A stretch of DNA of 63,328 nucleotides. It comes from Candidatus Desantisbacteria bacterium CG1_02_38_46 (GTDB lineage Bacteria > Desantisbacteria > UBA1551 > UBA1559). Each line of letters starts with the position of its first letter. The stretch's first letter is position 1. The DNA lies in assembly GCA_001871015.1 (NCBI GenBank), contig MNUO01000005.1:1-63328 (forward strand). Direction: 5' to 3'. The notes below the pieces were generated by a model. The model saw only the letters and a list, made by a program, of their open reading frames with translations. It was not told the origin of the DNA and searched no databases. Shown piece by piece: positions 1 through 63,328 of this stretch. The position numbers and the translations under genes are program-made.

Positions 1-2
1 CC

Positions 3-572
3 CAGAAACTTCTCCAGATAATTGCAAGCGAGACCAGGCATTTAGATGAGTATATCACTCGTTTTTTGACCTACGCACGCGTAGAAACAGGAAATTTTGT
101 CAATTGTAACCTCAATAAGATTTTAGATGAAACGCTCTCTATGCTTAGCGGACCCATATCTAAGAGGGTAAAGATAACAAAAGTTGTTCCTCCTGATCTT
201 TTTATAAATGTGGACCCTGCACAGACGAAACAGGTTTTTATGAACTTGCTCCTCAATGGAATTCAAGCGATGTCTGATGGAGGAGAGTTGAGGATATCCG
301 CTCGAATTGTTAAAGTTGATAACCCAAACCCTCGCCAGAACAAGATTGAAGAAATAGTTATTGAGTTTACTGACAGTGGTTTGGGTATTTCTTCAGATAA
401 TATACCCAAAATTTTTGAGCCATTTTATACCACTAAAGAAGATGGAACCGGATTAGGGTTAGCAATTATCAAGCGTATCGTGGAAGGCCATAAAGGAAGG
501 ATTGAGGTTCGCAGTGAATTAGGGAAGGGTAGTTCTTTTACCATTTTCCTTCCTCAAGAAAAGCGGAGTTAA
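3..572 (+). CDS. Sensor histidine kinase, C-terminal part (cut by window start)
   Basis: The frame is open from the first bases, so the start lies outside the window. The first visible residues (ETRHLDEYITRFLTYAR) look like the second helix of a HisKA dimerisation domain; the phosphorylated His is upstream and not seen. The ATPase domain is complete: an N box (FMNLLLNGIQAM), a G1 box (DSGLGI), and an F/G2 region (FEPFYTTKEDGTGLGL). It should phosphorylate the response regulator whose ATG follows the stop codon by 2 bases. The NtrB-like spacing of these boxes fits a soluble-type kinase partner of a sigma-54 activator. The signal sensed cannot be told, because the input domain is missing. Confidence 0.93.
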   Translation, partial: QKLLQIIASETRHLDEYITRFLTYARVETGNFVNCNLNKILDETLSMLSGPISKRVKITKVVPPDLFINVDPAQTKQVFMNLLLNGIQAMSDGGELRISARIVKVDNPNPRQNKIEEIVIEFTDSGLGISSDNIPKIFEPFYTTKEDGTGLGLAIIKRIVEGHKGRIEVRSELGKGSSFTIFLPQEKRS

Positions 573-574
573 AA

Positions 575-1978
575 ATGAAGGGAAGCATTCTTATAATGGA
601 TGACGATGAAGGTATTCGAAATTCCCTTTCAGTAATGTTAGAGAAGGAGGGATATCAGGTTTTTGTTTCAGAAAACGGAAAGAAAGGCGTAGAAGTCGTT
701 GCAAAGGAAGGGGTGGATGTGGCCATTGCTGATTTGAATATGCCTGAGATGGACGGGTTGGAATCTATGAGGGAAATATTAAAGATAAAACCCGATACCA
801 TTGTAATAATCCTTACGATTCAACCAACTATCAAAACCGCTGTTCAGGCTATGAAAAAAGGGGCATATGATTATATAGCAAAAGATGCCAACCGTTTCAA
901 TTTTGAAGAAATGTCACTTATAATAGAGAGGGGGTTGAAAGAGAGAAGGATTCAGGACGAAAACATTTACTTGCGCGAGGAACTCAAGAAAAAATCCGAT
1001 TTCTTCAATATTGTTGGAAATAGCTCTGAAATAAAGGGTGTATTGAGTTCTGTGAAAAAGATGGCTAATACTGATTCAATGGTTCTCATTCAGGGAGAGA
1101 GTGGAACAGGAAAGGAACTTTTTGCACAGGCAATTCATTACAGCGGAAAAAGGGCTGAATTTCCATTTGTTACTATCAATTGCAGTGCTCTTCCGGAAAC
1201 GCTATTGGAGAGCGAGTTATTCGGACATGAGAAGGGCGCTTACACGGGTGCAACGGAAACGAAAAAGGGACTTTTTGAAGTAGCTGACAGGGGAACAATT
1301 TTCCTGGATGAAATCGGGGAGACACCCTTATCTATACAGGTGAAAATTTTAAGAGTTCTGGAAGAAAAGGAATTCAGAAGAGTGGGTGGTACCAGGGACA
1401 TAAAGGTGGATGTTAGAGTAGTTGTTGCAACCAATAAGGATTTACAAGGTCTTATGAAGGAAAGAAAATTCAGGGAGGATCTTTACTATCGTCTGAATGT
1501 CATTCCAATTTATTTGTGTCCATTACGGGAAAAAAAGGAAGATATACCGTTGCTGATCAGGTATTTTATAGAGAAGTATAACAAAATTTTACATAAGAGG
1601 ATTAAGGGAATAGAGGATGAAGCTGTTCGATTGCTCTCGGAATATCATTGGCCAGGGAATGTCAGAGAGCTGGGAAATCTGATTGAACGGGTTATTGCAT
1701 TAGCTGACGAGGAGAAAGAGATAATTGCCATGACGGATCTGCCTTCTGAGATCCGCAAAGGGGACGCTTCTATTTTGGACAATCAAGAACTTGCCACAGC
1801 CCGAGGAGATATGGATTTCAAAGTGCTTGTGAACGAGTTTGAAAAAAAGATTATCAATGAAACGATGGCAAAGGTCAAAAAGAAAAAAGAGGCGGCTAAA
1901 TTATTAAATTTGAATCCTCGCATCCTGCGTTACCTTATTAAAAAACATGGTCTTGAAAATGAAAGTCCACCTTGCTAA
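575..1978 (+). CDS. NtrC-family sigma-54-dependent response regulator
   Basis: This is a 467-residue protein with three domains. The receiver domain (about 1-120) has an acidic pocket DDD at 9-11, phospho-acceptor D53 (ADLNMPEMDG), T81 and K103. The AAA+ domain (about 145-380) has Walker A GESGTGKE at 174-181 and the sigma-54 contact loop GAYTGA at 221-226, where most relatives have GAFTGA. A Fis-type helix-turn-helix closes the protein (AAKLLNLNPRILRYLIKKHG). It activates transcription by sigma-54 RNA polymerase after phosphorylation by the kinase encoded just upstream. I found no convincing -24/-12 promoter in the window, so its targets are unknown. Confidence 0.96.
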   Translation: MKGSILIMDDDEGIRNSLSVMLEKEGYQVFVSENGKKGVEVVAKEGVDVAIADLNMPEMDGLESMREILKIKPDTIVIILTIQPTIKTAVQAMKKGAYDYIAKDANRFNFEEMSLIIERGLKERRIQDENIYLREELKKKSDFFNIVGNSSEIKGVLSSVKKMANTDSMVLIQGESGTGKELFAQAIHYSGKRAEFPFVTINCSALPETLLESELFGHEKGAYTGATETKKGLFEVADRGTIFLDEIGETPLSIQVKILRVLEEKEFRRVGGTRDIKVDVRVVVATNKDLQGLMKERKFREDLYYRLNVIPIYLCPLREKKEDIPLLIRYFIEKYNKILHKRIKGIEDEAVRLLSEYHWPGNVRELGNLIERVIALADEEKEIIAMTDLPSEIRKGDASILDNQELATARGDMDFKVLVNEFEKKIINETMAKVKKKKEAAKLLNLNPRILRYLIKKHGLENESPPC

Positions 1979-2540
1979 TTGGTTTACAGCATCCCGTATA
2001 TTTTTATCCTTCCCAATTTTTTTCCTTTTAATCAGCGGTATCCCCCATTACAGAACCTTTTCCGCAATCCTTTTCTGTTTGGCTGGATTGACAGATTACC
2101 TCGATGGAAAGATAGCACGAATACAGGGAGGGGGTACTCCATTCGGAAAGTTCTTTGACCCTCTTGCAGATAAGGTATTGGTGATTCTGGTTTTGACAGG
2201 ACTAATAATTCTTGAGGAAGTCCAGTTGTGGATGGTTCTTTTAATAGCGATAAGGGAGCTCTTAGTGACACTTTTAAGGGTGGGCAATGTTGAGAAATTT
2301 TCACCGACAATTCTTGCTAAATCAAAGACTGCATTTCAAATGTTTGGAATTGCCATTATATTATTTATACCTTGCCTCGCCTCGATGTTACATCAGGGCG
2401 GGCCTCTTTTGAAATTAGAGACTCAGCATAACCTTACTTATTTAATAATGATGATTATCTTGTTGGTTACAATTATTTCTGGCGTTCAATATGTGTTTGT
2501 GCAAATAGAACCACAGAAACAAGGAAAGAGGCACAATTGA
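1959..2540 (+). CDS. pgsA: CDP-diacylglycerol-glycerol-3-phosphate 3-phosphatidyltransferase
   Basis: This enzyme makes phosphatidylglycerol phosphate, the committed step to phosphatidylglycerol and cardiolipin, in the inner membrane. The CDP-alcohol phosphotransferase signature is complete near residues 45-70: DG-xx-AR-x8-G-xxx-D-xxx-D. About five hydrophobic segments follow the family pattern. I prefer the ATG at 1959 (MKVHLANWFTASR), which matches family N-termini; an in-frame ATG at 1947 adds four residues. The gene overlaps the response-regulator gene by 20 bases, so they are probably translated from one message. Length (193 residues) is normal. Confidence 0.92.
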   Translation: MKVHLANWFTASRIFLSFPIFFLLISGIPHYRTFSAILFCLAGLTDYLDGKIARIQGGGTPFGKFFDPLADKVLVILVLTGLIILEEVQLWMVLLIAIRELLVTLLRVGNVEKFSPTILAKSKTAFQMFGIAIILFIPCLASMLHQGGPLLKLETQHNLTYLIMMIILLVTIISGVQYVFVQIEPQKQGKRHN

Positions 2541-3007
2541 GAAAGAAAAAATATTATTTTGATACAAGTATATTCAACTTTATGTTTGCCGATGATGCTC
2601 AGGATAAAAAAGAAATCACAGAAAGACTTTTTGAAATTTTACCAGACCAAGCTGAAGGAATTTTTATCTCCGAGGAAGTTACAAGAGAAATAGGTAGGGC
2701 ATCCCAACCAAGGAAATCCCAGATGGAGGATTTAGTGCGCAAAACTTCCCCTCAAATATTAGAGACTAACTTAGAGGTAGAAACATTGGCTGACAGATAC
2801 ATAAGAGAGGGGATAATACCTGAAAAATATCGTGGGGATGCCATCCATATTGCAACGGCAGTAATAAACGAAATAGATGTAATTGTAAGTTGGAATTTTC
2901 AGCATATTGTTAAACTAAAAACAAGGACAGAAGTGAATGGAGTAAGCAAATTATTGGACTATTCTGAAATAGAAATCTGTTCACCTCAGGAGGTGATTGA
3001 GCCATGA
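2537..3007 (+). CDS. PIN-domain protein, probable toxin ribonuclease
   Basis: The 156-residue protein starts with the PIN strand and first acidic residue (YYFDTSIFNFMFADD), has an acidic helix (SEEVTREI) and the later acidic motif GDAIHIATA, then VIVSWNFQHI. This is the pattern of VapC-like PIN nucleases, which cut RNA with a metal held by three or four Asp/Glu. It overlaps pgsA by 4 bases, and its own stop overlaps the ATG of a 59-residue protein (ATGA junction). Toxin first and small partner second is the reverse of the common VapBC order. Function as a toxin is inferred from fold and context. Confidence 0.8.
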   Translation: MRKKKYYFDTSIFNFMFADDAQDKKEITERLFEILPDQAEGIFISEEVTREIGRASQPRKSQMEDLVRKTSPQILETNLEVETLADRYIREGIIPEKYRGDAIHIATAVINEIDVIVSWNFQHIVKLKTRTEVNGVSKLLDYSEIEICSPQEVIEP

Positions 3008-3183
3008 AAGAGCCAAAAGCAATGAGAGAGATTCATGAAATAATGGAAAAGATTTATGAAGAAGAGAAATACCTGACTCCTGAAGAGAGGGTCAAAAGAA
3101 TCCACGAAGAGTCTGGGAAATTCCTTAAGGAAGCAGGTTTAAAGTTAAAACGCCACGAAAAGAAGATTCTGCAGAAGGTATAG
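3004..3183 (+). CDS. Small charged protein, possible antitoxin partner of the PIN protein
   Basis: This 59-residue frame begins with the ATG that overlaps the PIN gene stop (ATGA) and ends at 3183. The product is lysine- and glutamate-rich and looks almost wholly helical (MREIHEIMEKIYEEEKY, then TPEERVKRIHEESGKFLKEA). I see no helix-turn-helix or ribbon-helix-helix signature. Translational coupling and small size argue for an antitoxin of the upstream nuclease. The frame has no internal stops, and the preceding sequence (cacctcaggaggtga) gives a strong Shine-Dalgarno. No family was recognised. Confidence 0.72.
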   Translation: MKEPKAMREIHEIMEKIYEEEKYLTPEERVKRIHEESGKFLKEAGLKLKRHEKKILQKV

Positions 3184-3204
3184 ATTACAACATCAAAGGC
3201 AAAA

Positions 3205-3414
3205 ATGAGGATAACTTACGATTCAGAAGTAGATGTTTTATATATTCACTTCATAGAGGCCACAGTAACAACAAAGCACGTTACTGAGGGTGTTGCAGTT
3301 GACTATGACTCAGAAGGACGTATTGCAGGCGTCGAAATACTTGATGCAGTAAAGAAATTTGGCGATGACAAAGATGTATTCAGAAAAGTGACCCTTGAGG
3401 ATGTAGCATTGTAA
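3205..3414 (+). CDS. DUF2283 family protein
   Basis: The 69-residue protein has the DUF2283 pattern: MRITYDSEVDVLYIHF, a central VAVDYDSEGRIAGVEILDA, and a short tail. Members are small beta-rich proteins of unknown biochemical role that often lie beside toxin-antitoxin genes. That fits its place 21 bases after the small protein downstream of the PIN gene. A second DUF2283-like gene occurs at 45475. No catalytic residues are evident. Confidence 0.85.
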   Translation: MRITYDSEVDVLYIHFIEATVTTKHVTEGVAVDYDSEGRIAGVEILDAVKKFGDDKDVFRKVTLEDVAL

Positions 3415-3434
3415 ACGCGATGATGAAAATAAAA

Positions 3435-3450
3435 GGTGTCAGGTCTTGAA
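3435..3450. repeat. R3 repeat fragment (ggtgtcaggtcttgaa)
   Basis: This is the left end of the R3 palindrome family, which recurs at 24330, 30794, 36915, 40189 and 43217. It lies between the DUF2283 gene and cinA, in the 63-base gap that also holds the cinA ribosome site (aaggaaggt). No matching right arm is present here. Confidence 0.7.
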
Positions 3451-3477
3451 TTGTGAATTGTTTTAAATAAGGAAGGT

Positions 3478-4713
3478 ATGAAAGCAGCGCTTATAGTAAT
3501 TGGGAATGAGATTTTAATCGGAGATACTGTTGATACAAATGCTGCATATCTCGGAAAGAAGTTAAGTCATATCGGAGTAGAGGTTGTATTTAAATCGACT
3601 GTTCCTGATAAAGTTGAAGATATAAAGGAATCGTTTAAAACAGCATTGAACCGGGCAAAGATTGTAATAATAGTTGGAGGGTTAGGTCCTACAAGGGATG
3701 ATGTAACCAGGGAAGCAGTTTCGGATTTATTGAAAAAGAAACTCAAGTTTCACCGTAGATTGTTCAGGAATATTGAATCTTTTTTTCAAAAAAGAGGAGT
3801 TGAAATTCCATCAATCAGTATTAAACAGGCATTTTTACCTGCAGGAGCAAAAGAATTAAAAAATACTGTTGGAACAGCACCTGGTTTTTTGCTCAAATAC
3901 AGAAACAAATTGATTATTGTATTGCCAGGTCCTCCAAGAGAAATGAAACCAATGTTTGAAAAAATAATCCCCACATTAGAAGAAAAATTAAGAAATTCAC
4001 CTATTGTTATTCGCAAGATTTTAAGGACTTATGGAATTGGCGAGTCATCTATAGAAGAAGGGTTAAACGATATAAAAAATACGAGGGAATTTGAAATTGG
4101 ATTTCAGGCACACCCTGGGTATGTTGATATAAAATTGTGTGCAAGAGCAAGAAATAAAAATTTAGCAAATAAAATTATAAGTAAATTTGAGTCCAAAATT
4201 TTTAAAAGATTTAAAAATTATATTTTTAGTAGAAAAGATGAAAATCTTGAGGAAATTGTTGGAAATTATTTGAGGAAAAAAGGACAAACATTGTCAATTG
4301 CTGAATCCTGCAGCGGAGGATTAATTTCAAATTTGATTACAAATATACCGGGAGCATCCGATTATTTTAAATGTAGCGTGATAAGTTATAGTAATGAAAT
4401 GAAGAGGAAAATTCTCAATGTGCCTGCAAAATTTTTGAAGAAATATGGAGCGGTAAGCAGTTCTGTAGCTGGGAGGATGGCTGAAGAAATAAGAACTTTG
4501 ACAAATACGGACATAGGACTTGGTATAACCGGTATTGCAGGCCCTTCAGGAGGGACAAAGAATAAACCTGTAGGTTTGGTTTACATCGCACTATCAACGC
4601 ATAAGGGAACAACTGTTGAAAAATTCAATTTTTATGGTGAAAGGACACAGATAAAGGAAAAAGTCGCTCTCACCGCCTTCTCCTTATTATTAAAATATTT
4701 TTTGAGTAGGTAG
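3478..4713 (+). CDS. cinA: CinA-family protein (nicotinamide-nucleotide amidase)
   Basis: A 411-residue protein with the normal two-domain layout. The N-terminal MoaB/MoCF-like domain (about 1-170) shows VIGNEILIGDTVDTNAAYL and VGGLGPTRDDVTREA. The C-terminal amidase domain (about 250-411) shows AESCSGGLISNLITNIPGAS near residue 275 and GIAGPSGGT near 352. The amidase recycles NMN to NaMN, and the N-terminal domain in some members hydrolyses ADP-ribose. The ATG follows AAGGAAGG by a few bases. It is probably its own transcription unit; an R3 fragment lies just upstream. Confidence 0.95.
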   Translation: MKAALIVIGNEILIGDTVDTNAAYLGKKLSHIGVEVVFKSTVPDKVEDIKESFKTALNRAKIVIIVGGLGPTRDDVTREAVSDLLKKKLKFHRRLFRNIESFFQKRGVEIPSISIKQAFLPAGAKELKNTVGTAPGFLLKYRNKLIIVLPGPPREMKPMFEKIIPTLEEKLRNSPIVIRKILRTYGIGESSIEEGLNDIKNTREFEIGFQAHPGYVDIKLCARARNKNLANKIISKFESKIFKRFKNYIFSRKDENLEEIVGNYLRKKGQTLSIAESCSGGLISNLITNIPGASDYFKCSVISYSNEMKRKILNVPAKFLKKYGAVSSSVAGRMAEEIRTLTNTDIGLGITGIAGPSGGTKNKPVGLVYIALSTHKGTTVEKFNFYGERTQIKEKVALTAFSLLLKYFLSR

Positions 4714-4765
4714 TAATTTGTAAGTAAGTATTAAACAAAATACAAAAGAAGGTTTAGAAAAAAAC

Positions 4766-4793
4766 TTAACTTTAATTCAAATATCAATATAAT
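4766..4793 (+). promoter_or_regulatory. Probable sigma-70 promoter
   Basis: A perfect -10 (TATAAT, 4788-4793) lies 16 bases after a weak -35 (TTAACT, 4766-4771). It would start transcripts just before the operator-like repeats at 4793-4821 and the fused helix-turn-helix remnant. The spacing is normal for a housekeeping promoter. Confidence 0.5.
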
Positions 4794-4821
4794 GAACATA
4801 GGTTCAATATTCTGAACATAG
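4793..4821. promoter_or_regulatory. Operator-like inverted and direct repeats (TGAACATAG / GTTCA)
   Basis: TGAACATAG occurs at 4793 and again at 4813, with GTTCA at 4802 between them. This gives two overlapping palindromes: TGAAC-ATAG-GTTCA and GTTCA-ATATTC-TGAAC. The arrangement lies between the -10 box and the start codon at 4832, as expected for an autoregulated repressor gene. The reading frame that follows is only the first part of a winged-helix protein, so the site may be a relic or may still be used by a regulator elsewhere. Confidence 0.5.
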
Positions 4822-4831
4822 AGAGAAAATT

Positions 4832-4924
4832 ATGGATGAAGTGTTAATTGTTACAAATACTCAAAAGGTTTTAGACTTTCTAGTCCAAAATCCTGGAAAA
4901 CAATTCTTAGCAAAAGAAATTCAA
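4832..4924 (+). pseudogene. Remnant of a winged-helix regulator, fused in frame to the next gene
   Basis: The 31 codons from the ATG at 4832 read as the start of a winged-helix domain (TNTQKVLDFLVQNPGKQFLA followed by KEIQ). The helix-turn-helix recognition part is missing. The frame runs without a stop into a complete signal peptide beginning at Met 4925. The simplest reading is a deletion that removed the rest of the regulator and joined its first codons to the envelope gene. An N-terminal extension of 31 polar residues before a signal peptide would be odd in a working precursor. Confidence 0.55.
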
Positions 4925-5701
4925 ATGATTAAAAAGCTAATTTTTATTTTAATTTCAGTTGTGGTTTTTTCTACTTCAGCGTTCGCAGCAGAAACATTTC
5001 GTCTTAAAGACGGGACAATAATATCAGGAAACATTATTAGTGTAACCGAAGATACTATAACAATAAAAACCAAGGAGGACATGGTAGATATTAATCGTAG
5101 CGATATATTAATATTATCTAAAGAATTTGAGAATCTTCTAAATGTCGCTGGGAATATAGACAAATGGTCAGATGTATGGGAACGAATTGATGCTGTAAGA
5201 AAAATATCTGAATTAGGCGATACGACTGTTATCCCCTACCTTATAAAAATTCAAACTCAAATACCTATGCTAAGAGATGAAATTATTGTAGCAATAGAAA
5301 AAATTTCGTCCCGTTACAAAGTAAGTACTCCTAAAATTGAAAAAGAAGTTTTGCTACGCCGAGTAACTATAATTGAAACCGAGCCTATTAAAGCTATAAA
5401 TAACATTCTTCTTTTTAAAATGGAAAGGCGGGACCCCGCGATTGCCTGTTTATTATCTATGGCTACATTTGGTGGCGGGCAGATTTATAATTATCAACCG
5501 CACAAAGCGGTTATTGCATATTTAATAAGTGGTGTTAGTCTCTTAGCAACGTTTTCCAATAATCAATTTGGAATTCTTTTAGGTGCAATAGGTCTTTTTG
5601 GAACAGGGGTGTGGAGCGCTTTTGATTCCTATAATTCTGCTGTAGACATAAATGAAGAATTAGAATATAAATATAAAATAGGGGTAAAATTTAGGTATTA
5701 A
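4925..5701 (+). CDS. Secreted or membrane protein of unknown function with HEAT-like part
   Basis: I take the ATG at 4925, which opens a clear signal peptide (MIKKLIFILISVVVFSTSAFA, cut before AET); the frame itself extends back to 4832. The mature protein begins with a small beta-rich segment (RLKDGTIISGNIISVTEDTI) like those that sense or scaffold in envelope proteins. A helical stretch (about 75-125 of 258) resembles a HEAT-like repeat (VWERIDAVRKISELGDTTVI). The C-terminal third has two hydrophobic segments starting at about residue 168, around GGGQIYNYQPHKAVIAYLIS, like TM2/DUF5683-type membrane anchors. It is 32 bases from the next gene. Function is unknown. Confidence 0.7.
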   Translation: MIKKLIFILISVVVFSTSAFAAETFRLKDGTIISGNIISVTEDTITIKTKEDMVDINRSDILILSKEFENLLNVAGNIDKWSDVWERIDAVRKISELGDTTVIPYLIKIQTQIPMLRDEIIVAIEKISSRYKVSTPKIEKEVLLRRVTIIETEPIKAINNILLFKMERRDPAIACLLSMATFGGGQIYNYQPHKAVIAYLISGVSLLATFSNNQFGILLGAIGLFGTGVWSAFDSYNSAVDINEELEYKYKIGVKFRY

Positions 5702-5733
5702 AGATGTTATTTATAATTTTTGAAAGGAGAAAT

Positions 5734-7170
5734 GTGAGGATGGTCAATTTTAAAAAATTAACAATCTTCTTGATAATCTGTTCATTACTTTTCCTGGGAA
5801 GTTCTTGCAAGATGAAAAGTAAAAAAGAGTGGACAACACCTCAAAGGATAACACCGCCAACTCCGGTAATTGACCTTCAGAGTGCTTTTGTACAGGTATC
5901 TGAAAATATAAAACCAGCGGTAGTAAATATTTCAGCGACAAGAATTGAAAAGAGTAGAGCACTTTCTTTCAAATTTCGTTCACCTTTCAGCGGAGACCCA
6001 CTTGAAGAATTTTTTAAACATTTCTTTCCTCCGGAGTGGGAAACCAGAAAATCTCGCAGCGTTGGTTCTGGAGTAATCATTGATTCGCGAGGATATGTGC
6101 TTACAAATTATCATGTGATTGAGAGAGCAAAAGATGTTCAAGTTACAATAGGTGATGGCAGAGAGAGAAAGATATATAAGGGGGTGGTTGTTGGAACCGA
6201 TCCGCGCACCGACATTTCAGTTATTAAAATTGAAGGACAGAATAAATTTCCAGTTGCGCTGTTAGGTAATTCAGACAAGATAAAAGTTGGAGAATGGGCA
6301 ATTGCAATCGGAAGTCCTTTTGGATTAGAACACACGGTTACCGTAGGTGTAATAAGTGCAAAGCGACAGAATGTTTCGATTGAAAATCGGAATTATGAGG
6401 ATTTAATTCAGACCGATGCTTCAATAAATCCTGGAAATAGCGGTGGTCCACTGATAAACATATATGGAGAAGTCATGGGGATAAATGTAGCAATTTTTAC
6501 TCCAACCGGCGGTTTTGTAGGAGTTGGTTTTGCAATTCCAATAAATAAAGCAAAAGAGGTTTTAGCCGACCTTATTAAACATGGAAAAGTGGTCAGGGGA
6601 TACCTCGGAATAAAAATTCAGGAAATAACGCAGGAACTTGCAAAATCATTCAATGTTCCTGAAAGTAAGAGAGGAGTACTTGTAAGCGATGTCCTCCCTG
6701 GTAGTCCAGGAGAAAAAGGGGGGTTAAAAAGAGGCGATGTTATTATTCAGTTCAATGAAAAGGATATTAAGGAACCGGCGGATTTACAGCGCGCTACAGG
6801 CAAAACACCTCCTGGTTTGACTGTCCACGTCAAAGTCATCCGTGCAAACAAAGAAATACTCCTTCGGATAAAGTTAGGGTCTGCTTCAGGCGGAGAAGAA
6901 TCCAGGGAATCACCCCAAGAAGCAAAGATCTCACGATTAGGCTTGATTCTTCAGAACCACAGTGAAGGGGTCCTTGTTGTGAAGGTTGAGGATGGTAGTA
7001 TTGCCCAGAATGCAGGGATAATGGAGGGAGATATAATTGTAGAGATAAATAAGCAGGCAGTCAGGAATGTTTCTGATTTTGAGAAAGCTGTGAGACTGTC
7101 AGGTAAAAATATACTCTTTTTTATAAAAAGAGGAAACGCAGCAGTTTATATCGCGGTCAGATTGGAATGA
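5734..7170 (+). CDS. DegP/HtrA-like periplasmic serine protease with two PDZ domains
   Basis: The protease degrades or refolds damaged envelope proteins. Counting from the GTG at 5734 (478 residues), the catalytic triad is H127 (TNYHVIERA), D160 (DPRTDISVIKI) and S236 (NPGNSGGPL). Two PDZ domains follow, starting near residues 280 and 385. The N-terminus is hydrophobic and ends LFLGSSC, so it may be a lipoprotein anchored at C25. I prefer GTG 5734 or ATG 5740, because AAAGGAGA at 5723 is spaced for them; an ATG at 5704 is also in frame. It follows the envelope gene above, so both may serve envelope quality control. Confidence 0.94.
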   Translation: MRMVNFKKLTIFLIICSLLFLGSSCKMKSKKEWTTPQRITPPTPVIDLQSAFVQVSENIKPAVVNISATRIEKSRALSFKFRSPFSGDPLEEFFKHFFPPEWETRKSRSVGSGVIIDSRGYVLTNYHVIERAKDVQVTIGDGRERKIYKGVVVGTDPRTDISVIKIEGQNKFPVALLGNSDKIKVGEWAIAIGSPFGLEHTVTVGVISAKRQNVSIENRNYEDLIQTDASINPGNSGGPLINIYGEVMGINVAIFTPTGGFVGVGFAIPINKAKEVLADLIKHGKVVRGYLGIKIQEITQELAKSFNVPESKRGVLVSDVLPGSPGEKGGLKRGDVIIQFNEKDIKEPADLQRATGKTPPGLTVHVKVIRANKEILLRIKLGSASGGEESRESPQEAKISRLGLILQNHSEGVLVVKVEDGSIAQNAGIMEGDIIVEINKQAVRNVSDFEKAVRLSGKNILFFIKRGNAAVYIAVRLE

Positions 7171-7189
7171 AAGAAGTTGCAGGTGAAAG

Positions 7190-7777
7190 GTGAAAAGAAA
7201 AAATTTTAAAAAAGAAATTAGAGAGAAATTGTTGAAAATGCGAAGAAGGCAATCTAAAGAGGAAAGAAAAAAGAAAAGTTTGGTAATATGGAAAAAATTG
7301 AAGGCACTACCGGAATTTATAGAAGCGAAGACAGTGATGTTCTACCTTTCTACTCCAGATGAAGTTGATACAGAGAGAATGGTCAAAGAATCCATTAAGA
7401 TTGGCAGGAGAATTGTAGTTCCTGTGTCTGAAGTCAAGGAGAAAAAAATGACATTGTCAATTCTGAAGGATTACGGTAGAGAATTGGGAATTGGAGCGTT
7501 TAACATTCCAGAACCAGAGAAGAAATACATAAGAAAAATTTCTTCTAAAGATATTGATTTAGTGATAATTCCTGGAGTTGGATTTGACGAAAAGTGCGGG
7601 CGACTTGGCTTTGGTAAAGGATTTTATGACCATTTTCTGAGGAATCTTCCAGTGGGTGTGCCACGTATAGCACTGGCTTATGATTTTCAAGTTATTGCAG
7701 TGCTGCCCCTGGAAGAACATGATGTTAAGGTTAGCAAGATTATTACGGAAAGACGAATAATCATCACGAAAGAATAG
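7190..7777 (+). CDS. 5-formyltetrahydrofolate cyclo-ligase
   Basis: The enzyme converts 5-formyl-THF to 5,10-methenyl-THF using ATP. The 195-residue protein has the family's basic N-terminus ([20 protein letters not shown]), a central [13 protein letters not shown], and the C-terminal signature [19 protein letters not shown]. It starts at a GTG preceded by aggtgaaagg. It is 19 bases after the protease gene and 16 before rny, so the three are probably one operon. It complements the one-carbon genes 33 kb away (fhs, fchA, folD). Confidence 0.93.
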
Positions 7778-7793
7778 AGGGAGGGCGATTAAT

Positions 7794-9329
7794 ATGACAA
7801 ACACTCTGATTGTTACAATGGGTGCCCTTTTCCTTGTTGGCTTTGGAATCGGGTATATCTATCGTAGATATGTTGCAAAAATTAAATTTAAATCTGCTGA
7901 AGAAGATGCTCAAAAAATTATTTCTGATGCAAAAAAGCAGATAGAAATTCAGAAAAAAGAGGTGTTTCTTGAATCAAAAGAAAAATTGCAAAAGGAAAAG
8001 GATGAATTTGAAAAGGAAAGCAAGTCTCAGAAAATAGAACTGCAACATTTAGAATCCAGGCTCATTACCAGGGAAGAAAGCCTTGACCGCAAGGTGGAAA
8101 TTCTTGAGAAGAAGGAAAAAGAAATATTGTTGCGGGAGAGAGTAGTAAGTGAAAAAGAAAAAGAGCTGGAACGTGTCCAGGAAGAACAGAGAAAGGACCT
8201 TCAGAGGATAGCCGGCCTTACTGTTGAGGAAGCAAAGAAAATGCTGTTAGTCAGTTTAGAGAGTAAGGTTCGTCGAGAGGCAAATGGAATAATCAAGGAT
8301 ATTGAAACAAAGGCGCGTGAAACTGCAGACAAAAAAGCCAAGGAAATTATAGGGTTGGCAATACAGCGCAACGCTGTGGAACAGACCACAGAAATGAGTG
8401 TGTCTGTGGTTCAGGTGCCGGATGAAATGAAAGGCAGGGTTATTGGACGGGAAGGCCGAAATATCCGGGCAATTGAAGCTGCAACAGGAATTGACCTCAT
8501 AATTGATGACACCCCTGGCGTAATTGTGCTTTCAGGATTTGACCCCACGAGAAGAGAAGTTGCACGTTTAACCCTGGAAAAACTTATTGCCGACGGCAGG
8601 ATTCAGCCGACCAGGATTGAGGAAACTGTAGAAAAGGTGCGTCAGGAATTAGAAAATTCAATAAAAGAAGAGGGAGAAAAAGCATCTCTTGAATTGGGTA
8701 TACAAAATCTCCATCCAGAAGAAATAAAATTGGTAGGGCGTCTCAAGTACCGCACAAGTTATGGACAGAATGTTCTGCAGCATAGTAAGGAGGTTGCATA
8801 TCTGGCCGGGATGATGGCATCAGAACTTGGAGCAAACGTCTCTGTTGTAAAAAGAGCGGGTTTACTCCATGATATTGGTAAGGCCGTGGACCATGAAGTG
8901 GAGGGTACGCATGTCCAGATTGCACTGGAATTAGCCAGAAAATTCAAGGAGCAAGAATCTGTTATCCACGCAATCGCATGCCATCATGAAGATGAAGAAC
9001 CAAAGACTGTTGAGGCAGTTCTTGTTCAGGTGGCGGATGCAATTTCCGCTTCTCGGCCAGGCGTTAGAAAAGAAACTCTTGAATCCTATATGAAAAGGTT
9101 AAATAATCTGGAGCAAGTTGCCCAGGGATTTCCTGGTATTGAAAAAGCTTATGCTATTCAGGCGGGAAGAGAAGTCCGCGTTATAGTCATTCCAGAGATA
9201 GTAAATGACCAGAGAACTTCTCAGTTAGCAAAGGAAATTGCAGAAAAGATTGAGAGCGAACTTCAATATCCCGGGCAGATAAAAGTAACGGTCGTACGGG
9301 AAACAAGAGTTACTGAATACGCTAAATAA
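7794..9329 (+). CDS. rny: Ribonuclease Y
   Basis: RNase Y is a membrane-bound endonuclease that starts mRNA decay. The 511-residue protein has one N-terminal membrane helix (about 4-21), a long charged coiled coil (about 30-190), a KH domain with [15 protein letters not shown] near residue 213, and an HD domain with HSKEVA near 329 and [10 protein letters not shown] near 358. Length and order are exactly those of the family. A good ribosome site (gggagggcg) precedes the ATG. The stop overlaps the next start by one base (TAATG), coupling it to ymdB, an arrangement seen in many bacteria. Confidence 0.97.
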
Positions 9330-10099
9330 TGAAAATTTTATTTATCGGAGATATTTTTGGCCAGCCTGGAAGAAATGTAGTTTCGCAAATGCTTCCCCAG
9401 TTGCGAGATGAACTTAAAATTGACCTGATAATAGCCAATGGTGAGAATGCTGCTGGAGGAATGGGTATTACACAGGAAATTGCACAGGAATTATTTTTAT
9501 CCGGAATCCATGTTATCACCTCCGGCAACCATGTGTGGAAAGAAAAGAAGATTGTTGATTTTCTAAAAATTGAGCCCAGATTATTGCGGCCATTGAACTA
9601 TCCACCGGATGTGCCTGGTAATGGCAGTATTATTATTGAATCGAACAAAATAAAAGCAGGCATTGTAAATCTGATGGGAAGGACATTTCTTTCTGAGATA
9701 GATTGTCCATTTCGAACAGGCATGAAAGAAATCGAAAGAATTAGAGAAGAAACTTCTGTAATAATTGTTGATATGCACGGTGAAGCCACTTCAGAAAAAT
9801 CTGCAATGGGATGGCTCCTCGATGGAACGGTTAGTGCAGTGGTCGGTACCCATACTCATGTTCAGACTGCTGATGAGAGGATTTTGCCCTGCGGAACTGC
9901 GTTCATTACAGATGTAGGAATGACCGGTCCCAGGGATTCGGTGATTGGAATAAAAAGAGATATTGCCATAAGGAGATTCCTGACACAGATTCCTATTCGA
10001 TTTGAAGTGGCAAAAGGTGAAGCACAATTTAATGCAGTTCTGATTGAAGTGGATTCTATTTCAGGCAAGGCAGTATCAATCAAGCGCATTCAGAGATAA
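9329..10099 (+). CDS. ymdB: YmdB-family metallophosphoesterase
   Basis: The 256-residue protein carries the calcineurin-like metal ligands: GDIFGQPGR at the N-terminus, NGENAAGG, SGNHVW, and GTHTHVQTADERILP near residue 172. In Bacillus the homologue hydrolyses 2',3'-cyclic AMP and affects biofilm and motility; it is regularly encoded next to rny, as here. It overlaps rny by one base. Activity in this organism is inferred from conserved motifs. Confidence 0.93.
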   Translation: MKILFIGDIFGQPGRNVVSQMLPQLRDELKIDLIIANGENAAGGMGITQEIAQELFLSGIHVITSGNHVWKEKKIVDFLKIEPRLLRPLNYPPDVPGNGSIIIESNKIKAGIVNLMGRTFLSEIDCPFRTGMKEIERIREETSVIIVDMHGEATSEKSAMGWLLDGTVSAVVGTHTHVQTADERILPCGTAFITDVGMTGPRDSVIGIKRDIAIRRFLTQIPIRFEVAKGEAQFNAVLIEVDSISGKAVSIKRIQR

Positions 10100-10159
10100 A
10101 CCAATCCAGAGCCAAAACTACACCACTGGTGAGAGAATTATCGAGGTAAAATAAATATT

Positions 10160-10330
10160 ATGCAAAAAAGGAATAGACCTAAATTAGATGAGGAGATATT
10201 TCAAACTTATCAACGAACCATCTGGCAGCATTTTTCCCCGGCACAGCGGTTACATCATTCATGGATCCTTAGGAAACAACTTAAAAATATAAGGAAAATT
10301 CATGATGCAAAACTTTTTCCGCACACTTGA
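10160..10330 (+). CDS. Small conserved-looking protein upstream of a nucleotidyltransferase
   Basis: This 56-residue frame runs from the ATG at 10160 to the TGA at 10330 and overlaps the nucleotidyltransferase start by 29 bases. The product is basic and aromatic-rich (WQHFSPAQRLHHSWILRKQL, ending KIHDAKLFPHT). The ending 'HDAKLFP' is one I associate with small frames directly before nucleotidyltransferase genes in other bacteria; that is memory, not a search. Overlapping coupling supports a two-gene unit, perhaps toxin-antitoxin-like. Confidence 0.6.
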   Translation: MQKRNRPKLDEEIFQTYQRTIWQHFSPAQRLHHSWILRKQLKNIRKIHDAKLFPHT

Positions 10331-11114
10331 TTTGTTTGGTGTGCAATATATGATTATAAGTGGTCAAGCTGCAATTTTATATGGTGCTGCTACGTTTTCT
10401 GAAGATATTGATTTGTGGGTTGCACCAGAAAAAGAAAACTGGGAAAAACTAATGAAATTGCTTAGAAAATTTGCTGGCAGGGTATACAAATTAACCCCAC
10501 CTATTACACTTGAACTTATTCTGAAAGGACACGGATTTCATTTTGAATTTCCACCAACAAAAAGGGAGCAATTGTCGTGGTTTCTGGATGTATTAGGAAT
10601 TTTACCACGGCTATCAACCTTTGATATTTCATGGCAAAAAGCTATTTCTATGAAAGCCTGCTTGGGAAAAATAAAAGTAATAGGATTACGTGCTCTTGTT
10701 GAAATAAAAAAAACGAGGCGATTGGAAGATTATCCAGTAATTTCTAATCTTGTGCGTGTTGAGTACGAAAAACTAAGTACTAAAAAAATAAGTTTAAAGG
10801 ATTGGGAATGGATTTTGACTAACAGTTATAATCTGGATGATATTCTTTATTATTTTGAAAGACACAGAGCATCGCGCGAAGTTGCCAGATTTCTTCAACG
10901 TCCCTGTTTATCATATTGTTTAAAATTTATTGATAGTCAGCAAAAAAAAGAAAAATATTTTAAATTAGCTTCAAAAAAAATAGCGCTGGAAATAGAAGAA
11001 TCTCGTCATAGAGATCGGCAGTACTGGGCACCAATACTCACAGAACTTAGAGAATTGAAAGAAAATGGAAAATTGCTTCCACAGGGAAGTACTCCGCCAG
11101 ATAGAATATTATAG
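10302..11114 (+). CDS. Nucleotidyltransferase-fold protein
   Basis: The 270-residue protein shows the start of a polymerase-beta-like nucleotidyltransferase fold: VQYMIISGQAAILYGAATFS then EDIDLWV, which supplies the two metal-binding acids. The rest is helical and not recognised in detail (a KTRRLEDYPVI segment near residue 143, as in AbiEii- or DUF6036-like proteins). Such proteins can modify RNA, tRNA or proteins and often work with a small partner. It overlaps the 56-residue frame. The second Met (10305) is equally possible as start. Confidence 0.75.
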   Translation: MMQNFFRTLDLFGVQYMIISGQAAILYGAATFSEDIDLWVAPEKENWEKLMKLLRKFAGRVYKLTPPITLELILKGHGFHFEFPPTKREQLSWFLDVLGILPRLSTFDISWQKAISMKACLGKIKVIGLRALVEIKKTRRLEDYPVISNLVRVEYEKLSTKKISLKDWEWILTNSYNLDDILYYFERHRASREVARFLQRPCLSYCLKFIDSQQKKEKYFKLASKKIALEIEESRHRDRQYWAPILTELRELKENGKLLPQGSTPPDRIL

Positions 11115-11125
11115 AAAGAACTCCA

Positions 11126-11953
11126 ATGGGATATAAAATTCTAAAAAAAGAAATTTTGGCACCAGGAATAAAATCATTTGAGATTTCTGCGCCATTGGTA
11201 TCTAACAAATTTAAACCAGGGCAATTTCTTGTTCTGCGTCTCCATGAAAAGGCAGAAAGAATTCCCCTGACCATAGTTGATGCTGAACCGTCAAGCGGGA
11301 GTGTGAAGATTGTTTTTCAGGAAATAGGAAAAAGTACAATAGAGATTGCAAAGTTAAATGAAAATGACGAAATTATGGATGTTCTTGGACCACTTGGAAA
11401 AGAAAGTGAGATTGAATTATACGGGGAGGTTCTTGGCATAGCAGGAGGTGTTGGTGCTGCACCTGTATATCCAATTCTTAAGAGTCTGAAGAAAATAGGA
11501 AACAGAATCACTACAATTTTGGGTGCGAAATCCAGAGAGCTATTGATAATGGAAGAGGAGCTGAGCGGAATAAGTGATAAATTGCTAATTACCACTGACG
11601 ATGGGTCTAAAGGAGAAAAAGGTTTTGTTACCACACCTTTAAAACTGATGTTTGAACAGGGTTTTTGTCCACAAATTGTCTGGGCAATTGGACCTTTAAT
11701 TATGATGAAAAATGTGTGCGCTGTAACAAAGTCTTTTGGGATAAAAACAATTGTTAGTTTAAACCCGATTATGCTCGATGGAACAGGAATGTGTGGATGT
11801 TGTCGTGTATCCATAGGAAATAAGACTAAATTCACCTGTGTGGACGGTCCCGAATTTGACGGGCATCTTGTGGACTTTAATGAGTTGATATTGCGAAATA
11901 ACCGTTTTATTGAAGAAGAAAAAATTTCTCTGGAAAGATATAATAATGAATAA
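11126..11953 (+). CDS. NfnA/PyrK-like FAD and 2Fe-2S subunit
   Basis: This 275-residue ferredoxin-NADP reductase-like protein has the FAD motif RIPLT at 46-50, the NAD-binding GIAGGVGAAPVYPI near 104, and a C-terminal 2Fe-2S site with C223, C225/C226 and C238 (GMCGCCRVSIGNKTKFTC). Together with the next gene it matches the two-subunit sulfide dehydrogenase/NfnAB type of electron-bifurcating NADH:ferredoxin:NADP oxidoreductase. The stop overlaps the next start by 8 bases. A PyrK role in pyrimidine synthesis is less likely because no pyrD lies nearby. Confidence 0.9.
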   Translation: MGYKILKKEILAPGIKSFEISAPLVSNKFKPGQFLVLRLHEKAERIPLTIVDAEPSSGSVKIVFQEIGKSTIEIAKLNENDEIMDVLGPLGKESEIELYGEVLGIAGGVGAAPVYPILKSLKKIGNRITTILGAKSRELLIMEEELSGISDKLLITTDDGSKGEKGFVTTPLKLMFEQGFCPQIVWAIGPLIMMKNVCAVTKSFGIKTIVSLNPIMLDGTGMCGCCRVSIGNKTKFTCVDGPEFDGHLVDFNELILRNNRFIEEEKISLERYNNE

Positions 11954-13358
11954 AAGACAACAGATGCCCAGGCAGGATCCTGCTGAAAGGATTCACAATT
12001 TTAATGAGGTTGCGCTGGGATATACTGAAGAACAGGCAGTTCGGGAGGCAGAGAGGTGTATTCAGTGCAAGAAGGCGCCATGTAAAGCTGGTTGTCCTGT
12101 CGAGATTGATATTCCATCTTTCATTAAAGCAATCAAAGAGAAAAATTTTGCTTGTGCTATTGAGATAATCAAGGAAAAAAATAACCTTCCTGCTGTATGT
12201 GGAAGGGTGTGTCCTCAGGAAATGCAGTGTGAAAAGGTTTGTACGTTAGGGAAAAAACTTGAGCCTGTAGCAATAGGTAGATTGGAAAGGTTTGTCGCAG
12301 ACTGGCAATTAGAGAAAAAAGGGGACAGTCCCCGACCCGCCTCGGCGGGTGCCCCGACGACTTCGTCCGTAAATAGTAACAGTCCCAGGGTGGCGGTGAT
12401 AGGTTCTGGTCCAGCTGGCTTAACCTGCGCTGCTGATTTGGCAAAGATGGGCTACAAAGTAACAATTTTTGAATCTTTGCATAATACAGGTGGTGTACTT
12501 AGATATGGCATTCCTGAATTTCGTATGCCAAAACATATACTTGATGCAGAAATTAATTATATTAAGTCACTGGGTGTGGAAATAATGGTCAACACACTTG
12601 TAGGGGAAAGCATTACTTTAAAAGACATGCTGGAAAATGAATATAAGGCAATTTTTATAGGTACAGGTGCAGGACTCCCTTATTTTATGGGTATAAAAGG
12701 AGAAAATTTAAACGGTGTTTATTCTGCAAATGAATTTCTGACAAGAGTAAATTTGATGAAGGCGTATGAATTTCCTCAATATGATACACCGCTGAAAATT
12801 GGCAACAGGGTTGCGGTAATCGGTGCAGGGAATGTTAGCATGGATTCTGCTCGCGTCTCTTTGCGATTAGGTGCAAAAGAGGTCTGGATTGTGTACAGGC
12901 GTTCTGAGATAGAGATGCCGGCAAGGATTGAGGAAATTGAGAATGCGAGGGAAGAAGGGGTCAGATTTAATCTGCTAACGTTGCCAGTAGAAATTGTTGA
13001 CGACGAAAGAAACTGGGTGAAAGCAATGAAATGTATAAAAATGAAATTAGGTGAACCCGACCAAAGTGGAAGGAGAAGACCTATTCCAATTGAGGGGTCA
13101 GAGTTTACTATGGAAATTGATACTGTAATAGTAGCAATAGGGCAGGGACCAAATCCGCTCTTACCAATGAAAACGCAGGGTTTAAAAATTGGTAAACATG
13201 GAAACATAATTGCAAAGTCTCTTACAGGTGAGACTTCTATAAAAGGAGTTTTTGCTGGGGGTGACATTGTTTCCGGAGCTGCAACTGTGATTGAGGCAAT
13301 GGGTGCTGGAAAAAGGGCAGCCAGAGCAATTGACGAGTATCTTAAAAAAGAGAAATAA
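11946..13358 (+). CDS. NfnB/GltA-like NADPH-dependent flavoprotein with two 4Fe-4S sites
   Basis: The 470-residue protein belongs to the glutamate synthase small-subunit family. The N-terminus binds two 4Fe-4S clusters (CIQCKKAPCKAGCP near 37 and CGRVCPQEMQCEKVC near 85). FAD and NADPH folds follow (VAVIGSGPAGLTCA near 150; VAVIGAGNVSMDSAR near 290). With the upstream subunit it should be an NfnAB-type enzyme. I start at ATG 11946 (MNKRQQMPRQDPAERI); the frame extends back to 11910. Oddly, the linker at about residues 124-148 (KGDSPRPASAGAPTTSS) is encoded by GC-rich repeat-like DNA. Confidence 0.93.
   Translation: MNKRQQMPRQDPAERIHNFNEVALGYTEEQAVREAERCIQCKKAPCKAGCPVEIDIPSFIKAIKEKNFACAIEIIKEKNNLPAVCGRVCPQEMQCEKVCTLGKKLEPVAIGRLERFVADWQLEKKGDSPRPASAGAPTTSSVNSNSPRVAVIGSGPAGLTCAADLAKMGYKVTIFESLHNTGGVLRYGIPEFRMPKHILDAEINYIKSLGVEIMVNTLVGESITLKDMLENEYKAIFIGTGAGLPYFMGIKGENLNGVYSANEFLTRVNLMKAYEFPQYDTPLKIGNRVAVIGAGNVSMDSARVSLRLGAKEVWIVYRRSEIEMPARIEEIENAREEGVRFNLLTLPVEIVDDERNWVKAMKCIKMKLGEPDQSGRRRPIPIEGSEFTMEIDTVIVAIGQGPNPLLPMKTQGLKIGKHGNIIAKSLTGETSIKGVFAGGDIVSGAATVIEAMGAGKRAARAIDEYLKKEK
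12317..12391. repeat. R4/R6 GC-rich palindromic repeat inside gltA-like gene
   Basis: The stretch starts with ggggacagtcccc, then the hairpin ACCCGCC-TC-GGCGGGT (12335-12350) and tgccccgacgacttcgtccg. It is much richer in G+C than the flanking gene and keeps the frame open. Related pieces occur at 35338 (ggggacag) and at 40114 and 52468 (ACCC palindromes). It encodes a low-complexity linker between the Fe-S and FAD domains, a place where an insertion can be tolerated. Confidence 0.75.
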
Positions 13359-13359
13359 A

Positions 13360-14838
13360 ATGGAAAAAATGAAGTGCAACACAATTTATAATATGGATTG
13401 CATAGAAGGGATGAAATTGATTCCAGACAATACAATTAACCTTGTTATAACTGATCCTCCATTTGCAATAGATTTTAAGGCGAAGAGAAGTAATTATAAT
13501 AGAACAGCATCGAGAGTTTTAGAGGGTTATAAAGAAATTCCTAAGGAAGAATATTATTCTTTTGCTTTAAATTGGATAAAAGAGGTCTATAGGGTATCAA
13601 AAGAATCAGGCAGTATGTATGTTTTCTCCGGATGGAATAATCTAAAAGATATTTTAATGGCTCTTGATGAAGTAGGATTTATTACCGTTAACCATATAGT
13701 TTGGAAATATCAATTTGGCGTAGTAACAAAAAGAAAATTTGTTTCATCTCATTACCACTGTCTTTATGTATGCAAGAACGATGAAAAAAGGAAATTTTTT
13801 CCTTACTCGCGATATAACAAAGAGGAAAGAGGTGAAAATAATGGTAGTTTACATTATAGGGATAAAGAAGATGTTTGGGTGATTAATAGAGAGTATTGGA
13901 ATGGAGATGTAAAGACTCCCACTAAACTTCCTGCTGAGTTGATAAAGAAAATATTAGAATATTCTAGCGAAGAGGGTGATGTTGTTATGGATCCTTTTCT
14001 TGGTTCAGGGCAAGTGGCGGTAGTGAGCAAAATGCTTAATAGACAATATATTGGATTCGAAATTGTAAAAGAATATTATGATTTTGCTCGCGAAAGATTA
14101 CAAAAGAACCTGTATAGAATTAAGGAAGAAGAAAAAATTAGTCAAATGTCTTTATTTGATTTTAATTCAGGTAGGGGGTGGAATAAAATGAGTTTTCTGG
14201 ATAATGCTAAAAGAATCGCAAAAGAGTTGAAACATATTCCCAAATTGTGGAATGGTAAAAAGGCTATTTTGGAAATGAAAAAGGATGACTACAATCAATG
14301 GCAGCAAATGGAATGGATGGGTTTTTATTTTCAGTTTTTATGTGAGAAATATTTAAAAAGTATTATGGAGATTCCCGGCCCTAAATACGGAAATGTTAAA
14401 TTTGATAGTTTTAAAAATATTCCTTGGGATTTTAAGGCGCATGCTATGAATACAAGTAGTCATCAAATCATTGTAAATGACAGTAAAGCAACCGCAGGGG
14501 GAATTAAGGATTATAGAGAGGTTGGCCTTATCCTTGCTATTGGAGAAGTGTTATATAATGATGAAAATAGAACTTTTCAAAAATGGCATGAATCCTTAAA
14601 GGGTGGGAAATCTCAATATGAAATTGAAAGAATAAAAAGGGGTGCATGGTCAAGATTGAGAAAAGTTTCGTTTGTTTTAAAGCAAATTTCCTTCATAAAA
14701 ATTACAGATAAGACTCTTGTTAAATGTGGTTCATTTCAAAGTGATTTTAGAAATTCAAATGGCAGACCGAGAAGAGCAAAAGTATTAATAGATTTAGAAA
14801 AAATAAACGAAGAGTTAATTTATTTTGTTGAATTTTGA
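13360..14838 (+). CDS. DNA adenine methyltransferase fused to a probable restriction endonuclease
   Basis: The first half (about 1-265 of 492) is a beta-class DNA methyltransferase: motif IV TDPPF at 31-35 comes before motif I (DPFLGSG near 210), and DPPF points to N6-adenine. The second half (about 285-492) has no methyltransferase motif. It contains KFDSFKNIPWDFKAHA near 345-360, where a D and a DFK could form a PD-(D/E)xK nuclease centre. I infer a single-chain restriction-modification protein. It starts one base after the nfnB/gltA stop (ATG 13360; ATG 13369 also possible) and ends 11 bases before proA, so it sits inside a metabolic run, suggesting insertion by transfer. Confidence 0.75.
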   Translation: MEKMKCNTIYNMDCIEGMKLIPDNTINLVITDPPFAIDFKAKRSNYNRTASRVLEGYKEIPKEEYYSFALNWIKEVYRVSKESGSMYVFSGWNNLKDILMALDEVGFITVNHIVWKYQFGVVTKRKFVSSHYHCLYVCKNDEKRKFFPYSRYNKEERGENNGSLHYRDKEDVWVINREYWNGDVKTPTKLPAELIKKILEYSSEEGDVVMDPFLGSGQVAVVSKMLNRQYIGFEIVKEYYDFARERLQKNLYRIKEEEKISQMSLFDFNSGRGWNKMSFLDNAKRIAKELKHIPKLWNGKKAILEMKKDDYNQWQQMEWMGFYFQFLCEKYLKSIMEIPGPKYGNVKFDSFKNIPWDFKAHAMNTSSHQIIVNDSKATAGGIKDYREVGLILAIGEVLYNDENRTFQKWHESLKGGKSQYEIERIKRGAWSRLRKVSFVLKQISFIKITDKTLVKCGSFQSDFRNSNGRPRRAKVLIDLEKINEELIYFVEF

Positions 14839-14849
14839 AAGGGGGTTTA

Positions 14850-16124
14850 ATGGAAGTTAAGGCGCGCGTGATAAAAATGGCACGGGATGCAAAAGATGCA
14901 TCTAAAATTTTGGCAGGATTATCAGCCAGATTAAAAGACGAAGCTCTAAGACATATGGCTGACTCTATAGAAAAAAGAACTGAGGAAATTTTAAAAGAAA
15001 ATAAAAAAGACCTGATGGTTGCAGAGGAGAAGAATTTAAGCAGGCCAATGCTTGAGAGGTTAACTCTGAATATCGACAAGGTTAAAGAAATGGCGCAGGG
15101 GTTAAGAAAAGTGGCAAGCATTGATGATCCAGTTGGGGAAATCGTGGCTGGATGGAAAAGACCAAATGGTCTGCAGATTTTGAAGATCAGAATTCCGCTT
15201 GGACTGGTTGGCATTATTTATGAATCCCGTCCTGATGTTACTGCTGATTCAATAGGCCTATGTGTGAAGTCAGGCAATAGTGTTTTACTTAGAGGGGGGA
15301 GTGAATCGCTCAATTCAAATATCATAATTGCACACACCCTTGCCAGGGCGAGTGAGGAAAAAGGCATTCCAAAAAACTGTATCCAGATAGTTGAGACTTC
15401 GGATCGCGAAGGTGTAGAGATAATGTTTAAATTAAATGAATATATTGATGTTTTAATTCCTCGAGGCGGTGCCGAATTAATAAATCTGGTCAAAAGCGAG
15501 TCAGAAGTCCCGGTTATTGAAACAGGGATAGGAAATTGCCATCTCTATGTGGATAAGGATGCAGATTTAAAAATGGCAATTGAAATTTGTTTGAATGCCA
15601 AGGTGCAACGTCCAGGTGTGTGCAATGCCATAGAGACGCTTCTTGTGCACAAGGACATTGCGAATAAATATCTTCCTCAGGTTTATGAAAAACTCAGGGG
15701 TTATGGAGTAGAAATAAGAGGATGTATTGATACTCGCAGGATTCTAAAAGGATCTGCGAGAAAACGCATAATTAAAAAGGCGACCGAAGAAGATTGGTAT
15801 AATGAATTTCTTGATTTAATACTTGCAGTAAAGGTAGTAGATACACTTCAAGAGGCAATTGAGCATATCAGCCGGTACGGCTCAAAACATTCTGAGGCTA
15901 TTATTACCAATAATTATCTAACTGCACAGGAATTTTTACGTCAGGTGGACGCTGCAGTAGTATATGTAAATGCTTCAACCCGATTTACAGATGGCGGCGA
16001 GTTTGGTATGGGTTCTGAAATCGGTATTTCCACACAGAAATTACATGCACGTGGTCCAATGGGACTAAGGGAACTTACTACAACAAAATACATTATATTC
16101 GGGAATGGACAGGTAAGACAATGA
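14850..16124 (+). CDS. proA: Gamma-glutamyl phosphate reductase
   Basis: ProA reduces gamma-glutamyl phosphate to glutamate semialdehyde in proline synthesis. The 424-residue protein shows PLGLVGIIYESRPDVTAD, the substrate loop LRGGSESLNSN, and the catalytic Cys in RPGVCNAIETLL near residue 258. I start at ATG 14850, spaced from aaaggggg; a TTG at 14835 is in frame. The stop overlaps nadD (ATGA). No proB is in the window. Confidence 0.96.
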   Translation: MEVKARVIKMARDAKDASKILAGLSARLKDEALRHMADSIEKRTEEILKENKKDLMVAEEKNLSRPMLERLTLNIDKVKEMAQGLRKVASIDDPVGEIVAGWKRPNGLQILKIRIPLGLVGIIYESRPDVTADSIGLCVKSGNSVLLRGGSESLNSNIIIAHTLARASEEKGIPKNCIQIVETSDREGVEIMFKLNEYIDVLIPRGGAELINLVKSESEVPVIETGIGNCHLYVDKDADLKMAIEICLNAKVQRPGVCNAIETLLVHKDIANKYLPQVYEKLRGYGVEIRGCIDTRRILKGSARKRIIKKATEEDWYNEFLDLILAVKVVDTLQEAIEHISRYGSKHSEAIITNNYLTAQEFLRQVDAAVVYVNASTRFTDGGEFGMGSEIGISTQKLHARGPMGLRELTTTKYIIFGNGQVRQ

Positions 16125-16699
16125 ATAAAATTGGGTTGCTGGGCGGAACATTTAACCCAATTCACCGCGGGCATTTAAGGATTGCCGAAAGGGTGGCGAA
16201 TGTTCTTGGCCTGAAAAAGGTAATTTTTATTCCATCTGCGCATCCACCACATAAAAAGGAGAGCAATCTACCTTCTCCACAGGATAGATTTGAAATGGTG
16301 AATCTTGCTATAAAAAATAACCCTTGCTTTTCCATTTCTGACATAGAATTAAAACGAAAAGGAAAATCCTGGACAATTGATACAGTGCGTATTATTAAAA
16401 AACTTTATCCTGAATCTCAAATCTATTTCATTATCGGGGCAGATACTGTACCCGAAATTCCCACATGGAAAAATTATAAGAAATTGCTAAAGAGCTGCAG
16501 GTTTGTTGTGGTCAATCGTCCGGGATACACAGATGCAGAATATCCCGACTATACTAAAAATTTTATTAAAGTTAAGATGCGTGGGGTAGATATAGCTTCA
16601 ACTGAAATTAGAGAGAGGATTAAAAATGGGAAAACAATTAAGGCTCTTGTTCCAGTAAAAGTAGAAAAATATATCAAAGAGAAAGGAATCTATAAATGA
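16121..16699 (+). CDS. nadD: Nicotinate-nucleotide adenylyltransferase
   Basis: NadD adenylates nicotinate mononucleotide on the way to NAD. The 192-residue protein has the nucleotidyltransferase signature [15 protein letters not shown] at the N-terminus and the C-terminal ISTEIRER-type motif ([10 protein letters not shown] near 160). It overlaps proA and the V-ATPase A gene by four bases each, so the three are translated together. Length is normal. Confidence 0.95.
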
Positions 16700-18411
16700 A
16701 AGAGGGCAGGATTATCAAAGTTTCAGGACCTTTAGTGGTTGCAGATAAAATGGAAGGGGCAAAGATGTATGATGTGGTCAGGGTTGGCATTCCCCGATTG
16801 ATTGGTGAAATTATTGAGTTAAGAGCTGACCATGCTTCAATTCAGGTTTACGAGGAGACAACCGGGATTGGTCCTGGTGAGCCGGTATTTTTAACTGATG
16901 AACCACTTTGCGTGGAATTAGGTCCGGGGTTGATTGGTTCTATTTATGATGGAATTCAGCGTCCGTTAGATATTCTCAGAGAGAAAACAGGCGATTACAT
17001 TGTTCGTGGCGTGGAGGCAGATGCATTAAACCGCAAGAAAAAGTGGGAATTTAAAAGTAAAGCAAAGAAGAATGAAAAAATCGGACAGGGAGATATATTG
17101 GGTGAAGTTCAGGAAACATCAGTGGTTACCCATCGAGTTTTACTCCCACCTGGCATTGAAGGAGTGGTGGAGGAAATAAGTGATGGGAAATTTTCAGTTG
17201 ATGATGTTATTGCAAAAGTCAGGTTGAAAAATGGAGGCAGGGAGAATATTACAATGGTGCAGAGGTGGCCTGTGAGAAAGGACAGGCCATGTAAAGAAAA
17301 AATATCACCTGTTGTTCCCCTTGTGACCGGTCAGCGGGTAATAGATACTTTCTTTCCAGTGACAAAGGGTGGAGTGGCTTGTATTCCTGGACCATTTGGG
17401 TCTGGAAAAACTGTGGTGCTCCACGAGATTGCCAAGTGGGCTGATGCAGATATCATTGTTTATGTTGGATGCGGGGAACGTGGAAACGAGATGACTGATG
17501 TTTTAATTGAATTTCCTAAACTTTGCGACCCACGGACAGGCAAATCTTTAATGGAAAGAAGTATACTTATAGCCAATACCTCTAATATGCCTGTTGCCGC
17601 TAGAGAAGCCTCAGTATATACAGGAATTACCCTGGCAGAATATTATAGAGATATGGGTTACGATGTTGCTTTAATGGCTGATTCCACATCAAGGTGGGCT
17701 GAGGCATTAAGAGAAATTTCAGGAAGGCTTGAAGAGATGCCTGGCGAAGAGGGTTATCCTGCATATTTAGGGATGCGCGTTGCTCAATTTTATGAGCGGG
17801 CAGGAAGAGTGGTAACACTGGGAAAGTTGCAAAATCCTTCTAATGATGGAAAGACAGGTTCTTTATCTGTGGTTGGAGCGGTTTCCCCACCAGGTGGCGA
17901 TCTATCTGATGCTGTTGTTCAGGCAACACTTCGGGTAGTCAAGGTTTTCTGGAGTTTAGAGGATAAATTGGCATATAAAAGACATTTCCCAGCCATTAAC
18001 TGGCTTTCAAGTTATTCTCTTTATTTAGATAACATAAAGGATTTTCTAAAAACTGAAATTGGTGAGGATTTTCTTGAACTGCGCAACATGGCGATGAAAA
18101 TTTTACAGGAGGAAGACAAATTATTAGAGATAGCAAGATTGGTAGGCATTGAGTCTCTCTCTATTGAAAACAGGCTAACTCTTGAGATTGCCAGGTCTTT
18201 ACGGGAGGATTTTCTACATCAGAATGCCTTTGACCCAATAGATGTCCATTCTTCTTTATTAAAACAATACAAAATGCTTAAATTAATTATTAATTTTTAT
18301 CACGATTCGTTAGAAAAATTGAAAGCGGGAGGAGCACTGGATGAAATTCTAACATCTCCCATTCGGGATAAGCTCAGAAAATCTAAATTTCTTTCTGAAA
18401 ATGAAATTTAA
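16696..18411 (+). CDS. atpA: V/A-type ATP synthase catalytic subunit A
   Basis: This 571-residue catalytic subunit of the rotary A/V-type ATPase has the P-loop GPFGSGKT near residue 234 and the long non-homologous insert typical of A subunits between about 110 and 200. It couples ATP to ion transport across the inner membrane together with B, D, C, F and membrane subunits. It starts inside the end of nadD (ATGA). The next ATPase gene (B) is 1.5 kb downstream because another gene is inserted between them. Whether it moves H+ or Na+ cannot be told without the K subunit, which is not here. Confidence 0.97.
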
Positions 18412-18441
18412 GTGGGTGATAAAAGAATTTCCAATTGAAAA

Positions 18442-19833
18442 ATGGAAACAAGTAGACATTTAAAAGAATTTATTAACCAGGATGAATCTGAAGCTTTAGA
18501 ATTTAAAGAATCTTTACAATTAAAAGATGAAATTGGGAAGACGATATCTGCTTTCTCAAATTCTAAAGGAGGAAATATCCTTGTTGGAATTTCTGATAAA
18601 AGAAAAATTAAAGGAGTTCAAGTTGGCAAAAGGACAATTATGGAATTGGCAGAATATATAAAGAGAAATACTGATCCACAAATTTTTCCTGAGATAAAAA
18701 TTCACAAACTTGATGAAAAAGAAATAATTTTTATAATTACTAAAGAGTCTCGAGAAAAACCTGTATTTTTCAAAAATTATGTTTATAAAAGAGTTGGGAA
18801 TACAAATCAAAGAATATCTTCTTCAGAAATAAGGAAATTAGCGAAAGAGATTAAGGAGAAGGTTTACTGGGATGAGCAAATCTGTGAAGAAGCGGATTTA
18901 GATGATATTGAGTGGAACTTTGTAAAAGAAGTTTTTATTCCACTTTATGAAAAAGTTTCTGAAAAAAGAATTGTTGGTAAACCCATAGATTTATTAAAGT
19001 CTTTGAATTGTATAATCGATGATAAGCCAACTAACGCGGGGATACTACTTTTTGGTGAAGAACCACAAAAATTCTTCAGGAGTGCATATGTTGCATTAGC
19101 AAGATATAAAGGTAAAGACGTTGATATTGAAAGATTAGATTACAAGGAGTTTACTGGTAATTTATTCAGACAGATTGACCAATGCAATGCCTATATAATT
19201 GAGCACATTGCTGTAATGTCAAAACTCCAGCCAGGTGAAATCAGGCGCGAAGACATACCAGAGTATGGGAAATTTTCTATCAGAGAATTGATTACTAATG
19301 CTGTGTGCCATAGAAACTACGAGGATTGGGGAAGCAAGGTGATAATAAAAATGTTTACTGATAGAATAGAATTTTACAATCGAGGTGGCTTACCAGAAGG
19401 AATAACTCCTAGAAATATTGTTACAGAACAATATTCAAGGAATCCTACCATTGCAAGAATTTTGGCAAAAGTTGAATACATTGAAGAACTTGGGGAAGGA
19501 TGGGATAAAATAATAAAAGAGCATAAGATGCACTCCTTAAAACCAAAACCGCCACTGATAAAAGCAAATAAATTCAGTGTGCTTGTTACTATCTTTTCAA
19601 CAAAAGATAAATTTGAAGAAAAAATATTTATTAAACTCAATGAACGCCAAAGAAAAGCTCTTGAATATGTAAAAAAGGAAGGGCACATTACCAATACTGA
19701 CTACAGGAAAATATTCCCTGGAATTACAGATAGAACAGTTCTCAACGATTTAAAGGATCTGGTAACTAAGGGTGTATTGAAAAGAATTGGGAAGACTAAG
19801 GGTGCATATTATATGTTGAGAATTCCGAAATAA
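18442..19833 (+). CDS. AlbA_2/Schlafen-like putative regulator or RNA/DNA-acting ATPase
   Basis: The 463-residue protein has an N-terminal AlbA_2 domain (EALEFKESL... SNSKGGNILVGISDK, about 10-130), a middle domain like the GHKL-type ATPase of RecG-annotated regulators (IRELITNAVCHRNYEDWGS near 280, then RIEFYNRGGLPEGI), and a C-terminal winged helix (about 395-460: TDRTVLNDLKDLVTKGVLKR). Such proteins are usually called transcriptional regulators and often have defence or toxin neighbours. Here the gene separates V-ATPase A and B. An 11-bp tandem repeat covers its stop codon. It looks like an insertion into the ATPase operon. Confidence 0.85.
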   Translation: METSRHLKEFINQDESEALEFKESLQLKDEIGKTISAFSNSKGGNILVGISDKRKIKGVQVGKRTIMELAEYIKRNTDPQIFPEIKIHKLDEKEIIFIITKESREKPVFFKNYVYKRVGNTNQRISSSEIRKLAKEIKEKVYWDEQICEEADLDDIEWNFVKEVFIPLYEKVSEKRIVGKPIDLLKSLNCIIDDKPTNAGILLFGEEPQKFFRSAYVALARYKGKDVDIERLDYKEFTGNLFRQIDQCNAYIIEHIAVMSKLQPGEIRREDIPEYGKFSIRELITNAVCHRNYEDWGSKVIIKMFTDRIEFYNRGGLPEGITPRNIVTEQYSRNPTIARILAKVEYIEELGEGWDKIIKEHKMHSLKPKPPLIKANKFSVLVTIFSTKDKFEEKIFIKLNERQRKALEYVKKEGHITNTDYRKIFPGITDRTVLNDLKDLVTKGVLKRIGKTKGAYYMLRIPK

Positions 19834-19853
19834 TTCCGAAATAATTCCGAAAT
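19821..19853. repeat. Tandem 11-bp repeat (aattccgaaat x3)
   Basis: Three exact head-to-tail copies of aattccgaaat cover the end of the AlbA_2 gene; the stop codon (TAA, 19831-19833) lies at the junction of copies one and two. A partial fourth copy follows. Replication slippage could create or remove units without changing the protein, because the first copy already ends the frame. Confidence 0.9.
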
Positions 19854-19963
19854 AATAATTATAGAGTATATAAAGTGATTTAAAAACTCGGCACACCGAC
19901 TTGGCATGATGTTTCTAATATTTGTGGCGTTAGGAATTTTCTAAAACATACAGGGAGGGAAAG

Positions 19964-21358
19964 TTGTTAAAAGAATATTTGACAGTGTCCTCTATTGCCG
20001 GACCACTGGTGCTGGTAAAAAATATAGAGGAAGTAAAATATGGGGAATTAGCGGAAATTGAATCTATAACAGGTGAAATCAGAAGGGGCAGGGTACTGGA
20101 GGTTTCCAGTGATGTAGCACTTGTTCAATTATTTGAAGAATCCCGGGGACTTGATATCTTTAAGAGTAAGGTAAGGTTTCTGGGGAAAGGTATAGAATTA
20201 GGTGTTTCACCGGATATGTTAGGCAGGATATTTGATGGTCTGGGTAAGCCTATTGACGCAAGCCCCAGACCGATTTCGGAAAAATATATAGATGTGAATG
20301 GTTCTCCTATTAATCCATTTGCCCGTGATTACCCTGATGAATTTATTCAAACCGGTATATCAGCCATTGATGGAATGAACCCAATTGTCCGGGGTCAGAA
20401 ATTGCCAATTTTTTCAGGCACCGGCTTACCACACAATCGACTGGCAGCACAGATTGCACGTCAATCTCGCGTTCTTCCGGGTACCACGCCTAAAGGCGGC
20501 GGGGTGCAGGAAAAATTTGGCGTTGTATTTGGTGCAATGGGAATTACTTTCGAAGAAGCGTCATTTTTCATATCACAATTTCGGGAAACCGGTGCAATTG
20601 AAAGAGCAGTGCTTTTTATCAATCTGGCTGATGACCCGGCAATTGAAAGGATTGCAACACCCCGGCTGGCATTGACTACAGCAGAATACTTTGCATTTGA
20701 AAAAAATATGCATATACTTGTAATTCTTACGGATATGACCAATTATGCCGAGGCATTGAGGGAAGTTTCTGCTGCCCGCAAAGAGATTCCTGGCAGACGT
20801 GGTTACCCCGGTTACTTATATACTGACCTTGCGACAATGTATGAAAGAGCAGGGCGTATTAAAGGTAAAACTGGCTCAATAACCCAGATACCTGTTCTTA
20901 CAATGCCTGAGGATGACAAGACTCATCCAATTCCAGACCTCACAGGATATATTACAGAAGGGCAGATTATATTGAGCCGTGAGTTGCAGAGAAGAGGGAT
21001 TTATCCTCCAATTGATGTCATGCCTTCACTTTCAAGATTGAAAGACAAAGGAATTGGTCCAGATAAAACCAGGGAGGACCATGCGGATTTGCTCAATCAA
21101 TTATTTGCCTGCTATGCTCGCGGCAGGGAAGCAAAGGAACTTGCAGTTATACTCGGGGAAGAATCATTATCAGAGATGGATAAAGTATATTTGAAATTTT
21201 CAGATTCCTTTGAAGAAAAATTTATCCAGCAGGCTGAATTTGAAAAGAGGGATGTGTTAGAGACTCTTGATTTAGGCTGGAAGTTATTGTCAGCGTTCCC
21301 GGCAAGTGAACTCTCCCGTGTGCATGAGGAATATATCCAGAAATACCTTAAAAAATAG
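19964..21358 (+). CDS. atpB: V/A-type ATP synthase subunit B
   Basis: The non-catalytic nucleotide-binding subunit, 464 residues, with the family's [12 protein letters not shown] start, [13 protein letters not shown] near 146 in place of a P-loop, and [20 protein letters not shown] near 350. It starts at TTG 19964 with gggaggga placed 4-5 bases upstream. The 130-base gap before it is not explained by coding sequence. Subunit D follows after 13 bases. Confidence 0.97.
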
Positions 21359-21371
21359 ACGAGGAACTGAA

Positions 21372-21992
21372 ATGATTATGGCAGTGAATCCGACACGAAT
21401 GGAATTATTGCGATTGAGGAAAAGATTGATGCTCGCTCGCAGGGGACATAAACTGCTCAGGGATAAACAGGATGAACTGCTGCGCCACTTTTTAAGCTTA
21501 ATTAAGAGATGGAAGGACGCAAGGGAAGGCGTAGAGAATGGATTGGTTCAGGGTTTTGGGCTTTTTCTAAGAGCATTTCTCGTTATACCCGGATATGTTT
21601 TGTATGAATCCTGCATAAGGCCTGGCGTAGAGACAGTTCTTTCTTGCTCGAGCAGGCAAATAACCAGTGTTCGCCTGCCCCAATTCTCTATAGAGGTTAA
21701 AGGTGACCCAATTGCGTATGGATTTGTTAATACAACTTTCTCACTTGATAAGGCAATTTTATCATACTTAAATTTGTTTCAGGACTTAATAAAATTAGCA
21801 GAATTGGAAAAAGCAGTGATTTTACTGGCTGAGGAAATAAAGAAGACGAGACGGCGCGTGAATGCCCTTGAGTATGTCCTTATACCTAATCTTGAAGAAA
21901 CCATAAAATATATCTTCATGAAATTAGAGGAGTTCGAAAGAGGAAACCTCGTTCGATTAATGAAAGTTAAGGAAATTGTGAGAGCACATTAA
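21372..21992 (+). CDS. atpD: V/A-type ATP synthase subunit D (central stalk)
   Basis: Subunit D forms the rotor shaft between the A3B3 head and the membrane ring. The 206-residue protein has the typical start (VNPTRMELLRLRKRLMLARR) and the C-terminal RRVNALEYVLIPNLEETIKY signature, flanked by long helices. ATG 21372 is spaced correctly from GAGG; the frame extends back to 21306 inside atpB. The next gene begins one base after the stop. Confidence 0.95.
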   Translation: MIMAVNPTRMELLRLRKRLMLARRGHKLLRDKQDELLRHFLSLIKRWKDAREGVENGLVQGFGLFLRAFLVIPGYVLYESCIRPGVETVLSCSSRQITSVRLPQFSIEVKGDPIAYGFVNTTFSLDKAILSYLNLFQDLIKLAELEKAVILLAEEIKKTRRRVNALEYVLIPNLEETIKYIFMKLEEFERGNLVRLMKVKEIVRAH

Positions 21993-23384
21993 ATGAAATT
22001 CAAAGATTTACTTTACACCCTACACTTCGTCCTTTATGCTATTTTGATTGCAGGGTGCGCAACAACTAAAATTGCAAGAAAACCACAGGAATACGATTAC
22101 CGTGCATACCTTCACTATAGCATAGGGGCGGTGCGGGAATGCGAGGGATTAATTGATGAGGCAATTGCTGAATATGAGAAGGCATTGCTATACGCATCCC
22201 AGGAGACTCTTATTCACCAGTATTTAGGAATTCTCTATGATAAGAAGGGATTCAAGGATAAGGCATTTGAGGAATTTAAAAAATCAATAGAGGTTGAACC
22301 AGATAATCCGAGAGCACATTTTATTCTTGGGAATTTCTTTCAGAATGAAGAAAAGTGGAAGGAAGCAGAAAAAGAGTTTAAAAAAGTTATTAAGTTATCT
22401 CCCGAATATGTAGAGGCATATTTTTCATTGGGAACTATCTATACTCATCTGGAAAAATACAGAAATGCAGTAGAGAATTATAACAAGGTGACCTTGATTG
22501 TTCCAGATAATCCAATCCCATATTATAATTTAGGTTTTTGCTATACAAAATTAAACGATAATCAAAAAGCTGTTTCCTGTTACAAAAAGGCAGCACAGCT
22601 GGACCCTAAATGGGCATCTCCGTATTTCAATCTGGGCATTCTATATGAGGCCAACGGTGATACACAAAGCGCTCTAAAGTCATGGGAGAGATTCATAGAT
22701 TTAAATCCGAAGGACCCAGAGCCTTATTTAAGAATTGGTTATCTATACTTTCAGATAAATATGTATGACAGGGCCATCATCTATATGAAAAGAGCGTTAA
22801 ATATGGATCCCAAAAGGGAAAAATTATTCCCTCAAGTTTATTTTCTTTTAGGAATTGCTTATACTAACTTGCATCAAAACAAGGAGGCAATTGAGGTTTA
22901 TAATAAGTTCTTAGAATTAGAACCCAAAAATGAAATTGTCCGTTATAATCTAAGTGCCCTGCACGATAAAGAGGGGCATTTTGAAGATGCAGTAAATGGA
23001 TTCAGATATTTAATTAAAATCAATCCAAAATGTGCGGATGCATTGAATTATTTAGGGTATATATTTGCTGAGAAAGGAGATAACCTCAAGGAGGCGGAAG
23101 AACTAATTAAAAGTGCGCTCAAGATAGAACCAAACAACGGATATTTTATTGATAGTCTTGGATGGGTTTACTTTAAAATGGGGCTTTATAAGGAAGCTTT
23201 AAGAGAGTTGAAGAGAGCAGTCCGATTTACCCCTAATGACCCCATTATCTATGACCATTTAGGTGATGCTTACATCAAAAATGGAATGGAGAGAGAGGCT
23301 ATTTCCTCCTGGCAAAAATCACTCCAGTTGCAGAAGGACAATGAGGAAATAAGAAAGAAGATTCGAGAGTGGCAAGGGGAGTGA
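21993..23384 (+). CDS. TPR lipoprotein
   Basis: This 463-residue protein has an N-terminal hydrophobic segment with lipobox IAGC (Cys near residue 22), so it is likely anchored to a membrane on the periplasmic side. The rest is a run of about ten TPR units, recognisable by repeated W/Y-x2-LG-x2-Y and P-x2-A patterns (for example PIPYYNLGFCYTKLNDNQKA). TPR proteins hold partners; the partner is unknown. It starts directly after atpD and could be read with it, but the following gene has its own promoter. PilF/PilW-like pilus assembly proteins are one possibility given the pilus genes downstream. Confidence 0.88.
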   Translation: MKFKDLLYTLHFVLYAILIAGCATTKIARKPQEYDYRAYLHYSIGAVRECEGLIDEAIAEYEKALLYASQETLIHQYLGILYDKKGFKDKAFEEFKKSIEVEPDNPRAHFILGNFFQNEEKWKEAEKEFKKVIKLSPEYVEAYFSLGTIYTHLEKYRNAVENYNKVTLIVPDNPIPYYNLGFCYTKLNDNQKAVSCYKKAAQLDPKWASPYFNLGILYEANGDTQSALKSWERFIDLNPKDPEPYLRIGYLYFQINMYDRAIIYMKRALNMDPKREKLFPQVYFLLGIAYTNLHQNKEAIEVYNKFLELEPKNEIVRYNLSALHDKEGHFEDAVNGFRYLIKINPKCADALNYLGYIFAEKGDNLKEAEELIKSALKIEPNNGYFIDSLGWVYFKMGLYKEALRELKRAVRFTPNDPIIYDHLGDAYIKNGMEREAISSWQKSLQLQKDNEEIRKKIREWQGE

Positions 23385-23411
23385 ACGAGATTACTGGAGA
23401 GTGAAAATCAT

Positions 23412-23440
23412 TTGACAAATTTATAAAACTGTGTTATAAT
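23412..23440 (+). promoter_or_regulatory. Sigma-70 promoter, near-perfect
   Basis: TTGACA (23412-23417) and TATAAT (23435-23440) are both consensus and are separated by 17 bases, the ideal spacing. It lies in the 139-base gap after the TPR lipoprotein gene and should drive the zinc-finger/ExeA/PilB cluster. The predicted transcript starts just before the first R1 hairpin, which would therefore be in the 5' leader. Confidence 0.85.
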
Positions 23441-23446
23441 TATGCA

Positions 23447-23511
23447 ATATCAGGACTAAAGTCCTGAGTTACATAGTCAGATGTGTAACTCAAACCTTTA
23501 GGTTTGATATT
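23447..23511. repeat. R1 hairpin repeats, 2 copies
   Basis: Two hairpins in the leader of the zinc-finger gene: CAGGAC-TAAA-GTCCTG (23451-23466) and CAAACC-TTTA-GGTTTG (23491-23506), each flanked by gagttac or gtaactc. The stems differ but stay fully paired. Confidence 0.9.
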
Positions 23512-23523
23512 AGGGGTAAAATA

Positions 23524-24330
23524 ATGCCTGAAGACAAAGTAAAAGAATATACTGAAGAATCACTGAACAGATTGAATCTCTCAATTGATGCCAAGGTATT
23601 GCTGCAGAAGATTAACTATAAGCCTGAGGCCGTAGAGATTATAGAAGATAAATTGAGGGCTTTTTGTCCAGTTCATAAAGACAAGAACTTCAGAACTCTG
23701 ATGGTGGATTTGAAGAGTAATCATTTCAAATGTCATTATCTCCAGTGTGAGGGATATAAAGGTGGAAATTTGCTTTATCTTTATAGTATAGCACAGAAAT
23801 GCAATCTTGGTGAGTCAGCACTTTTCTGGAGCAAAACATTAAATGTTCCATTAGAGGAAATAAAAGCTCCGGAGGAAGAAAAGATTGAAGCTGTTCCTGC
23901 TCCTGCTGCGGCAAAGGCAGGGGTTGAGGAGGACCATTTTGCTAAGGGAGTTTCATTCTATACGAGGAACTTGCTCGGGGAGGCAATAAAGGAATTTGAA
24001 CTTGTCCTTCAAGAAACGCCAGTTAAGGAACTCGAAGTGCGGAATATGTTAGGGCTTTGTTTTATGAAACAGGGAAGTCACGAAAAGGCAGTTGAAGAAT
24101 TTAAGAAGGGATTGGAATGTAAGGGTAGAGAGGAAAAAGAATACAAAGGTCTTAAGTATAACCTGGGCCGTGTATATGAAGCATCCGGTAAGATGAAAGA
24201 ATCCCTGGAAATATTCAAGGCGATTTATGAACAGGACCCAAAATATCAAGATATTGAACAAAGGATGAAGAAGCTTGAAGCTGTTGAGGGTGCACCAGCA
24301 CCCCGCAAAATTAAAATCTCATACGTATAG
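23524..24330 (+). CDS. CHC2-type zinc-finger protein with TPR domain
   Basis: The 268-residue protein begins with a DnaG-like CHC2 zinc-finger domain: C48-x2-H51, then C70 and C75, followed by EGYKGGNLLYLYSIA as in the primase finger. The last pair is C-x4-C rather than the C-x2-C of DnaG. There is no primase catalytic domain; after a Pro/Ala-rich linker (about 120-138) come about three TPR-like repeats (140-255). A role in binding nucleic acid or in assembling a complex is possible. It heads a cluster with ExeA-like and PilB ATPases, so a link to pilus or secretion is likely. I know of no named family. Confidence 0.8.
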   Translation: MPEDKVKEYTEESLNRLNLSIDAKVLLQKINYKPEAVEIIEDKLRAFCPVHKDKNFRTLMVDLKSNHFKCHYLQCEGYKGGNLLYLYSIAQKCNLGESALFWSKTLNVPLEEIKAPEEEKIEAVPAPAAAKAGVEEDHFAKGVSFYTRNLLGEAIKEFELVLQETPVKELEVRNMLGLCFMKQGSHEKAVEEFKKGLECKGREEKEYKGLKYNLGRVYEASGKMKESLEIFKAIYEQDPKYQDIEQRMKKLEAVEGAPAPRKIKISYV

Positions 24331-24351
24331 GTGTCAGGTCGCCCTGACACC
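24330..24351. repeat. R3-type perfect palindrome before the ExeA-like gene
   Basis: GGTGTCAGG-TCGC-CCTGACACC makes a 9-bp perfect stem with a 4-base loop. It overlaps the last base of the zinc-finger gene's stop codon and abuts an ATG at 24352. Because no ribosome site fits that ATG, I place the start of the next gene at 24364. Confidence 0.85.
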
Positions 24352-24363
24352 ATGGAGAAGAAA

Positions 24364-25254
24364 ATGGATTATTTGGAATTTTATCACCTCAAAGAAATTC
24401 CATTTGCTAATGCTCCTGATTTGCGTTTCTATTATGACGGTTATCAGTATGGATATACTGAAGAAAGAATTATTCATGTGATTGACCAGATGGGCGGATT
24501 GGCAGTTATTATAGGTGGAATGGGAATGGGTAAAAGTATTCTTGCGCGCCATCTGCTTGAGAGCCTGACTGGTAAAGGTATCGAATATGAATGCGGACTG
24601 ATGATCATTGTCCATACTGCAATAACTGCAAGCTGGTTATTAAAAAAAATTGCTATTCAGCTTGGCGTCACAGACCCTGCAGATGAAAAAGTTAACCTTA
24701 TAACTCAACTATTTAACCGACTTATAGAAATTCAGGAAGAAGGAAGAAAAGCAGTTGTGTTAATAGATGAAGCAAATATGCTGCAAACAAGGGAAATAAT
24801 GGAAGAGTTTCGCGGTTTATTAAACCTTGAGGTTCCCGGAAAGAAATTGGTCACATTTGTATTCTTCGGCATGCCTGAACTTGATGAGTATCTTAAATTG
24901 GATGAGCCTCTTCGTCAGCGTGTGGCATTGCGCATAGCGCTCAAACAATTTTCAGAAGAAGCTACAAAAGAATATATCCTGCACAGGTTGAAGAGAGCGA
25001 ATTCAGAAAAGAGTATGTCTGTATTTCCCGAGGATGTTCTTAAATTGATTCACATCTATTCTAAAGGCACACCCAGATTGGTCAATACCATTTGTGATAA
25101 CGCATTGTTAGAAGGTTTTCTTAAAAGAGAAGAGAAGATTACTCCCCAGATAATAGAGCAAGTAAGTGGAGAGTTGATGCTAAAGGAGTTATTACCCGAA
25201 GAAATTCAAGACAGAAAACCAAAGAAGGAAACAAAAATATCTCCAGTAGGATGA
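24364..25254 (+). CDS. ExeA/GspA-like AAA ATPase
   Basis: From ATG 24364 (296 residues) the protein begins MDYLEFYHLKEIPFANAPD, the usual ExeA start, followed by a P-loop GGMGMGKS at 51-58 and Walker B VVLIDEAN at 131-138. ExeA helps insert the secretin through peptidoglycan in type II secretion, and homologues occur with type IV pilus genes. There is no C-terminal peptidoglycan-binding domain, so the protein is probably fully cytoplasmic. A GGAG five bases upstream supports this start over 24352 or GTG 24331. PilB-like genes follow after 3 bases. Confidence 0.87.
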   Translation: MDYLEFYHLKEIPFANAPDLRFYYDGYQYGYTEERIIHVIDQMGGLAVIIGGMGMGKSILARHLLESLTGKGIEYECGLMIIVHTAITASWLLKKIAIQLGVTDPADEKVNLITQLFNRLIEIQEEGRKAVVLIDEANMLQTREIMEEFRGLLNLEVPGKKLVTFVFFGMPELDEYLKLDEPLRQRVALRIALKQFSEEATKEYILHRLKRANSEKSMSVFPEDVLKLIHIYSKGTPRLVNTICDNALLEGFLKREEKITPQIIEQVSGELMLKELLPEEIQDRKPKKETKISPVG

Positions 25255-25257
25255 CCT

Positions 25258-26967
25258 ATGATTAAGAAGAGATTTGGTGAAATTCTAACAGAAAAGAAAA
25301 TTATTACTGATGACCAGTTGAAAACCGCCCTGGATATTCAGAAGAAAGAGGGCGGAACCCTCGGGCAAACTCTTGTCAGGCTTGGTTATGTTCCTGAAGA
25401 TGTAATGAGCCGGGAACTAAGTGAATTCTATGGTATTCCCTACCTGAAACTGAGCGATTATGAAATTGACTCTACTGCTCTTTCAGTGATTCCTGAGGAA
25501 GTTGTGCGCAAATACAGCGTTCTTCCACTTGATAAAATTGGTAAAACTCTCACTGTGGCAATTTCAGACTTCAATAATGTTATAGTGTTAGATGAATTGC
25601 GTGCAGTTACGGGTTGCCAGGTAATTCCTCTTGCAGCAAGCTCGCAAGAAATTACTGCAGCTATAGATAAATATTACAAGAAAGATTCGCTTGAAGACGC
25701 TATAAAAGATATGAACGAAGAAGAGCAAAAATTGGAGGTTACAACCAGTGAAGAAGAGAAATTCAAGACTACAGAGCTTCAGGCACAAGCAGAAGATGCG
25801 CCGGCAGTGAAATTAGTAAGCTTCATCATTATGCAGGCAATTGATGACCGTGCAAGTGATATACATATCGAACCATATGAAGATGAGCTGCGTATTCGCT
25901 TAAGAATTGACGGTGTGCTCTATGAAATTAATCCACAACCTCCCAAGAAGATGCATAAAGCAATTGTTTCGCGTATAAAAATCTTAGCAAACCTTGACAT
26001 TGCTGAACAAAGGCTTGCTCAGGATGGACGTCTTAGAGTTAAGGCAAGGGATAAAATCATGGATTTACGTATATCAACACTTCCAACAATTTTTGGAGAA
26101 AAAGTAGTTATGAGGATACTGGATAAGACAATTCTTGGTTATGATTTTAAACAACTCGGCGTGGAACCCGAGGATGTTGGTAGATTTGAAGAAGCAATGG
26201 ATGTTCCATATGGAATGATACTTGTAACCGGCCCAACGAGTTGTGGTAAAACTACAACTCTTTACACGATATTAAATCAACTCAATTCTTCCCGCGATAA
26301 CCTGATTACTGTTGAGGACCCTGTGGAATATCAAATAAGGGGAATAAACCAGATGCAGGTCAGACCTGACATCGGGCTTACATGGGAAATAGGATTGCGT
26401 GCAATATTGCGTCAGGACCCTGATACCATAATGATAGGAGAGATCAGAGACCTGGAGTCCGTAGAAATGGCTATTAAATCTGCTTTAACAGGACATCTGG
26501 TTCTGTCCACTATTCATACAAATAGTGCTTGTGCTACAATTAGCCGCCTCATAAATATGGGTGCAGAACCATTTCTTATCACAGCTTCTCTGGTGTTAGT
26601 AGTTTCGCAGAGATTAATCCGCAATGTTTGTCCACAGTGCAAGGAGGCTTTCAAGCCCCTCAAGGAATTCTTAGACAGGGCAAACATAACAGGCGCTGAG
26701 GCAAAAAATATAATGTTCTATCGTGGAACAGGATGTGATTATTGTAGAAATTCTGGATATCGTGGTCGGGCAGCAATTTTTGAAGTCCTTACGCTTAACA
26801 GGCATTTAAAAGAGTTAATTCTTGAGGGTGCTACTCCTCCTGTTCTTGAAGAAGCAGCTAAAAAGGAACTCGGTTTCCGCACAATGGGTGAAATTGCTAT
26901 ATCCAAAGCCAGGAAGGGCATAACTACTCTCGAAGAGGCATTGAGCTTGACTATTGCGGAGGAATGA
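25258..26967 (+). CDS. PilB/GspE-family pilus assembly or secretion ATPase (copy 1)
   Basis: The 569-residue protein has an N-terminal GspE domain (about 1-150), a central linker, and the ATPase: P-loop GPTSCGKT near 324, Walker B-like DTIMIGEIRD near 390, and two Cys pairs (CPQC near 458, CDYC near 492) that hold zinc. It powers pilin polymerisation or type II secretion at the inner membrane. The P-loop has SC where most relatives have GS. It is followed by a close paralogue overlapping by four bases. Confidence 0.94.
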   Translation: MIKKRFGEILTEKKIITDDQLKTALDIQKKEGGTLGQTLVRLGYVPEDVMSRELSEFYGIPYLKLSDYEIDSTALSVIPEEVVRKYSVLPLDKIGKTLTVAISDFNNVIVLDELRAVTGCQVIPLAASSQEITAAIDKYYKKDSLEDAIKDMNEEEQKLEVTTSEEEKFKTTELQAQAEDAPAVKLVSFIIMQAIDDRASDIHIEPYEDELRIRLRIDGVLYEINPQPPKKMHKAIVSRIKILANLDIAEQRLAQDGRLRVKARDKIMDLRISTLPTIFGEKVVMRILDKTILGYDFKQLGVEPEDVGRFEEAMDVPYGMILVTGPTSCGKTTTLYTILNQLNSSRDNLITVEDPVEYQIRGINQMQVRPDIGLTWEIGLRAILRQDPDTIMIGEIRDLESVEMAIKSALTGHLVLSTIHTNSACATISRLINMGAEPFLITASLVLVVSQRLIRNVCPQCKEAFKPLKEFLDRANITGAEAKNIMFYRGTGCDYCRNSGYRGRAAIFEVLTLNRHLKELILEGATPPVLEEAAKKELGFRTMGEIAISKARKGITTLEEALSLTIAEE

Positions 26968-28685
26968 TGCCAGTCAAAAAAAAGTTTGGTGAGTTTTTAA
27001 CTGAATCTAAAGTAATTACTGATGGGCAACTAAAAAGCGGACTTCAGAATCAGAAAAAAGAGGGAGGAACCCTGGGACAGGCACTAATAAGATTAGGTTT
27101 TGTTTCCGAAGAAGACATGAACAAGTACCTGAGCGATTACTATGGTGTTTCCTATGTTGACATTAAGCAATATGAAATAGACCCACAAGTTCTGGCTCTA
27201 ATTCCAGAACAGATTGTACGTAAGTACAAGGTTATTCCACTGGACAAGATGAACAACAACCTTACCATTGTTACCGCAGATTTGACCAATGTATTTATAT
27301 TTGATGAGCTCAGAGTAATAACCGGTTGCGATATTACTTCTCTTCTTACCAGTGAGTCTGAAATTAATTCTGCAATTGAAAGATATTATGGAAAGAAGGT
27401 TGGTTTTGAAGAGATGATAAAGGAGATAAGCAAGGAAGGAGAAGACATTGAGATTCACAAGGAAGAAGAAAAGGGTGTAGATGCTTCTCAGTTACAAGTT
27501 GCTGTGGAAGGTGCCCCTGTGGTTAAATTAGTAAACTTCATCATTATGCAGGCAATTGATGACCGTGCAAGCGATATACATCTTGAGCCCTATGAGAAAG
27601 ATTTCCGCCTTCGTTATAGAATTGATGGAGTGCTTTATGAAATAAACCCTCCTCCTCCAAAGGCACTGCAGAATCCTATTATTGCCCGCATTAAGGTGCT
27701 TTCGAATCTCGACATTGCTGAAACAAGACTTCCCCAGGATGGGCGTATAAGGGTAAAGACCAAGACTAAAATTGTTGACCTGCGCGTATCAACATTCCCT
27801 ACAATATTCGGCGAAAAAGTAGTTATGAGGTTGTTAGATAAATCAAACCTTGCGCTCGATTTAAAACAGCTGGGATTTGAAAAGCAAGAATTAGACAAAT
27901 TCGATAACGTAATATCACAACCTTATGGAATGATTCTTATAACCGGACCTACAGGCAGTGGTAAGAGCACTACACTCTACTCAGTTTTAACAAAACTTAA
28001 TACAACAAGGGATAACATTGTGACAGTTGAGGACCCTGTGGAATATCAGGTAAGAGGTATAAACCAGGTTCAGGCCCATGCTGAAATCGGACTTACATTT
28101 GCTATGGGCTTGCGCGCAATTTTAAGACAGGACCCAAATGTAGTGATGGTGGGAGAAATTCGGGATCAGGAAACAGCAGAAATTGCAATTAAAGCAGCTC
28201 TTACAGGACATCTGGTACTTTCAACTCTTCACACCAACGATTCCTGCGGAGCAATTACCCGTCTAATTGACATTGGAATTGAACCTTTTCTTGTTTCAAG
28301 TGCGCTTACTTTAATTGCTGCACAGAGGTTGTTGCGTCGTATATGTCAGCAATGCAAGGAATCATATGCTCCTTCTGCAAAGACACTGGAAGATATGGGT
28401 ATAACTCCAAAATTAGGTGAACAAATTGTCTTCTACAGGGGAACAGGATGTGAATTATGCAAGAATACAGGATTCCGCGGAAGAACTGCAATTTACGAAA
28501 TTCTTACGCTTAACAAACATTTAAAAGAACTCATTGTAAAAAGAGCCAACACAATGGTGCTTCTAGAGGTTGCAAAAAAAGAAACTGGATTACGTACGCT
28601 CAGGGAATCCGCCATAATAAAAGTCAGGGATGGAATTACCACTGTTGAGGAAGCAATTGGCGTTACTATGGAAGGCGGTCTTTAA
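26964..28685 (+). CDS. PilB/GspE-family pilus assembly or secretion ATPase (copy 2)
   Basis: The 573-residue protein is a full-length paralogue of the gene before it, with the standard P-loop GPTGSGKS near 328, Walker B (NVVMVGEIRD near 392), the DDRASDIHLEPYE Asp-box region, and the zinc Cys pairs CQQC and CELC. Side-by-side reading shows long shared runs, so the pair arose by tandem duplication. Two similar motor ATPases may drive two machines or form a mixed hexamer. The ATGA overlap couples their translation. Confidence 0.94.
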   Translation: MMPVKKKFGEFLTESKVITDGQLKSGLQNQKKEGGTLGQALIRLGFVSEEDMNKYLSDYYGVSYVDIKQYEIDPQVLALIPEQIVRKYKVIPLDKMNNNLTIVTADLTNVFIFDELRVITGCDITSLLTSESEINSAIERYYGKKVGFEEMIKEISKEGEDIEIHKEEEKGVDASQLQVAVEGAPVVKLVNFIIMQAIDDRASDIHLEPYEKDFRLRYRIDGVLYEINPPPPKALQNPIIARIKVLSNLDIAETRLPQDGRIRVKTKTKIVDLRVSTFPTIFGEKVVMRLLDKSNLALDLKQLGFEKQELDKFDNVISQPYGMILITGPTGSGKSTTLYSVLTKLNTTRDNIVTVEDPVEYQVRGINQVQAHAEIGLTFAMGLRAILRQDPNVVMVGEIRDQETAEIAIKAALTGHLVLSTLHTNDSCGAITRLIDIGIEPFLVSSALTLIAAQRLLRRICQQCKESYAPSAKTLEDMGITPKLGEQIVFYRGTGCELCKNTGFRGRTAIYEILTLNKHLKELIVKRANTMVLLEVAKKETGLRTLRESAIIKVRDGITTVEEAIGVTMEGGL

Positions 28686-28707
28686 ATACGGATGATTAGA
28701 TGATTGG

Positions 28708-30681
28708 ATGAAGATGATTAAGTGTAGCGGCATGGTTTGTTCCTGCTTTGCTTTGTTTTCTATTTTTTTATTTTTGAAAATGAGTTTACCTTTTTGTGCT
28801 ATTGCTCAGCTCTCGGAATCTGTAGTTAGTAAAACAGAGATTGAATCAGAAGTTCATCCAATATATTGTGAGGCGGATTACCTTGAATATGATAGAGAGC
28901 AGGGTGTCGTAGAAGGAAGTGGCAATGTTGGAATAAAATATGAAAATATAGGAATTTATTCTGACCATATAAAAGTTAACTTTAAAATTAACGAAATCAT
29001 GGCAAGCGGTAATATATCTTTTATTTCACAAAGTGGAAAAATTATGGGCGATTCAATTACTTACAATATGACTACAAAAAAAGGTGAAGTTTATAATGCT
29101 TCTACTTTTTCTCCTCCATTATACTACCGCGGAAAAGTAATAAATAAAATTTCAGATGATAAAATTGAGGTCAATAAAGGTTTATTTACAACATGTGATT
29201 TAGAAACTCCACATTACAGCTTGAGGGCAGGCCGCATAAACATAGAAATAGATAAGATGGTGACTGCTTCGAATATAACTATTTATGCGGGACCGATTCC
29301 TGTATTTTATTTTCCTTTTCTTGTATTTCCTTTAAAAGAAGGTGCTGTATCATGGTTTTTCCCTACAATAGGACACAGTCAGGAAAAAGGAATTTATGTA
29401 AAAGCAGGCTATAATTATTCGCCTATTCCTTTTTTGTATGGAAGTATTTTTTTTGAATACATGCAAAAAAAGGGGATGGGGGTAGGTTCAGAATATGAAT
29501 ATAAAAGTAAAAAGTGGGGAGGTGCTTCCTCGCTCTATTATGTGAGACAGGGTGATGCCAACCGCTATAAAATAAATCTTAAAGCACAGCCTTCAAACTC
29601 TAATTCTTTTTTCTACACTTACTTTGTAAATGATACAGGTTTTGACAGGGAATTCGGACCTTATTTTAGTTCTCCTTCAAACTGGGTTAAGAAGAGATGG
29701 ACAACATATATTTCTGCTTCCTGTAAATTGTCTAGAAGTCCTGTTAATACAAAATTTGACATAAAGGCTGAAGAGTCAAAAGAAGGTTTTATTTTGGCTT
29801 TTCCAAAGTTTAAACTTTACACATACCCGTTTAAAATAAGGAGTTTTCCTGTCCATACAGACTGGTCCAGCAGTATAGGAAATTATTTTTTTAACAGAGA
29901 GAATTATTTTTTATTTAATAACAATATAGGTTTTACTCCAGAATCTTTAAAAATTTTACCTGGATTAAGTCTTGGTTCCAGGTTAAATCTTCAAGGAGTT
30001 TACTGCAGTATAAATGGTTTAACGCCAGGATATAAATTTACTATTGGACCCAGACTGTGTCCGAATAGAAATTTCCTCCTTCTGGTTAGTTATAATTTAG
30101 ATTCTGAAATAGATGAAGATACATATACTTCAAAACATAATCCCGAACAATATGTAAGGATACTTACTTCCTACACGGGAAAATTTGTTGAATATGATTT
30201 AAGCGGAAATTATGATTTAGGAGATTCAAGTGATTTTGCAGAAAGATTTAAAAAAATAAGATTCGACATAAGCGTTAATTCCCCGAGAGGTTTCAATTTT
30301 TTTAGTTCTACAAAATATAATGTCCTGTGTCCCGGAACTGTCCAGAATGTTTCCTATGTTCGCGCAAATAAAGATAATTGGGCAATCCAATTTGGCAGCC
30401 AGTATTCTGGTTTTACTGCAGGCACGAATGTTAATACAACACCACTTTTCGATTTAACCGGTGAAGTTAACGCCACATTTAAAAAATATAAATTTATCTT
30501 TTCTACCAGTTATGATTTAGTTGAAAAAAAATTCAGGGAACGTGATTATATAATTACAAGGGATTTACACTGCTGGGAGGCCTCTATTATCTATAGAGAG
30601 TTGAGGCCCGAAATTTGGTTTCAGTTTAGTATAAAGGCATTTCCGGGGATAGGTGCGCGATTCCACCCCAAGATCTTTTAA
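28708..30681 (+). CDS. LptD-like LPS-assembly outer-membrane protein
   Basis: The 657-residue protein has a signal peptide (residues 1 to about 33), an OstA/LptA-like beta-jellyroll (about 48-150: IYCEADYLEYDREQGVVEGSG, then IMASGNISFISQ), the conserved lead-in GPIPVFYFPFLVFPLKEG, and a C-terminal beta-barrel of alternating polar and hydrophobic strands. LptD puts lipopolysaccharide into the outer leaflet, so the organism is a diderm that likely makes LPS or a related glycolipid. Family members are often 700-800 residues, so this one is short. It stands 22 bases after the second PilB gene. Confidence 0.87.
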   Translation: MKMIKCSGMVCSCFALFSIFLFLKMSLPFCAIAQLSESVVSKTEIESEVHPIYCEADYLEYDREQGVVEGSGNVGIKYENIGIYSDHIKVNFKINEIMASGNISFISQSGKIMGDSITYNMTTKKGEVYNASTFSPPLYYRGKVINKISDDKIEVNKGLFTTCDLETPHYSLRAGRINIEIDKMVTASNITIYAGPIPVFYFPFLVFPLKEGAVSWFFPTIGHSQEKGIYVKAGYNYSPIPFLYGSIFFEYMQKKGMGVGSEYEYKSKKWGGASSLYYVRQGDANRYKINLKAQPSNSNSFFYTYFVNDTGFDREFGPYFSSPSNWVKKRWTTYISASCKLSRSPVNTKFDIKAEESKEGFILAFPKFKLYTYPFKIRSFPVHTDWSSSIGNYFFNRENYFLFNNNIGFTPESLKILPGLSLGSRLNLQGVYCSINGLTPGYKFTIGPRLCPNRNFLLLVSYNLDSEIDEDTYTSKHNPEQYVRILTSYTGKFVEYDLSGNYDLGDSSDFAERFKKIRFDISVNSPRGFNFFSSTKYNVLCPGTVQNVSYVRANKDNWAIQFGSQYSGFTAGTNVNTTPLFDLTGEVNATFKKYKFIFSTSYDLVEKKFRERDYIITRDLHCWEASIIYRELRPEIWFQFSIKAFPGIGARFHPKIF

Positions 30682-30711
30682 TTATATAGAGCGTCATAAA
30701 TAATTACGTAT

Positions 30712-30759
30712 TGTAGTGGTCGAGCTTGCTCGACTTGTAGTGGTCGAGCTTGCTCGACT
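30712..30759. repeat. R2 hairpin repeats, 2 tandem 24-bp units
   Basis: Two exact units of tgtagtggtcgagcttgctcgact stand head to tail. Each folds as GTCGAG-CTTG-CTCGAC. They lie in the 153-base gap between the lptD-like and rmlA-like genes. Confidence 0.92.
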
Positions 30760-30763
30760 TCTG

Positions 30764-30779
30764 GCAGAGTAAACTCTGC
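30764..30779. repeat. Single hairpin GCAGAG-TAAA-CTCTGC
   Basis: The 6-bp stem with TAAA loop has the same geometry as R1 but unrelated stem bases, and it stands directly after the R2 pair. Confidence 0.75.
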
Positions 30780-30793
30780 ACTTCCCGCATATA

Positions 30794-30821
30794 GGTGTCA
30801 GGTCTTGACAAATGACAAATA
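30794..30821. repeat. R3 repeat, left half only
   Basis: The sequence starts ggtgtcaggtcttgacaaat and continues gacaaata, matching the left 28 bases of the composite element at 36915. The right arm is missing; the rmlA ribosome site (ttggagg) follows. Confidence 0.8.
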
Positions 30822-30834
30822 TTTTGGAGGTTAG

Positions 30835-31896
30835 ATGAAAGCATTGATTTTAAGTGGGGGGAAAGGTTCTAGATTGCGTCCCATTACTCATACATCAGCA
30901 AAACAGTTAATCCCGATTGCAAATAAACCAATTTTATTCTATGGGTTAGAAGCAATAAGAGATGCAGGAATTGTGGATGTTGGAGTTATTGTCGGGGAAA
31001 CAGGGAATGAAATAAAGGAAGCACTCGGGAATGGTTCGGCATGGGGGCTTAAATTAACTTATATTGAACAAGAATCACCGCTGGGTCTTGCACATGCAGT
31101 GAAGATTGCGCGGGGTTATTTAAAAAAGGAACCATTCGTTATGTTTCTCGGTGACAATCTTATAAAAGATGGTATTGTTCCTTTTGTTGAGGAATTCAAG
31201 AAAAATAAGCCCAATGCCCTTGTTTTACTGGCAAGGGTTAAAAATCCACAGGATTTTGGTGTAGCACAATTAAAGGGAGGAAAGGTAATAAACTTAGAGG
31301 AAAAACCTAAGAAACCAAAGACCAATCTTGCGCTGGTAGGTGTCTACCTTTTTGACCATACTATTTTTGAGGCAATCAGACATATAAAACCTTCCTGGCG
31401 CAATGAACTGGAAATTACCGACGCAATTTCATATTTAATTCATCATGGCTATGAAGTTCACTCGCACATTATTAATGGCTGGTGGAAGGACACCGGAAAA
31501 CTTGAAGATTTACTTGAGGCAAACCGTATAATGCTCGATACCCTGCAATCCCAGGTCAAAGGCAGGGTTAGCAAAGATTCCCGTCTGTATGGAAAGGTGA
31601 TAATTGAAAAGAAAGCTTCAATAGTCCATAGTGTAATTCGGGGTCCAGCAACAATTGGCGAAAATACCCGCATCATTAGTTCATATATCGGACCTTTTAC
31701 TTCTGTGTATCACGATGCAGTTATTGAGAACAGCGAGATTGAACACAGTATTATCCTTGAAGAAAGCAAAATAGAAAATATTGGAAGAATTGAGGATAGC
31801 TTGATTGGAAAAAGTGTGGTAGTTTGCAGACATCCTCGTAAACCCCAGGCTTACCGTTTTATGCTTGGTGATAGTAGTCAAGTAGGTATTATTTAA
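30835..31896 (+). CDS. Glucose-1-phosphate thymidylyltransferase, long form
   Basis: The enzyme joins a nucleoside triphosphate and glucose-1-phosphate to make dTDP-glucose for deoxysugar synthesis. The 353-residue protein has the pyrophosphorylase signature LSGGKGSRLRPITHTSAKQL and EKPKKPKTNLALVGVY, plus a C-terminal left-handed beta-helix (about 245-330) that is absent from the short RmlA. It is the long (RmlA2/StrD-like) type. Other dTDP-rhamnose genes are not in the window. Confidence 0.9.
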   Translation: MKALILSGGKGSRLRPITHTSAKQLIPIANKPILFYGLEAIRDAGIVDVGVIVGETGNEIKEALGNGSAWGLKLTYIEQESPLGLAHAVKIARGYLKKEPFVMFLGDNLIKDGIVPFVEEFKKNKPNALVLLARVKNPQDFGVAQLKGGKVINLEEKPKKPKTNLALVGVYLFDHTIFEAIRHIKPSWRNELEITDAISYLIHHGYEVHSHIINGWWKDTGKLEDLLEANRIMLDTLQSQVKGRVSKDSRLYGKVIIEKKASIVHSVIRGPATIGENTRIISSYIGPFTSVYHDAVIENSEIEHSIILEESKIENIGRIEDSLIGKSVVVCRHPRKPQAYRFMLGDSSQVGII

Positions 31897-31935
31897 ATTG
31901 GCGGGGAGATGGGTACCCGCCGCAAGGAGGTTAGA

Positions 31936-33237
31936 ATGAAAAGGGTAGTTTTGGTTTTGTTGGTTGGTTGCTTTATCCTTTCGTGTGGAACAGGATGGGC
32001 AGGCAAGCCCGAAGAAACAGGCAAGCCCGAAGAAACAGGTAAGCCTGAAAAAACAGGTAAGGCGTTAGGAAAAGAGAAACATTTTTCAATGGGGGGCTCA
32101 ATTGGTGCAGTTGGTTTAAACGGACAGATGTATTACCGAATTGCGCTTCAGCCAGTGCTAAAGTTCGGCAAGCTCAAAGCTGGTTTAAATCTGAAGCTGG
32201 ATTGGAATGATACTGAGGGCATAAAACCTTATACTGTAGAAGACTGGGTTAATTTGGTTCTTTTTATTCAGTGGGCAGAAAAGGGTGAAAAGCCTCTGTA
32301 TTTCAGACTTGGGGATCTTCAATCTGCTACACTTGGACATGGTTTCATTGTCAACAGGTATTCAAACATGACACCTAAGGCATACAATAATGGCTGGCGT
32401 AATATCGGTTTGGAGTTTGACCTGAATATGGATAAATGGGGATTTGAATCAATCTTTAACAATATTCTTGGCCCGAATTTATGTGGCATAAGAGGTTATG
32501 TAAAACCTCTAAAACTTGCTGATTCTGAAATTCCTATTTTGAATGAACTTGCGCTGGGAGTAAGTTATGCTACAGATGTTGAAACAGGAGTATATGTTGA
32601 CACATACACAAATCTCCCAGAAAAAAATGTGCAGATTATTGGAGCGGATCTGGATCTGCCCATTCTTGATGGATGGCTAATCTATTTCTTTGATATTGCA
32701 CATATATTAAACCATGGAGATGGTTGGGCTACAGGATTTATGGGCGGAAAAGATTTCAATTTCTTATCTCTTGCTTACAAATTTGAATACCGCAATTTAG
32801 GTTCTGATTTTCTTCCCAGATTTTTTGACAATTACTATGAATTCAGCAAACCAAAACTTGTGCAATCACCCAGCGATGTAAGATATAATGGTTGGTACGG
32901 AGAATTAAATTTCAGTATTTTAAAGGCAGTCGGGATACTTATTTCCTATGAAGATTCCTTTAAAGGTGCGTCAAAAATTGAGGGTAATCCAAGACTGCAC
33001 GGAACTTTAATTTTAAACGAGAATCTATTTGCGATAACAAATCAGCGAATTTCAGTATCCGCAGAGTATGACCATAAAAATTTTGATAGAGGTAGGGCTG
33101 AAGACATCGCGATTCAGGGTAAATTTTTATATGGTGTCTCGCAAAACGTTGACATAATTTATGTTTACACTCAAAGATATACTTCAGATGGCAATCCGAT
33201 CAGGTCTACTTCTATTGAAACGAAGCTACATTTCTAA
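31936..33237 (+). CDS. Porin-like outer-membrane protein
   Basis: The 433-residue protein starts at ATG 31936 after a strong AAGGAGG; the frame extends back to 31909. It has a signal sequence (residues 1 to about 24, ending CGTGWAG) and then three 6-residue repeats (GKPEET). The rest is rich in short amphipathic beta strands and aromatic residues and ends with ETKLHF, a terminal Phe as in outer-membrane barrels. It is probably a barrel protein, but I recognise no family. The linker repeats are exact at DNA level. Confidence 0.7.
   Translation: MKRVVLVLLVGCFILSCGTGWAGKPEETGKPEETGKPEKTGKALGKEKHFSMGGSIGAVGLNGQMYYRIALQPVLKFGKLKAGLNLKLDWNDTEGIKPYTVEDWVNLVLFIQWAEKGEKPLYFRLGDLQSATLGHGFIVNRYSNMTPKAYNNGWRNIGLEFDLNMDKWGFESIFNNILGPNLCGIRGYVKPLKLADSEIPILNELALGVSYATDVETGVYVDTYTNLPEKNVQIIGADLDLPILDGWLIYFFDIAHILNHGDGWATGFMGGKDFNFLSLAYKFEYRNLGSDFLPRFFDNYYEFSKPKLVQSPSDVRYNGWYGELNFSILKAVGILISYEDSFKGASKIEGNPRLHGTLILNENLFAITNQRISVSAEYDHKNFDRGRAEDIAIQGKFLYGVSQNVDIIYVYTQRYTSDGNPIRSTSIETKLHF
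32002..32055. repeat. Tandem 18-bp coding repeat (3 units)
   Basis: ggcaagcccgaagaaaca is present twice exactly and a third time with three changes. It encodes GKPEET units just after the signal peptide of the porin-like protein. The number of units could vary by slippage. Confidence 0.9.
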
Positions 33238-33238
33238 A

Positions 33239-33366
33239 TGTAACTCAGGACTTTAGTCCTGACATGTAACTCAGGACTTTAGTCCTGACATGTAACTCAG
33301 GACTTTAGTCCTGACATTTTGAGTTACACACTTTCTCGGTGTGTCTCTGTGCCTTCGTGGTTGAAA
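33239..33366. repeat. R1 hairpin repeats, 3 tandem units, followed by an R8 unit
   Basis: Three nearly identical 26-base units atgtaactcaggactttagt + cctgac contain CAGGAC-TTTA-GTCCTG hairpins at 33246, 33272 and 33298. After a fourth half unit (gagttac) comes tttctcggtgtgtctctgtg and ccttcgtggttg (R8), whose reverse complement AACCACGAAGGCACAGAGAC is a common type of intergenic repeat. pilT starts 12 bases later. Confidence 0.88.
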
Positions 33367-33377
33367 AGTGAGGATTT

Positions 33378-34430
33378 ATGGATATTAATGAGATTTTGAG
33401 AGAAGCAATTAAGAAGGGTGCGTCTGATATTCATATGTGTGTGGGATTGCCGCCGATGTTCCGCATAAGCGGTGAATTGATTCCATTCGGTAATGTGAAT
33501 TTGACACAGGAAGAAAACAGGAAATTGATATATAACATACTCACGACACAACAAGCAAAAAAGTTTGAGGAAGAATATGAAATAGACCTTTCCTATGGTA
33601 TTCCAGAAGGACGTTTCCGGATTAATGTATACATGGATATTGGCGGAGTATCCGCGGCATTGAGGATCATTCCGGCTGTAGTTCCTACTATGGAAGAAAT
33701 TGGTATGCCGGAGATAGCGTATAAGTTTGCAAGATTACCAAGAGGATTGGTGCTTGTTACCGGACCTACAGGCAGTGGAAAATCCACGAGTCTGGCAGCA
33801 ATAATTAATCTGATTAATATAGAGAGGAACTGCCATATTATTACTATTGAAGACCCTATTGAATTCATCTATCAGAGGAGAAAAGCGATTATCAATCAGA
33901 GGGAATTGAACTTTCATACGAAGTCTTTTTCCCTGGCATTGAAATATGCTCTTCGCCAGGACCCCGACGTGCTCCTCGTAGGTGAGATGCGAGACCTGGA
34001 AACAATTGCTGCTGCTGTGACCCTTGCAGAGACAGGCCATCTTGTTTTTTCAACGCTTCACACCATTGATGCAGCTCAGACCGTTGACCGTATAATTGAT
34101 GTTTTTCCAGCATATCAACAGCAGCAGATAAGAGCCCAATTATCGATGGCATTAGAGGGCGTGATATCTCAGCAATTACTTGGCCGAGTTGGTGGAGGAC
34201 GCGTTGCAGCAAGAGAAGTAATGATTGTAAATACAGCTATCAGCAATTTGATTCGAGAGGGAAAAACACATCAGATTTACAGCGCCATACAAACGAATGT
34301 GGGTATTGGAATGAAAACAATGGAACAATCTCTTAAGGAAATTTACGATAAGGGTTTAATATCCTATGACGAGGCTATTTCCAAATCCAGCAATCCTGAC
34401 GAGATGAGAAGGTTGATAGGAGGTGCTTAA
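33378..34430 (+). CDS. pilT: Type IV pilus retraction ATPase
   Basis: PilT pulls pilin subunits out of the pilus to drive twitching. The 350-residue protein has P-loop GPTGSGKSTS near 130, the GEMRD Walker B region near 204, and the C-terminal AISNLIREGKTHQI retraction motif near 290. Length is normal and there are no zinc Cys pairs, which separates it from the PilB proteins above. The following gene starts on the next base. Confidence 0.95.
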   Translation: MDINEILREAIKKGASDIHMCVGLPPMFRISGELIPFGNVNLTQEENRKLIYNILTTQQAKKFEEEYEIDLSYGIPEGRFRINVYMDIGGVSAALRIIPAVVPTMEEIGMPEIAYKFARLPRGLVLVTGPTGSGKSTSLAAIINLINIERNCHIITIEDPIEFIYQRRKAIINQRELNFHTKSFSLALKYALRQDPDVLLVGEMRDLETIAAAVTLAETGHLVFSTLHTIDAAQTVDRIIDVFPAYQQQQIRAQLSMALEGVISQQLLGRVGGGRVAAREVMIVNTAISNLIREGKTHQIYSAIQTNVGIGMKTMEQSLKEIYDKGLISYDEAISKSSNPDEMRRLIGGA

Positions 34431-35333
34431 ATGCAATTAATACTTGAAGCACTTACAACTGAAGAAAAGGAAAAAATTTTGAAAATTTCTGACAAAAAAT
34501 CCTATAAAGAAGGAGAGGTAATTGTCCATGAGGGTACACCAGGAGAGGAATTTTATATTCTAAAATCCGGGGAAATAATTATCACCAAGGGAATTGAGGG
34601 AAAGGAAGACAAGACTTTATCTATCCTTGAGCAGGGAGATTTTTTTGGAGAGATGTCTTTGCTTGATGGGGGACCGCATTCTGCAAATGCCACAGCATTG
34701 AAAAACGTGGAAGTCTTAAGCATAAAACGCGAGCTATTTGAAAATATGCTTAAGACCGACTATCAAACGGCTTCGCGATTTTTATTTGCAGTTATCAAAG
34801 TCATGAGTGAGCGCTTGAGAGCTACCAACGAAGAGCTGGTTGCTCTTTATAATGCGGGCAGAATTATAGGTTCATCTCTTAAATTAAAGGAACTCCTTTC
34901 GCAAACGCTTAGATTGCTGATGGATGCAACAGATTCTTCATGCGGGATATTTTTATTAATAAATGAATTTACAGGGGGATTAGAGATAGGGGAATCAAAC
35001 GGGATAAATGAAATTAATAAAGAATTAGCAGCAGAATTGCTTAAGGAACCGCTGGGTACAATAGTAAATGATGTCCTTGGAAATGATAAATTTAAAGGGA
35101 AAATAAATTCTACCAATGAAATTTCTTCATTCATAGCCAGTTCTTTAAAAGTAAAGGAGAAACCTGTTGGAATAATAGTATTGGGTAAAGAATCCAAAGA
35201 TGGTTTTACGAGGGGAAAACTCAACTTACTAATAGCAGTAGCGAACCAGATAGCAACAGCGGTTGAAAATGCTCATTTCAATGAGGAAGTAGCAGCACGT
35301 AAAAAATTAAGGCAGGTTTATATAAAATATTAA
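34431..35333 (+). CDS. Cyclic-nucleotide-binding and GAF domain protein
   Basis: The 300-residue protein has an N-terminal cyclic-nucleotide-binding domain (about 1-125; GEVIVHEGTPGEEFYILKSG, then GDFFGEMSLLDGGPHSANAT, where the usual phosphate-binding Arg is an H) and a C-terminal GAF domain (about 140-290). There is no DNA-binding domain. It begins on the base after the pilT stop, so it is a likely sensory partner of pilus retraction. Which ligand the domains bind is unknown; c-di-GMP or cAMP are possible. Confidence 0.85.
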   Translation: MQLILEALTTEEKEKILKISDKKSYKEGEVIVHEGTPGEEFYILKSGEIIITKGIEGKEDKTLSILEQGDFFGEMSLLDGGPHSANATALKNVEVLSIKRELFENMLKTDYQTASRFLFAVIKVMSERLRATNEELVALYNAGRIIGSSLKLKELLSQTLRLLMDATDSSCGIFLLINEFTGGLEIGESNGINEINKELAAELLKEPLGTIVNDVLGNDKFKGKINSTNEISSFIASSLKVKEKPVGIIVLGKESKDGFTRGKLNLLIAVANQIATAVENAHFNEEVAARKKLRQVYIKY

Positions 35334-35337
35334 ACAA

Positions 35338-35352
35338 AAAGGGGACAGGCTA
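35338..35352. repeat. R4 element fragment (aaaggggacaggcta)
   Basis: The ggggacag motif followed by ctacttt in the gap after the GAF gene matches the pieces at 12317, 47393 and 51587. It is short, so this is a tentative family assignment. Confidence 0.5.
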
Positions 35353-35404
35353 CTTTAATGCATGAAAAAAGCAAAGCAGTTTCTTAATAAAAAAGGAGAA
35401 TAAA

Positions 35405-35992
35405 GTGGTTAAGGTCGGTTTTATTGGATGTGGGGGAATGGCTGGAGTGCATCTGGATAAACTGAAACAGATAGAAGATGTGCAGATAGTGGGTTTATGT
35501 GATATAATAGAAGAAAAGGCAAGGGTGTACAATCAGAAATATGGTGGCAATGTATATACTGACCACAGGGTGATGCTTGATAGGGAAAAAAGTGTTCATT
35601 CTCTCGGATACAGGGGTTTGCTGACAGATATACCGGAAAATGATGTTGACGATGCTTCATCGGCTAACCTTAAGTTTAAAAGCGGAGCCGTTGGCAATTT
35701 TTCAACCACATGTATTCTAAATCCAGGAGTAGGTATGGGACTTGAAATTGCTCTTAAACACATGATGATAAAGGCAGATTCTTCTGGTTACAGTATTATC
35801 AGCGAGCAGCCCCAGGAGGTTAAGGCTACAAATGACTACCTGCTGGATATAGAAAAGTCATTCATAGAGGCAATAAAAACAGGTGACCGTTCTAAGATAA
35901 AATGTAATTATGAGGACGGAATGAAAACTCTTGAAGTAACTCTCGCAGTAAATGAATCAATAAAGACAGGGAAGACCATTCATTTAAAGTAA
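35405..35992 (+). pseudogene. Gfo/Idh/MocA oxidoreductase with an internal in-frame deletion
   Basis: The frame encodes 195 residues. The N-terminal part is a normal Rossmann fold (VKVGFIGCGGMAGVHLDKL through YTDHRVMLDREK, residue about 62), and from about residue 65 the sequence is that of the far C-terminal part of the family (ASSANLKFKSGAVGNFSTTC). The intervening residues, including the EKP motif and active-site His, are absent; intact relatives are about 330 residues. The frame is open, so the deletion is a multiple of three. The protein should not bind substrate. An unrelated intact family member is at 44187. The stop codon overlaps the first bases of an R1 cluster. Confidence 0.75.
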
Positions 35993-36112
35993 CTCAAACC
36001 TTTAGGTTTGATATCAGGACTAAAGTCCTGAGTTACGTAACTCAGACCTTTAGGTTTGATATCAGGACTAAAGTCCTGAGTTACGTAACTCAGACCTTCA
36101 GGTCTGATTTTT
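35989..36112. repeat. R1 hairpin repeats, 5 hairpins in alternating orientation
   Basis: The cluster runs from the stop of the deleted oxidoreductase gene and reads hairpin by hairpin: CAAACC-TTTA-GGTTTG, CAGGAC-TAAA-GTCCTG, CAGACC-TTTA-GGTTTG (one G-T pair), CAGGAC-TAAA-GTCCTG, CAGACC-TTCA-GGTCTG. Flanking gtaactc and gagttac mark the orientations. Confidence 0.92.
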
Positions 36113-36140
36113 CTTGAAGTTATAAGTATAATATTAAAAT

Positions 36141-36157
36141 CTTGGACTTCGTCCAAG
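36141..36157 (+). repeat. Hairpin CTTGGAC-TTC-GTCCAAG upstream of radC
   Basis: A perfect 7-bp stem with a 3-base loop ends 18 bases before the radC start, just ahead of the ribosome site (aaggaga). It could affect translation of radC or be a single copy of another repeat. Confidence 0.7.
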
Positions 36158-36175
36158 AACCTTAAGGAGACGCAG

Positions 36176-36910
36176 ATGGAGCCGAAGCATAAGTCATCGT
36201 CAAGACCTACTCGGCAGCTACAGAACTTCAAAAATATTCCAGTTAAAGACTGGCCTGTTGATGATCGCCCCCGAGAGAAATTGTTGAAATGGGGTGAACA
36301 CACACTTTCTGATGCCGAATTGATAGCGATTCTTATCCGCACCGGTACAAGGGGAATAAGTGCCATTGACCTTGGAAGAAGAATTCTGCAGAAGTTTAAG
36401 ACTTTTCGTCAGATGAGTCATACAGATATTTCTCAGTGGCGGGAAATTGTGGGATTGGGTAATACCAAAATTTGTCAGATAAAAGCAGCAATAGAAATTG
36501 GCAGGAGATTTATTACAGAGGAAAGAAAAAAAGAAGGACCGGTAAAGTCTTCCAGGGAAGTAGCAGATTTAATGATGCCAAGATTAAGGGATTTAAAAAA
36601 GGAAGTATTTAAAATTTTACTCCTTGATGGGCAGAACAATGTGAATAATGTGGTTGAGATGGATGAGGGGACGGTTACTCAGGCTACACCATCAATCCGG
36701 GAGATAATTTCAAGAGCATTGCAAGATTTTGCTGCTGCAATTGTTGCTGTGCACAATCATCCTTCGGGTGATCCGCATCCCAGTGAAGGAGATAAAGAAT
36801 TTACCAGAGAGCTCGTTAGTGCTGGCGAGATTATGCAAATAAAAGTTCTTGACCATATTATAATAGGTGACAACAAGTATTTCAGCTTTGCAGACGAAGG
36901 TCTTTTGTAA
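36176..36910 (+). CDS. radC: RadC/JAMM-family DNA repair-annotated protein
   Basis: The 244-residue protein has the helix-hairpin-helix part (LLKWGEHTLSDAELIAILIR... IVGLGNTKICQIKAAIEIGR) and the JAMM motif AVHNHPSGDPHPSEGD near residues 197-213, the full RadC (UPF0758) pattern. The biochemical role is uncertain; the fold is that of a metalloprotease. It starts at ATG 36176 after aaggaga. A composite R3/R1 element begins 5 bases after its stop. Confidence 0.92.
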   Translation: MEPKHKSSSRPTRQLQNFKNIPVKDWPVDDRPREKLLKWGEHTLSDAELIAILIRTGTRGISAIDLGRRILQKFKTFRQMSHTDISQWREIVGLGNTKICQIKAAIEIGRRFITEERKKEGPVKSSREVADLMMPRLRDLKKEVFKILLLDGQNNVNNVVEMDEGTVTQATPSIREIISRALQDFAAAIVAVHNHPSGDPHPSEGDKEFTRELVSAGEIMQIKVLDHIIIGDNKYFSFADEGLL

Positions 36911-36914
36911 AGAT

Positions 36915-36983
36915 GGTGTCAGGTCTTGACAAATGACAAATATCAGGACTAAAGTCCTGAGTTACATGTCAAGACCTGACACC
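36915..36983. repeat. Composite R3 element with nested R1 hairpin, 69 bp
   Basis: The arms ggtgtcaggtcttgaca and its reverse complement (tgtcaagacctgacacc) enclose aatgacaaat and the hairpin CAGGAC-TAAA-GTCCTG with gagttac. By direct base-by-base reading it is the exact reverse complement of the element at 43217-43285. Confidence 0.93.
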
Positions 36984-37003
36984 AGGAAAAAAGGAGGGTT
37001 AAA

Positions 37004-37150
37004 ATGGCAGAGGGAAGATGTATGAAGTGTAAGAAGCAGGTGGAGATTAAGGACGGAAAGGAATTGGTGATGAAGAACGGAATGAAAGCTATCCAGGGTG
37101 TTTGCCCGGATTGCGGAACAAAGGTTTTTAGAATTTTGGGGAAAAAATAA
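37004..37150 (+). CDS. Small zinc-ribbon protein (DUF5679-like)
   Basis: The 48-residue frame starts at ATG 37004 after AAGGAGG and ends at 37150. The Cys pattern CMKC ... CPDC (positions 6/9 and 34/37) fits a zinc ribbon; the KEL.MKNG motif is as in DUF5679. The role is unknown. It lies between the composite repeat and the frameshifted transporter. Confidence 0.75.
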   Translation: MAEGRCMKCKKQVEIKDGKELVMKNGMKAIQGVCPDCGTKVFRILGKK

Positions 37151-37165
37151 ATAATATAGGGGGTT

Positions 37166-38390
37166 ATGGAAAACAATAAATTTTTCAGGAGGAACTTTAC
37201 TCTTAATATTCTTTGGGAGGCGACCTGGGGTCTGGGTTCAGGATTTGTTGTTCCTGCGACTATTCTTGTTATTTTCCTTACTCATTTTACTTCTTCAAAA
37301 ATGGTCATAGGATTACTTTTTACTATTCCTGTAATAAGTAGTGCAATTGCTCCCATTTTTTCTGCTTATTACTGGTCGCCTCACCCTTAAGAAAAAGATA
37401 TTACTATATTTGCATTTGGCCTATCTCGCTTGTTGGCTGGCGCTTGCAATATTTGCTTTCTTTTCTGCAAGGCTTAATCCGAGGTATGCACTTTTTATAT
37501 TTTTCTTTTTTTATGGATTGTCGAGTTTCATTATTGGAATAATTATTCCTCCATACTTTGATTATATTGGGAAAGTAATACCCAGGAATCGCGGAATTTA
37601 TTTTGGCATTGCTTTATCATCCAGCGCTGGATTGGCTATCATCGGTGCTTTGTTAGCGAGTCGAGCCCTCGATAATTTTTCATTTCCAGCCAGCTACGCA
37701 GTGTGCTTCTCAGCTTCTTTCTTAATACAATTTTTATCATTAATATTTTTTATTTTTAACGTTGAACATGATAATTCAGCGGGTTCATCGTTAACTGATG
37801 CGAGATTTAAATTTAGCAGTTATCTGCATACTCTTTTTAGGATTTTAAAAGAAGATAAAAGTTATTTTAATTTACTCCTTGTGCAAATAATTATTAGCTT
37901 TGGAGCAATGTCTTATTCTTTTTATACAGTATATGCAAACTCCATATTAAGTCTTAGTGGTAATCTTTTGGGGCGCCTGACAATCATGCTTGTCCTGGGA
38001 CAAGTTGTTGCCGGCATTATTCTTGGAGTTGTAGGTGATATTCAAGGACACCGCTTTTCTTTGGGTATTGCAATTCTGTGTGGGATTGGTTCAGCAATCA
38101 TAGCAATTTTTGGAAGATCAATTGGTTCCTTCCAGGCAATTTTCTTTCTTGCAGGTATTTCATTAACATCAAGCTATATTGAAATCACTAATTTAACATT
38201 AGAGGTGGCAACTATTGATGAGAGGTCTTCATATGCTGCATTGAATTCAACCCTTGTAGGACCTTTTGCTGCAATTGCTCCGTTGTTAGGAGGAATTCTT
38301 ATTTGCAATATTTCCTACACTTTCGTATTTGGACTTACTGCAGTCGTGCTGATTATAGGTTTCCTGATGGTGTTGTTTTTAAAGTGGTAA
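37166..38390 (+). pseudogene. MFS transporter broken by a frameshift near 37376
   Basis: Frame one (37166-37390, 74 residues) begins a transporter and ends in the wrong register (SAYYWSPHP). The correct continuation is in the next frame from about 37376 (RLTLKKKILLYLHLAYLACW), running to 38390. The two parts join if one base around 37376 is dropped, giving about 408 residues with 12 hydrophobic segments. The region downstream (37400-38390) keeps normal coding character, so the shift is recent or is a sequence error. Substrate unknown. A related-looking intact MFS gene is at 50474. Confidence 0.8.
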
Positions 38391-38400
38391 AAGGATAAAA

Positions 38401-40203
38401 ATGGAGAAAAAAAGAAAAATTTTGATTGCTATTTCTGTTATTTGCTCGAGCTGCATTGCAGCATATTTAATTTATAATTTAGCTGGTGGTGGTCCCCGTG
38501 CATATCTGAGAAAAGCAGATGCACTGCTGAAGGAAAAGCGATACGAGGAAGCAATCAATTTCTATAACCTCGCCCTGGAGAAAAAACCTAAATTTCCTGA
38601 AGCTCTTATTGGTATAGGGTCTGCCATTGATGCTATTGGCAGGCCCAGGGAAGCAATTAATTACTTTGATGAAGCAATCGAGATTAATCCAGGACTTGCA
38701 AAAGCGTGGAATTATAAAGGAAGTGCTCTGTACAGTCTTGGAAAATTGAATGAATCACTCCAGTGTTATGAAGAGGCATTGCGAATTGACCCTAAATATG
38801 GCAGCCCATGGGCAAACAAGGCTTCAATTCTAAGGGTACTTAAAAAATATGATGAGGCAAAAATATGTCTTGACAATTATATCAGACTTAAGGCAAATAG
38901 ACTGAAATTTGAAATTACCGTACTATCAATAGAAGAAACCATTAAAAGAATTTCGCCCTTAATTGAAAGGGTGACAGGACTTCATTACAAAAAAGAGGTG
39001 AAGGTTAAATTTATTGCTCCTCACGAGATGGAGGAACTTGCAAAAAGAGATTTGCTCAGGCAATCACTGTCCGAACTCTATTCTGCTGTTATTTTCACAA
39101 GATATGATGTTACGGACAAAATTCTTTATATTGTGCCGGATAATTTCCAGATGGATATTGTATTGTTGAAGATTGGCAAATCAAGAATTAAGCCACTTTT
39201 AGATTTGCTGGTGGGGCATGAATTGGTGCACGCCCTTCAAGACCAGCACTTCAATATTGGAACAAAAATGCTGACAATTAAGGATGTTGAGGAAAAACAA
39301 ATTTTTGATTGTATAATGGAGGGACATGCAGTTTCTACAATTGAGCAGGTTTCAGAGAAGATGGGGCTGAGTAAGGACATCGCTAGATTGAGTGCAAGGG
39401 TTTCAGCAGGAGATTTTCGTGAGAACTCTCCATTTGATAGGATGGCAACACAATATGTCACTTCTTTGTTCAACCAGACTTATTTAAAAGGTGCAGCGTT
39501 TGTCAGATTTATTCATGCAAAAGAGGGCAACCAGGGCATTGCGAGGTTGTTCAACAATCTTCCAAAAAAGTTGTCCATCGTAGTGCGGCCGCAGACTTAT
39601 TACGAGAAACTTCCAAAGGAAATAGATTATTCAAAGGTGTTTGGTGTAATTGAAAATGTAATACCGGATACAGGCTGGCAGAAACATGGTATGCCACTGC
39701 AGGAAATTTCACTCAGGAGTGGACTGTCAGCATGGGTATCTTCAAAGAAACTTGAAGAAGCTCTTGCCGGTTTTGAAGAGGGTTTTCTGCTCACATTTAT
39801 GAAGGGAGGGGAATCATTAATTTCCGCAGCGATTATCAGGTTTGGGAGCAATAAAGAAACAGATAATTTTTTTGAAGTTAATAATGGATCAGTGAAGAGC
39901 CAGTGGAATATGATTAAAAGGTCCCCGGGCATGAGTATTACAATCCTGCAGAACAAAAAATTTTCAATACTTCTGGCAAGAAAAGCAATTATAAAAGAAG
40001 CTGAGATTATGCGGTCTTCCGGCCAGAAAATGCACACATTGAATATTATTGCGGCATTTGAAAATTTTATCATTGATATTTCTTTCATAAACTGCAAAAT
40101 TGACGAAGCGGGTACCCACGAAGTGGGTGCAAAGAAAGTTATTTCCAGGATTTTAGAAAAATTAAATCAGGAATTAAAGGAGAAAAAAGGTATCAGGTCT
40201 TGA
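38401..40203 (+). CDS. TPR-containing zinc metallopeptidase-like protein
   Basis: The 600-residue protein has one N-terminal membrane helix or signal (about 8-27), a TPR block (33-165), and then a domain with HELVHALQDQHF: H273, E274 and H277 of an HExxH motif and E308 (MEGHA) as a possible third ligand, as in gluzincins. The remaining 290 residues are not recognised. It is probably a membrane-anchored peptidase facing the periplasm. The last residues (THEVGAKK, near residue 573; IRS at the end) are coded partly by repeat DNA. The stop codon lies in an R3 repeat. Confidence 0.72.
   Translation: MEKKRKILIAISVICSSCIAAYLIYNLAGGGPRAYLRKADALLKEKRYEEAINFYNLALEKKPKFPEALIGIGSAIDAIGRPREAINYFDEAIEINPGLAKAWNYKGSALYSLGKLNESLQCYEEALRIDPKYGSPWANKASILRVLKKYDEAKICLDNYIRLKANRLKFEITVLSIEETIKRISPLIERVTGLHYKKEVKVKFIAPHEMEELAKRDLLRQSLSELYSAVIFTRYDVTDKILYIVPDNFQMDIVLLKIGKSRIKPLLDLLVGHELVHALQDQHFNIGTKMLTIKDVEEKQIFDCIMEGHAVSTIEQVSEKMGLSKDIARLSARVSAGDFRENSPFDRMATQYVTSLFNQTYLKGAAFVRFIHAKEGNQGIARLFNNLPKKLSIVVRPQTYYEKLPKEIDYSKVFGVIENVIPDTGWQKHGMPLQEISLRSGLSAWVSSKKLEEALAGFEEGFLLTFMKGGESLISAAIIRFGSNKETDNFFEVNNGSVKSQWNMIKRSPGMSITILQNKKFSILLARKAIIKEAEIMRSSGQKMHTLNIIAAFENFIIDISFINCKIDEAGTHEVGAKKVISRILEKLNQELKEKKGIRS
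40111..40130. repeat. R6 palindrome in the 3' end of the metallopeptidase gene
   Basis: ggtACCCAC-GAA-GTGGGTgc forms a 6-bp stem with a 3-base loop. It encodes THEVGA in the C-terminal part of the protein. Similar palindromes at 12335 and 52468 have different but matched stems. Confidence 0.75.
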
Positions 40204-40223
40204 ATTGTGACAAGACCTGGCAC
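40189..40223. repeat. R3 palindrome
   Basis: ggtatcaggtcttgaattgtg followed by acaagacctggcac is an imperfect inverted repeat (GTCTTG ... CAAGAC in the middle). It covers the stop codon of the metallopeptidase gene (TGA 40201) and precedes folB. Confidence 0.8.
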
Positions 40224-40236
40224 ATGGAGAATTGGC

Positions 40237-40635
40237 ATGAAAAGAGATAAAATTATTTTGAAGGGAATGACTTTTTATGGTTATCATGGCGTATCCAAAG
40301 CGGAGAGAAAAACAGGTCAGAGATTCTACATGGACATAGAGATGACCCTGGATTTGGGAGAGGCAGGCAAGACAGATAAATTATCAAAGACTATTGACTA
40401 CACGCAGGTTTACTCTCTTATAAAAGAAATACAATCTAAGAAGAAATATCATCTTATGGAATCACTGGCTGAGGATATTGCAAATGCTGCACTTGATAAG
40501 TTTGACAGATTAAACGAAGTTACTGTAAAAGTAAGGAAGCCCCACGCGCCAATTGGGGGGTTGATGGAATATGTAGAAGTGGAGATTAATAGATTGAAAA
40601 AGCAGCAAGAACCGTGGCGCTCGAGAGTGAGATAA
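40237..40635 (+). CDS. folB: Dihydroneopterin aldolase
   Basis: FolB splits dihydroneopterin in folate synthesis. I start at ATG 40237 (MKRDKIILKGMTFYGYHGVSK), which matches the family N-terminus; the frame extends back to 40207 inside the repeat. The 132-residue protein has GMTFYGYHGV, the conserved Glu in YHLMESLAEDIA (near 79), and RKPHAPIGG near the C-terminus. It opens a one-carbon/folate run with fhs, fchA and folD. Confidence 0.93.
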   Translation: MKRDKIILKGMTFYGYHGVSKAERKTGQRFYMDIEMTLDLGEAGKTDKLSKTIDYTQVYSLIKEIQSKKKYHLMESLAEDIANAALDKFDRLNEVTVKVRKPHAPIGGLMEYVEVEINRLKKQQEPWRSRVR

Positions 40636-40642
40636 AATACCG

Positions 40643-40665
40643 TGTAGTGGTCGAGCTTGCTCGAC
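40643..40665. repeat. R2 hairpin, single copy before fhs
   Basis: tgtagtggtcgagcttgctc + gac folds as GTCGAG-CTTG-CTCGAC. It lies between folB and fhs, 8 bases before the fhs ribosome site. Confidence 0.88.
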
Positions 40666-40681
40666 ATACAGAGGAGGCAAG

Positions 40682-42376
40682 GTGCTAAGTGATCTGGAAA
40701 TAGCCCAAAGGGCAAAGATGAAACCGGTGTTGGAGATTGCAAGAGATATTGGAATTGAGGAAGATGAGCTGGAATTGTATGGCAAGTACAAAGCAAAGGT
40801 AACGCTTGAAATCTTGAAAAGATTGGAGAGTAAACCTCAGGGCAAGTATATTGATGTGACTGCGATTACTCCAACTCCTTTGGGAGAGGGGAAAACTGTC
40901 ACAACGATTGGTCTGTCTCAGGGTTTGAATAAAATTGGTAAGAAAGTTATTACGACCATCAGACAGCCATCTCTGGGTCCTGTTTTCGGGATAAAAGGAG
41001 GGGCAGCAGGAGGTGGCTATTCCCAGGTTCTGCCAATGGAGGATTTTAACCTTCATCTAACAGGCGATACTCATGCAGTAAGCCTTGCACACAATCTCTG
41101 TGCTGCATTTCTCGACAACTCAGTTTTAAAAGGCAACAAGTTAAATATTGACCCATTAAGTATCACATGGCGGCGCATCATTGATGTGAGCGACAGGTTC
41201 TTAAGAAACATTATCGTAGGGCTGGGTGGGAAAGAAGATGGATTTCCCAGACAAACAGGATTTGATATTTCAGTTTCATCAGAGGTAATGGCTATACTTG
41301 CTCTCACTACAGATTTGTTCGATATGCGCAAACGCCTTGGTAGAATTTTACTTGCTGCAACATATGATGGCAAGCCAGTAACTGCTGAAGATATCCAGGT
41401 TGCGGGTTCCATGGCTGTGTTAATGAAAGATGCAATTAAGCCCAATCTTTTGCAGACAACAGAGAATACACCCTGTTTTGTTCATGCAGGTCCATTTGCG
41501 AATATAGCTCATGGTAATTCATCAATAATTGCAGACAGGGTTGGGCTTAAACTTGCAGATTATGTCGTTACTGAAAGCGGTTTTGGTGCAGATTGTGGTA
41601 TGGAAAAGTTTATGAATATCAAATGCCGGTATAGCGGACTTATACCAAACTGTGTAGTAATAGTTTGCACAGTGCGGGCACTGAAGATGCACAGTGGCAA
41701 ATTTCAAGTTATTGCAGGTCGTCCCTTAGATGAAGGATTGGTTAAAGAGAATTTGCAGGTGCTTGATGAAGGAATCTGTAACCTGCAGAGGCAGATTGAA
41801 AATGCAAAATTATTTGGTGTGCCGGTTGTCGTGGCAATAAATAAATTCACCACAGATACAGACAAAGAAATTGAGTTAATCCACAAACGTGCTCTTGAGT
41901 CTGGTGCTGAGGATGCAGTTTTGAGCGAAGTTTGGGAAAAGGGTGGGGAAGGTGGGAAAGAACTTGCAAAAGCAGTTGTAAAGGCATGCGAAAAACACTC
42001 TAAGTTCCAATTCCTTTATCCGCTTGATATTTCCATCAAAGAGAAAATTGAAGCAATAGCCACTAAAATCTACGCAGCCGAAGGTGTTTCTTACGCACCG
42101 CTTGCAGAAGAAAAAATAAAACTCTACACGAAATTTGGTTTTGACAAATTTCCAATATGTATGGCGAAGACTCATCTTTCACTTTCACATGAGCCTTCAT
42201 GGAAAGGCGTGCCGAAGGATTACATCCTTCCAGTCAGGGATATCCGGGCATCAATTGGTGCAGGATTTTTATACCCATTGTGTGGAGAAATGCGCACAAT
42301 GCCAGGACTTCCAACAACTCCAGCAGGTACAAAAGTAGATATTGATAAAGACGGAAAAGTAGTCGGGCTGTTCTAA
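40682..42376 (+). CDS. fhs: Formate-tetrahydrofolate ligase
   Basis: Fhs activates formate with ATP to 10-formyl-THF, the entry of the methyl branch of the Wood-Ljungdahl pathway, and also serves purine synthesis. The 564-residue protein has TPLGEGKTVTTIGLSQGL near 63, the KGGAAGGGYSQVLPMEDFNLH core near 105, and a normal C-terminus (RTMPGLPTTPAGTKVDI). It starts at GTG 40682 after gaggaggcaa. With fchA and folD it forms a complete route from formate to methylene-THF. Confidence 0.97.
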   Translation: MLSDLEIAQRAKMKPVLEIARDIGIEEDELELYGKYKAKVTLEILKRLESKPQGKYIDVTAITPTPLGEGKTVTTIGLSQGLNKIGKKVITTIRQPSLGPVFGIKGGAAGGGYSQVLPMEDFNLHLTGDTHAVSLAHNLCAAFLDNSVLKGNKLNIDPLSITWRRIIDVSDRFLRNIIVGLGGKEDGFPRQTGFDISVSSEVMAILALTTDLFDMRKRLGRILLAATYDGKPVTAEDIQVAGSMAVLMKDAIKPNLLQTTENTPCFVHAGPFANIAHGNSSIIADRVGLKLADYVVTESGFGADCGMEKFMNIKCRYSGLIPNCVVIVCTVRALKMHSGKFQVIAGRPLDEGLVKENLQVLDEGICNLQRQIENAKLFGVPVVVAINKFTTDTDKEIELIHKRALESGAEDAVLSEVWEKGGEGGKELAKAVVKACEKHSKFQFLYPLDISIKEKIEAIATKIYAAEGVSYAPLAEEKIKLYTKFGFDKFPICMAKTHLSLSHEPSWKGVPKDYILPVRDIRASIGAGFLYPLCGEMRTMPGLPTTPAGTKVDIDKDGKVVGLF

Positions 42377-42382
42377 TTGTAC

Positions 42383-42578
42383 TGTAGTGGTCGAGTTTAC
42401 TCGACTTGTAGTGGTCGAGATTGTTCGACAATTGTAGTGGTCGAGTTTACTCGACTTGTAGTGGTCGAGTTTACTCGACTTGTAGTGGTCGAGCTTGTTC
42501 GACAATTGTAGTGGTCGAGTTTACTCGACTTGTAGTGGTCGAGTTTACTCGACTTGTAGTGGTCGAGTTTACTCGACT
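42383..42578. repeat. R2 array of 8 hairpin units (24 or 26 bp)
   Basis: Eight head-to-tail units begin with tgtagtggtcgag and end ctcgact (24 bp) or ttcgacaat (26 bp; units 2 and 5). Six units are the GTCGAG-TTTA-CTCGAC form; two have GTCGAG-(ATTG or CTTG)-TTCGAC with one G-T pair. The unit lengths add up to the 196 bases seen, with no spacers. A partial ninth unit, tgtagaggtg, supplies the fchA ribosome site. Confidence 0.95.
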
Positions 42579-42591
42579 TGTAGAGGTGAAA

Positions 42592-43215
42592 ATGTTGTAT
42601 ATTGAAAGTTCAATTAAAAAGTATCTGGAAGATTTATCAGCAAAATTGCCAGCTCCTGGAGGCGGGAGTGTCGCAGCTCTCGTTGGAGCGCTGGCTGCAG
42701 GCTTGGGTTCAATGGTGTGCAACTTTACCATCGGGAATGAAAAATTTGCATCACAAGAAGAAACTAAAGGAGTGTTGTCGATGGTAGCAGGGTTACAGGA
42801 AGAATTATGTAAATTGGTGGATGAAGATACAAAGGTTTATGGAAAAGTAAATCTTGCATACAGGTTACCTAAGAATACTGAAGAAGAAAAAGTTCGTCGT
42901 GCTCTCGCAATTCAGAAAGCATTGAAGCAAGCAATCCCTGTGCCGATGCGGATTGCTCAGGTTTCTTATCAATTGTTGGAAACTTCACTCCAATTGTTAG
43001 AAATTGGCAATCCAATGTTGATTACTGATACAGGGATGGTAGCAATTCTGGCGTATGCAGCACTTGAAAGTGCGCGTTTGAATGTTGAGATTAACCTGTC
43101 CAGTATAACAGATGAAGAATTTGTTAAGCAAAAGCGAGCAGTATTAAATCCTTTGATGGAAAAGGGCAAAGCAATAAAGGATGAAGTAGTAAAGAAGGTA
43201 GAAGAAAAAATATAA
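42592..43215 (+). CDS. fchA: Formimidoyl-THF cyclodeaminase
   Basis: The 207-residue protein matches the cyclodeaminase domain (FTCD_C): LSAKLPAPGGGSVAALVGALAAGLGSMV, then a four-helix core. The enzyme converts 5-formimino-THF to 5,10-methenyl-THF and ammonia. I start at ATG 42592; the open frame runs back to 42421 through the R2 array, which would add a nonsense string of repeats (EFTRLVV units). It is followed by the composite repeat and folD. Confidence 0.92.
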   Translation: MLYIESSIKKYLEDLSAKLPAPGGGSVAALVGALAAGLGSMVCNFTIGNEKFASQEETKGVLSMVAGLQEELCKLVDEDTKVYGKVNLAYRLPKNTEEEKVRRALAIQKALKQAIPVPMRIAQVSYQLLETSLQLLEIGNPMLITDTGMVAILAYAALESARLNVEINLSSITDEEFVKQKRAVLNPLMEKGKAIKDEVVKKVEEKI

Positions 43216-43216
43216 T

Positions 43217-43285
43217 GGTGTCAGGTCTTGACATGTAACTCAGGACTTTAGTCCTGATATTTGTCATTTGTCAAGACCTGACACC
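43217..43285. repeat. Composite R3 element with nested R1 hairpin, 69 bp (inverted copy)
   Basis: The reverse complement of 36915-36983 base for base: R3 arms around gtaactcaggactttagtc + ctgatat and aaatgacaaat. It fills the gap between fchA and folD, ending 16 bases before the folD start. Confidence 0.93.
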
Positions 43286-43301
43286 AGATTGGGAGGGTAG
43301 A

Positions 43302-44162
43302 ATGGCTGCACAGTTATTGGACGGAAATGTTGTTGCACAGGGGATTAAGGATGCTGTTGCAAAGGAGATTGAGGCATTGAAAGCAAGAGGAATCACACCT
43401 AACCTTGCAGCAGTGCAAGTTGGAGACAATCCTGAATCAAAAATGTATATAGGTATGCAGAAGAAGAATTGTGAGTCAATGGGAATAACTTATAATCTGC
43501 GTCCACTGCCAACAGACACAGCTGAATCAGGATTAATTCAGTATATTGAAAAGTTGAATGAAGATAAAAATGTTAATGGCATTATTCTTCAGATGCCTTT
43601 ACCTCAGGGAATTAACCCTCGCAATATTCAAAGGGTTATATCGCCGCGCAAGGATATAGAAGGTGTTAATCCTGCCAATATGGGAATGCTTTTCTATGGG
43701 AGTCAAAAAATAGGTCCCTGCACAGCCCTGTCAGTTATGGAATTATTAAAATCAACCGGAGAAAATCTTAAAGGCAGGGAAGCTGTTGTGGTAGGACACA
43801 GCGAGATTGTAGGAAAACCAGTTGCAATACTGCTTCTTCAATGGCTTATGGATTCTCCCACTGTAACGGTTTGTCATATTGCTACCAGAGACCTTGAACT
43901 TCATGTCCGAAGAGCTGATATTCTCATTTCTGCAGTTGGGAAACCCGGTTTGATAAAAAGTGAATGGATAAAAGAAGGTTCGATAATTGTTTTGGTCGGA
44001 ATAAAGAGAATGCCTGATGGAACTGCTCATGGCGATGTTGATTTTGAACAAGCCTCAGCAAAGGCTTCATGGATTACACCTGTGAAGGGTGGCGTTGGAC
44101 CTGTGACTACCGCGATTCTTTTAAGGAACACGCTTGAAGTTACAAAACGACAGTTGGAATAG
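43302..44162 (+). CDS. folD: Methylene-THF dehydrogenase/methenyl-THF cyclohydrolase
   Basis: FolD interconverts 10-formyl-, methenyl- and methylene-THF. The 286-residue protein has the catalytic lysine (SKMYIGMQKKNCESMGI near 46-60), LQMPLPQGIN near 91, and the NADP site VVGHSEIVGKPVAILL near 162. It completes the fhs-fchA-folD set. The R3 element fills the upstream gap, and a ribosome site (gggaggg) is in place. Confidence 0.95.
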   Translation: MAAQLLDGNVVAQGIKDAVAKEIEALKARGITPNLAAVQVGDNPESKMYIGMQKKNCESMGITYNLRPLPTDTAESGLIQYIEKLNEDKNVNGIILQMPLPQGINPRNIQRVISPRKDIEGVNPANMGMLFYGSQKIGPCTALSVMELLKSTGENLKGREAVVVGHSEIVGKPVAILLLQWLMDSPTVTVCHIATRDLELHVRRADILISAVGKPGLIKSEWIKEGSIIVLVGIKRMPDGTAHGDVDFEQASAKASWITPVKGGVGPVTTAILLRNTLEVTKRQLE

Positions 44163-44186
44163 TGACAGCCCCTTAGGAGGAAGATA

Positions 44187-45359
44187 ATGGCTAAAAAAGT
44201 GAATGTAGCTTTAATCGGTTATAAGTTTATGGGAAAGGCGCACAGTCGGGCATATCGGGATGCAGATATGTTTTTCAGTCCAGATGCCCAGCCTGTGCTT
44301 AAAGTTTTATGTGGACGCAACCAGACAGATGTAAAAGCAGCAGCTGCAAAATTTGGCTGGCAGGAATATGAAACATCCTGGGAAAAAGTAGTTGTGCGAG
44401 AGGATATCGATTTAATTGATATTTCCACTCCGCCAGGAATGCACGCGCCAATAGCAATAGCGGCAGCAAAAGCAGGAAAACATATATTCTGTGAAAAGCC
44501 ACTTGCATTAACATTGATAGATGGAAAAGCTATGTTAGACGCAGCAAACAAGGCCGGCGTTAAACACATGATTGGTTTTAATTATCGAAGAGTGCCAGCA
44601 ATTGTACTTGCAAAGAAATTGCTCGAAAAAGGGAAGATTGGAAGAATATACCATTTTCGTGCAGTATATCTACAGGATTGGATTGTTGACCCGGATTTCC
44701 CGCTGAACTGGAGATTGGAAAAAGAACAGGCGGGTTCTGGTGCATTAAGTGACCTCGGTGCACATTTAATTGACCTGTGCCGTTTTCTAATTGGTGAAGA
44801 AGTTGGTGAAATTGAAAGCGTTGTAGGTATTACAGAAACTTTTGTTAAAGAAAGACCCAGGTCAATCACAAGTGATGGAGTTACAAGCGTAACAAAAGCA
44901 GAAGGGAAGGGGAAAGTTACTGTTGACGATGCTGCGATTTTCCTGGCAAGATTTACAAAAGTGGATACTCTTGCTTCTTTTGAAGCAACCCGATTTGCAA
45001 ACGGACACAAGAATACAAATTGCATTGAGATAAACGGAAGTGAAGGAAGCTTAATATTCAACCTTGAGAGATTAAATGAATTGCAGTTTTTCTCAAGGAA
45101 AGACCCTGACTATGCGAGAGGATTTAAAACAATTCTCGTAACAGAACCCAATCATCCTTATATTGCTGGCTGGTGGCCACCAGGGCACACGATCGGCTGG
45201 GAGCATACTTTTGTCCATGAAGTTTATGACCTGATGAATTGTATTGCCAGGAATAAACCAGCTGAACCAAACTTTCTTGACGGATATAAATGTCAGTTAG
45301 TTTTAGATACTGTTGAACGTTCTATCCAGGAAGGAAAGTGGGTTAAAGTTGGGAGTTGA
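44187..45359 (+). CDS. Gfo/Idh/MocA-family oxidoreductase (intact)
   Basis: The 390-residue protein has the NAD fold (VALIGYKFMGKAHSRAY), the family motif FCEKPLALT near 97, and the C-terminal substrate domain (GALSDLGAHLIDLCRFL near 193). It oxidises or reduces a sugar or cyclitol; the substrate is unknown. It starts 24 bases after folD after taggagg. Sugar-related genes follow (GH106-like glycosidase and MFS transporter), so a role in sugar use is plausible. Confidence 0.9.
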   Translation: MAKKVNVALIGYKFMGKAHSRAYRDADMFFSPDAQPVLKVLCGRNQTDVKAAAAKFGWQEYETSWEKVVVREDIDLIDISTPPGMHAPIAIAAAKAGKHIFCEKPLALTLIDGKAMLDAANKAGVKHMIGFNYRRVPAIVLAKKLLEKGKIGRIYHFRAVYLQDWIVDPDFPLNWRLEKEQAGSGALSDLGAHLIDLCRFLIGEEVGEIESVVGITETFVKERPRSITSDGVTSVTKAEGKGKVTVDDAAIFLARFTKVDTLASFEATRFANGHKNTNCIEINGSEGSLIFNLERLNELQFFSRKDPDYARGFKTILVTEPNHPYIAGWWPPGHTIGWEHTFVHEVYDLMNCIARNKPAEPNFLDGYKCQLVLDTVERSIQEGKWVKVGS

Positions 45360-45364
45360 AAGTA

Positions 45365-45463
45365 ATGTATTATCTGAAACACGATTTTATCCCTGTGGGA
45401 TACCAGAAAGACCACTTTTTTGCAGGTGTGGACGAAATAATTCTGGACAGATTTTTGAAATGA
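45365..45463 (+). CDS. Possible very small protein before the DUF2283 gene
   Basis: An ATG at 45365 opens 32 codons (MYYLKHDFIPVGYQKDHFF and on) ending at 45463. A ribosome site is weak and the frame is short, so it may be noise or the remnant of a longer gene. It is reported because DUF2283 genes often have a small upstream partner, and it stops just before the DUF2283 start. Confidence 0.25.
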   Translation: MYYLKHDFIPVGYQKDHFFAGVDEIILDRFLK

Positions 45464-45474
45464 GAGGTAATATT

Positions 45475-45786
45475 ATGGCCAAAATAGCGATAGCGGAGAA
45501 TGTTATATCTGAAATCTATGAAGCGACTCCTCATTTATTGAAGTTTCCTGAAACAAAAATGTGCATAGATTATGATAAAGAAGCAGATACGCTTTATATT
45601 AGTTTCAGACGACCTCAGAAAGCGACTGAGTCAGTTATGCTAAAAGATAAAGGATTGCTTGTGCGGTATAAAGATAACCAACTCGTTGGAATAACTGTGT
45701 TAGATGCTTCAAAGAAAATACATAGAACAGAAATAAAAATTGAGGAACCGAAGGTCACATATAAAATCCACAAAAGAAAGAAATAG
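45475..45786 (+). CDS. DUF2283-like protein
   Basis: The 103-residue protein has the DUF2283 core (CIDYDKEADTLYISFRRPQK) after a 30-residue N-terminal extension (MAKIAIAENVISEIYEA). I start at ATG 45475 with gagaggt upstream; the open frame reaches back to 45313 in the oxidoreductase gene. It is the second DUF2283 member in the window after 3205. Role unknown; it may belong with a mobile toxin-antitoxin unit. Confidence 0.75.
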   Translation: MAKIAIAENVISEIYEATPHLLKFPETKMCIDYDKEADTLYISFRRPQKATESVMLKDKGLLVRYKDNQLVGITVLDASKKIHRTEIKIEEPKVTYKIHKRKK

Positions 45787-45794
45787 GGTGAACT

Positions 45795-47351
45795 ATGGTT
45801 AAATTATATGATACGACATTAAGAGATGGGGCACAAGGGGAGGGGGTTTCATTTTCCCTCGAGGATAAATTGAAGGTTACAAAAAAACTTGACAGTCTGG
45901 GGATTCATTATATTGAGGGTGGATGGCCCGGTTCAAACCCCAAAGACATTAGTTTTTTTCAGAAAGTAAAGTCCTTGCACCTTAAAAATTCAACAATTGT
46001 CAGTTTTGGCAGCACCAGAAAACCACATAAAAAAGCAGAAGATGACCTAAATTTGCAAATGCTTATCCGCAGTGGCACAGATACCGTAACTATTTTTGGC
46101 AAATCCTGGATTCTGCATGTCAAGAATGTGCTAAAAACAACTCCAGAGGAAAATTTGAAAATGATTTCTGACTCAATTACTTTCCTAAAAACAAAGGTAA
46201 CAGAAGTTTTTTATGACGCTGAACATTTCTTTGATGGATATAAAAACAACCCTGATTATGCAATCAAAACTTTGAAGGAAGCCCAGGATGCCGGTGCTAA
46301 TCTGATTGTTCTCTGTGATACTAACGGCGGCACAATGCCAGACGAAGTTAAAAATATAATAAAGGAAGTAAGAAGAGTAATAAAAGGAGCTCTGGGCATC
46401 CATACTCATAATGATGCTGAAATGGCCGTGGCTAACACTATTGTAGCAGTGAAGGAAGGTGCTACTCAGGTCCAGGGAACAATTAACGGCTACGGTGAGA
46501 GATGCGGCAATGCTAATCTTTGCTCCATTATTCCTAATCTTAAATTCAAATTAGGTATTGACTGTCTTCCTGATAAATCACTATCAATGCTTGCCGAAGT
46601 TTCCCACTATGTTGCAGAGATAGCCAATCTTATTCCACAGGCAAACCAACCCTATGTAGGAATGAGTGCTTTCGCTCACAAGGGAGGAGTGCATATTGAT
46701 GCAATTCAAAAGCATCCTTTGAGCTATGAACACATCTCACCTGAGAAAGTCGGAAACAGACGCAGAATTCTTGTCTCGGAGCTATCCGGGAAAAGCAGCA
46801 TTCTATACAAAGCAGAAGAGCTTGGTCTTGACCTTAAGAAAGATGAAGAAAAAATAAAGAAAGTCCTGAAAACACTTAAGAATCTTGAACACCAGGGTTA
46901 TCAATTTGAAGGTGCGGAGGGTTCATTCGAACTGTTAGTGAAAAAAATTGTCGGGCGATACAAAAAAACTTTTAATCTTAAAGGCTTCAGAATTGTCGTA
47001 GAAAAACGGGATGGCAAAATGGTTTCTGAAGCAACAATCAGATTGACTGTAAAAGGTAAAGAGGAACATACAGCAGCGTTGGGCGATGGCCCGGTGAATG
47101 CACTTGACAATGCATTGCGAAAAGCTCTGGAGGAGTTCTATCCAGTGCTTAAAGAAATGCACCTGACAGATTACAAAGTTCGTATTTTAAATCCTGAAAC
47201 CGGAACAAAGGCGGTGACGCGTGTACTTATTGAATCCAGCGATAAAAAAAATACCTGGGGAACAGTGGGAGTATCAGAAAATATTATTGAAGCGTCCTGG
47301 AAGGCATTGGTAGATAGCATTGAATTTAAACTGTCGAAGGAAAAAAAATGA
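45795..47351 (+). CDS. cimA: Citramalate synthase
   Basis: The 518-residue protein belongs to the LeuA/homocitrate synthase family ([36 protein letters not shown] with the metal His residues, and [14 protein letters not shown]). The C-terminal regulatory domain is present (about 420-518). The exact N-terminus ([17 protein letters not shown]) and length fit the CimA subgroup, which makes citramalate from pyruvate and acetyl-CoA for isoleucine synthesis, rather than LeuA. Regulation by isoleucine is expected for the family. Confidence 0.88.
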
Positions 47352-47392
47352 AAGATTGAAATACAATCCTGCTATGAACTATTTTTCGAGTA

Positions 47393-47415
47393 AAAATAGT
47401 GTCTGTCCCTATTTT
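47393..47415. repeat. R4 palindrome upstream of the glycosidase gene
   Basis: AAAATAG and CTATTTT (7 bp each) flank tgtctgtcc, whose reverse complement is ggacagaca, similar to the ggggacag motif of R4. It lies between cimA and the GH106-like start. Confidence 0.55.
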
Positions 47416-47427
47416 GGGGAGGAAGAA

Positions 47428-50400
47428 ATGGCTGAAAATATCAAAAAGGGATTCAAGAACCCTGGAAAGGAATTCAGGGGAGCACCATTCTGGTCCTGGA
47501 ACGATGACCTGGAGGATAAGGAACTGGTCAGGCAGATTAAGGAGATGGACGAAAAAGGGTGGGGTGGATTCTTTATGCATTCCCGCATAGGGCTTATTAC
47601 TCCCTATCTTTCAAAAGAATGGATGGATAGAATAAAAACCTGCGTGCGCGAGGCAAAAAAGAGAGGAATGAGTGCGTGGCTTTATGATGAAGACCGCTGG
47701 CCAAGCGGATTTGCTGGCGGAATTGTTCCTGCAAAAGGACAGGAATACCGTATAAAAGGGCTGGAGTGTACTATTGTCCAAACGGATCCCCCTGGGAAAG
47801 GAGAACAGGTAAGCGCAAAAATGATTTATGATAGGAACAGTCCATGGTATAACAATTATTCGTATCCGGACACAATGAATCCAAAGGCAGTGAATGCTTT
47901 CATAGAAAGTACCTACGAAGCATATTACAAAGAAGTAGGTAGCGAGTTTGGGAAATCAGTACCCGGTATTTTTACTGATGAACCAAATTACTTCCGATTT
48001 CAACCATTTAGACTGCTTGATGAAAAGAAGAAGGTTTGTATAATTCCCTGGACAGATGATTTTCCTAAATACTTCCACGGGAAAAAGGGATATGAAATAA
48101 TGGAAAAACTTCCTTTGCTCTTCATTGAAAAAGAAGGTTTTGAAAAGGTGCGATACGATTACTGGGAGACTGCTACAGACCTTTTTCTTGAGGTTTATTC
48201 AAAAGGTCTTTATGGCTGGTGCGAGGAACACAATTTGCGTTACACTGGACATTATTTGTGTGAAGATACTTTTAATAGTCAGATTCTTTGCATTGGAGCA
48301 GCAATGCCACATTATGAATATATGCATGTGCCTGGGATTGACCACCTCTGTCGTAATATAGGAAATATTATGACGCCAAAACAATGTTCAAGCGTTGCGC
48401 ATCAACTCGGTAAGGAGAGGGTGCTCTCTGAAACCTATGGTTGTAGTGGGCAGAATTTTTCATTTGTTGGCAGGAAGTGGATAGGGGACTGGGAGTTTGT
48501 GTTAGGAATTAATTTTTTAAATCATCACCTTTCTCTTTATTCAATGAAGGGGTGTCGCAAGCGCGATTATCCACCAAATATTTATTACCAGCAACCCTGG
48601 TGGAAATACAATAATGTAATAGAAGATTATTTCACACGGCTCTCTTATATACTTACAAGAGGAAAACACAAATGTGATATTCTGGTTATTCATACCATCG
48701 GGAGTGCATGGGCAGCATATAAAAGTTCAGATACAAAAACCTGCGACGATTTCAGTGATGCTTTTGACCGATTAAGTCTGGATTTATGTGCAATTCAAAG
48801 AGATTATGACTATGGAGATGAAAAACTTATGGAGAAGTATGCCAGACTTGCCTGGGTAGAAGTGCAGGGAGAAGGTACATTTAAAAAAAGGCTACCAAGA
48901 ATTCAGGTGGGTGAATCTGTATATGAAGTTGTTATAATTCCTCCTGCATTGACATTAAGAAAAAATACCTTCAGGTTGCTCAAAAATTTTGTAGATGCTG
49001 GAGGTAAAGTTGTTGCAGTTGAACCCATTCCTACAATGGTAGATTGCCAGGATTCTTCTGATTTAAAGGAGTTTATTAGCAGTATTAAAGTAATTCCAGC
49101 TAACAGAGACAGTATTAAAGTAGTATTAGATGAAATATTGGAGCCGCAAGTAATACTTACTAACAGGAAAAAAGCAGGGGTTTCGGCTATTTATTACCAG
49201 TACAGAGTTGCAGGTGATAGAGATATCTATTTCTTTTGCAATACTGACCAGGAAAAGGAGTACAACACTGTAGTAAAACTAAAATCATCAGGAAAAGTTG
49301 AGGAGTGGGATTTGTTTACTGGTAATATCAGGGAAATTCCCTTTCAGAAAAGTAGCGGCCCCACCGCTTGTCTGCAACAAGCAGACGGCGGGGCAAGTAA
49401 AGGTAAGCACATTCAGATTGAACTGAATTTTCCTCCTGCCGGTTCCCATCTTATTACCATAGAAAGAGGTAAGACTTCTTTGAAACAAATTTTAGAGAAG
49501 ATAATTCCACATTTAGACAGAAAGATAAAAGAAACAAAAATCAGATTTAGTGACGAATGGGGATACGAAAGAAAAGATGTGAACGCCCTTACTCTGGATT
49601 ACTGCAGATACAGGATTGGCAATGAAACAAAATGGAGTGGTATGACTCCAATCTGGAAGGTGCAGAGGATGGCAGAAGAAAAAATCAATCAGAAAGAATG
49701 TAGCACTGCGATTTATCGCACAAATACTCAAAAAGTCAAAGTTGAAATGCAACTAAATTTCCAGATAGACTATGAATTGCAGGAAAAATCAAGGATATTC
49801 CTGGTGCTGGAAAATCCAACAATTTATAAAATAAAGATAAATGGCAAGACCGTAGATTATCAGGATATTGGATACTGGCTGGACATTTCCTTCAAAAAAA
49901 TTAACATCCTGCCTTTTGTAAAAAAGGGTGAAAATATAATTGAATTATCCTGTCAGTTTAAGAGTCCAATGAAACCCAATACGATGATTTATGTAAAAGA
50001 TGGTGTAGAACTTGAATCCTGTTATATTGTTGGTGACTTCGGAGTAGAACACAGAGACCGCAAGGAGTTTAAACTAATTCCAGAAAGAGAAAAATTATTG
50101 ACTGGTGATTTAGTTGACCAGGGTTATCCGTTCTTTACCGGAACCATTGCGCTGAGCCAGACAGTAAATATAAATAAGGAAAAGGGCAGGAGATATAATT
50201 TTGAATTTAACAGGTTAAATGCAATTGTTACACATGTGTTTATAAACGGCAAATCTGCCGGTTTAATGATTTTTCCTCCTTTTAAATTGGATGTGACAAA
50301 TTTACTTAAGAATGGGGAGAATAAAATTACCCTTGAACTGGTTCACAGCTTGCACAATCTGTTAGGTCCGCATCACAAACAAGGGGAATTGCTCAGCGTT

Positions 50401-50487
50401 GGCCCAGGAGATTTCACTGACGAAGGTGGTTGGAGTGGCGCAAACTGGCACAATGATTACTTTTTTGTAAAATATGGCATTGAATAA
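47428..50487 (+). CDS. Glycoside hydrolase, GH106-like
   Basis: The 1019-residue protein begins with a family-type start (FRGAPFWSWNDDLEDKELVRQI, GWGGFFMHSRIGL) and a long catalytic part with FTDEPNYF (near 183) and SETYGCSG (near 333). C-terminal beta-sandwich domains are likely (from about 700). It resembles alpha-L-rhamnosidases of GH106. No signal peptide is evident, so it may act in the cytoplasm. I start at ATG 47428 after ggggagg. A GC-rich palindrome is inserted near residue 645. Confidence 0.8.
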   Translation: MAENIKKGFKNPGKEFRGAPFWSWNDDLEDKELVRQIKEMDEKGWGGFFMHSRIGLITPYLSKEWMDRIKTCVREAKKRGMSAWLYDEDRWPSGFAGGIVPAKGQEYRIKGLECTIVQTDPPGKGEQVSAKMIYDRNSPWYNNYSYPDTMNPKAVNAFIESTYEAYYKEVGSEFGKSVPGIFTDEPNYFRFQPFRLLDEKKKVCIIPWTDDFPKYFHGKKGYEIMEKLPLLFIEKEGFEKVRYDYWETATDLFLEVYSKGLYGWCEEHNLRYTGHYLCEDTFNSQILCIGAAMPHYEYMHVPGIDHLCRNIGNIMTPKQCSSVAHQLGKERVLSETYGCSGQNFSFVGRKWIGDWEFVLGINFLNHHLSLYSMKGCRKRDYPPNIYYQQPWWKYNNVIEDYFTRLSYILTRGKHKCDILVIHTIGSAWAAYKSSDTKTCDDFSDAFDRLSLDLCAIQRDYDYGDEKLMEKYARLAWVEVQGEGTFKKRLPRIQVGESVYEVVIIPPALTLRKNTFRLLKNFVDAGGKVVAVEPIPTMVDCQDSSDLKEFISSIKVIPANRDSIKVVLDEILEPQVILTNRKKAGVSAIYYQYRVAGDRDIYFFCNTDQEKEYNTVVKLKSSGKVEEWDLFTGNIREIPFQKSSGPTACLQQADGGASKGKHIQIELNFPPAGSHLITIERGKTSLKQILEKIIPHLDRKIKETKIRFSDEWGYERKDVNALTLDYCRYRIGNETKWSGMTPIWKVQRMAEEKINQKECSTAIYRTNTQKVKVEMQLNFQIDYELQEKSRIFLVLENPTIYKIKINGKTVDYQDIGYWLDISFKKINILPFVKKGENIIELSCQFKSPMKPNTMIYVKDGVELESCYIVGDFGVEHRDRKEFKLIPEREKLLTGDLVDQGYPFFTGTIALSQTVNINKEKGRRYNFEFNRLNAIVTHVFINGKSAGLMIFPPFKLDVTNLLKNGENKITLELVHSLHNLLGPHHKQGELLSVGPGDFTDEGGWSGANWHNDYFFVKYGIE
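49358..49394. repeat. GC-rich palindrome inside the glycosidase gene
   Basis: Outer arms GCCCC/GGGGC and inner arms GTCTGC/GCAGAC enclose AACAA. The 37-base segment encodes a low-complexity loop (SGPTACLQQADGGAS) and is richer in G+C than the surrounding gene. It keeps the frame open, like the insertion in the gltA-like gene. Confidence 0.65.
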
Positions 50488-51646
50488 AGAAATTTTCTTT
50501 TATGTTGCTTCATTTCTTGCAGATGTGGGAATAGGTATATTAATTATAGCAGTTCCCCTTGTAGCTATAAAAACAGGCGCAAGTCCTTTTGCATTAGGGC
50601 TTATTGGTTTTTTCTTTTCTCTTTTCTATTTTTCTCTTTCTTACTTATTTGGACGAGTTGCAGACAAGAAAGGTTCGTTTGCCCTTACAATTACAGGATG
50701 CGTTATTGTTTTATTTGTGTCACCTATTTTTCTTTTTTCAGTTCCCATTGTCTATATTTTTGTCCTTATGGGATTAATGGGAGCTGGAATGGCAATGTTC
50801 TGGTCTCCCATTGAAGCATGGATTGCAAAAGTATCGGATAATTTACCTAAGTCATTGGGATACTTCAATATTTCCTGGTGTGCAGGTATTTCGGTAGGCT
50901 CTCTTATGGGTGGAGTTCTTTTTGAAATAAATTGGCGCCTTCCTTTCATATTTACTGCATTATTCTCTTTGATTACAATATTTTTCTTATATTATTGTCC
51001 CAGGGCTTTATTGACGCCCATTCTTCAGAATGTAATAGAAAAAAAGACGGATAAACTTGAGAATCCTTTTATTTTAGTTGCATGGATTGGAAATTTCATC
51101 GCCTGGTTCGGCATTGGAACAATAAGGTATTTATTTCCTAAACTCGCTGTAAGTTTAGGTATTACGCCTTTTATCCTTGGTGTATTAATGTTTCTTCTGA
51201 CTGGAATTCAGGCTTTTATTTCATACGTATTGGGGCGTATTTCTAAATGGCACGATCGTTTTAATTTTCTTATTTTTGCGCAGATATTAATGGGCATTGG
51301 TTTTCTAATTCCCTATTTCGCAAGTTCTACTTTAATGTTTTTTTGTGCATTTACGCTGATAGGTGTTGGAATAGGCGTTGTTTATTTTTTCAGTATTTAT
51401 TATAGTCTTGCAGCAGGACATTCCATGGGTGAGAGGGGTGGAGTACATGAAGCACTGGTGGGATTGGGAGGATTGGTTGGTCCATTAATGGGAGGTATAG
51501 TCGCTCAGAATTTTAATATCAGAGCGCCCTTTTTATTGTGCACTATGATGATGTTAGGCGGAATAGTCATTGAAAAAATTATTATGAAAAATAGGGACAG
51601 CGACCATTTTATAATGGACGAGCAGAAAACTGCAAATATTTCTTGA
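50474..51646 (+). CDS. MFS transporter
   Basis: The 390-residue protein has 12 hydrophobic segments and the typical loop after helix 2 (LFGRVADKKGSFALTITG). The gene overlaps the glycosidase by 14 bases, so it probably imports the substrate or product of that enzyme. The last 20 residues (NRDSDHFIMDEQKTANIS) are coded by repeat-like DNA (aaaaatagggacag). The substrate is unknown. Confidence 0.88.
   Translation: MALNKEIFFYVASFLADVGIGILIIAVPLVAIKTGASPFALGLIGFFFSLFYFSLSYLFGRVADKKGSFALTITGCVIVLFVSPIFLFSVPIVYIFVLMGLMGAGMAMFWSPIEAWIAKVSDNLPKSLGYFNISWCAGISVGSLMGGVLFEINWRLPFIFTALFSLITIFFLYYCPRALLTPILQNVIEKKTDKLENPFILVAWIGNFIAWFGIGTIRYLFPKLAVSLGITPFILGVLMFLLTGIQAFISYVLGRISKWHDRFNFLIFAQILMGIGFLIPYFASSTLMFFCAFTLIGVGIGVVYFFSIYYSLAAGHSMGERGGVHEALVGLGGLVGPLMGGIVAQNFNIRAPFLLCTMMMLGGIVIEKIIMKNRDSDHFIMDEQKTANIS
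51587..51610. repeat. R4 element in the 3' end of the MFS gene
   Basis: aaaaatagggacagcgacca followed by tttt resembles the R4 elements at 12317, 35338 and 47393. It lies inside the coding frame and gives the transporter its hydrophilic tail. Confidence 0.6.
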
Positions 51647-51671
51647 CTTTTCCGACGAAGTGTGATATAAT
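51643..51671 (+). promoter_or_regulatory. Sigma-70 promoter of the HEPN-nucleotidyltransferase pair
   Basis: TTGACT (51643-51648) and TATAAT (51666-51671), 17 bases apart. The -35 box overlaps the stop codon of the MFS gene. Transcription would begin about 40 bases before the HEPN start. Confidence 0.8.
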
Positions 51672-51721
51672 TATAATAAATCAAGCCTCTACAATTTGAT
51701 GTTAGCTAAATAGTTACAAAT

Positions 51722-52114
51722 ATGAAATTTGATATAGAAAAAACAATATCTTATTGGCTTGAAGGATCAAAGTATGACTTGAGTGTTGCCGAAGCTCTCT
51801 ATGAAAAAGAGAAATATCCTTACGCTTTATTTATTGGACACCTATCATTGGAGAAATTATTAAAAGCACTTGTTGTTAAAGAGACTAAAAACCATGCACC
51901 AATTACTCATTCTCTTCCCTTGCTTGCAGAAAAGACGGGGTTAGAAATTCCAGAATCGATCACTATTAAACTTAGAAAATTTATGGAATTTTACTTTGAA
52001 CCCAGATACCCCAGAGAACGAAAAACTTTCTATATTAAATGTACCAAAAAATATACAAAAGAAAAATTAGATGAAATTAAGGAAGTGTACAAATGGTTAA
52101 AAAAAAAGTTATAA
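51722..52114 (+). CDS. HEPN-domain protein
   Basis: The 130-residue protein has the HEPN helix pair (YWLEGSKYDLSVAEALYEKE, FIGHLSLEKLLKALVVK) and a conserved YFEPRYPRE. HEPN proteins paired with a MNT nucleotidyltransferase are toxin RNases or partners of the transferase. The usual RNase motif R-x4-6-H is not present: all arginines lie C-terminal to the last histidine. It overlaps the next gene by 22 bases. Confidence 0.85.
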   Translation: MKFDIEKTISYWLEGSKYDLSVAEALYEKEKYPYALFIGHLSLEKLLKALVVKETKNHAPITHSLPLLAEKTGLEIPESITIKLRKFMEFYFEPRYPRERKTFYIKCTKKYTKEKLDEIKEVYKWLKKKL

Positions 52115-52413
52115 AAATCATAAAAGAGTTTGTAGGAGCAGTCAAAAAAGAAGGGATTAGGGTAGACAAAGTAATACTTTATGGTTCATATGCCAAGGGG
52201 AAAGAAAGAGAAGACAGTGATATCGATGTGGCTATTATCTCAAAAGATTTTGGGAAAGATACAGTAGAAGAGGGAGAGAAATTATTTGTAATTGCGGGAG
52301 ATGTTAATCCCCGTATAGAACCTCTTCCTATTTCTTTTAATTCTTACAAAAAAGACCTCTGGGTTCCCCTTATTTATGAAATTCGTAAAAAAGGAGTAGA
52401 GTTATTAGTATAA
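52093..52413 (+). CDS. MNT-type nucleotidyltransferase
   Basis: The 106-residue protein has the minimal nucleotidyltransferase motif VILYGSYAKGKEREDSDIDV (GS then DxD). MNT proteins often adenylylate their HEPN partner and so neutralise it. The gene overlaps the HEPN gene, a hallmark of this two-gene system. Confidence 0.87.
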   Translation: MVKKKVIKIIKEFVGAVKKEGIRVDKVILYGSYAKGKEREDSDIDVAIISKDFGKDTVEEGEKLFVIAGDVNPRIEPLPISFNSYKKDLWVPLIYEIRKKGVELLV

Positions 52414-52448
52414 AATACGGGATGCCGCATTAAAAAATCGGAAATGGG

Positions 52449-52490
52449 GACGGGTACCAACCGGGGTACCCACCCGGAGGGTGGGTCGGG
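52449..52490. repeat. R6 palindrome
   Basis: The core ACCCACCC-GGA-GGGTGGGT (52468-52486) is an 8-bp perfect stem with a 3-base loop, after gggtaccaaccggggtac. It lies in the gap before the PpiC gene and would be in the leader of its mRNA. Confidence 0.8.
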
Positions 52491-52521
52491 TAAGGATGGG
52501 GTAAATCGAAAGGAGAAATGG

Positions 52522-53412
52522 ATGAAGAAATTTTTAGTTGCTGTAGTGGTTATGGGGTTGAGTTTTTGTATTTATACAGGGGCAGTGGACGCAGCCGGGG
52601 CAAAATCAGGGAGTAAAACAAAAGAGAAAGTTGAGCCATGGGTTGCGAAAATTAATAATAAAGTAATAACCCTTGAGGAGTTCAATGGCAAATGGGACAG
52701 TATTCCTCCTCAGTATAAATACCAATACGGGTTATTTGGAGAAGATGGAAAAGAAAAATTGCTGGACACACTTATCAAAAATGAACTATTATACCAGGAA
52801 GCAGTTAGAAGGAAATTGGATAAGAAGGACGATGTTCGTCAGAGGGTTGAAGATTTAAAAAGACAGGTTATCGCTGAGGAACTTTTACGGGAGGAAATGA
52901 AAAAAATTGAAGTTAATGACACGGATGCAATTAACTATTACAATATGCATAGTGAAGAATTCGGTGAACCAGAAAAAGTCAGAGTGCGACATATACTTGC
53001 AAAAAGTGAAACAGAAGCACAATCTATAGCAGAAAAATTGAGCAAAGGAGAAGATTTTGCTAAATTAGCCCAGGAATATTCCATTGACCCTGGCACAAAA
53101 GATAAAGGTGGCGAACTTGGTTTTTTTGGCAGGGGACAGATGGTGCCTGAGTTTGAAGAAGCAGCATTTGCGTTGAAAATAGGTGAGAGAAGCAAACCTG
53201 TAAGCACGCCATATGGGTTCCATATCATTGAACTTGAAGAAAGGAAAGAGTCCACCAAAAAAACATATGAAGAAGTAAAAGAAGAAGCAAGGAATGCGAT
53301 ACTGCAGGAAAAACAGAGAAATCAGTTTGAAAAAATAATTAATACTCTCTACGGTTCGGCAAAAATTGAAAAGAAGATGGAATTATTGAAAACAGAGGAG
53401 AAGAAAAAGTGA
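52522..53412 (+). CDS. PpiC-type peptidyl-prolyl isomerase
   Basis: The 296-residue protein starts at ATG 52522 (aaaggag upstream), with a signal peptide (MKKFLVAVVVMGLSFCIYTGAVDA), a SurA_N-like helical part (about 45-150), and a parvulin domain near 150-240 (RVRHILAKSE, GGELGFFGRGQMVPEFEEAA, YGFHIIELEE). It folds outer-membrane or exported proteins. The open frame extends back to 52444 through the R6 repeat, which I reject as coding. It overlaps the next gene (GTGA). Confidence 0.93.
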   Translation: MKKFLVAVVVMGLSFCIYTGAVDAAGAKSGSKTKEKVEPWVAKINNKVITLEEFNGKWDSIPPQYKYQYGLFGEDGKEKLLDTLIKNELLYQEAVRRKLDKKDDVRQRVEDLKRQVIAEELLREEMKKIEVNDTDAINYYNMHSEEFGEPEKVRVRHILAKSETEAQSIAEKLSKGEDFAKLAQEYSIDPGTKDKGGELGFFGRGQMVPEFEEAAFALKIGERSKPVSTPYGFHIIELEERKESTKKTYEEVKEEARNAILQEKQRNQFEKIINTLYGSAKIEKKMELLKTEEKKK

Positions 53413-54035
53413 AAAAGACTATTATTTTTATGTCTTTTGTATTTTGTCTTCTGTCATTTGTTATCTGTCATCTGGCATCTGGCGAAGCAAATGTAATAGA
53501 GCGTATTGTTGTCAGGGTGAATGATGAAGTGATATTTCAAAGTGAATTTGAAGATTATGTGCGGATTGTTCGGGCCCAGACAGGTCTTACGGAAAAGGGG
53601 GATGAAGTAAAAAAGAAAATACTGGACCAGTTGATTGAAGAAAAAATTTTCCTGCAAGAAATTGAAAAAGAAGGGATAGAGGTAGAAGAAGACGAAATAA
53701 AAATAGCACTTCAGAACCTGAAGGATAAATTTCCTACAAAGGAGGAATTCAACAGAGAACTAATAAAACAGGGGCTTACAGTAATTGAATTGCAGGATAA
53801 CCTGAGGAAACAATTGAAAATTCTAAAATTGATTGAGAAAAATGTGAAGAGAAAAATTCAGGTGACAAGCAAAGAAGTGAAGGAATATTATTTTCAACAA
53901 AAGGATAAAATTAAAAAGAGCGAGGAGGAAGCAGGAGACGAAATAAGAAATTTACTTTTCGATAGAAAGTTTAATGACATTTTTACGAAGTGGGTGGAGA
54001 AATTAAAGAAGGATGCAGTCATCGAGATTAAATAA
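53409..54035 (+). CDS. SurA-like periplasmic chaperone fragment
   Basis: The 208-residue protein has a signal sequence (MKKTIIFMSFVFCLLSFVIC, cut near SGEA) and the SurA N-terminal fold (VNDEVIFQSEFEDYVRIVR), but no parvulin domain. It starts at GTG 53409 overlapping the PpiC gene. It may pair with that protein as a split chaperone/isomerase. Alone it should act as a chaperone only. Confidence 0.85.
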   Translation: MKKTIIFMSFVFCLLSFVICHLASGEANVIERIVVRVNDEVIFQSEFEDYVRIVRAQTGLTEKGDEVKKKILDQLIEEKIFLQEIEKEGIEVEEDEIKIALQNLKDKFPTKEEFNRELIKQGLTVIELQDNLRKQLKILKLIEKNVKRKIQVTSKEVKEYYFQQKDKIKKSEEEAGDEIRNLLFDRKFNDIFTKWVEKLKKDAVIEIK

Positions 54036-54052
54036 GGAAGGTAACAGTCAGA

Positions 54053-55054
54053 ATGGAAAAACCAATAATTGGTATTACAATGGGTGATGCTGCTGGCATA
54101 GGTCCGGAGGTAATTGCCAGAGCTATGTCTGATAGAACAATTTACAAGGTTTGTTGTCCACTTGTTATTGGTAATCCCCAGGTTATGGAAGAAGCATTTA
54201 AGATAGTCAAGAAAAAAGGGAAAGTCCACTCCATTAAAAAAATACCTGATGCACAATTTCGATATAATAATATAGATGTATTAGTTTTACCAGATGCAAA
54301 AATAGACAACCTCGTAAAGGGACAAATTAACATTTCAGCAGCCAGGGCATCAGTTTTTTATATAAAAGAGGCGACCACGCTTGCCATGAAGAAGGATTTG
54401 TCTGCGATAGTCACAGGTCCTATAAATAAAATGGCGATAAGGAAAGCTGGTTTCTATTTTGATGGACATACTGAGTTCCTCGCACAGATGACAAATACCC
54501 GGCGATATGCAATGATGTTTATAGGAGGAGGTCTTTATGTGGTGCTTGTGACTACACATCTTCCTCTTAAGAGGATAGGAAACTTTATCATACGGGAAAA
54601 AGTGCTGAAGATTATAAAATTGACCAGTGAAATTATGGAAACATATTTTAAAATTAAAAATCCCAAAATTGGTGTTGGGGGATTGAACCCACATGCTGGA
54701 GAATCAGGTGTATTCGGACAGGAGGAAATCAAGGAAATTACACCTGCTATAAATGAGGCAAGAGAGAAAGGCATAAATGCAGTGGGACCTATTTCTCCTG
54801 ATATACTTTTTTTTAAAGCAAAGAAGAAAGAATTTGATGTCGTGATTGCAATGTATCATGACCAGGGATTGATTCCCATAAAGATGATAGATTTTGAAAA
54901 GACGGTGAATCTTACTATAGGATTGCCGTTTATTCGAACATCGGTTGACCATGGTGTTGCATATGATATTGCTGGCAAAGGAATAGCCAGTCATCTCAGT
55001 ATGGTGCAGGCAATTAAGTTAGCGGCAAAATTGTCCACCGTGAAATTTTCTTGA
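54053..55054 (+). CDS. pdxA: 4-hydroxythreonine-4-phosphate dehydrogenase
   Basis: PdxA works in pyridoxal phosphate synthesis. The 333-residue protein has GITMGDAAGIGPEVIARA at the start, FDGHTEFLA near 140, GLNPHAGESG near 207 and YHDQGLIPIKMI near 268. Length and motifs are complete. It overlaps the open frame of rsmA by 4 bases. Confidence 0.95.
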   Translation: MEKPIIGITMGDAAGIGPEVIARAMSDRTIYKVCCPLVIGNPQVMEEAFKIVKKKGKVHSIKKIPDAQFRYNNIDVLVLPDAKIDNLVKGQINISAARASVFYIKEATTLAMKKDLSAIVTGPINKMAIRKAGFYFDGHTEFLAQMTNTRRYAMMFIGGGLYVVLVTTHLPLKRIGNFIIREKVLKIIKLTSEIMETYFKIKNPKIGVGGLNPHAGESGVFGQEEIKEITPAINEAREKGINAVGPISPDILFFKAKKKEFDVVIAMYHDQGLIPIKMIDFEKTVNLTIGLPFIRTSVDHGVAYDIAGKGIASHLSMVQAIKLAAKLSTVKFS

Positions 55055-55068
55055 AAAAATCCGCAGCG

Positions 55069-55956
55069 ATGAACTCCTTACTTCAAATTACAAAGTTGCT
55101 TTTACATAAGCAGGGGATAAGAGTAAGGAAATATTTGGGACAGAATTTTCTTATTGATGAGGAAGTGTTACACAAGATAATTGAAGCTGTAAATTTATCT
55201 CCAGATGATTTTGTCCTGGAGATTGGAGCGGGACCGGGTATTTTAACAAAGGAGATTGCTAAAAGAGTAAAAAGAGTCATTGCTATTGAGCTTGACCAGA
55301 ATTTAATCAAAACATTAAGGGAAAATTTAAAGAATTACCCCGGCGTGGAAATAATAAAAGGGGATGTGCTCAGGTTGAATCTTAAATCCCTTTTTCCAGC
55401 AAATATCCCTGTTAAGATAATCGCCAATCTTCCTTATTATATTACCACTCCAATAATTATGCATCTTTTAGAGCAGAAATTCCCACCTTTTACGAGGTTA
55501 GTTATTATGGTTCAAAAGGAAGTGGGATTAAGGATTGTTGCTTCTCCCAAATCCGCAGACTCTGGAGTACTTTCAGTTATCCTGCAATACTATTCTAAAC
55601 CGGAATTAATCTCTATTGTGCCACGGAAAGCTTTTTTTCCTTCACCGAAGGTAGATTCTGCTATTGTGAGATTGACCATACGGAAAAACCCACCTGTCCA
55701 AGTAGTAAATGAAAACTTATTTTTTAAGGTAGTTAGAGCTTCTTTCAGTCATCGTCGCAAGACTCTAACAAATTCATTATTAAAGAGCCAGTTGGGACTT
55801 GATAAAGAAAAAATTACACAGTTGTTAGCAGATGCTCATATAGAGCCTGATTTGAGAGCACAATCTTTAAGTTTACAGAATTTTGCTCACCTGGCAAATA
55901 CATTGATAAAAACCACAGGGGCACAGAGACATCGATATTGTAACTCAGGACTTTAG
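55069..55956 (+). CDS. rsmA: 16S rRNA adenine dimethyltransferase (KsgA)
   Basis: The enzyme dimethylates two adenines near the 3' end of 16S rRNA. The protein has GQNFLIDEEVL near 24, the SAM site LEIGAGPGILTKEI near 51, IELDQNL, and NLPYYITTPIIM near 120. I start at ATG 55069, closest to the family N-terminus; a TTG at 55051 overlaps pdxA. The last five residues (CNSGL) and the stop are coded by an R1 repeat, so the C-terminus was reshaped by the insertion. Confidence 0.94.
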   Translation: MNSLLQITKLLLHKQGIRVRKYLGQNFLIDEEVLHKIIEAVNLSPDDFVLEIGAGPGILTKEIAKRVKRVIAIELDQNLIKTLRENLKNYPGVEIIKGDVLRLNLKSLFPANIPVKIIANLPYYITTPIIMHLLEQKFPPFTRLVIMVQKEVGLRIVASPKSADSGVLSVILQYYSKPELISIVPRKAFFPSPKVDSAIVRLTIRKNPPVQVVNENLFFKVVRASFSHRRKTLTNSLLKSQLGLDKEKITQLLADAHIEPDLRAQSLSLQNFAHLANTLIKTTGAQRHRYCNSGL

Positions 55957-56070
55957 TTTTGATATGTAACTCAGGACTTTAGTCCTGATATCAAAACTAA
56001 AGTTTTGAGTTACAACTTTCTCTATATCAAAACTAAAGTTTTGAGTTACAACTTTCTCTATGACTCCGTG
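55916..56070. repeat. R1 cluster (4 hairpins) flanked by inverted R8 sequences
   Basis: The R1 hairpins are CAGGAC-TTTA-GTTTTG, CAGGAC-TTTA-GTCCTG and twice CAAAAC-TAAA-GTTTTG. They are bracketed by aaccacaggggcacagagac on the left and, in inverted form, tttctctatgactccgtggt on the right. The left flank and the first hairpin are inside the rsmA coding end. Confidence 0.88.
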
Positions 56071-56089
56071 GTTATGCGGGAGGTATTTC

Positions 56090-58669
56090 ATGAAAGCAGT
56101 GATTATGGCTGGTGGTTTCGGGACTCGACTTCGTCCGCTTACCTGCACTATTCCAAAACCTCTGGTACCAATGCTCAATAATCCAATAATGGAACATATA
56201 GTGAGATTATTGAGGAGATATAATTTTAAAGATATTATTATGCTTCTGCATTACCAGGGGGAAATTATTAAGGACTATTTTGAAGACGGCAAGGATATGG
56301 GCGTTAAAATTTCATATGTAGAAGAAGAGGAGGACCTTGGAACCGCAGGGAGTGTAAAAAATGCCCAGAAGTTTTTAACAGAACCATTTTTAGTAATAAG
56401 CGGAGATATAATTACTGACTTTGACCTTTCAAAAATTGTTGATTTTCATAATGGGAAAAAATCTCCACTTACCATAACCCTTACACGGGTGAAGAATCCC
56501 CTTGAATTCGGGATTGTGCTCACAAAAAAAAATGGAAGGATAGATAGATTCTTAGAAAAGCCCAGCTGGGGCGAAGTTTTCAGTGATACAATTAACACAG
56601 GGATATATGTTATTCAGCCCGAAGTTTTAGAATACATCCCGAAGAGTAAGGAATTTGATTTTAGTAAAAATTTATTTCCTCTGCTGATGGAAAAAGGTTT
56701 CCAGCTTTTTGGATATATAGCCAGCGGATACTGGCGCGACATAGGAAATATACCGGAATATCGCCTCGCACATTATGAAGCTTTACGAAAGGATATAAAA
56801 ATTGACCTTCCCGGTGTAAAATTGGGCGAAGTAGGCTCTGCCGAAAGTAGGCACTCTGCCAAAAGTAGGCACTCTGGAAGTGGAAGTGCAAGAGGCGAAA
56901 AAAATATCTGGTCAGGCAAGGAAACCATAATCGACCCTGCAGCAATCCTGAAAGGAACTGTGGTTATAGGGGACAATTGCGAGCTCAAAGGAAATGTAGA
57001 AATCTCTGATGCTGTTATCGGGAATAACTGTACTGTTGAAGATGGCGCCATCGTTAATAAATGTATCATATGGAATAATACATTGATTGGTAAGGGTGCG
57101 CATCTGAAAGAGAATGTTGTTGGAAAGAACTGTAAAATTGGGGATAAGGTTTTTATGGAAGAAGGAGCTATCATCGGAGATGACTGCCGCATCGGCGATG
57201 CCAGCCTCATCAGACAGGCAGTAAAAATTTGGCCTCATAAGGTTGTAGAGAAAGAGGCAATTGTTTCTTCAAGTCTTGTCTGGGGAGAAAAGTGGTCCAA
57301 ATCTCTCTTCGGTGCCTATGGAGTTACAGGGCTATCAAACACCGAGGTTACACCGGAATTTTCGGCTAAATTAGGCGCTGCATACGGTGCAACAATGGAA
57401 AAAGGCTCTTCTGTGATTACAAGTCGTGACAGCCATCGTTCATCCAGAATGATTAAACGCTCGTTTATTGCAGGATTGCTCTCCAGCGGGATAAATGTGG
57501 ACGATATAAGAGATATGCCTCTTCCAGTGGTCAGATACACTTTGCGGACTTCAAGAGAATATTGTGGTGGAATACATGTCCGAATGTCTCCTTATGACCC
57601 TCTGCTGATGGATATAAAGTTTCTTGATTCTTCAGGAATGGATATATCTTCAGGTAAGGAAAAATCTATTGAACGGCTTTTTTTCCGAGAGGATTTCAGA
57701 AGGGCGAACATAGAGGAGACGGGAAGTTTAGAAGTACCCTCCCGTATAGTTGAATACTATCGGGAAGGATTTCTGTCATTACTCGATACAGAATCAATAA
57801 AGAAAAGGAAGTTTAAAATAGTTATGGATTATGGTTTTTCAAGTGCAGCAAATATTTTTCCTTCAATTGTTGGGGAATTAGGTTGTGAAGTTATAGCACT
57901 GAATGCGTATACGAACGATAAAAAGGGAGCCAAGACCCTCGAAGAATTCAATAATTCTATTAAACAGTTATCCAACATTGTTGTAACATTGAAGGCAGAT
58001 ATTGGATTTCTGCTCGATACCGGTGCTGAGAAAATTTTCTTAGTTGATGAAGATGGTAGTATCCTGCCCGGAGATTTATCACTTGCTCTAATTTCTTTAT
58101 TAGTATTGAAGAGTCATTCGAATCCCAGAATCGCTGTACCTGTAACTGCCTCTTATGTAATTGAAAAGATGGCTGGTGAATATAATGCTTTAGTTTTGCG
58201 GACCAAAACTAATCCTTGTTCAATGATGGCAGTAGGTAGCTTGAAGGAAGTTGATTTTATAGGGGAAATTAAGGGGGGGTATATCTTCCCGCTGTTTCAG
58301 TCTGCTTTTGATGCAATGTTCTCCATTGGTAAAATTCTCGAATTGATTGCCAGAACCGGTATTCCTCTGAATCAACTTATCCCTTTGATTCCAAAAATTT
58401 GTATGGTCAGAGAACATGTATTCTGTCCATGGGAAACGAAAGGCAAAATTATGCGTCTTTTAATTGATGATACAAAAGATAAAAACAGGGAACTGATTGA
58501 AGGAATAAAGGTTTATGAAGAAGAAAAAAATAGTACACCCTGGGTTATTATTATACCTGATGAGGACCGCGCATTATTCCATGTGAATGCCGAGGCACAG
58601 ACTATAGAAGAAGCACAGGAATTGGCACGAAAATATGTTAGCAAAATTAAGGAGTGGCAAGGCGAATAA
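56090..58669 (+). CDS. Mannose-1-phosphate guanylyltransferase/phosphomannomutase-like fusion
   Basis: The 859-residue protein starts at ATG 56090 (MKAVIMAGGFGTRLRPLTC) with a nucleotidyltransferase domain (about 1-240), a left-handed beta-helix (about 275-385), and a phosphomannomutase-like domain (about 395-859). In the last, the catalytic TASHNP motif reads RMSPYDP (near 500), so mutase activity is doubtful. It likely makes NDP-mannose or a related sugar nucleotide for cell-surface glycans. Repeats code for a short Ser/Gly-rich linker near 247-267. V-ATPase C follows after two bases. Confidence 0.88.
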   Translation: MKAVIMAGGFGTRLRPLTCTIPKPLVPMLNNPIMEHIVRLLRRYNFKDIIMLLHYQGEIIKDYFEDGKDMGVKISYVEEEEDLGTAGSVKNAQKFLTEPFLVISGDIITDFDLSKIVDFHNGKKSPLTITLTRVKNPLEFGIVLTKKNGRIDRFLEKPSWGEVFSDTINTGIYVIQPEVLEYIPKSKEFDFSKNLFPLLMEKGFQLFGYIASGYWRDIGNIPEYRLAHYEALRKDIKIDLPGVKLGEVGSAESRHSAKSRHSGSGSARGEKNIWSGKETIIDPAAILKGTVVIGDNCELKGNVEISDAVIGNNCTVEDGAIVNKCIIWNNTLIGKGAHLKENVVGKNCKIGDKVFMEEGAIIGDDCRIGDASLIRQAVKIWPHKVVEKEAIVSSSLVWGEKWSKSLFGAYGVTGLSNTEVTPEFSAKLGAAYGATMEKGSSVITSRDSHRSSRMIKRSFIAGLLSSGINVDDIRDMPLPVVRYTLRTSREYCGGIHVRMSPYDPLLMDIKFLDSSGMDISSGKEKSIERLFFREDFRRANIEETGSLEVPSRIVEYYREGFLSLLDTESIKKRKFKIVMDYGFSSAANIFPSIVGELGCEVIALNAYTNDKKGAKTLEEFNNSIKQLSNIVVTLKADIGFLLDTGAEKIFLVDEDGSILPGDLSLALISLLVLKSHSNPRIAVPVTASYVIEKMAGEYNALVLRTKTNPCSMMAVGSLKEVDFIGEIKGGYIFPLFQSAFDAMFSIGKILELIARTGIPLNQLIPLIPKICMVREHVFCPWETKGKIMRLLIDDTKDKNRELIEGIKVYEEEKNSTPWVIIIPDEDRALFHVNAEAQTIEEAQELARKYVSKIKEWQGE
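56829..56890. repeat. Intragenic 16-bp tandem repeats in the sugar-nucleotide gene
   Basis: Three related units (aagtaggcactctgcc and variants) encode SAESRHSAKSRHSGSG between the nucleotidyltransferase and beta-helix domains. The unit ggca-ctc-tgcc is itself a short palindrome. Confidence 0.8.
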
Positions 58670-58671
58670 AA

Positions 58672-59640
58672 ATGGAACTGAGAGAAGATACAAGGTATAC
58701 ATATGCTGTGGCGAGAATCAGGGCATTAGAGACTCGTAGTCTTAATCTTGAAAAGATTCAAAGAATTGTTGATGCTGGCGATGCATCAACTGCCTGGCGG
58801 GAGACCGCGGGCTGGCATCTTTTACCAAAGGGTGAACTAAGCCCCGAGAATACCCAGACCGACCTGGAGAAATTTCTAATTGAGGAAATAAGATGTACAA
58901 ACAATTTATTCTCGTCTTTATCGAATGACCCTGAGTTGACCAATCTTTTTTTCTTGAAATATGATTTTCATAATTTGAAAATTTTGTTGAAAATATCTCC
59001 AGAATCTCTGGATGGAATGGTTAACCTCGGGTTAGTTCCTATCGAAAAATTAAAAGAATCGGTAATAGAGAGGAATTTCAGAGAATTACCTAAATTATTG
59101 CAGGAATCTATCAGAGAAATTCTAGAGCTAGTAAAAATTGACACCAATTTGCTTTATGGACGTCTGGATATGGTTGATATTATCCTTGATAAAAAAATGT
59201 TTGATTTAATTTTCAGAACGTTAAAAAGACATCCTGCTCCATCCTGTTCTTTCCTGAATATGCTTTTTCAAACTGAAGTTGATATCTGCAATCTAAATAT
59301 TTGCAGGCGTTTTAAACGCCTTCGCAGGAACAGAGATTTTTTGAATGAAGCTTTGTTACCGGGGGGAAAATTAGCTCTAAAATTTCTCCTGGAGAAATAC
59401 GAAAATAATGAATATGCTCCACTGAATGAATTTATAAACTTTCAAATCGCAACTTTCAAATTGCAGCTTAATAATCTCTACGAGTCCACTATTTATACTG
59501 CATTTGGATTGGAGCCGCTGGTTGCATTTTTGAAGAAAAGGGAAAAAGATGCGAAGATGATAAGAATGATAATCCTCGCCAAACTTCAGGGTTTGGCGCC
59601 AAAAGCCATATGGGGAGAAATTAATACAATCAATGAATAA
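58672..59640 (+). CDS. atpC: V/A-type ATP synthase subunit C
   Basis: Subunit C joins the rotor shaft to the membrane ring. The 322-residue protein has the family start (YTYAVARIRALETRSL), a long helical core, and a C-terminal EALLPGG signature near 230. I start at ATG 58672, two bases after the sugar-nucleotide stop; a GTG at 58654 is in frame. It is separated from A, B and D by 36 kb. A palindrome (GGCGTTT-T-AAACGCC) occurs inside it at 59306. Confidence 0.9.
   Translation: MELREDTRYTYAVARIRALETRSLNLEKIQRIVDAGDASTAWRETAGWHLLPKGELSPENTQTDLEKFLIEEIRCTNNLFSSLSNDPELTNLFFLKYDFHNLKILLKISPESLDGMVNLGLVPIEKLKESVIERNFRELPKLLQESIREILELVKIDTNLLYGRLDMVDIILDKKMFDLIFRTLKRHPAPSCSFLNMLFQTEVDICNLNICRRFKRLRRNRDFLNEALLPGGKLALKFLLEKYENNEYAPLNEFINFQIATFKLQLNNLYESTIYTAFGLEPLVAFLKKREKDAKMIRMIILAKLQGLAPKAIWGEINTINE
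59306..59320. repeat. Palindrome GGCGTTT-T-AAACGCC inside atpC
   Basis: A 15-base perfect inverted repeat within the conserved region of subunit C; it does not add length relative to the family pattern, so it is probably a chance or repeat-derived feature. Confidence 0.45.
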
Positions 59641-59938
59641 GGTTGCAGTTATAGGTGTAGAATCTTCGGTATTGGTATTTAAATTCCTGAATGTTGATGT
59701 ATTTCCAGTTAAAGATGCGAGAGGGTGCGTGGAAGTGTTAAGAAAAATTATTGGGAAATATTCAATCATCTTCATAGATGAACTTTTTATTGATGAGGCA
59801 AGTTCTCTTATAAGTGAATCTGACAGGGATATTGCTATGACGATAATCCCATTACCTTTGCAGGGAAGGTCCTCAGGGAACGCAGTAAAAAGAATCAAAG
59901 ATTTTATTAGAAAAGCAATGGGTATTTCTGTATCCTGA
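59633..59938 (+). CDS. atpF: V/A-type ATP synthase subunit F
   Basis: Subunit F is a small rotor-shaft protein. The 101-residue protein has the strand-helix order of the family (VAVIGVESSVLVFKFLNVDV, YSIIFIDELFI, MTIIPLPLQGRSSG). It overlaps subunit C by 8 bases. The stop lies beside a short ATCCC-GAA-GGGAT palindrome (59938-59950). Confidence 0.88.
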   Translation: MNKVAVIGVESSVLVFKFLNVDVFPVKDARGCVEVLRKIIGKYSIIFIDELFIDEASSLISESDRDIAMTIIPLPLQGRSSGNAVKRIKDFIRKAMGISVS

Positions 59939-59950
59939 TCCCGAAGGGAT
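59938..59950. repeat. Short palindrome ATCCC-GAA-GGGAT
   Basis: A 5-bp stem with 3-base loop directly after atpF. It has the loop GAA seen in the R6 palindrome at 40114 but a different stem; too weak to be a terminator. Confidence 0.45.
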
Positions 59951-60000
59951 GGCTTCGCTACTATTATGAACAATTTTTATATCAAATTTTCATTTTTTTC

Positions 60001-60028
60001 TTGCAATTTTTTAAAAATACATTATAAT
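60001..60028 (+). promoter_or_regulatory. Sigma-70 promoter
   Basis: TTGCAA (60001-60006) and TATAAT (60023-60028), 16 bases apart, lie upstream of the small basic protein gene. The spacing and the T/A-rich surroundings fit a strong promoter. Confidence 0.75.
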
Positions 60029-60080
60029 ATAAATTGTAGTAAAATGTTATTGTTCAGATTAAAAAAAGGGGGTGAGGAGA

Positions 60081-60215
60081 ATGGGAGAGGTTATTATGAA
60101 GAGTGCGGTAAAGAGAGAGAAGGGCTATATGTATTATGTGGACGGGAAAGGAAATCTTTGCCGCGCAAAGATGGCCCGTGGCGGAAAGAAAAAGAAAAAG
60201 AAAAAGAAAAGATAA
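60081..60215 (+). CDS. Very small lysine-rich basic protein
   Basis: The 44-residue frame starts at ATG 60081 after gggggtgagga and ends at 60215. The product is highly basic, with KREKGYMYYVDGKGNLCRA followed by KMARGGKKKKKKKKR. The tail resembles a nucleic-acid-binding tail. It has its own promoter and a strong terminator, so it is expressed as a single gene. I recall similar short proteins ending ARGG plus lysines in candidate phyla, but no function. Confidence 0.78.
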   Translation: MGEVIMKSAVKREKGYMYYVDGKGNLCRAKMARGGKKKKKKKKR

Positions 60216-60247
60216 TTGTAAGTGGCACAGGAGAAAAGGTGGTTTTG

Positions 60248-60290
60248 AATAGGGTTGGTATTTCGTAATGGGTACCAACCCTATTTTTAT
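60248..60290 (+). terminator. Rho-independent terminator
   Basis: A 13-bp perfect stem (AATAGGGTTGGTA / TACCAACCCTATT) with a 12-base loop is followed by TTTAT. It ends the transcript of the small basic protein. Confidence 0.82.
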
Positions 60291-60342
60291 AGAAACGATT
60301 AATGTGTTGTAACTCAAACCTTCTCGAAGAGTCCGATTGAAA

Positions 60343-60450
60343 TAATATCAGGGCTAAAGTCCTGAGTTACATATCAGGGCTAAAGCCCTGAGTTACATAT
60401 CAGGGCTAAAGCCCTGAGTTACATATCAGGACTAAAGTCCTGAGTTACAT
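60343..60450. repeat. R1 hairpin repeats, 4 tandem units
   Basis: Four units of atatcaggrctaaagycctg + agttac with stems CAGGGC/GTCCTG (one G-T pair), CAGGGC/GCCCTG twice and CAGGAC/GTCCTG, all TAAA loops. They fill the gap before cvpA. Confidence 0.92.
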
Positions 60451-60457
60451 AAATAAA

Positions 60458-60940
60458 ATGAACTGGTTGGATATAATTATCGTTGTGGGTTTAATCATTA
60501 ATGTCGTCATCAGTCTCAAGAGGGGACTGGTCAGGGAATTGTTCTCGGTGATGGGGATAATCCTCGGTGTTGTAATATCTAGCAGGTTTTACCAGGAACT
60601 TAACTGGTTTTCAGGACTAATAAAAAACCCTGGCATTGTGAAGGTTCTTTCTTTTATCTTGATTTTTCTTGGCGTGGCAATAATAGTAAACCTCACAGGG
60701 CTGGTATTGAATAAAATTTTTAAATGGTCGGCACTTGGAATGCTTGACCATCTGGGTGGTTTTATCTTTGGTTTCATAAAGGGAATTATGATAACTGGAA
60801 TAGTTCTTTTTTTGCTTGCAAAGTTTCCACCGATGTCTGAGATTATAAATAAATCTCCAGTTGCATCTGCAATTTTACGATTTGTGAATAATATAATAAC
60901 CTTAATCTGGAATAAACCCGAAATTACAGAATATATCTAA
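60458..60940 (+). CDS. CvpA-family membrane protein
   Basis: The 160-residue protein has about four membrane segments and the CvpA pattern (NWLDIIIVVGLIINVVISLKRGL, VREL, then LDHLGGFIFGFIKGI). The family is linked to colicin V production and envelope functions. It starts at ATG 60458, just after the R1 array. It is 6 bases before the next gene. Confidence 0.87.
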   Translation: MNWLDIIIVVGLIINVVISLKRGLVRELFSVMGIILGVVISSRFYQELNWFSGLIKNPGIVKVLSFILIFLGVAIIVNLTGLVLNKIFKWSALGMLDHLGGFIFGFIKGIMITGIVLFLLAKFPPMSEIINKSPVASAILRFVNNIITLIWNKPEITEYI

Positions 60941-60946
60941 AACAAA

Positions 60947-61612
60947 ATGAACAAAAAGAAAAATTTTTTCAAGACCGCAGAAGGGTTTGTTTTTATACTT
61001 GGAATAGTAGTTTTTATTTCAGGCTTTTTTATTCTTTATCCTGTGATTCAGGTTAACTGGAAAGGTATGCTGATGATGTTAATAACAGGCATTGCTGGTG
61101 GAAAAGGAGTTAGCATACCAGTTGGACTTGGAAAATCTTTACCGGAGTGGTTAGTATTTGTTGTTGCCGCATTGCAGGATATAGTTGCTGTTTTCTGGTT
61201 TTACCCATTCATAGTTCTTTTTAAAAATAAAGTTATTAAAGGAAAATTAATAGGCAATATAGTACAAAATGCCCAGTATACTGTAGATAAACACAAAAAT
61301 TGGCTGAAGCCATTTGGCGTGCTGGGCATTGGTTTTTTCGTGTGGATTCCACTCACCATGACAGGTCCCATCGTGGGTTCTGTATTTGGCCTCCTGCTTG
61401 GAATGAGTACGCCAGCTATTATGATTACTGTAACCGTTGCTGGTGTATTAAGCGCATTATGCTGGACTTATCTGTTTGATTTTATGTTTACCTGGGCAAG
61501 CAATGTAAATAAATATTTTCCTGCAATTGCCGTTATTGTTATCTTGGCGTTACTTTTGATTATTCGTCTTGAGGAAATATATAGAAAAAGAAAGTATGGT
61601 GAAACAGAATGA
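60947..61612 (+). CDS. Putative small multidrug export protein
   Basis: The 221-residue protein has about five membrane segments and a conserved-looking middle (KPFGVLGIGFFVWIPLTMTG, then GPIVGSVFGLLLGM), as in the PF06695 family. Substrate unknown. It overlaps the next gene by four bases (ATGA). Confidence 0.75.
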   Translation: MNKKKNFFKTAEGFVFILGIVVFISGFFILYPVIQVNWKGMLMMLITGIAGGKGVSIPVGLGKSLPEWLVFVVAALQDIVAVFWFYPFIVLFKNKVIKGKLIGNIVQNAQYTVDKHKNWLKPFGVLGIGFFVWIPLTMTGPIVGSVFGLLLGMSTPAIMITVTVAGVLSALCWTYLFDFMFTWASNVNKYFPAIAVIVILALLLIIRLEEIYRKRKYGETE

Positions 61613-62907
61613 AAAAGAAATTTATTTTTCTATTCTTTATTCTATACTCTTTTTCGGTGCATGCCGGGATAAAAAATGTTAAGTTTGACAATGGCTTAAC
61701 AGTATTGCTCAAAGAGGACCACAGGTTAAAAATTGTCTCAATTCAACTCTGGGTTAAAGTTGGCTCCAGAAATGAGGATACCACAACTTCTGGCATCTCG
61801 CATCTGATAGAGCACATGGTTTTTAAAGGTACGCAGAATTACCCCTGTGAAGTAATCCAGGACGAGGTGGAAAAAAGAGGGGGCGTGATCAATGCAGGGA
61901 CATCCCGGGACTTCACATATTTTTATGTTACACTACCCACAGGTCAGAATAACCTGTCCATTGGTCTGGATATTCTATTTCAAATGATGAGAAAAGCATT
62001 ATTTCCGGAAGATGAATTAGACAGGGAAAAATTTGTGATTGCTGAGGAAATAAACCGTAGGTGGGATAACCACCAGAGTTATCTCTGGGATTTGTTCAAT
62101 TCTGTACTTTACTCCTGTCATCCGTATTCTCAACCGGTATTAGGTACATCAGAATCAATTCGCCATATTTCAAAAGAGGACATTCTAAATTATTACAACA
62201 AGTTCTATGTGCCGGCGAATTGTACACTTGTGGTTGTAGGAGATTTTAAAGAAAGAGACATAATTATACTTACTCAGAGGATATTTGGCGGGGAAAGATT
62301 TTTCCAACCATCAAAGACCGTAGATGAAACAAAAGTAGAACCTATCGCAAGAAAGAATTTAGAAATTGAAAGACCTGTCCATCAGGCGTATTTAATATTT
62401 GGTACAGCAGGTCCTGATGCAGTAGATGACGATTGTTATTCAATGGATATTCTCTCTTATATTCTTGGAAAAGGAAGATATTCACGTCTCTACCGAAAAT
62501 TACGAGAAGAAAAAAGATTGGTGTGGAGTGTGGATTGCTCGTTTTTAACGCAAAAAGAAAAAGGGCCCTTTTACATCTCGATAGAATGTAATCCAGACAA
62601 AATTCCATTGGTCAAAGAAATTATATTTCAGGAACTGAAAAGAATTTCTAATGAGTTGGTCAGCGATGATGAAATTAAAAGAGCAAAGTCAATGTTTGAG
62701 ACAGGATATTTATTAGATGTCGAGACTTATTCTGGAGAGGCATTTAATCTGGGTTATTATCAAACAATAGGTTCATACAAGATTGCACTTGAATATTTAG
62801 GTAAAATCCTGAAGGTTACTTCAAGGAGTATGCAGAGAGTGGCAAGAAAATACTTCAATCCCCAGAATTTTATCAGTGTTATGATTATGCCACCTGGAGA
62901 AAAATAA
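61609..62907 (+). CDS. M16-family zinc peptidase (active subunit)
   Basis: The 432-residue protein has a signal peptide (MKKKFIFLFFILYSFSVHA), the HxxEH zinc motif in HLIEHMVFKGT (near 65-75), and the downstream Glu in EEINRRWDNH. M16 peptidases often work as a pair with an inactive partner, which here follows. It is likely periplasmic. The two genes are 3 bases apart. Confidence 0.9.
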   Translation: MKKKFIFLFFILYSFSVHAGIKNVKFDNGLTVLLKEDHRLKIVSIQLWVKVGSRNEDTTTSGISHLIEHMVFKGTQNYPCEVIQDEVEKRGGVINAGTSRDFTYFYVTLPTGQNNLSIGLDILFQMMRKALFPEDELDREKFVIAEEINRRWDNHQSYLWDLFNSVLYSCHPYSQPVLGTSESIRHISKEDILNYYNKFYVPANCTLVVVGDFKERDIIILTQRIFGGERFFQPSKTVDETKVEPIARKNLEIERPVHQAYLIFGTAGPDAVDDDCYSMDILSYILGKGRYSRLYRKLREEKRLVWSVDCSFLTQKEKGPFYISIECNPDKIPLVKEIIFQELKRISNELVSDDEIKRAKSMFETGYLLDVETYSGEAFNLGYYQTIGSYKIALEYLGKILKVTSRSMQRVARKYFNPQNFISVMIMPPGEK

Positions 62908-62909
62908 AT

Positions 62910-63328
62910 ATGAAGAAATTGAAAAATGTAACTCAGGGCTTTAGCCCTGATATGAGCATGCAGAATGTAACTCAGGGCTTTAGCCCTGATATCAAACCTA
63001 AAGGTTTGAATTACTCCAGTGATTTTTGTGGATTCAGTAACAGATTATTTCTTTGTATCTTCCTGTCTTTGTGGTTTTTTATATTGAATTTTGTAGTTAT
63101 AAGTCCGGTTTACGCTATGGCAGGTAGCAATTCTATCCATGAAACTATTTTAAACAATGGACTAACCATTATATATAAGCAAAACCGGGCAAGCCAGATG
63201 GTAATAATGGATATGTTCATAAAAGGTGGAATTTTTTATGAAGACGAAGATAAATCCGGGATTACAAATCTGGTTGGGAAATTATTGTTAAAGGGAACTA
63301 TTAACCGCAGCGCTGAAGAAATTTCTAG
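62910..63328 (+). CDS. M16-family peptidase, inactive-type partner (cut by window end)
   Basis: The frame from ATG 62910 is open to the window edge. The mature part starts near residue 75 (ETILNNGLTIIYKQ) and aligns with the active subunit, but at the zinc site it reads GITNLVGKLLLKGT, lacking HxxEH, as in inactive partners. The first 35 codons translate two R1 repeats (NVTQGFSPD twice, then KPKGLNY). The hydrophobic stretch RLFLCIFLSLWFFILNFVV, a likely signal peptide, comes from sequence like R8. A TTG near 63006 could be the true start. Confidence 0.8.
   Translation, partial: MKKLKNVTQGFSPDMSMQNVTQGFSPDIKPKGLNYSSDFCGFSNRLFLCIFLSLWFFILNFVVISPVYAMAGSNSIHETILNNGLTIIYKQNRASQMVIMDMFIKGGIFYEDEDKSGITNLVGKLLLKGTINRSAEEIS
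62926..63013. repeat. R1 hairpin repeats, 3 copies inside a coding start
   Basis: CAGGGC-TTTA-GCCCTG at about 62934 and again at 62975, and CAAACC-TAAA-GGTTTG near 62993. All lie within the open frame of the second M16 gene and keep it open. Confidence 0.9.

Follow-up and report, generated by a model that had tools for sequence, protein, structure and literature searches.

A short hairpin recurs throughout the window, the 63,328-nucleotide stretch of DNA from Candidatus Desantisbacteria bacterium CG1_02_38_46 (contig MNUO01000005.1) analysed here. Its stem bases change in matched pairs around a fixed loop, which raises two questions: what kind of element is this family (R1), and why do its stems vary at all? 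The reading reached here, with a probability of about 0.9, is that R1 is the REP family of a Ca. Desantisbacteria RAYT (REP-associated tyrosine transposase, HUH/Y1), whose units fold, are moved by the RAYT and form doublets with unlike stems. Among RAYT-associated REP elements it is a new variant, set apart by its GTAA tag.

The R1 family in the window and the genome

Scanned for tag, loop and tail, the window yields 23 R1 hairpins in 8 clusters, where shuffled sequence would give 0.07; these are the number and clusters reported in an earlier note on this DNA. A base-paired scan returns the same 23 plus one chance match at 37115. The unit consists of GTAAC, TCAnnnC, TTTA (rarely TTCA) and GnnnTGA, i.e. 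a GTAA tag, 1 nt, a 7-bp stem (TCAnnnC/GnnnTGA) and a TTTA or TTCA loop. The stem had been described as 6 bp, from CA to TG; it has 7 because the T-A pair outside them also pairs. The loops given as TTTA or TAAA, and once TTCA, are a single loop read on two strands, with TTCA the sole true variant. Mismatches had all been ascribed to G-T pairs, which is correct for two of the 23 stems (36037, 55940) but not for the R1 at 60348 (GGAC/GCCC), which has an A-C mismatch.

The clusters differ in layout. At 23450..23507, two copies found by both the pattern and the base-paired scans have facing tags (23450-23472, minus strand, TCAGGAC; 23485-23507, plus strand, TCAAACC). Direct tandem arrays with a 26-nt period occupy 33240..33314 (three plus-strand copies, all TCAGGAC, in both scans) and 60348..60448 (four minus-strand copies, TCAGGAC/TCAGGGC). 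Five copies on both strands alternate in orientation at 35989..36107, with tags-out doublets 35989+36014 and 36037+36062, and here the stems differ between all inverted neighbours. Four copies lie at 55940..56049 (55940 and 55966 plus, 55991 and 56027 minus), among them one tags-out doublet, 55966/55991 (TCAGGAC x TCAAAAC). The cluster at 62928..63014 has three copies on both strands and a tags-out doublet, 62967/62992 (TCAGGGC x TCAAACC). The two clusters that had been placed at 36915 and 43217 are real, but each is a single R1 nested in a GGTGTCAGGTCTTGACA repeat: 36943..36965 (minus strand) within 36915-36984, and 43235..43257 (plus strand) within 43217-43286. The GGTGTCAGGTCTTGACA repeat was considered as a source of clean empty R1 sites and rejected; the composite seems to have been copied as a unit, with no independent insertions.

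Whole-genome searches allowing up to two mismatches yield 296 R1 matches in the window's own genome (a 1.73-Mb assembly, 88% complete), against 7 for a reversed control pattern. The sister genome Ca. Desantisbacteria CG1_02_49_89 (G001) has 125, against 0 for the control. Among the 58 other genomes searched, the family was found only in G001, the sole other member of the same order, and a viral contig collection gave just two exact matches. The remaining statistics on these two genomes come from 312 kb of the sister genome and a 565-kb sample of the own genome. Contigs with R1 were favoured in part when the latter was chosen, and for this reason the copy number given is that of the whole-genome search alone. 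In this sample 151 of 179 R1 copies are intergenic, though ORFs cover 91% of it, and the tag is GTAAC in 149 and GTAGC in 16 of the 179.

The covariation set was gathered by tag and loop only, with pairing no criterion. All seven stem pairs are intact in 143 of 164 own-genome and 69 of 82 sister-genome copies, and the remainder are mostly chance matches. The earlier note had claimed, from the window, that stem changes are compensated and the folded form maintained, and had proposed a genome-wide collection of copies as the check. The claim holds genome-wide and in the second genome: stem changes are compensated, and when all column pairs are ranked by APC-corrected mutual information, the variable stem pairs (6, 5 and 4) take the first three places.

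Neutral array expansion would account for such a family through slippage and recombination only, with covariation left over from a few old subfamilies and folding not now under selection. The 26-nt-period direct arrays at 33240 and 60348 do resemble slippage products, and most copies belong to a few stem types. Yet one-sided stem changes are rare (about 6 single-mismatch against 143 fully paired copies in the own genome), and the roughly 10 stem types are nearly all fully complementary, with different ones dominant in each of four genomes. Neutral expansion also leaves the spread to unlinked intergenic sites and the linkage to RAYT genes unexplained, and it is very hard to credit.

The RAYT partner and its tag

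Two Y1 transposase ORFs lie on one sister-genome contig (G001:C23), in 163-residue frames that are 86% identical over 160 residues. Each has R1 just upstream in the same orientation and R1 downstream in the opposite orientation, which is the standard arrangement of a RAYT with its REPs. The proteins match NCBIfam REP_Tyr_transpos (NF047646) at 94.7 and 99.7 bits (cut-off 80), and the best PDB match of the C23 RAYT is 4er8, E. coli TnpArep. HLH at 71-73 forms the HUH motif, and a single catalytic Tyr130 lies within YIFNNP. R1 shows several marks of a REP: it is a short palindrome in many, mostly intergenic copies, and it flanks a RAYT in inverted orientation (in the sister genome). Group 3 or subclass 2.5 RAYTs are described by DH[LF]H, WQ, D at E100, YI[VI]ANP, about 150 aa and a short REP with foot plus stem of 10-13 nt; judged by these motif descriptions only, the R1-RAYT fits in its DHLH, D at the E100 position, 160 aa and 12-nt foot plus stem, and departs in WH (vs WQ) and YIFNNP (vs YI[VI]ANP).

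The own assembly, 88% complete, contains no R1-RAYT (best match 28% identity), despite having more R1 copies than the sister. Several of its contigs start or finish in R1 arrays (e.g. C4, C19, C38), so a RAYT copy might have gone unassembled; loss is also possible. Three Y1 transposase matches in the own genome were rejected as partners, none having R1 within about 1.5 kb; one of these rejected candidates, L002, bears terminal inverted repeats of the GGTCAGACCTCAAC type together with a DnaA C-terminal domain.

When named genomes were scanned, 80 loci were obtained: that of the query itself plus 79 related ones (34-51% identity) belonging to Nitrospinota, Myxococcota, Planctomycetota, Chloroflexota, Acidobacteriota and others. 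GTA-tagged hairpins occur within 400 bp of the RAYT gene at 51 of the 80, and tagged-hairpin density is 3.27 per kb within 400 bp vs 0.10 beyond 1.5 kb (33 times). The loop is TTTA or TTCA in 192 of 202 hairpins near RAYTs, in a scan that allowed any TTnA. The tag is GTAG almost everywhere; GTAA accompanies only the RAYTs of Desantisbacteria, one Nitrospinae and one deltaproteobacterium. GTARCTCA units are multi-copy in both other GTAA-RAYT genomes (42 and 125 vs 0 for the control). In the RAYT tree, the GTAA members fit a single, weakly supported origin (74/69). The foot conserved in REPs is GTAG or GTGG and in R1 mostly GTAA; since this tag stands within a mostly GTAG family, R1 is classed as a variant and not as an ordinary GTAG REP.

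The segment with which E. coli TnpArep reads GTAG includes W94, Q95, E100, H101 and R104 (PMC6006769); over it, the R1-RAYTs have W-H-x4-D-H-x2-R. All GTAA RAYTs and two GTAG RAYTs have His in place of Gln95 (His110 in the numbering of the CG1_02_49_89 RAYT), and nearly all others retain Gln. The association of His95 with GTAA has a Fisher p of about 0.0007, from an approximate count that ignores kinship. Read from sequence, the shifts from GTAG to GTAA and from Gln95 to His may be a matched change of tag and reader, which is a lead and not a proof. The GTAA tag and the His replacing the GTAG-contacting Gln95 are both new. A tag switch with a candidate residue partner might aid understanding of how single-strand transposases read DNA.

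In the mechanism proposed here, an R1 unit in single-stranded DNA would fold into its hairpin, and the RAYT would recognise the tag together with the TTnA loop, take no account of the stem middle, and cut beside the hairpin. Under the guide rule of PMC8266576, a GTAA-tagged R1 would be expected to be cut at TT or TA and not at CT or CA. Single units and inverted doublets would be copied or moved, mostly into intergenic gaps. A RAYT that ignores the stem middle would leave it free to change as long as it stays paired. From these patterns we infer active transposition, recognition of tag and loop by this RAYT, and also why the stems of doublet partners differ (the different-stem rule, described below); the R1 family is probably mobile. 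R1 arrays are missing at two syntenic sister junctions, one upstream of a PilT-like gene (the 33240..33314 site; protein 80% identical, neighbour 59%) and one after ksgA (the 55940..56049 site). On sequence comparison between different families of one order, these absences fit insertion and could be loss; no excision or insertion event was seen in the genomes compared.

The earlier note had listed a mobile unit, transcript stability and an attenuator as candidate roles. The first is strongly favoured, with R1 flanking the sister-genome RAYT genes and equivalent hairpins beside RAYTs of other phyla. Might R1 instead be mainly an RNA element, acting as a protector of mRNA 3' ends, an attenuator or a terminator, and retained in operons because of the structure it gives transcripts? 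Most copies lie between same-direction genes; the pair at 23450-23507 is in a leader, with a TTGACA-17-TATAAT promoter match on one side and the ORF at 23524 on the other; R1 supplies the stop codons of ksgA (in cluster 55940..56049) and of the ORF at 35405; and in one stretch a loose terminator scan accepts 6 of the 12 R1 hairpins. However, orientation is nearly balanced in own-genome tandem gaps (71 same, 58 opposite), and the unbroken five-T run of an intrinsic terminator follows only one scanned hairpin (36090). The Rfam scan of the window gives no family at threshold, and across phyla RAYT genes are accompanied by a conserved tag and loop. A mainly RNA role is improbable, and the attenuator and transcript-stability proposals find no support in copies that occur in both orientations relative to genes, most without a proper T-run.

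Unlike stems of inverted partners

A second pattern, absent from the earlier note, is that inverted partners carry different stems. Among opposite-orientation neighbours within 80 nt, a common stem occurs in 0 of 50 own-genome pairs (about 16 expected from shuffled labels) and 0 of 18 sister-genome pairs. The two other GTAA genomes add no exception (0 of 11 and 0 of 36), which brings the total over the four to 0 of 115. At other RAYT loci, 1 of 73 inverted neighbours within 40 nt shares a stem. Among direct neighbours a shared stem is found in 32 of 48 cases (own genome), 19 of 35 (other RAYT loci) and only 1 of 9 (sister genome, mostly one alternating array). Inverted copies more than 600 nt apart have a common stem in 34 of 73 cases (own genome). 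The contrast has Fisher p values of 3e-14 and 1e-10, computed on counts that are not independent, since many doublets are copies of few masters: there are 16 distinct tags-out doublet sequences in the own genome and 9 in the sister, with 6 and 5 stem combinations. This strict rule, limited to inverted orientation and short distance, is new.

DNA-energy folds suggest what the difference achieves. Of the 25 distinct doublets observed, 18 keep both small hairpins, often in a three-way junction, and 7 prefer a long imperfect hairpin; given identical stems, 0 of the same 25 keep both hairpins and the long hairpin forms. A REPIN is an inverted doublet forming one long hairpin, whereas in R1 the tags-out doublets are made of partners whose stems always differ. 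In these folding models, unlike stems most likely avoid zipping into one long (~23-bp) hairpin that would hide both small hairpins. This avoidance is a likely reason for the covariation: matched stem variation would preserve each hairpin and at the same time block zipping between partners.

Dependence on orientation and distance narrows the unlike-partner preference to avoidance of one long hairpin, for which there are two options: either each small hairpin must be free for the transposase, or long palindromes are eliminated. Under the second, R1 would still be copied by the RAYT, and the rule would stem from the instability of long perfect inverted repeats (SbcCD-like nucleases or replication loss), as Di Nocera et al. 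proposed for REP heterodimers (PMC3733652). This is a serious possibility, with somewhat less than an even chance. The rule is equal in tags-out and tags-in pairs, and a transposase need should bind mainly the former; the 565-kb sample has only 6 perfect inverted repeats with arms of at least 14 bp and spacers of at most 10, the longest arms being 20 bp. On the other hand, tags-in pairs within doublet arrays differ automatically once doublets do. Pairs with 20-37 nt spacers, where palindrome instability should weaken, differ too (all but one, at other RAYT loci), and homodimers are kept in some species (P. putida, PMC3733652). Wholesale loss of identical-stem doublets in assembly is an unlikely source of the rule; the own assembly does contain perfect inverted repeats of 43-48 bp whose spacers are short.

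The first option leads to a broader proposal, tentatively held at a little under even odds. In a widespread RAYT lineage with TTnA-loop REPs, the mobile unit would be a doublet with non-matching stems, and its separately folded small hairpins, not a long REPIN hairpin, would be the substrate; Desantisbacteria and two other lineages would also have shifted from GTAG to GTAA and from Gln95 to His.

Comparison with known REP systems

The closest parallel is REPtron Mb of Marinomonas sp. MWYL1, which has a group 3 RAYT (TnpA-Mb). There, T12, T13 and A15 of the loop are essential, base 14 may vary freely, stem positions 2 and 3 can be changed, and mismatches harm cleavage (PMC8266576). R1 and its relatives show the same pattern of constant and variable positions. 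As in REPtron Mb (GTAG tag, TTTA loop), the palindrome is short and perfect and the tag lies 1-2 nt from the stem (PMC8266576); the R1-RAYT also has the DHLH motif and the D replacing E100 described for group 3 TnpAREP (PMC6006769). R1 differs in its GTAA tag, its 7-bp stem (vs 5), the His at the Gln95 position and its host, a candidate phylum far from the gamma-proteobacteria of REPtron Mb. With this analysis, well-defined REP/RAYT systems are extended into many uncultured phyla.

The GTAG REP families of Di Nocera et al. (2013) resemble R1 in their tagged hairpins, subfamilies with complementary stem changes, dimers, clusters and RAYT linkage (PMC3733652). In these families the tag is GTAG or CGTC, described as degenerate at its second and third bases (PMC3733652); that of R1 is GTAA. 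A preference of REPs for heterodimers was already noted, and called unexplained, in 2013 (PMC3733652); compared with it, the R1-type rule is strict, applies only to inverted copies at short distance and recurs beside RAYTs of many phyla.

REPINs of P. fluorescens SBW25 are likewise inverted, RAYT-linked and mostly intergenic doublets (PMC3116915); unlike them, many R1 units stand alone or in direct arrays. For the SBW25 doublets a fold into one long hairpin is predicted (PMC3116915), which the stems of R1 doublets oppose; that reading is the opposite of the R1 proposal and counts against it. In E. coli, BIMEs combine Y with Z1 or Z2 REPs, i.e. inverted pairs of unlike REP types, as in R1 (PMC8266576). 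They differ from R1 in their long bulged REPs, group 2 TnpAREP and GTAG tag.

Further repeat families alongside R1

A second hairpin family is present in the window at 30712-30758, 40643-40665 and 42383-42577. It consists of TGTAGTG followed by GTCGAG-TTTA-CTCGAC and variants, with 11 matches in the window against 0.02 expected. Its tag is the classic GTAG, and these hairpins probably make up another REP family, one that has a RAYT (REP-associated tyrosine transposase) of its own.

R1, the GTAA-tagged hairpin family, is also associated with other repeats. The longer GGTGTCAGGTCTTGACAAATGACAAAT inverted repeat occurs at 30794, 36915-36984 and 43217-43286, as well as at many other loci of the same genome; its middle is often occupied by R1, and this composite recurs across the genome. 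Copying of the composite may depend on another RAYT, one that has terminal inverted repeats. Degenerate CACAGAGGCACAGAGAC / GTCTCTGTGCCTCTGTGGTT repeats (33325-33366, 55912-55935 and 56050-56075) adjoin R1 clusters, a layout that looks like insertion of R1 into another repeat family.

R1 copies and reading frames in the window

A perfect promoter match, TTGACA-17-TATAAT (23412-23440), lies immediately upstream of an R1 pair (23450-23507) and an ORF at 23524; given this order, the pair would fall in the mRNA leader. At 35405-35992, the R1 tag provides the stop codon of a short ORF (195 aa), whose similarity to GFO/IDH/MocA oxidoreductases is limited to their first part and which is possibly a decayed gene. 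Two neighbouring ORFs (25258-28685) contain DNA stretches 72-73% identical and spaced 1715 nt apart; they share an ATP-binding-like segment that also resembles a PilT-like gene at 33744.

RAYT-like genes elsewhere in the genome

Locus L001 (contig C60 of the window's own genome, G000) carries a Y1/RAYT-like gene (L001:1461-2127) that contains an in-frame TAA. It is flanked by AAAAAGGGGACG / CGTCCCCTTTTTT inverted repeats, with a recombinase gene on one side and another coding gene on the other. At L002 (G000:C109), a RAYT-like Y1 transposase and a DnaA C-terminal helix-turn-helix domain are joined in one gene (L002:1402-2442); inverted repeats of GGTCAGACCTCAAC type lie on its flanks, and the gene is of the TIRYT type.

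Follow-up and report, generated by a model that had tools for sequence, protein, structure and literature searches.

Palindromic repeat DNA in the predicted signal peptide of an M16-family protein from Candidatus Desantisbacteria

The stretch of Candidatus Desantisbacteria DNA considered here (the window, 63,328 nucleotides) ends inside the second of two neighboring genes for M16-family peptidases, and the beginning of this gene reads as if short palindromic repeats of the genome had been translated into protein. The locus thus raises the question of how much of the predicted signal peptide is repeat DNA, and of whether the repeats created a new export signal, replaced the start of the gene, or entered a signal peptide that was already there.

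The M16 gene pair and the start of M16b

The first gene, M16a (positions 61609..62907, plus strand), encodes a protein of 432 aa with the Pfam domains PF00675 and PF05193, an HLIEH motif, and an ordinary signal peptide, MKKKFIFLFFILYSFSVHA. The second, M16b, is read from an ATG at 62910, 2 nt past the M16a stop, and stays open to the contig end, so that the window holds its N-terminal 139 codons (62910..63326, plus strand). The remainder lies on contig C108 of the same genome, which overlaps the contig end by 75 nt, and the joined sequence gives an intact protein of 486 aa. Both M16 domains were found in it (PF00675, Peptidase_M16, at 64.5 bits; PF05193, Peptidase_M16_C, at 129.3 bits), in agreement with the original prediction that the frame enters the normal M16 fold. 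The HXXEH zinc motif is absent from M16b at the expected place (GITNLVGKLLLKG versus GISHLIEHMVFKG in M16a). Paired bacterial M16 peptidases comprise one active member and one that lacks the zinc motif, and the present pair resembles them in its adjacent genes, in the presence of HXXEH in M16a and its absence from M16b, and in both Pfam domains; from its sequence, M16b is probably the non-catalytic partner subunit of M16a. What sets this pair apart is a repeat insertion, confined to M16b.

Among six candidate starts of M16b, only ATG 62910 has a motif like a Shine−Dalgarno (SD) sequence at usable spacing, namely GGAG at 62896..62899 (plus strand), 10 nt before it, and it is the start that we infer. 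The first five codons (ATGAAGAAATTGAAA, 62910..62924, plus strand) encode MKKLK, a non-repeat start and apparent remnant of a positively charged n-region. From here, the predicted signal peptide has an n-region of 45 residues, an unusual length, with a net charge of about +4, followed by h- and c-regions, LFLCIFLSLWFFILNFVVISPVYA, at 63045..63116 (plus strand). The core LFLCIFLSLWFFIL, with VYA at −3 to −1, conforms by rule to a Sec/SPase I signal peptide, and cleavage would likely follow VYA (63116). Predicted peptides informative on start and cleavage are NVTQGFSPDMSMQ and the semi-tryptic MAGSNSIHETILNNGLTIIYK.

Regarding the mRNA, a fold prediction for 62870−63125 gave −68.1 kcal/mol (z −3.2), with the 62910 start region paired with 63044−63056, inside the R8-like block described below; in this model, the pairing could possibly exert translational control. 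A match in contig C55 that extends upstream into 62887−62925 was set aside as chance-like, and it ends within a different coding gene.

R1 hairpins and the R8-like block

The repeat named R1 has the sequence ATGTAACTCAGGRCTTTAGYCCTGATAT. When searched with up to two mismatches, ACTCAGGGCTNNAGCCCTGA gave 92+126 matches genome-wide (1.73 Mb), with many copies counted twice, once per strand, owing to the palindromic core, and the reversed control gave 0. A census of the sampled DNA counted 58 distinct clusters with 128 hairpins; as 48 of the 57 clusters other than that of M16b are intergenic, an untranslated role of R1 is the prior expectation. In M16b, R1 occupies codons 6−35 (62925−63014), in frame with ATG 62910. 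Hairpin 1 (ATGTAACTCAGGGCTTTAGCCCTGATAT, 62926..62953, plus strand) is read as NVTQGFSPDM, hairpin 2, of the same sequence (62965..62992, plus strand), as NVTQGFSPDI, and a third, inverted type-2 hairpin (CAAACCTAAAGGTTTGAATTAC, 62993..63014, minus strand), one base off the common genomic form, as KPKGLNY. The claim that three R1 hairpins make up the first 35 codons is therefore correct for codons 6−35, with two direct copies and one inverted, and has to be trimmed at its beginning: the 5′ flanks of other R1 copies differ from the MKKLK codons, so codons 1−5 are not repeat. Most multi-hairpin R1 clusters in the sampled DNA have no open frame at all, and for this reason the uninterrupted frame through the M16b cluster is unusual by chance.

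Since R1 clusters are normally intergenic, one may ask whether translation begins instead within the third hairpin, at TTG 63006. Most of R1 would then belong to a 5′ leader and might act as RNA, and of the repeats only the R8-like block would be translated. The resulting signal peptide would have a normal length, 37 aa. However, TTG is a rare start codon, an SD at usable spacing is absent, and the n-region of 13 residues would have a net charge of about +1 only, whereas ATG 62910 has its GGAG, its place just behind the M16a stop, and a typical MKKLK n-region; we regard a start at TTG 63006 as improbable.

The second repeat, R8, was said to follow R1 clusters near 33314 and 56043, and copies were indeed found at 33334−33362 and 56045−56073. 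The former closes an intergenic composite of three R1 hairpins and R8 (33242..33362, plus strand) upstream of ATG 33378, and the latter an R1−R8 composite (55942..56073, plus strand) upstream of ATG 56090; both served as references. Of the eight other R8 sites in the DNA sampled, seven have R8 directly against an R1 hairpin, often just ahead of a start codon; R1−R8 is thus a recurrent unit and a usual intergenic pair in this genome.

Whether R8 also contributed to M16b depends on the R8-like block TTTCTTTGTATCTTCCTGTCTTTGTGGTT (63048..63076, plus strand), whose codons 47−56 encode 10 of the 14 residues of the hydrophobic core. The exact 20-mer quoted for R8 in the original prediction is unique in the genome, and the proposed R8-like origin of the hydrophobic stretch was weak as written. 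The family itself is real: TCTCTGTGTCTCCGTGGTT, with up to three mismatches, gave 5 matches here and 58 in G001, the other genome in our two-genome comparison within the phylum, whose contig matches Candidatus Desantisbacteria CG1_02_49_89, against 1 and 3 for the controls. An R8 profile of 29 columns, built from 24 copies in G001 and none from this genome, scores 63048−63076 at 23.5−23.7 bits. This places the block third in the window, behind two true R8 copies, and sixth among 517,000 positions of sampled DNA, where all five better scores belong to true R8 copies and the highest for any non-R8-looking sequence is 14.3 bits. Its score was reached by none of 20,000 controls with permuted residues and random codons and by none of 20,000 base shuffles. 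Synonymous recodings with the amino acids fixed scored as high in 142 of 20,000 cases, an unfair null for origin because the protein is held fixed. Moreover, CAGTAAC at 63035..63041 (plus strand), 6 nt before the block, is similar to GAGTTAC, the R1 tail found ahead of R8 at other sites, and has the spacing seen at 33334, a likeness that is suggestive only.

These data bear on a reading in which R1 entered the n-region and the core is native, resembling R8 only through T-rich hydrophobic codons. The uniqueness of the exact 20-mer speaks for it, as do the synonymous recodings and the arrangement of the block, which has diverged from the R8 consensus and lies 33 nt from R1, versus about 0−8 nt elsewhere. 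Against this stand the failure of every residue permutation and the fact that nothing else in the 517,000 positions, membrane-protein genes included, scores near the block unless it is R8, and a native core is in our opinion rather unlikely.

The order of R1, R8, and start codon at other sites also invites the proposal that ATG 63117, the first residue past the predicted cleavage site, is the true start of a cytoplasmic protein, with all repeat DNA before it left untranslated, as in the composites at 33 kb and 56 kb. Yet no SD lies upstream of this ATG, the frame stays open over the 69 codons before it, the last of which encode a near-ideal h-region and the VYA site, and both the partner M16a and the orthologue described next carry signal peptides, which leaves this proposal with a low probability.

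Evidence for an older export signal

The contig scan with the single M16b sequence as query returned no match; with a two-sequence M16b alignment it recovered the orthologue in G001 and distant homologues, and the viral scan gave one distant match. Over the mature part, the G001 orthologue shares 49% identity with M16b, too little to locate the empty site exactly. It is free of repeats and begins with an ordinary signal peptide of 25 aa, MRNGCSFFCAVVVILLGFSAPVLSA; hydrophobic N-terminal signals are likewise present in many free-standing homologues from other phyla. Because ordinary export signals occur in the repeat-free orthologue and in many homologues, export of M16b is, as judged from these sequences, ancestral, and the repeats altered an existing signal peptide. 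An orthologue of this kind had been named beforehand as grounds for refuting the original prediction. The idea that the insertion created a new export signal is accordingly abandoned, while the repeat content of the M16b signal peptide, with R1 in the n-region and R8-like sequence in most of the core, stands.

The orthologue start falls within the coding end of M16a, so that the start has shifted in one lineage, and this could be taken to mean that the original start and the 5′ part of the signal peptide were replaced by repeats, MKKLK being of later, chance origin. GGAG and MKKLK nevertheless make up an ordinary start, complete and lying outside the repeat; since both are intact, insertion behind the old start is favored over the replacement that had been suggested, to which we give very little credence.

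Our preferred reading, to which we assign a probability of roughly 55%, is that a palindromic repeat array entered a pre-existing M16b signal peptide in frame, where it made the n-region longer and probably became much of the h-region. On this view there is nothing unusual about M16b as an exported member of the M16 family, except that the genome's own repeat array has invaded its signal peptide. The old start, with GGAG, ATG 62910, and MKKLK, would have been kept, and behind it, in frame, would follow the cluster of R1, R1, and inverted R1 and then the R8-like block. When translated, the R1 part would give the long n-region of about 45 residues, net positive and probably loosely structured, and the R8-like part, in its hydrophobic frame, about 10 of the 14 core residues, while the native c-region ending in VYA would still be cut by signal peptidase I. 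That the insertion survived may be due to a frame without stops in each of the two repeats, R1 and R8, and to the tolerance of Sec for long n-regions. More tentatively, and with the odds against it, the R1−R8 composite may have been the very source of the working core, in which case a part recognized by Sec would derive from selfish intergenic DNA and the original core would have been cut to its last few residues.

In-frame repeats elsewhere and known systems

M16b is not the only gene of this genome with repeats in frame. The gene names used here were assigned from the sequences, that of RmlB also from a solved-structure match, whereas RseC and TsaB are what we take two of the genes to be by eye. 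The RseC-like gene (G000:C35:24723-25193; L014, L253) carries a pair of R1 repeats in frame, IRPEGLSYVTQDFSPEA, close to the C-terminus and before RKLIPTVKEIV; the G001 orthologue lacks the pair and runs straight through (GYFRKFIPVVKEVV / GYFRKFIPVVKEVVK), with the flanking RK-[LF]-IP-x-VKE-[IV]-V kept. In the RmlB-like gene (L029:1-603, minus strand; G000:C95), about 17 extra residues in frame, AGLKSCDTLGLKSCAT, come from an R1-related hairpin pair (GCAGGACTGAAGTCCTGC...) and are missing in solved homologues. The TsaB-like gene (L085:7310-8254; G000:C76) contains two in-frame copies of a different palindromic repeat, YCSGRPWSVEKSSKLDHY; at the corresponding position, the G001 TsaB (L259, G001:C22) has an insertion of its own, KSPLTPLYERGDGGG, that looks unrelated. 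In-frame insertions in conserved genes that are absent from orthologues were therefore found for RseC and RmlB and, at low resolution, for M16b.

Repeats also meet coding sequence at gene ends. The last codons of a KsgA-like gene in the window (55051−55956) run into R8 and R1 (TTGAQRHRYCNSGL), which would give a repeat-encoded C-terminus. In G001 (L089, L234), open frames run from R1-type repeats into the start codons directly behind them (MKRITLTVM... is one case), and automatic start calling could therefore take in the repeats by mistake.

Regarding known systems, the Rickettsia palindromic elements (RPEs) are short palindromic repeats, mostly intergenic, that also occur in frame within conserved genes, where they add 20−30 residues (PMC3733652, PMC2229807). 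The likeness lies in a high-copy palindromic repeat with in-frame insertions in several conserved genes, and in this respect the present genome behaves like a Rickettsia genome with RPEs. The differences are that RPE-4 and RPE-6 are CGTC-tagged whereas R1 starts with GTAAC, that sequence and phylum are not the same, and that the M16b insertion sits in a signal peptide.

A closer parallel for the signal peptide comes from the RU-2/YPAL element of Yersinia, which encodes residues 1−30 of the predicted 41-residue signal peptide of YPO1552 (PMC2759123); repeat-free homologues of YPO1552 have signal peptides as well (PMC2759123, PMC2229807). M16b shares both features, a repeat-encoded signal peptide and repeat-free homologues with signal peptides. 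However, YPO1552 starts inside the element, whereas the M16b repeat is preceded by the non-repeat MKKLK, and the Yersinia repeat is a 168-bp MITE, whereas that of M16b consists of REP-like hairpins and a separate repeat.

REP elements, too, occur intragenically (PMC3733652). R1 resembles the intragenic REP/BIME sequences (GTAG REPs) in its clustered palindromes of 20−40 nt with alternating orientation, mostly intergenic and some intragenic, and in the presence of Y1 transposases in the genome; it differs in that the GTAG tag is missing from most R1 copies, which have GTAAC instead. Two Y1 (REP-type) transposase genes were noted (L075:1010-1670 and L076:1388-2200), one with an internal stop. 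At the two loci read, out of three Y1_Tnp matches, no R1 clusters directly flank the transposase genes, and a RAYT linkage of R1 was looked for and not found.

The predicted signal peptide of M16b, partly encoded by repeats, thus adds one more case to a phenomenon already known, with YPO1552 and the intragenic REPs as direct precedents. With it, an uncultured candidate phylum joins those in which palindromic repeats enter genes in frame; several genes are affected within one genome (M16b, RseC, RmlB, and probably TsaB), and M16b offers a clean case for the tolerance of signal peptides toward foreign sequence and for repeat DNA as a possible hydrophobic core.
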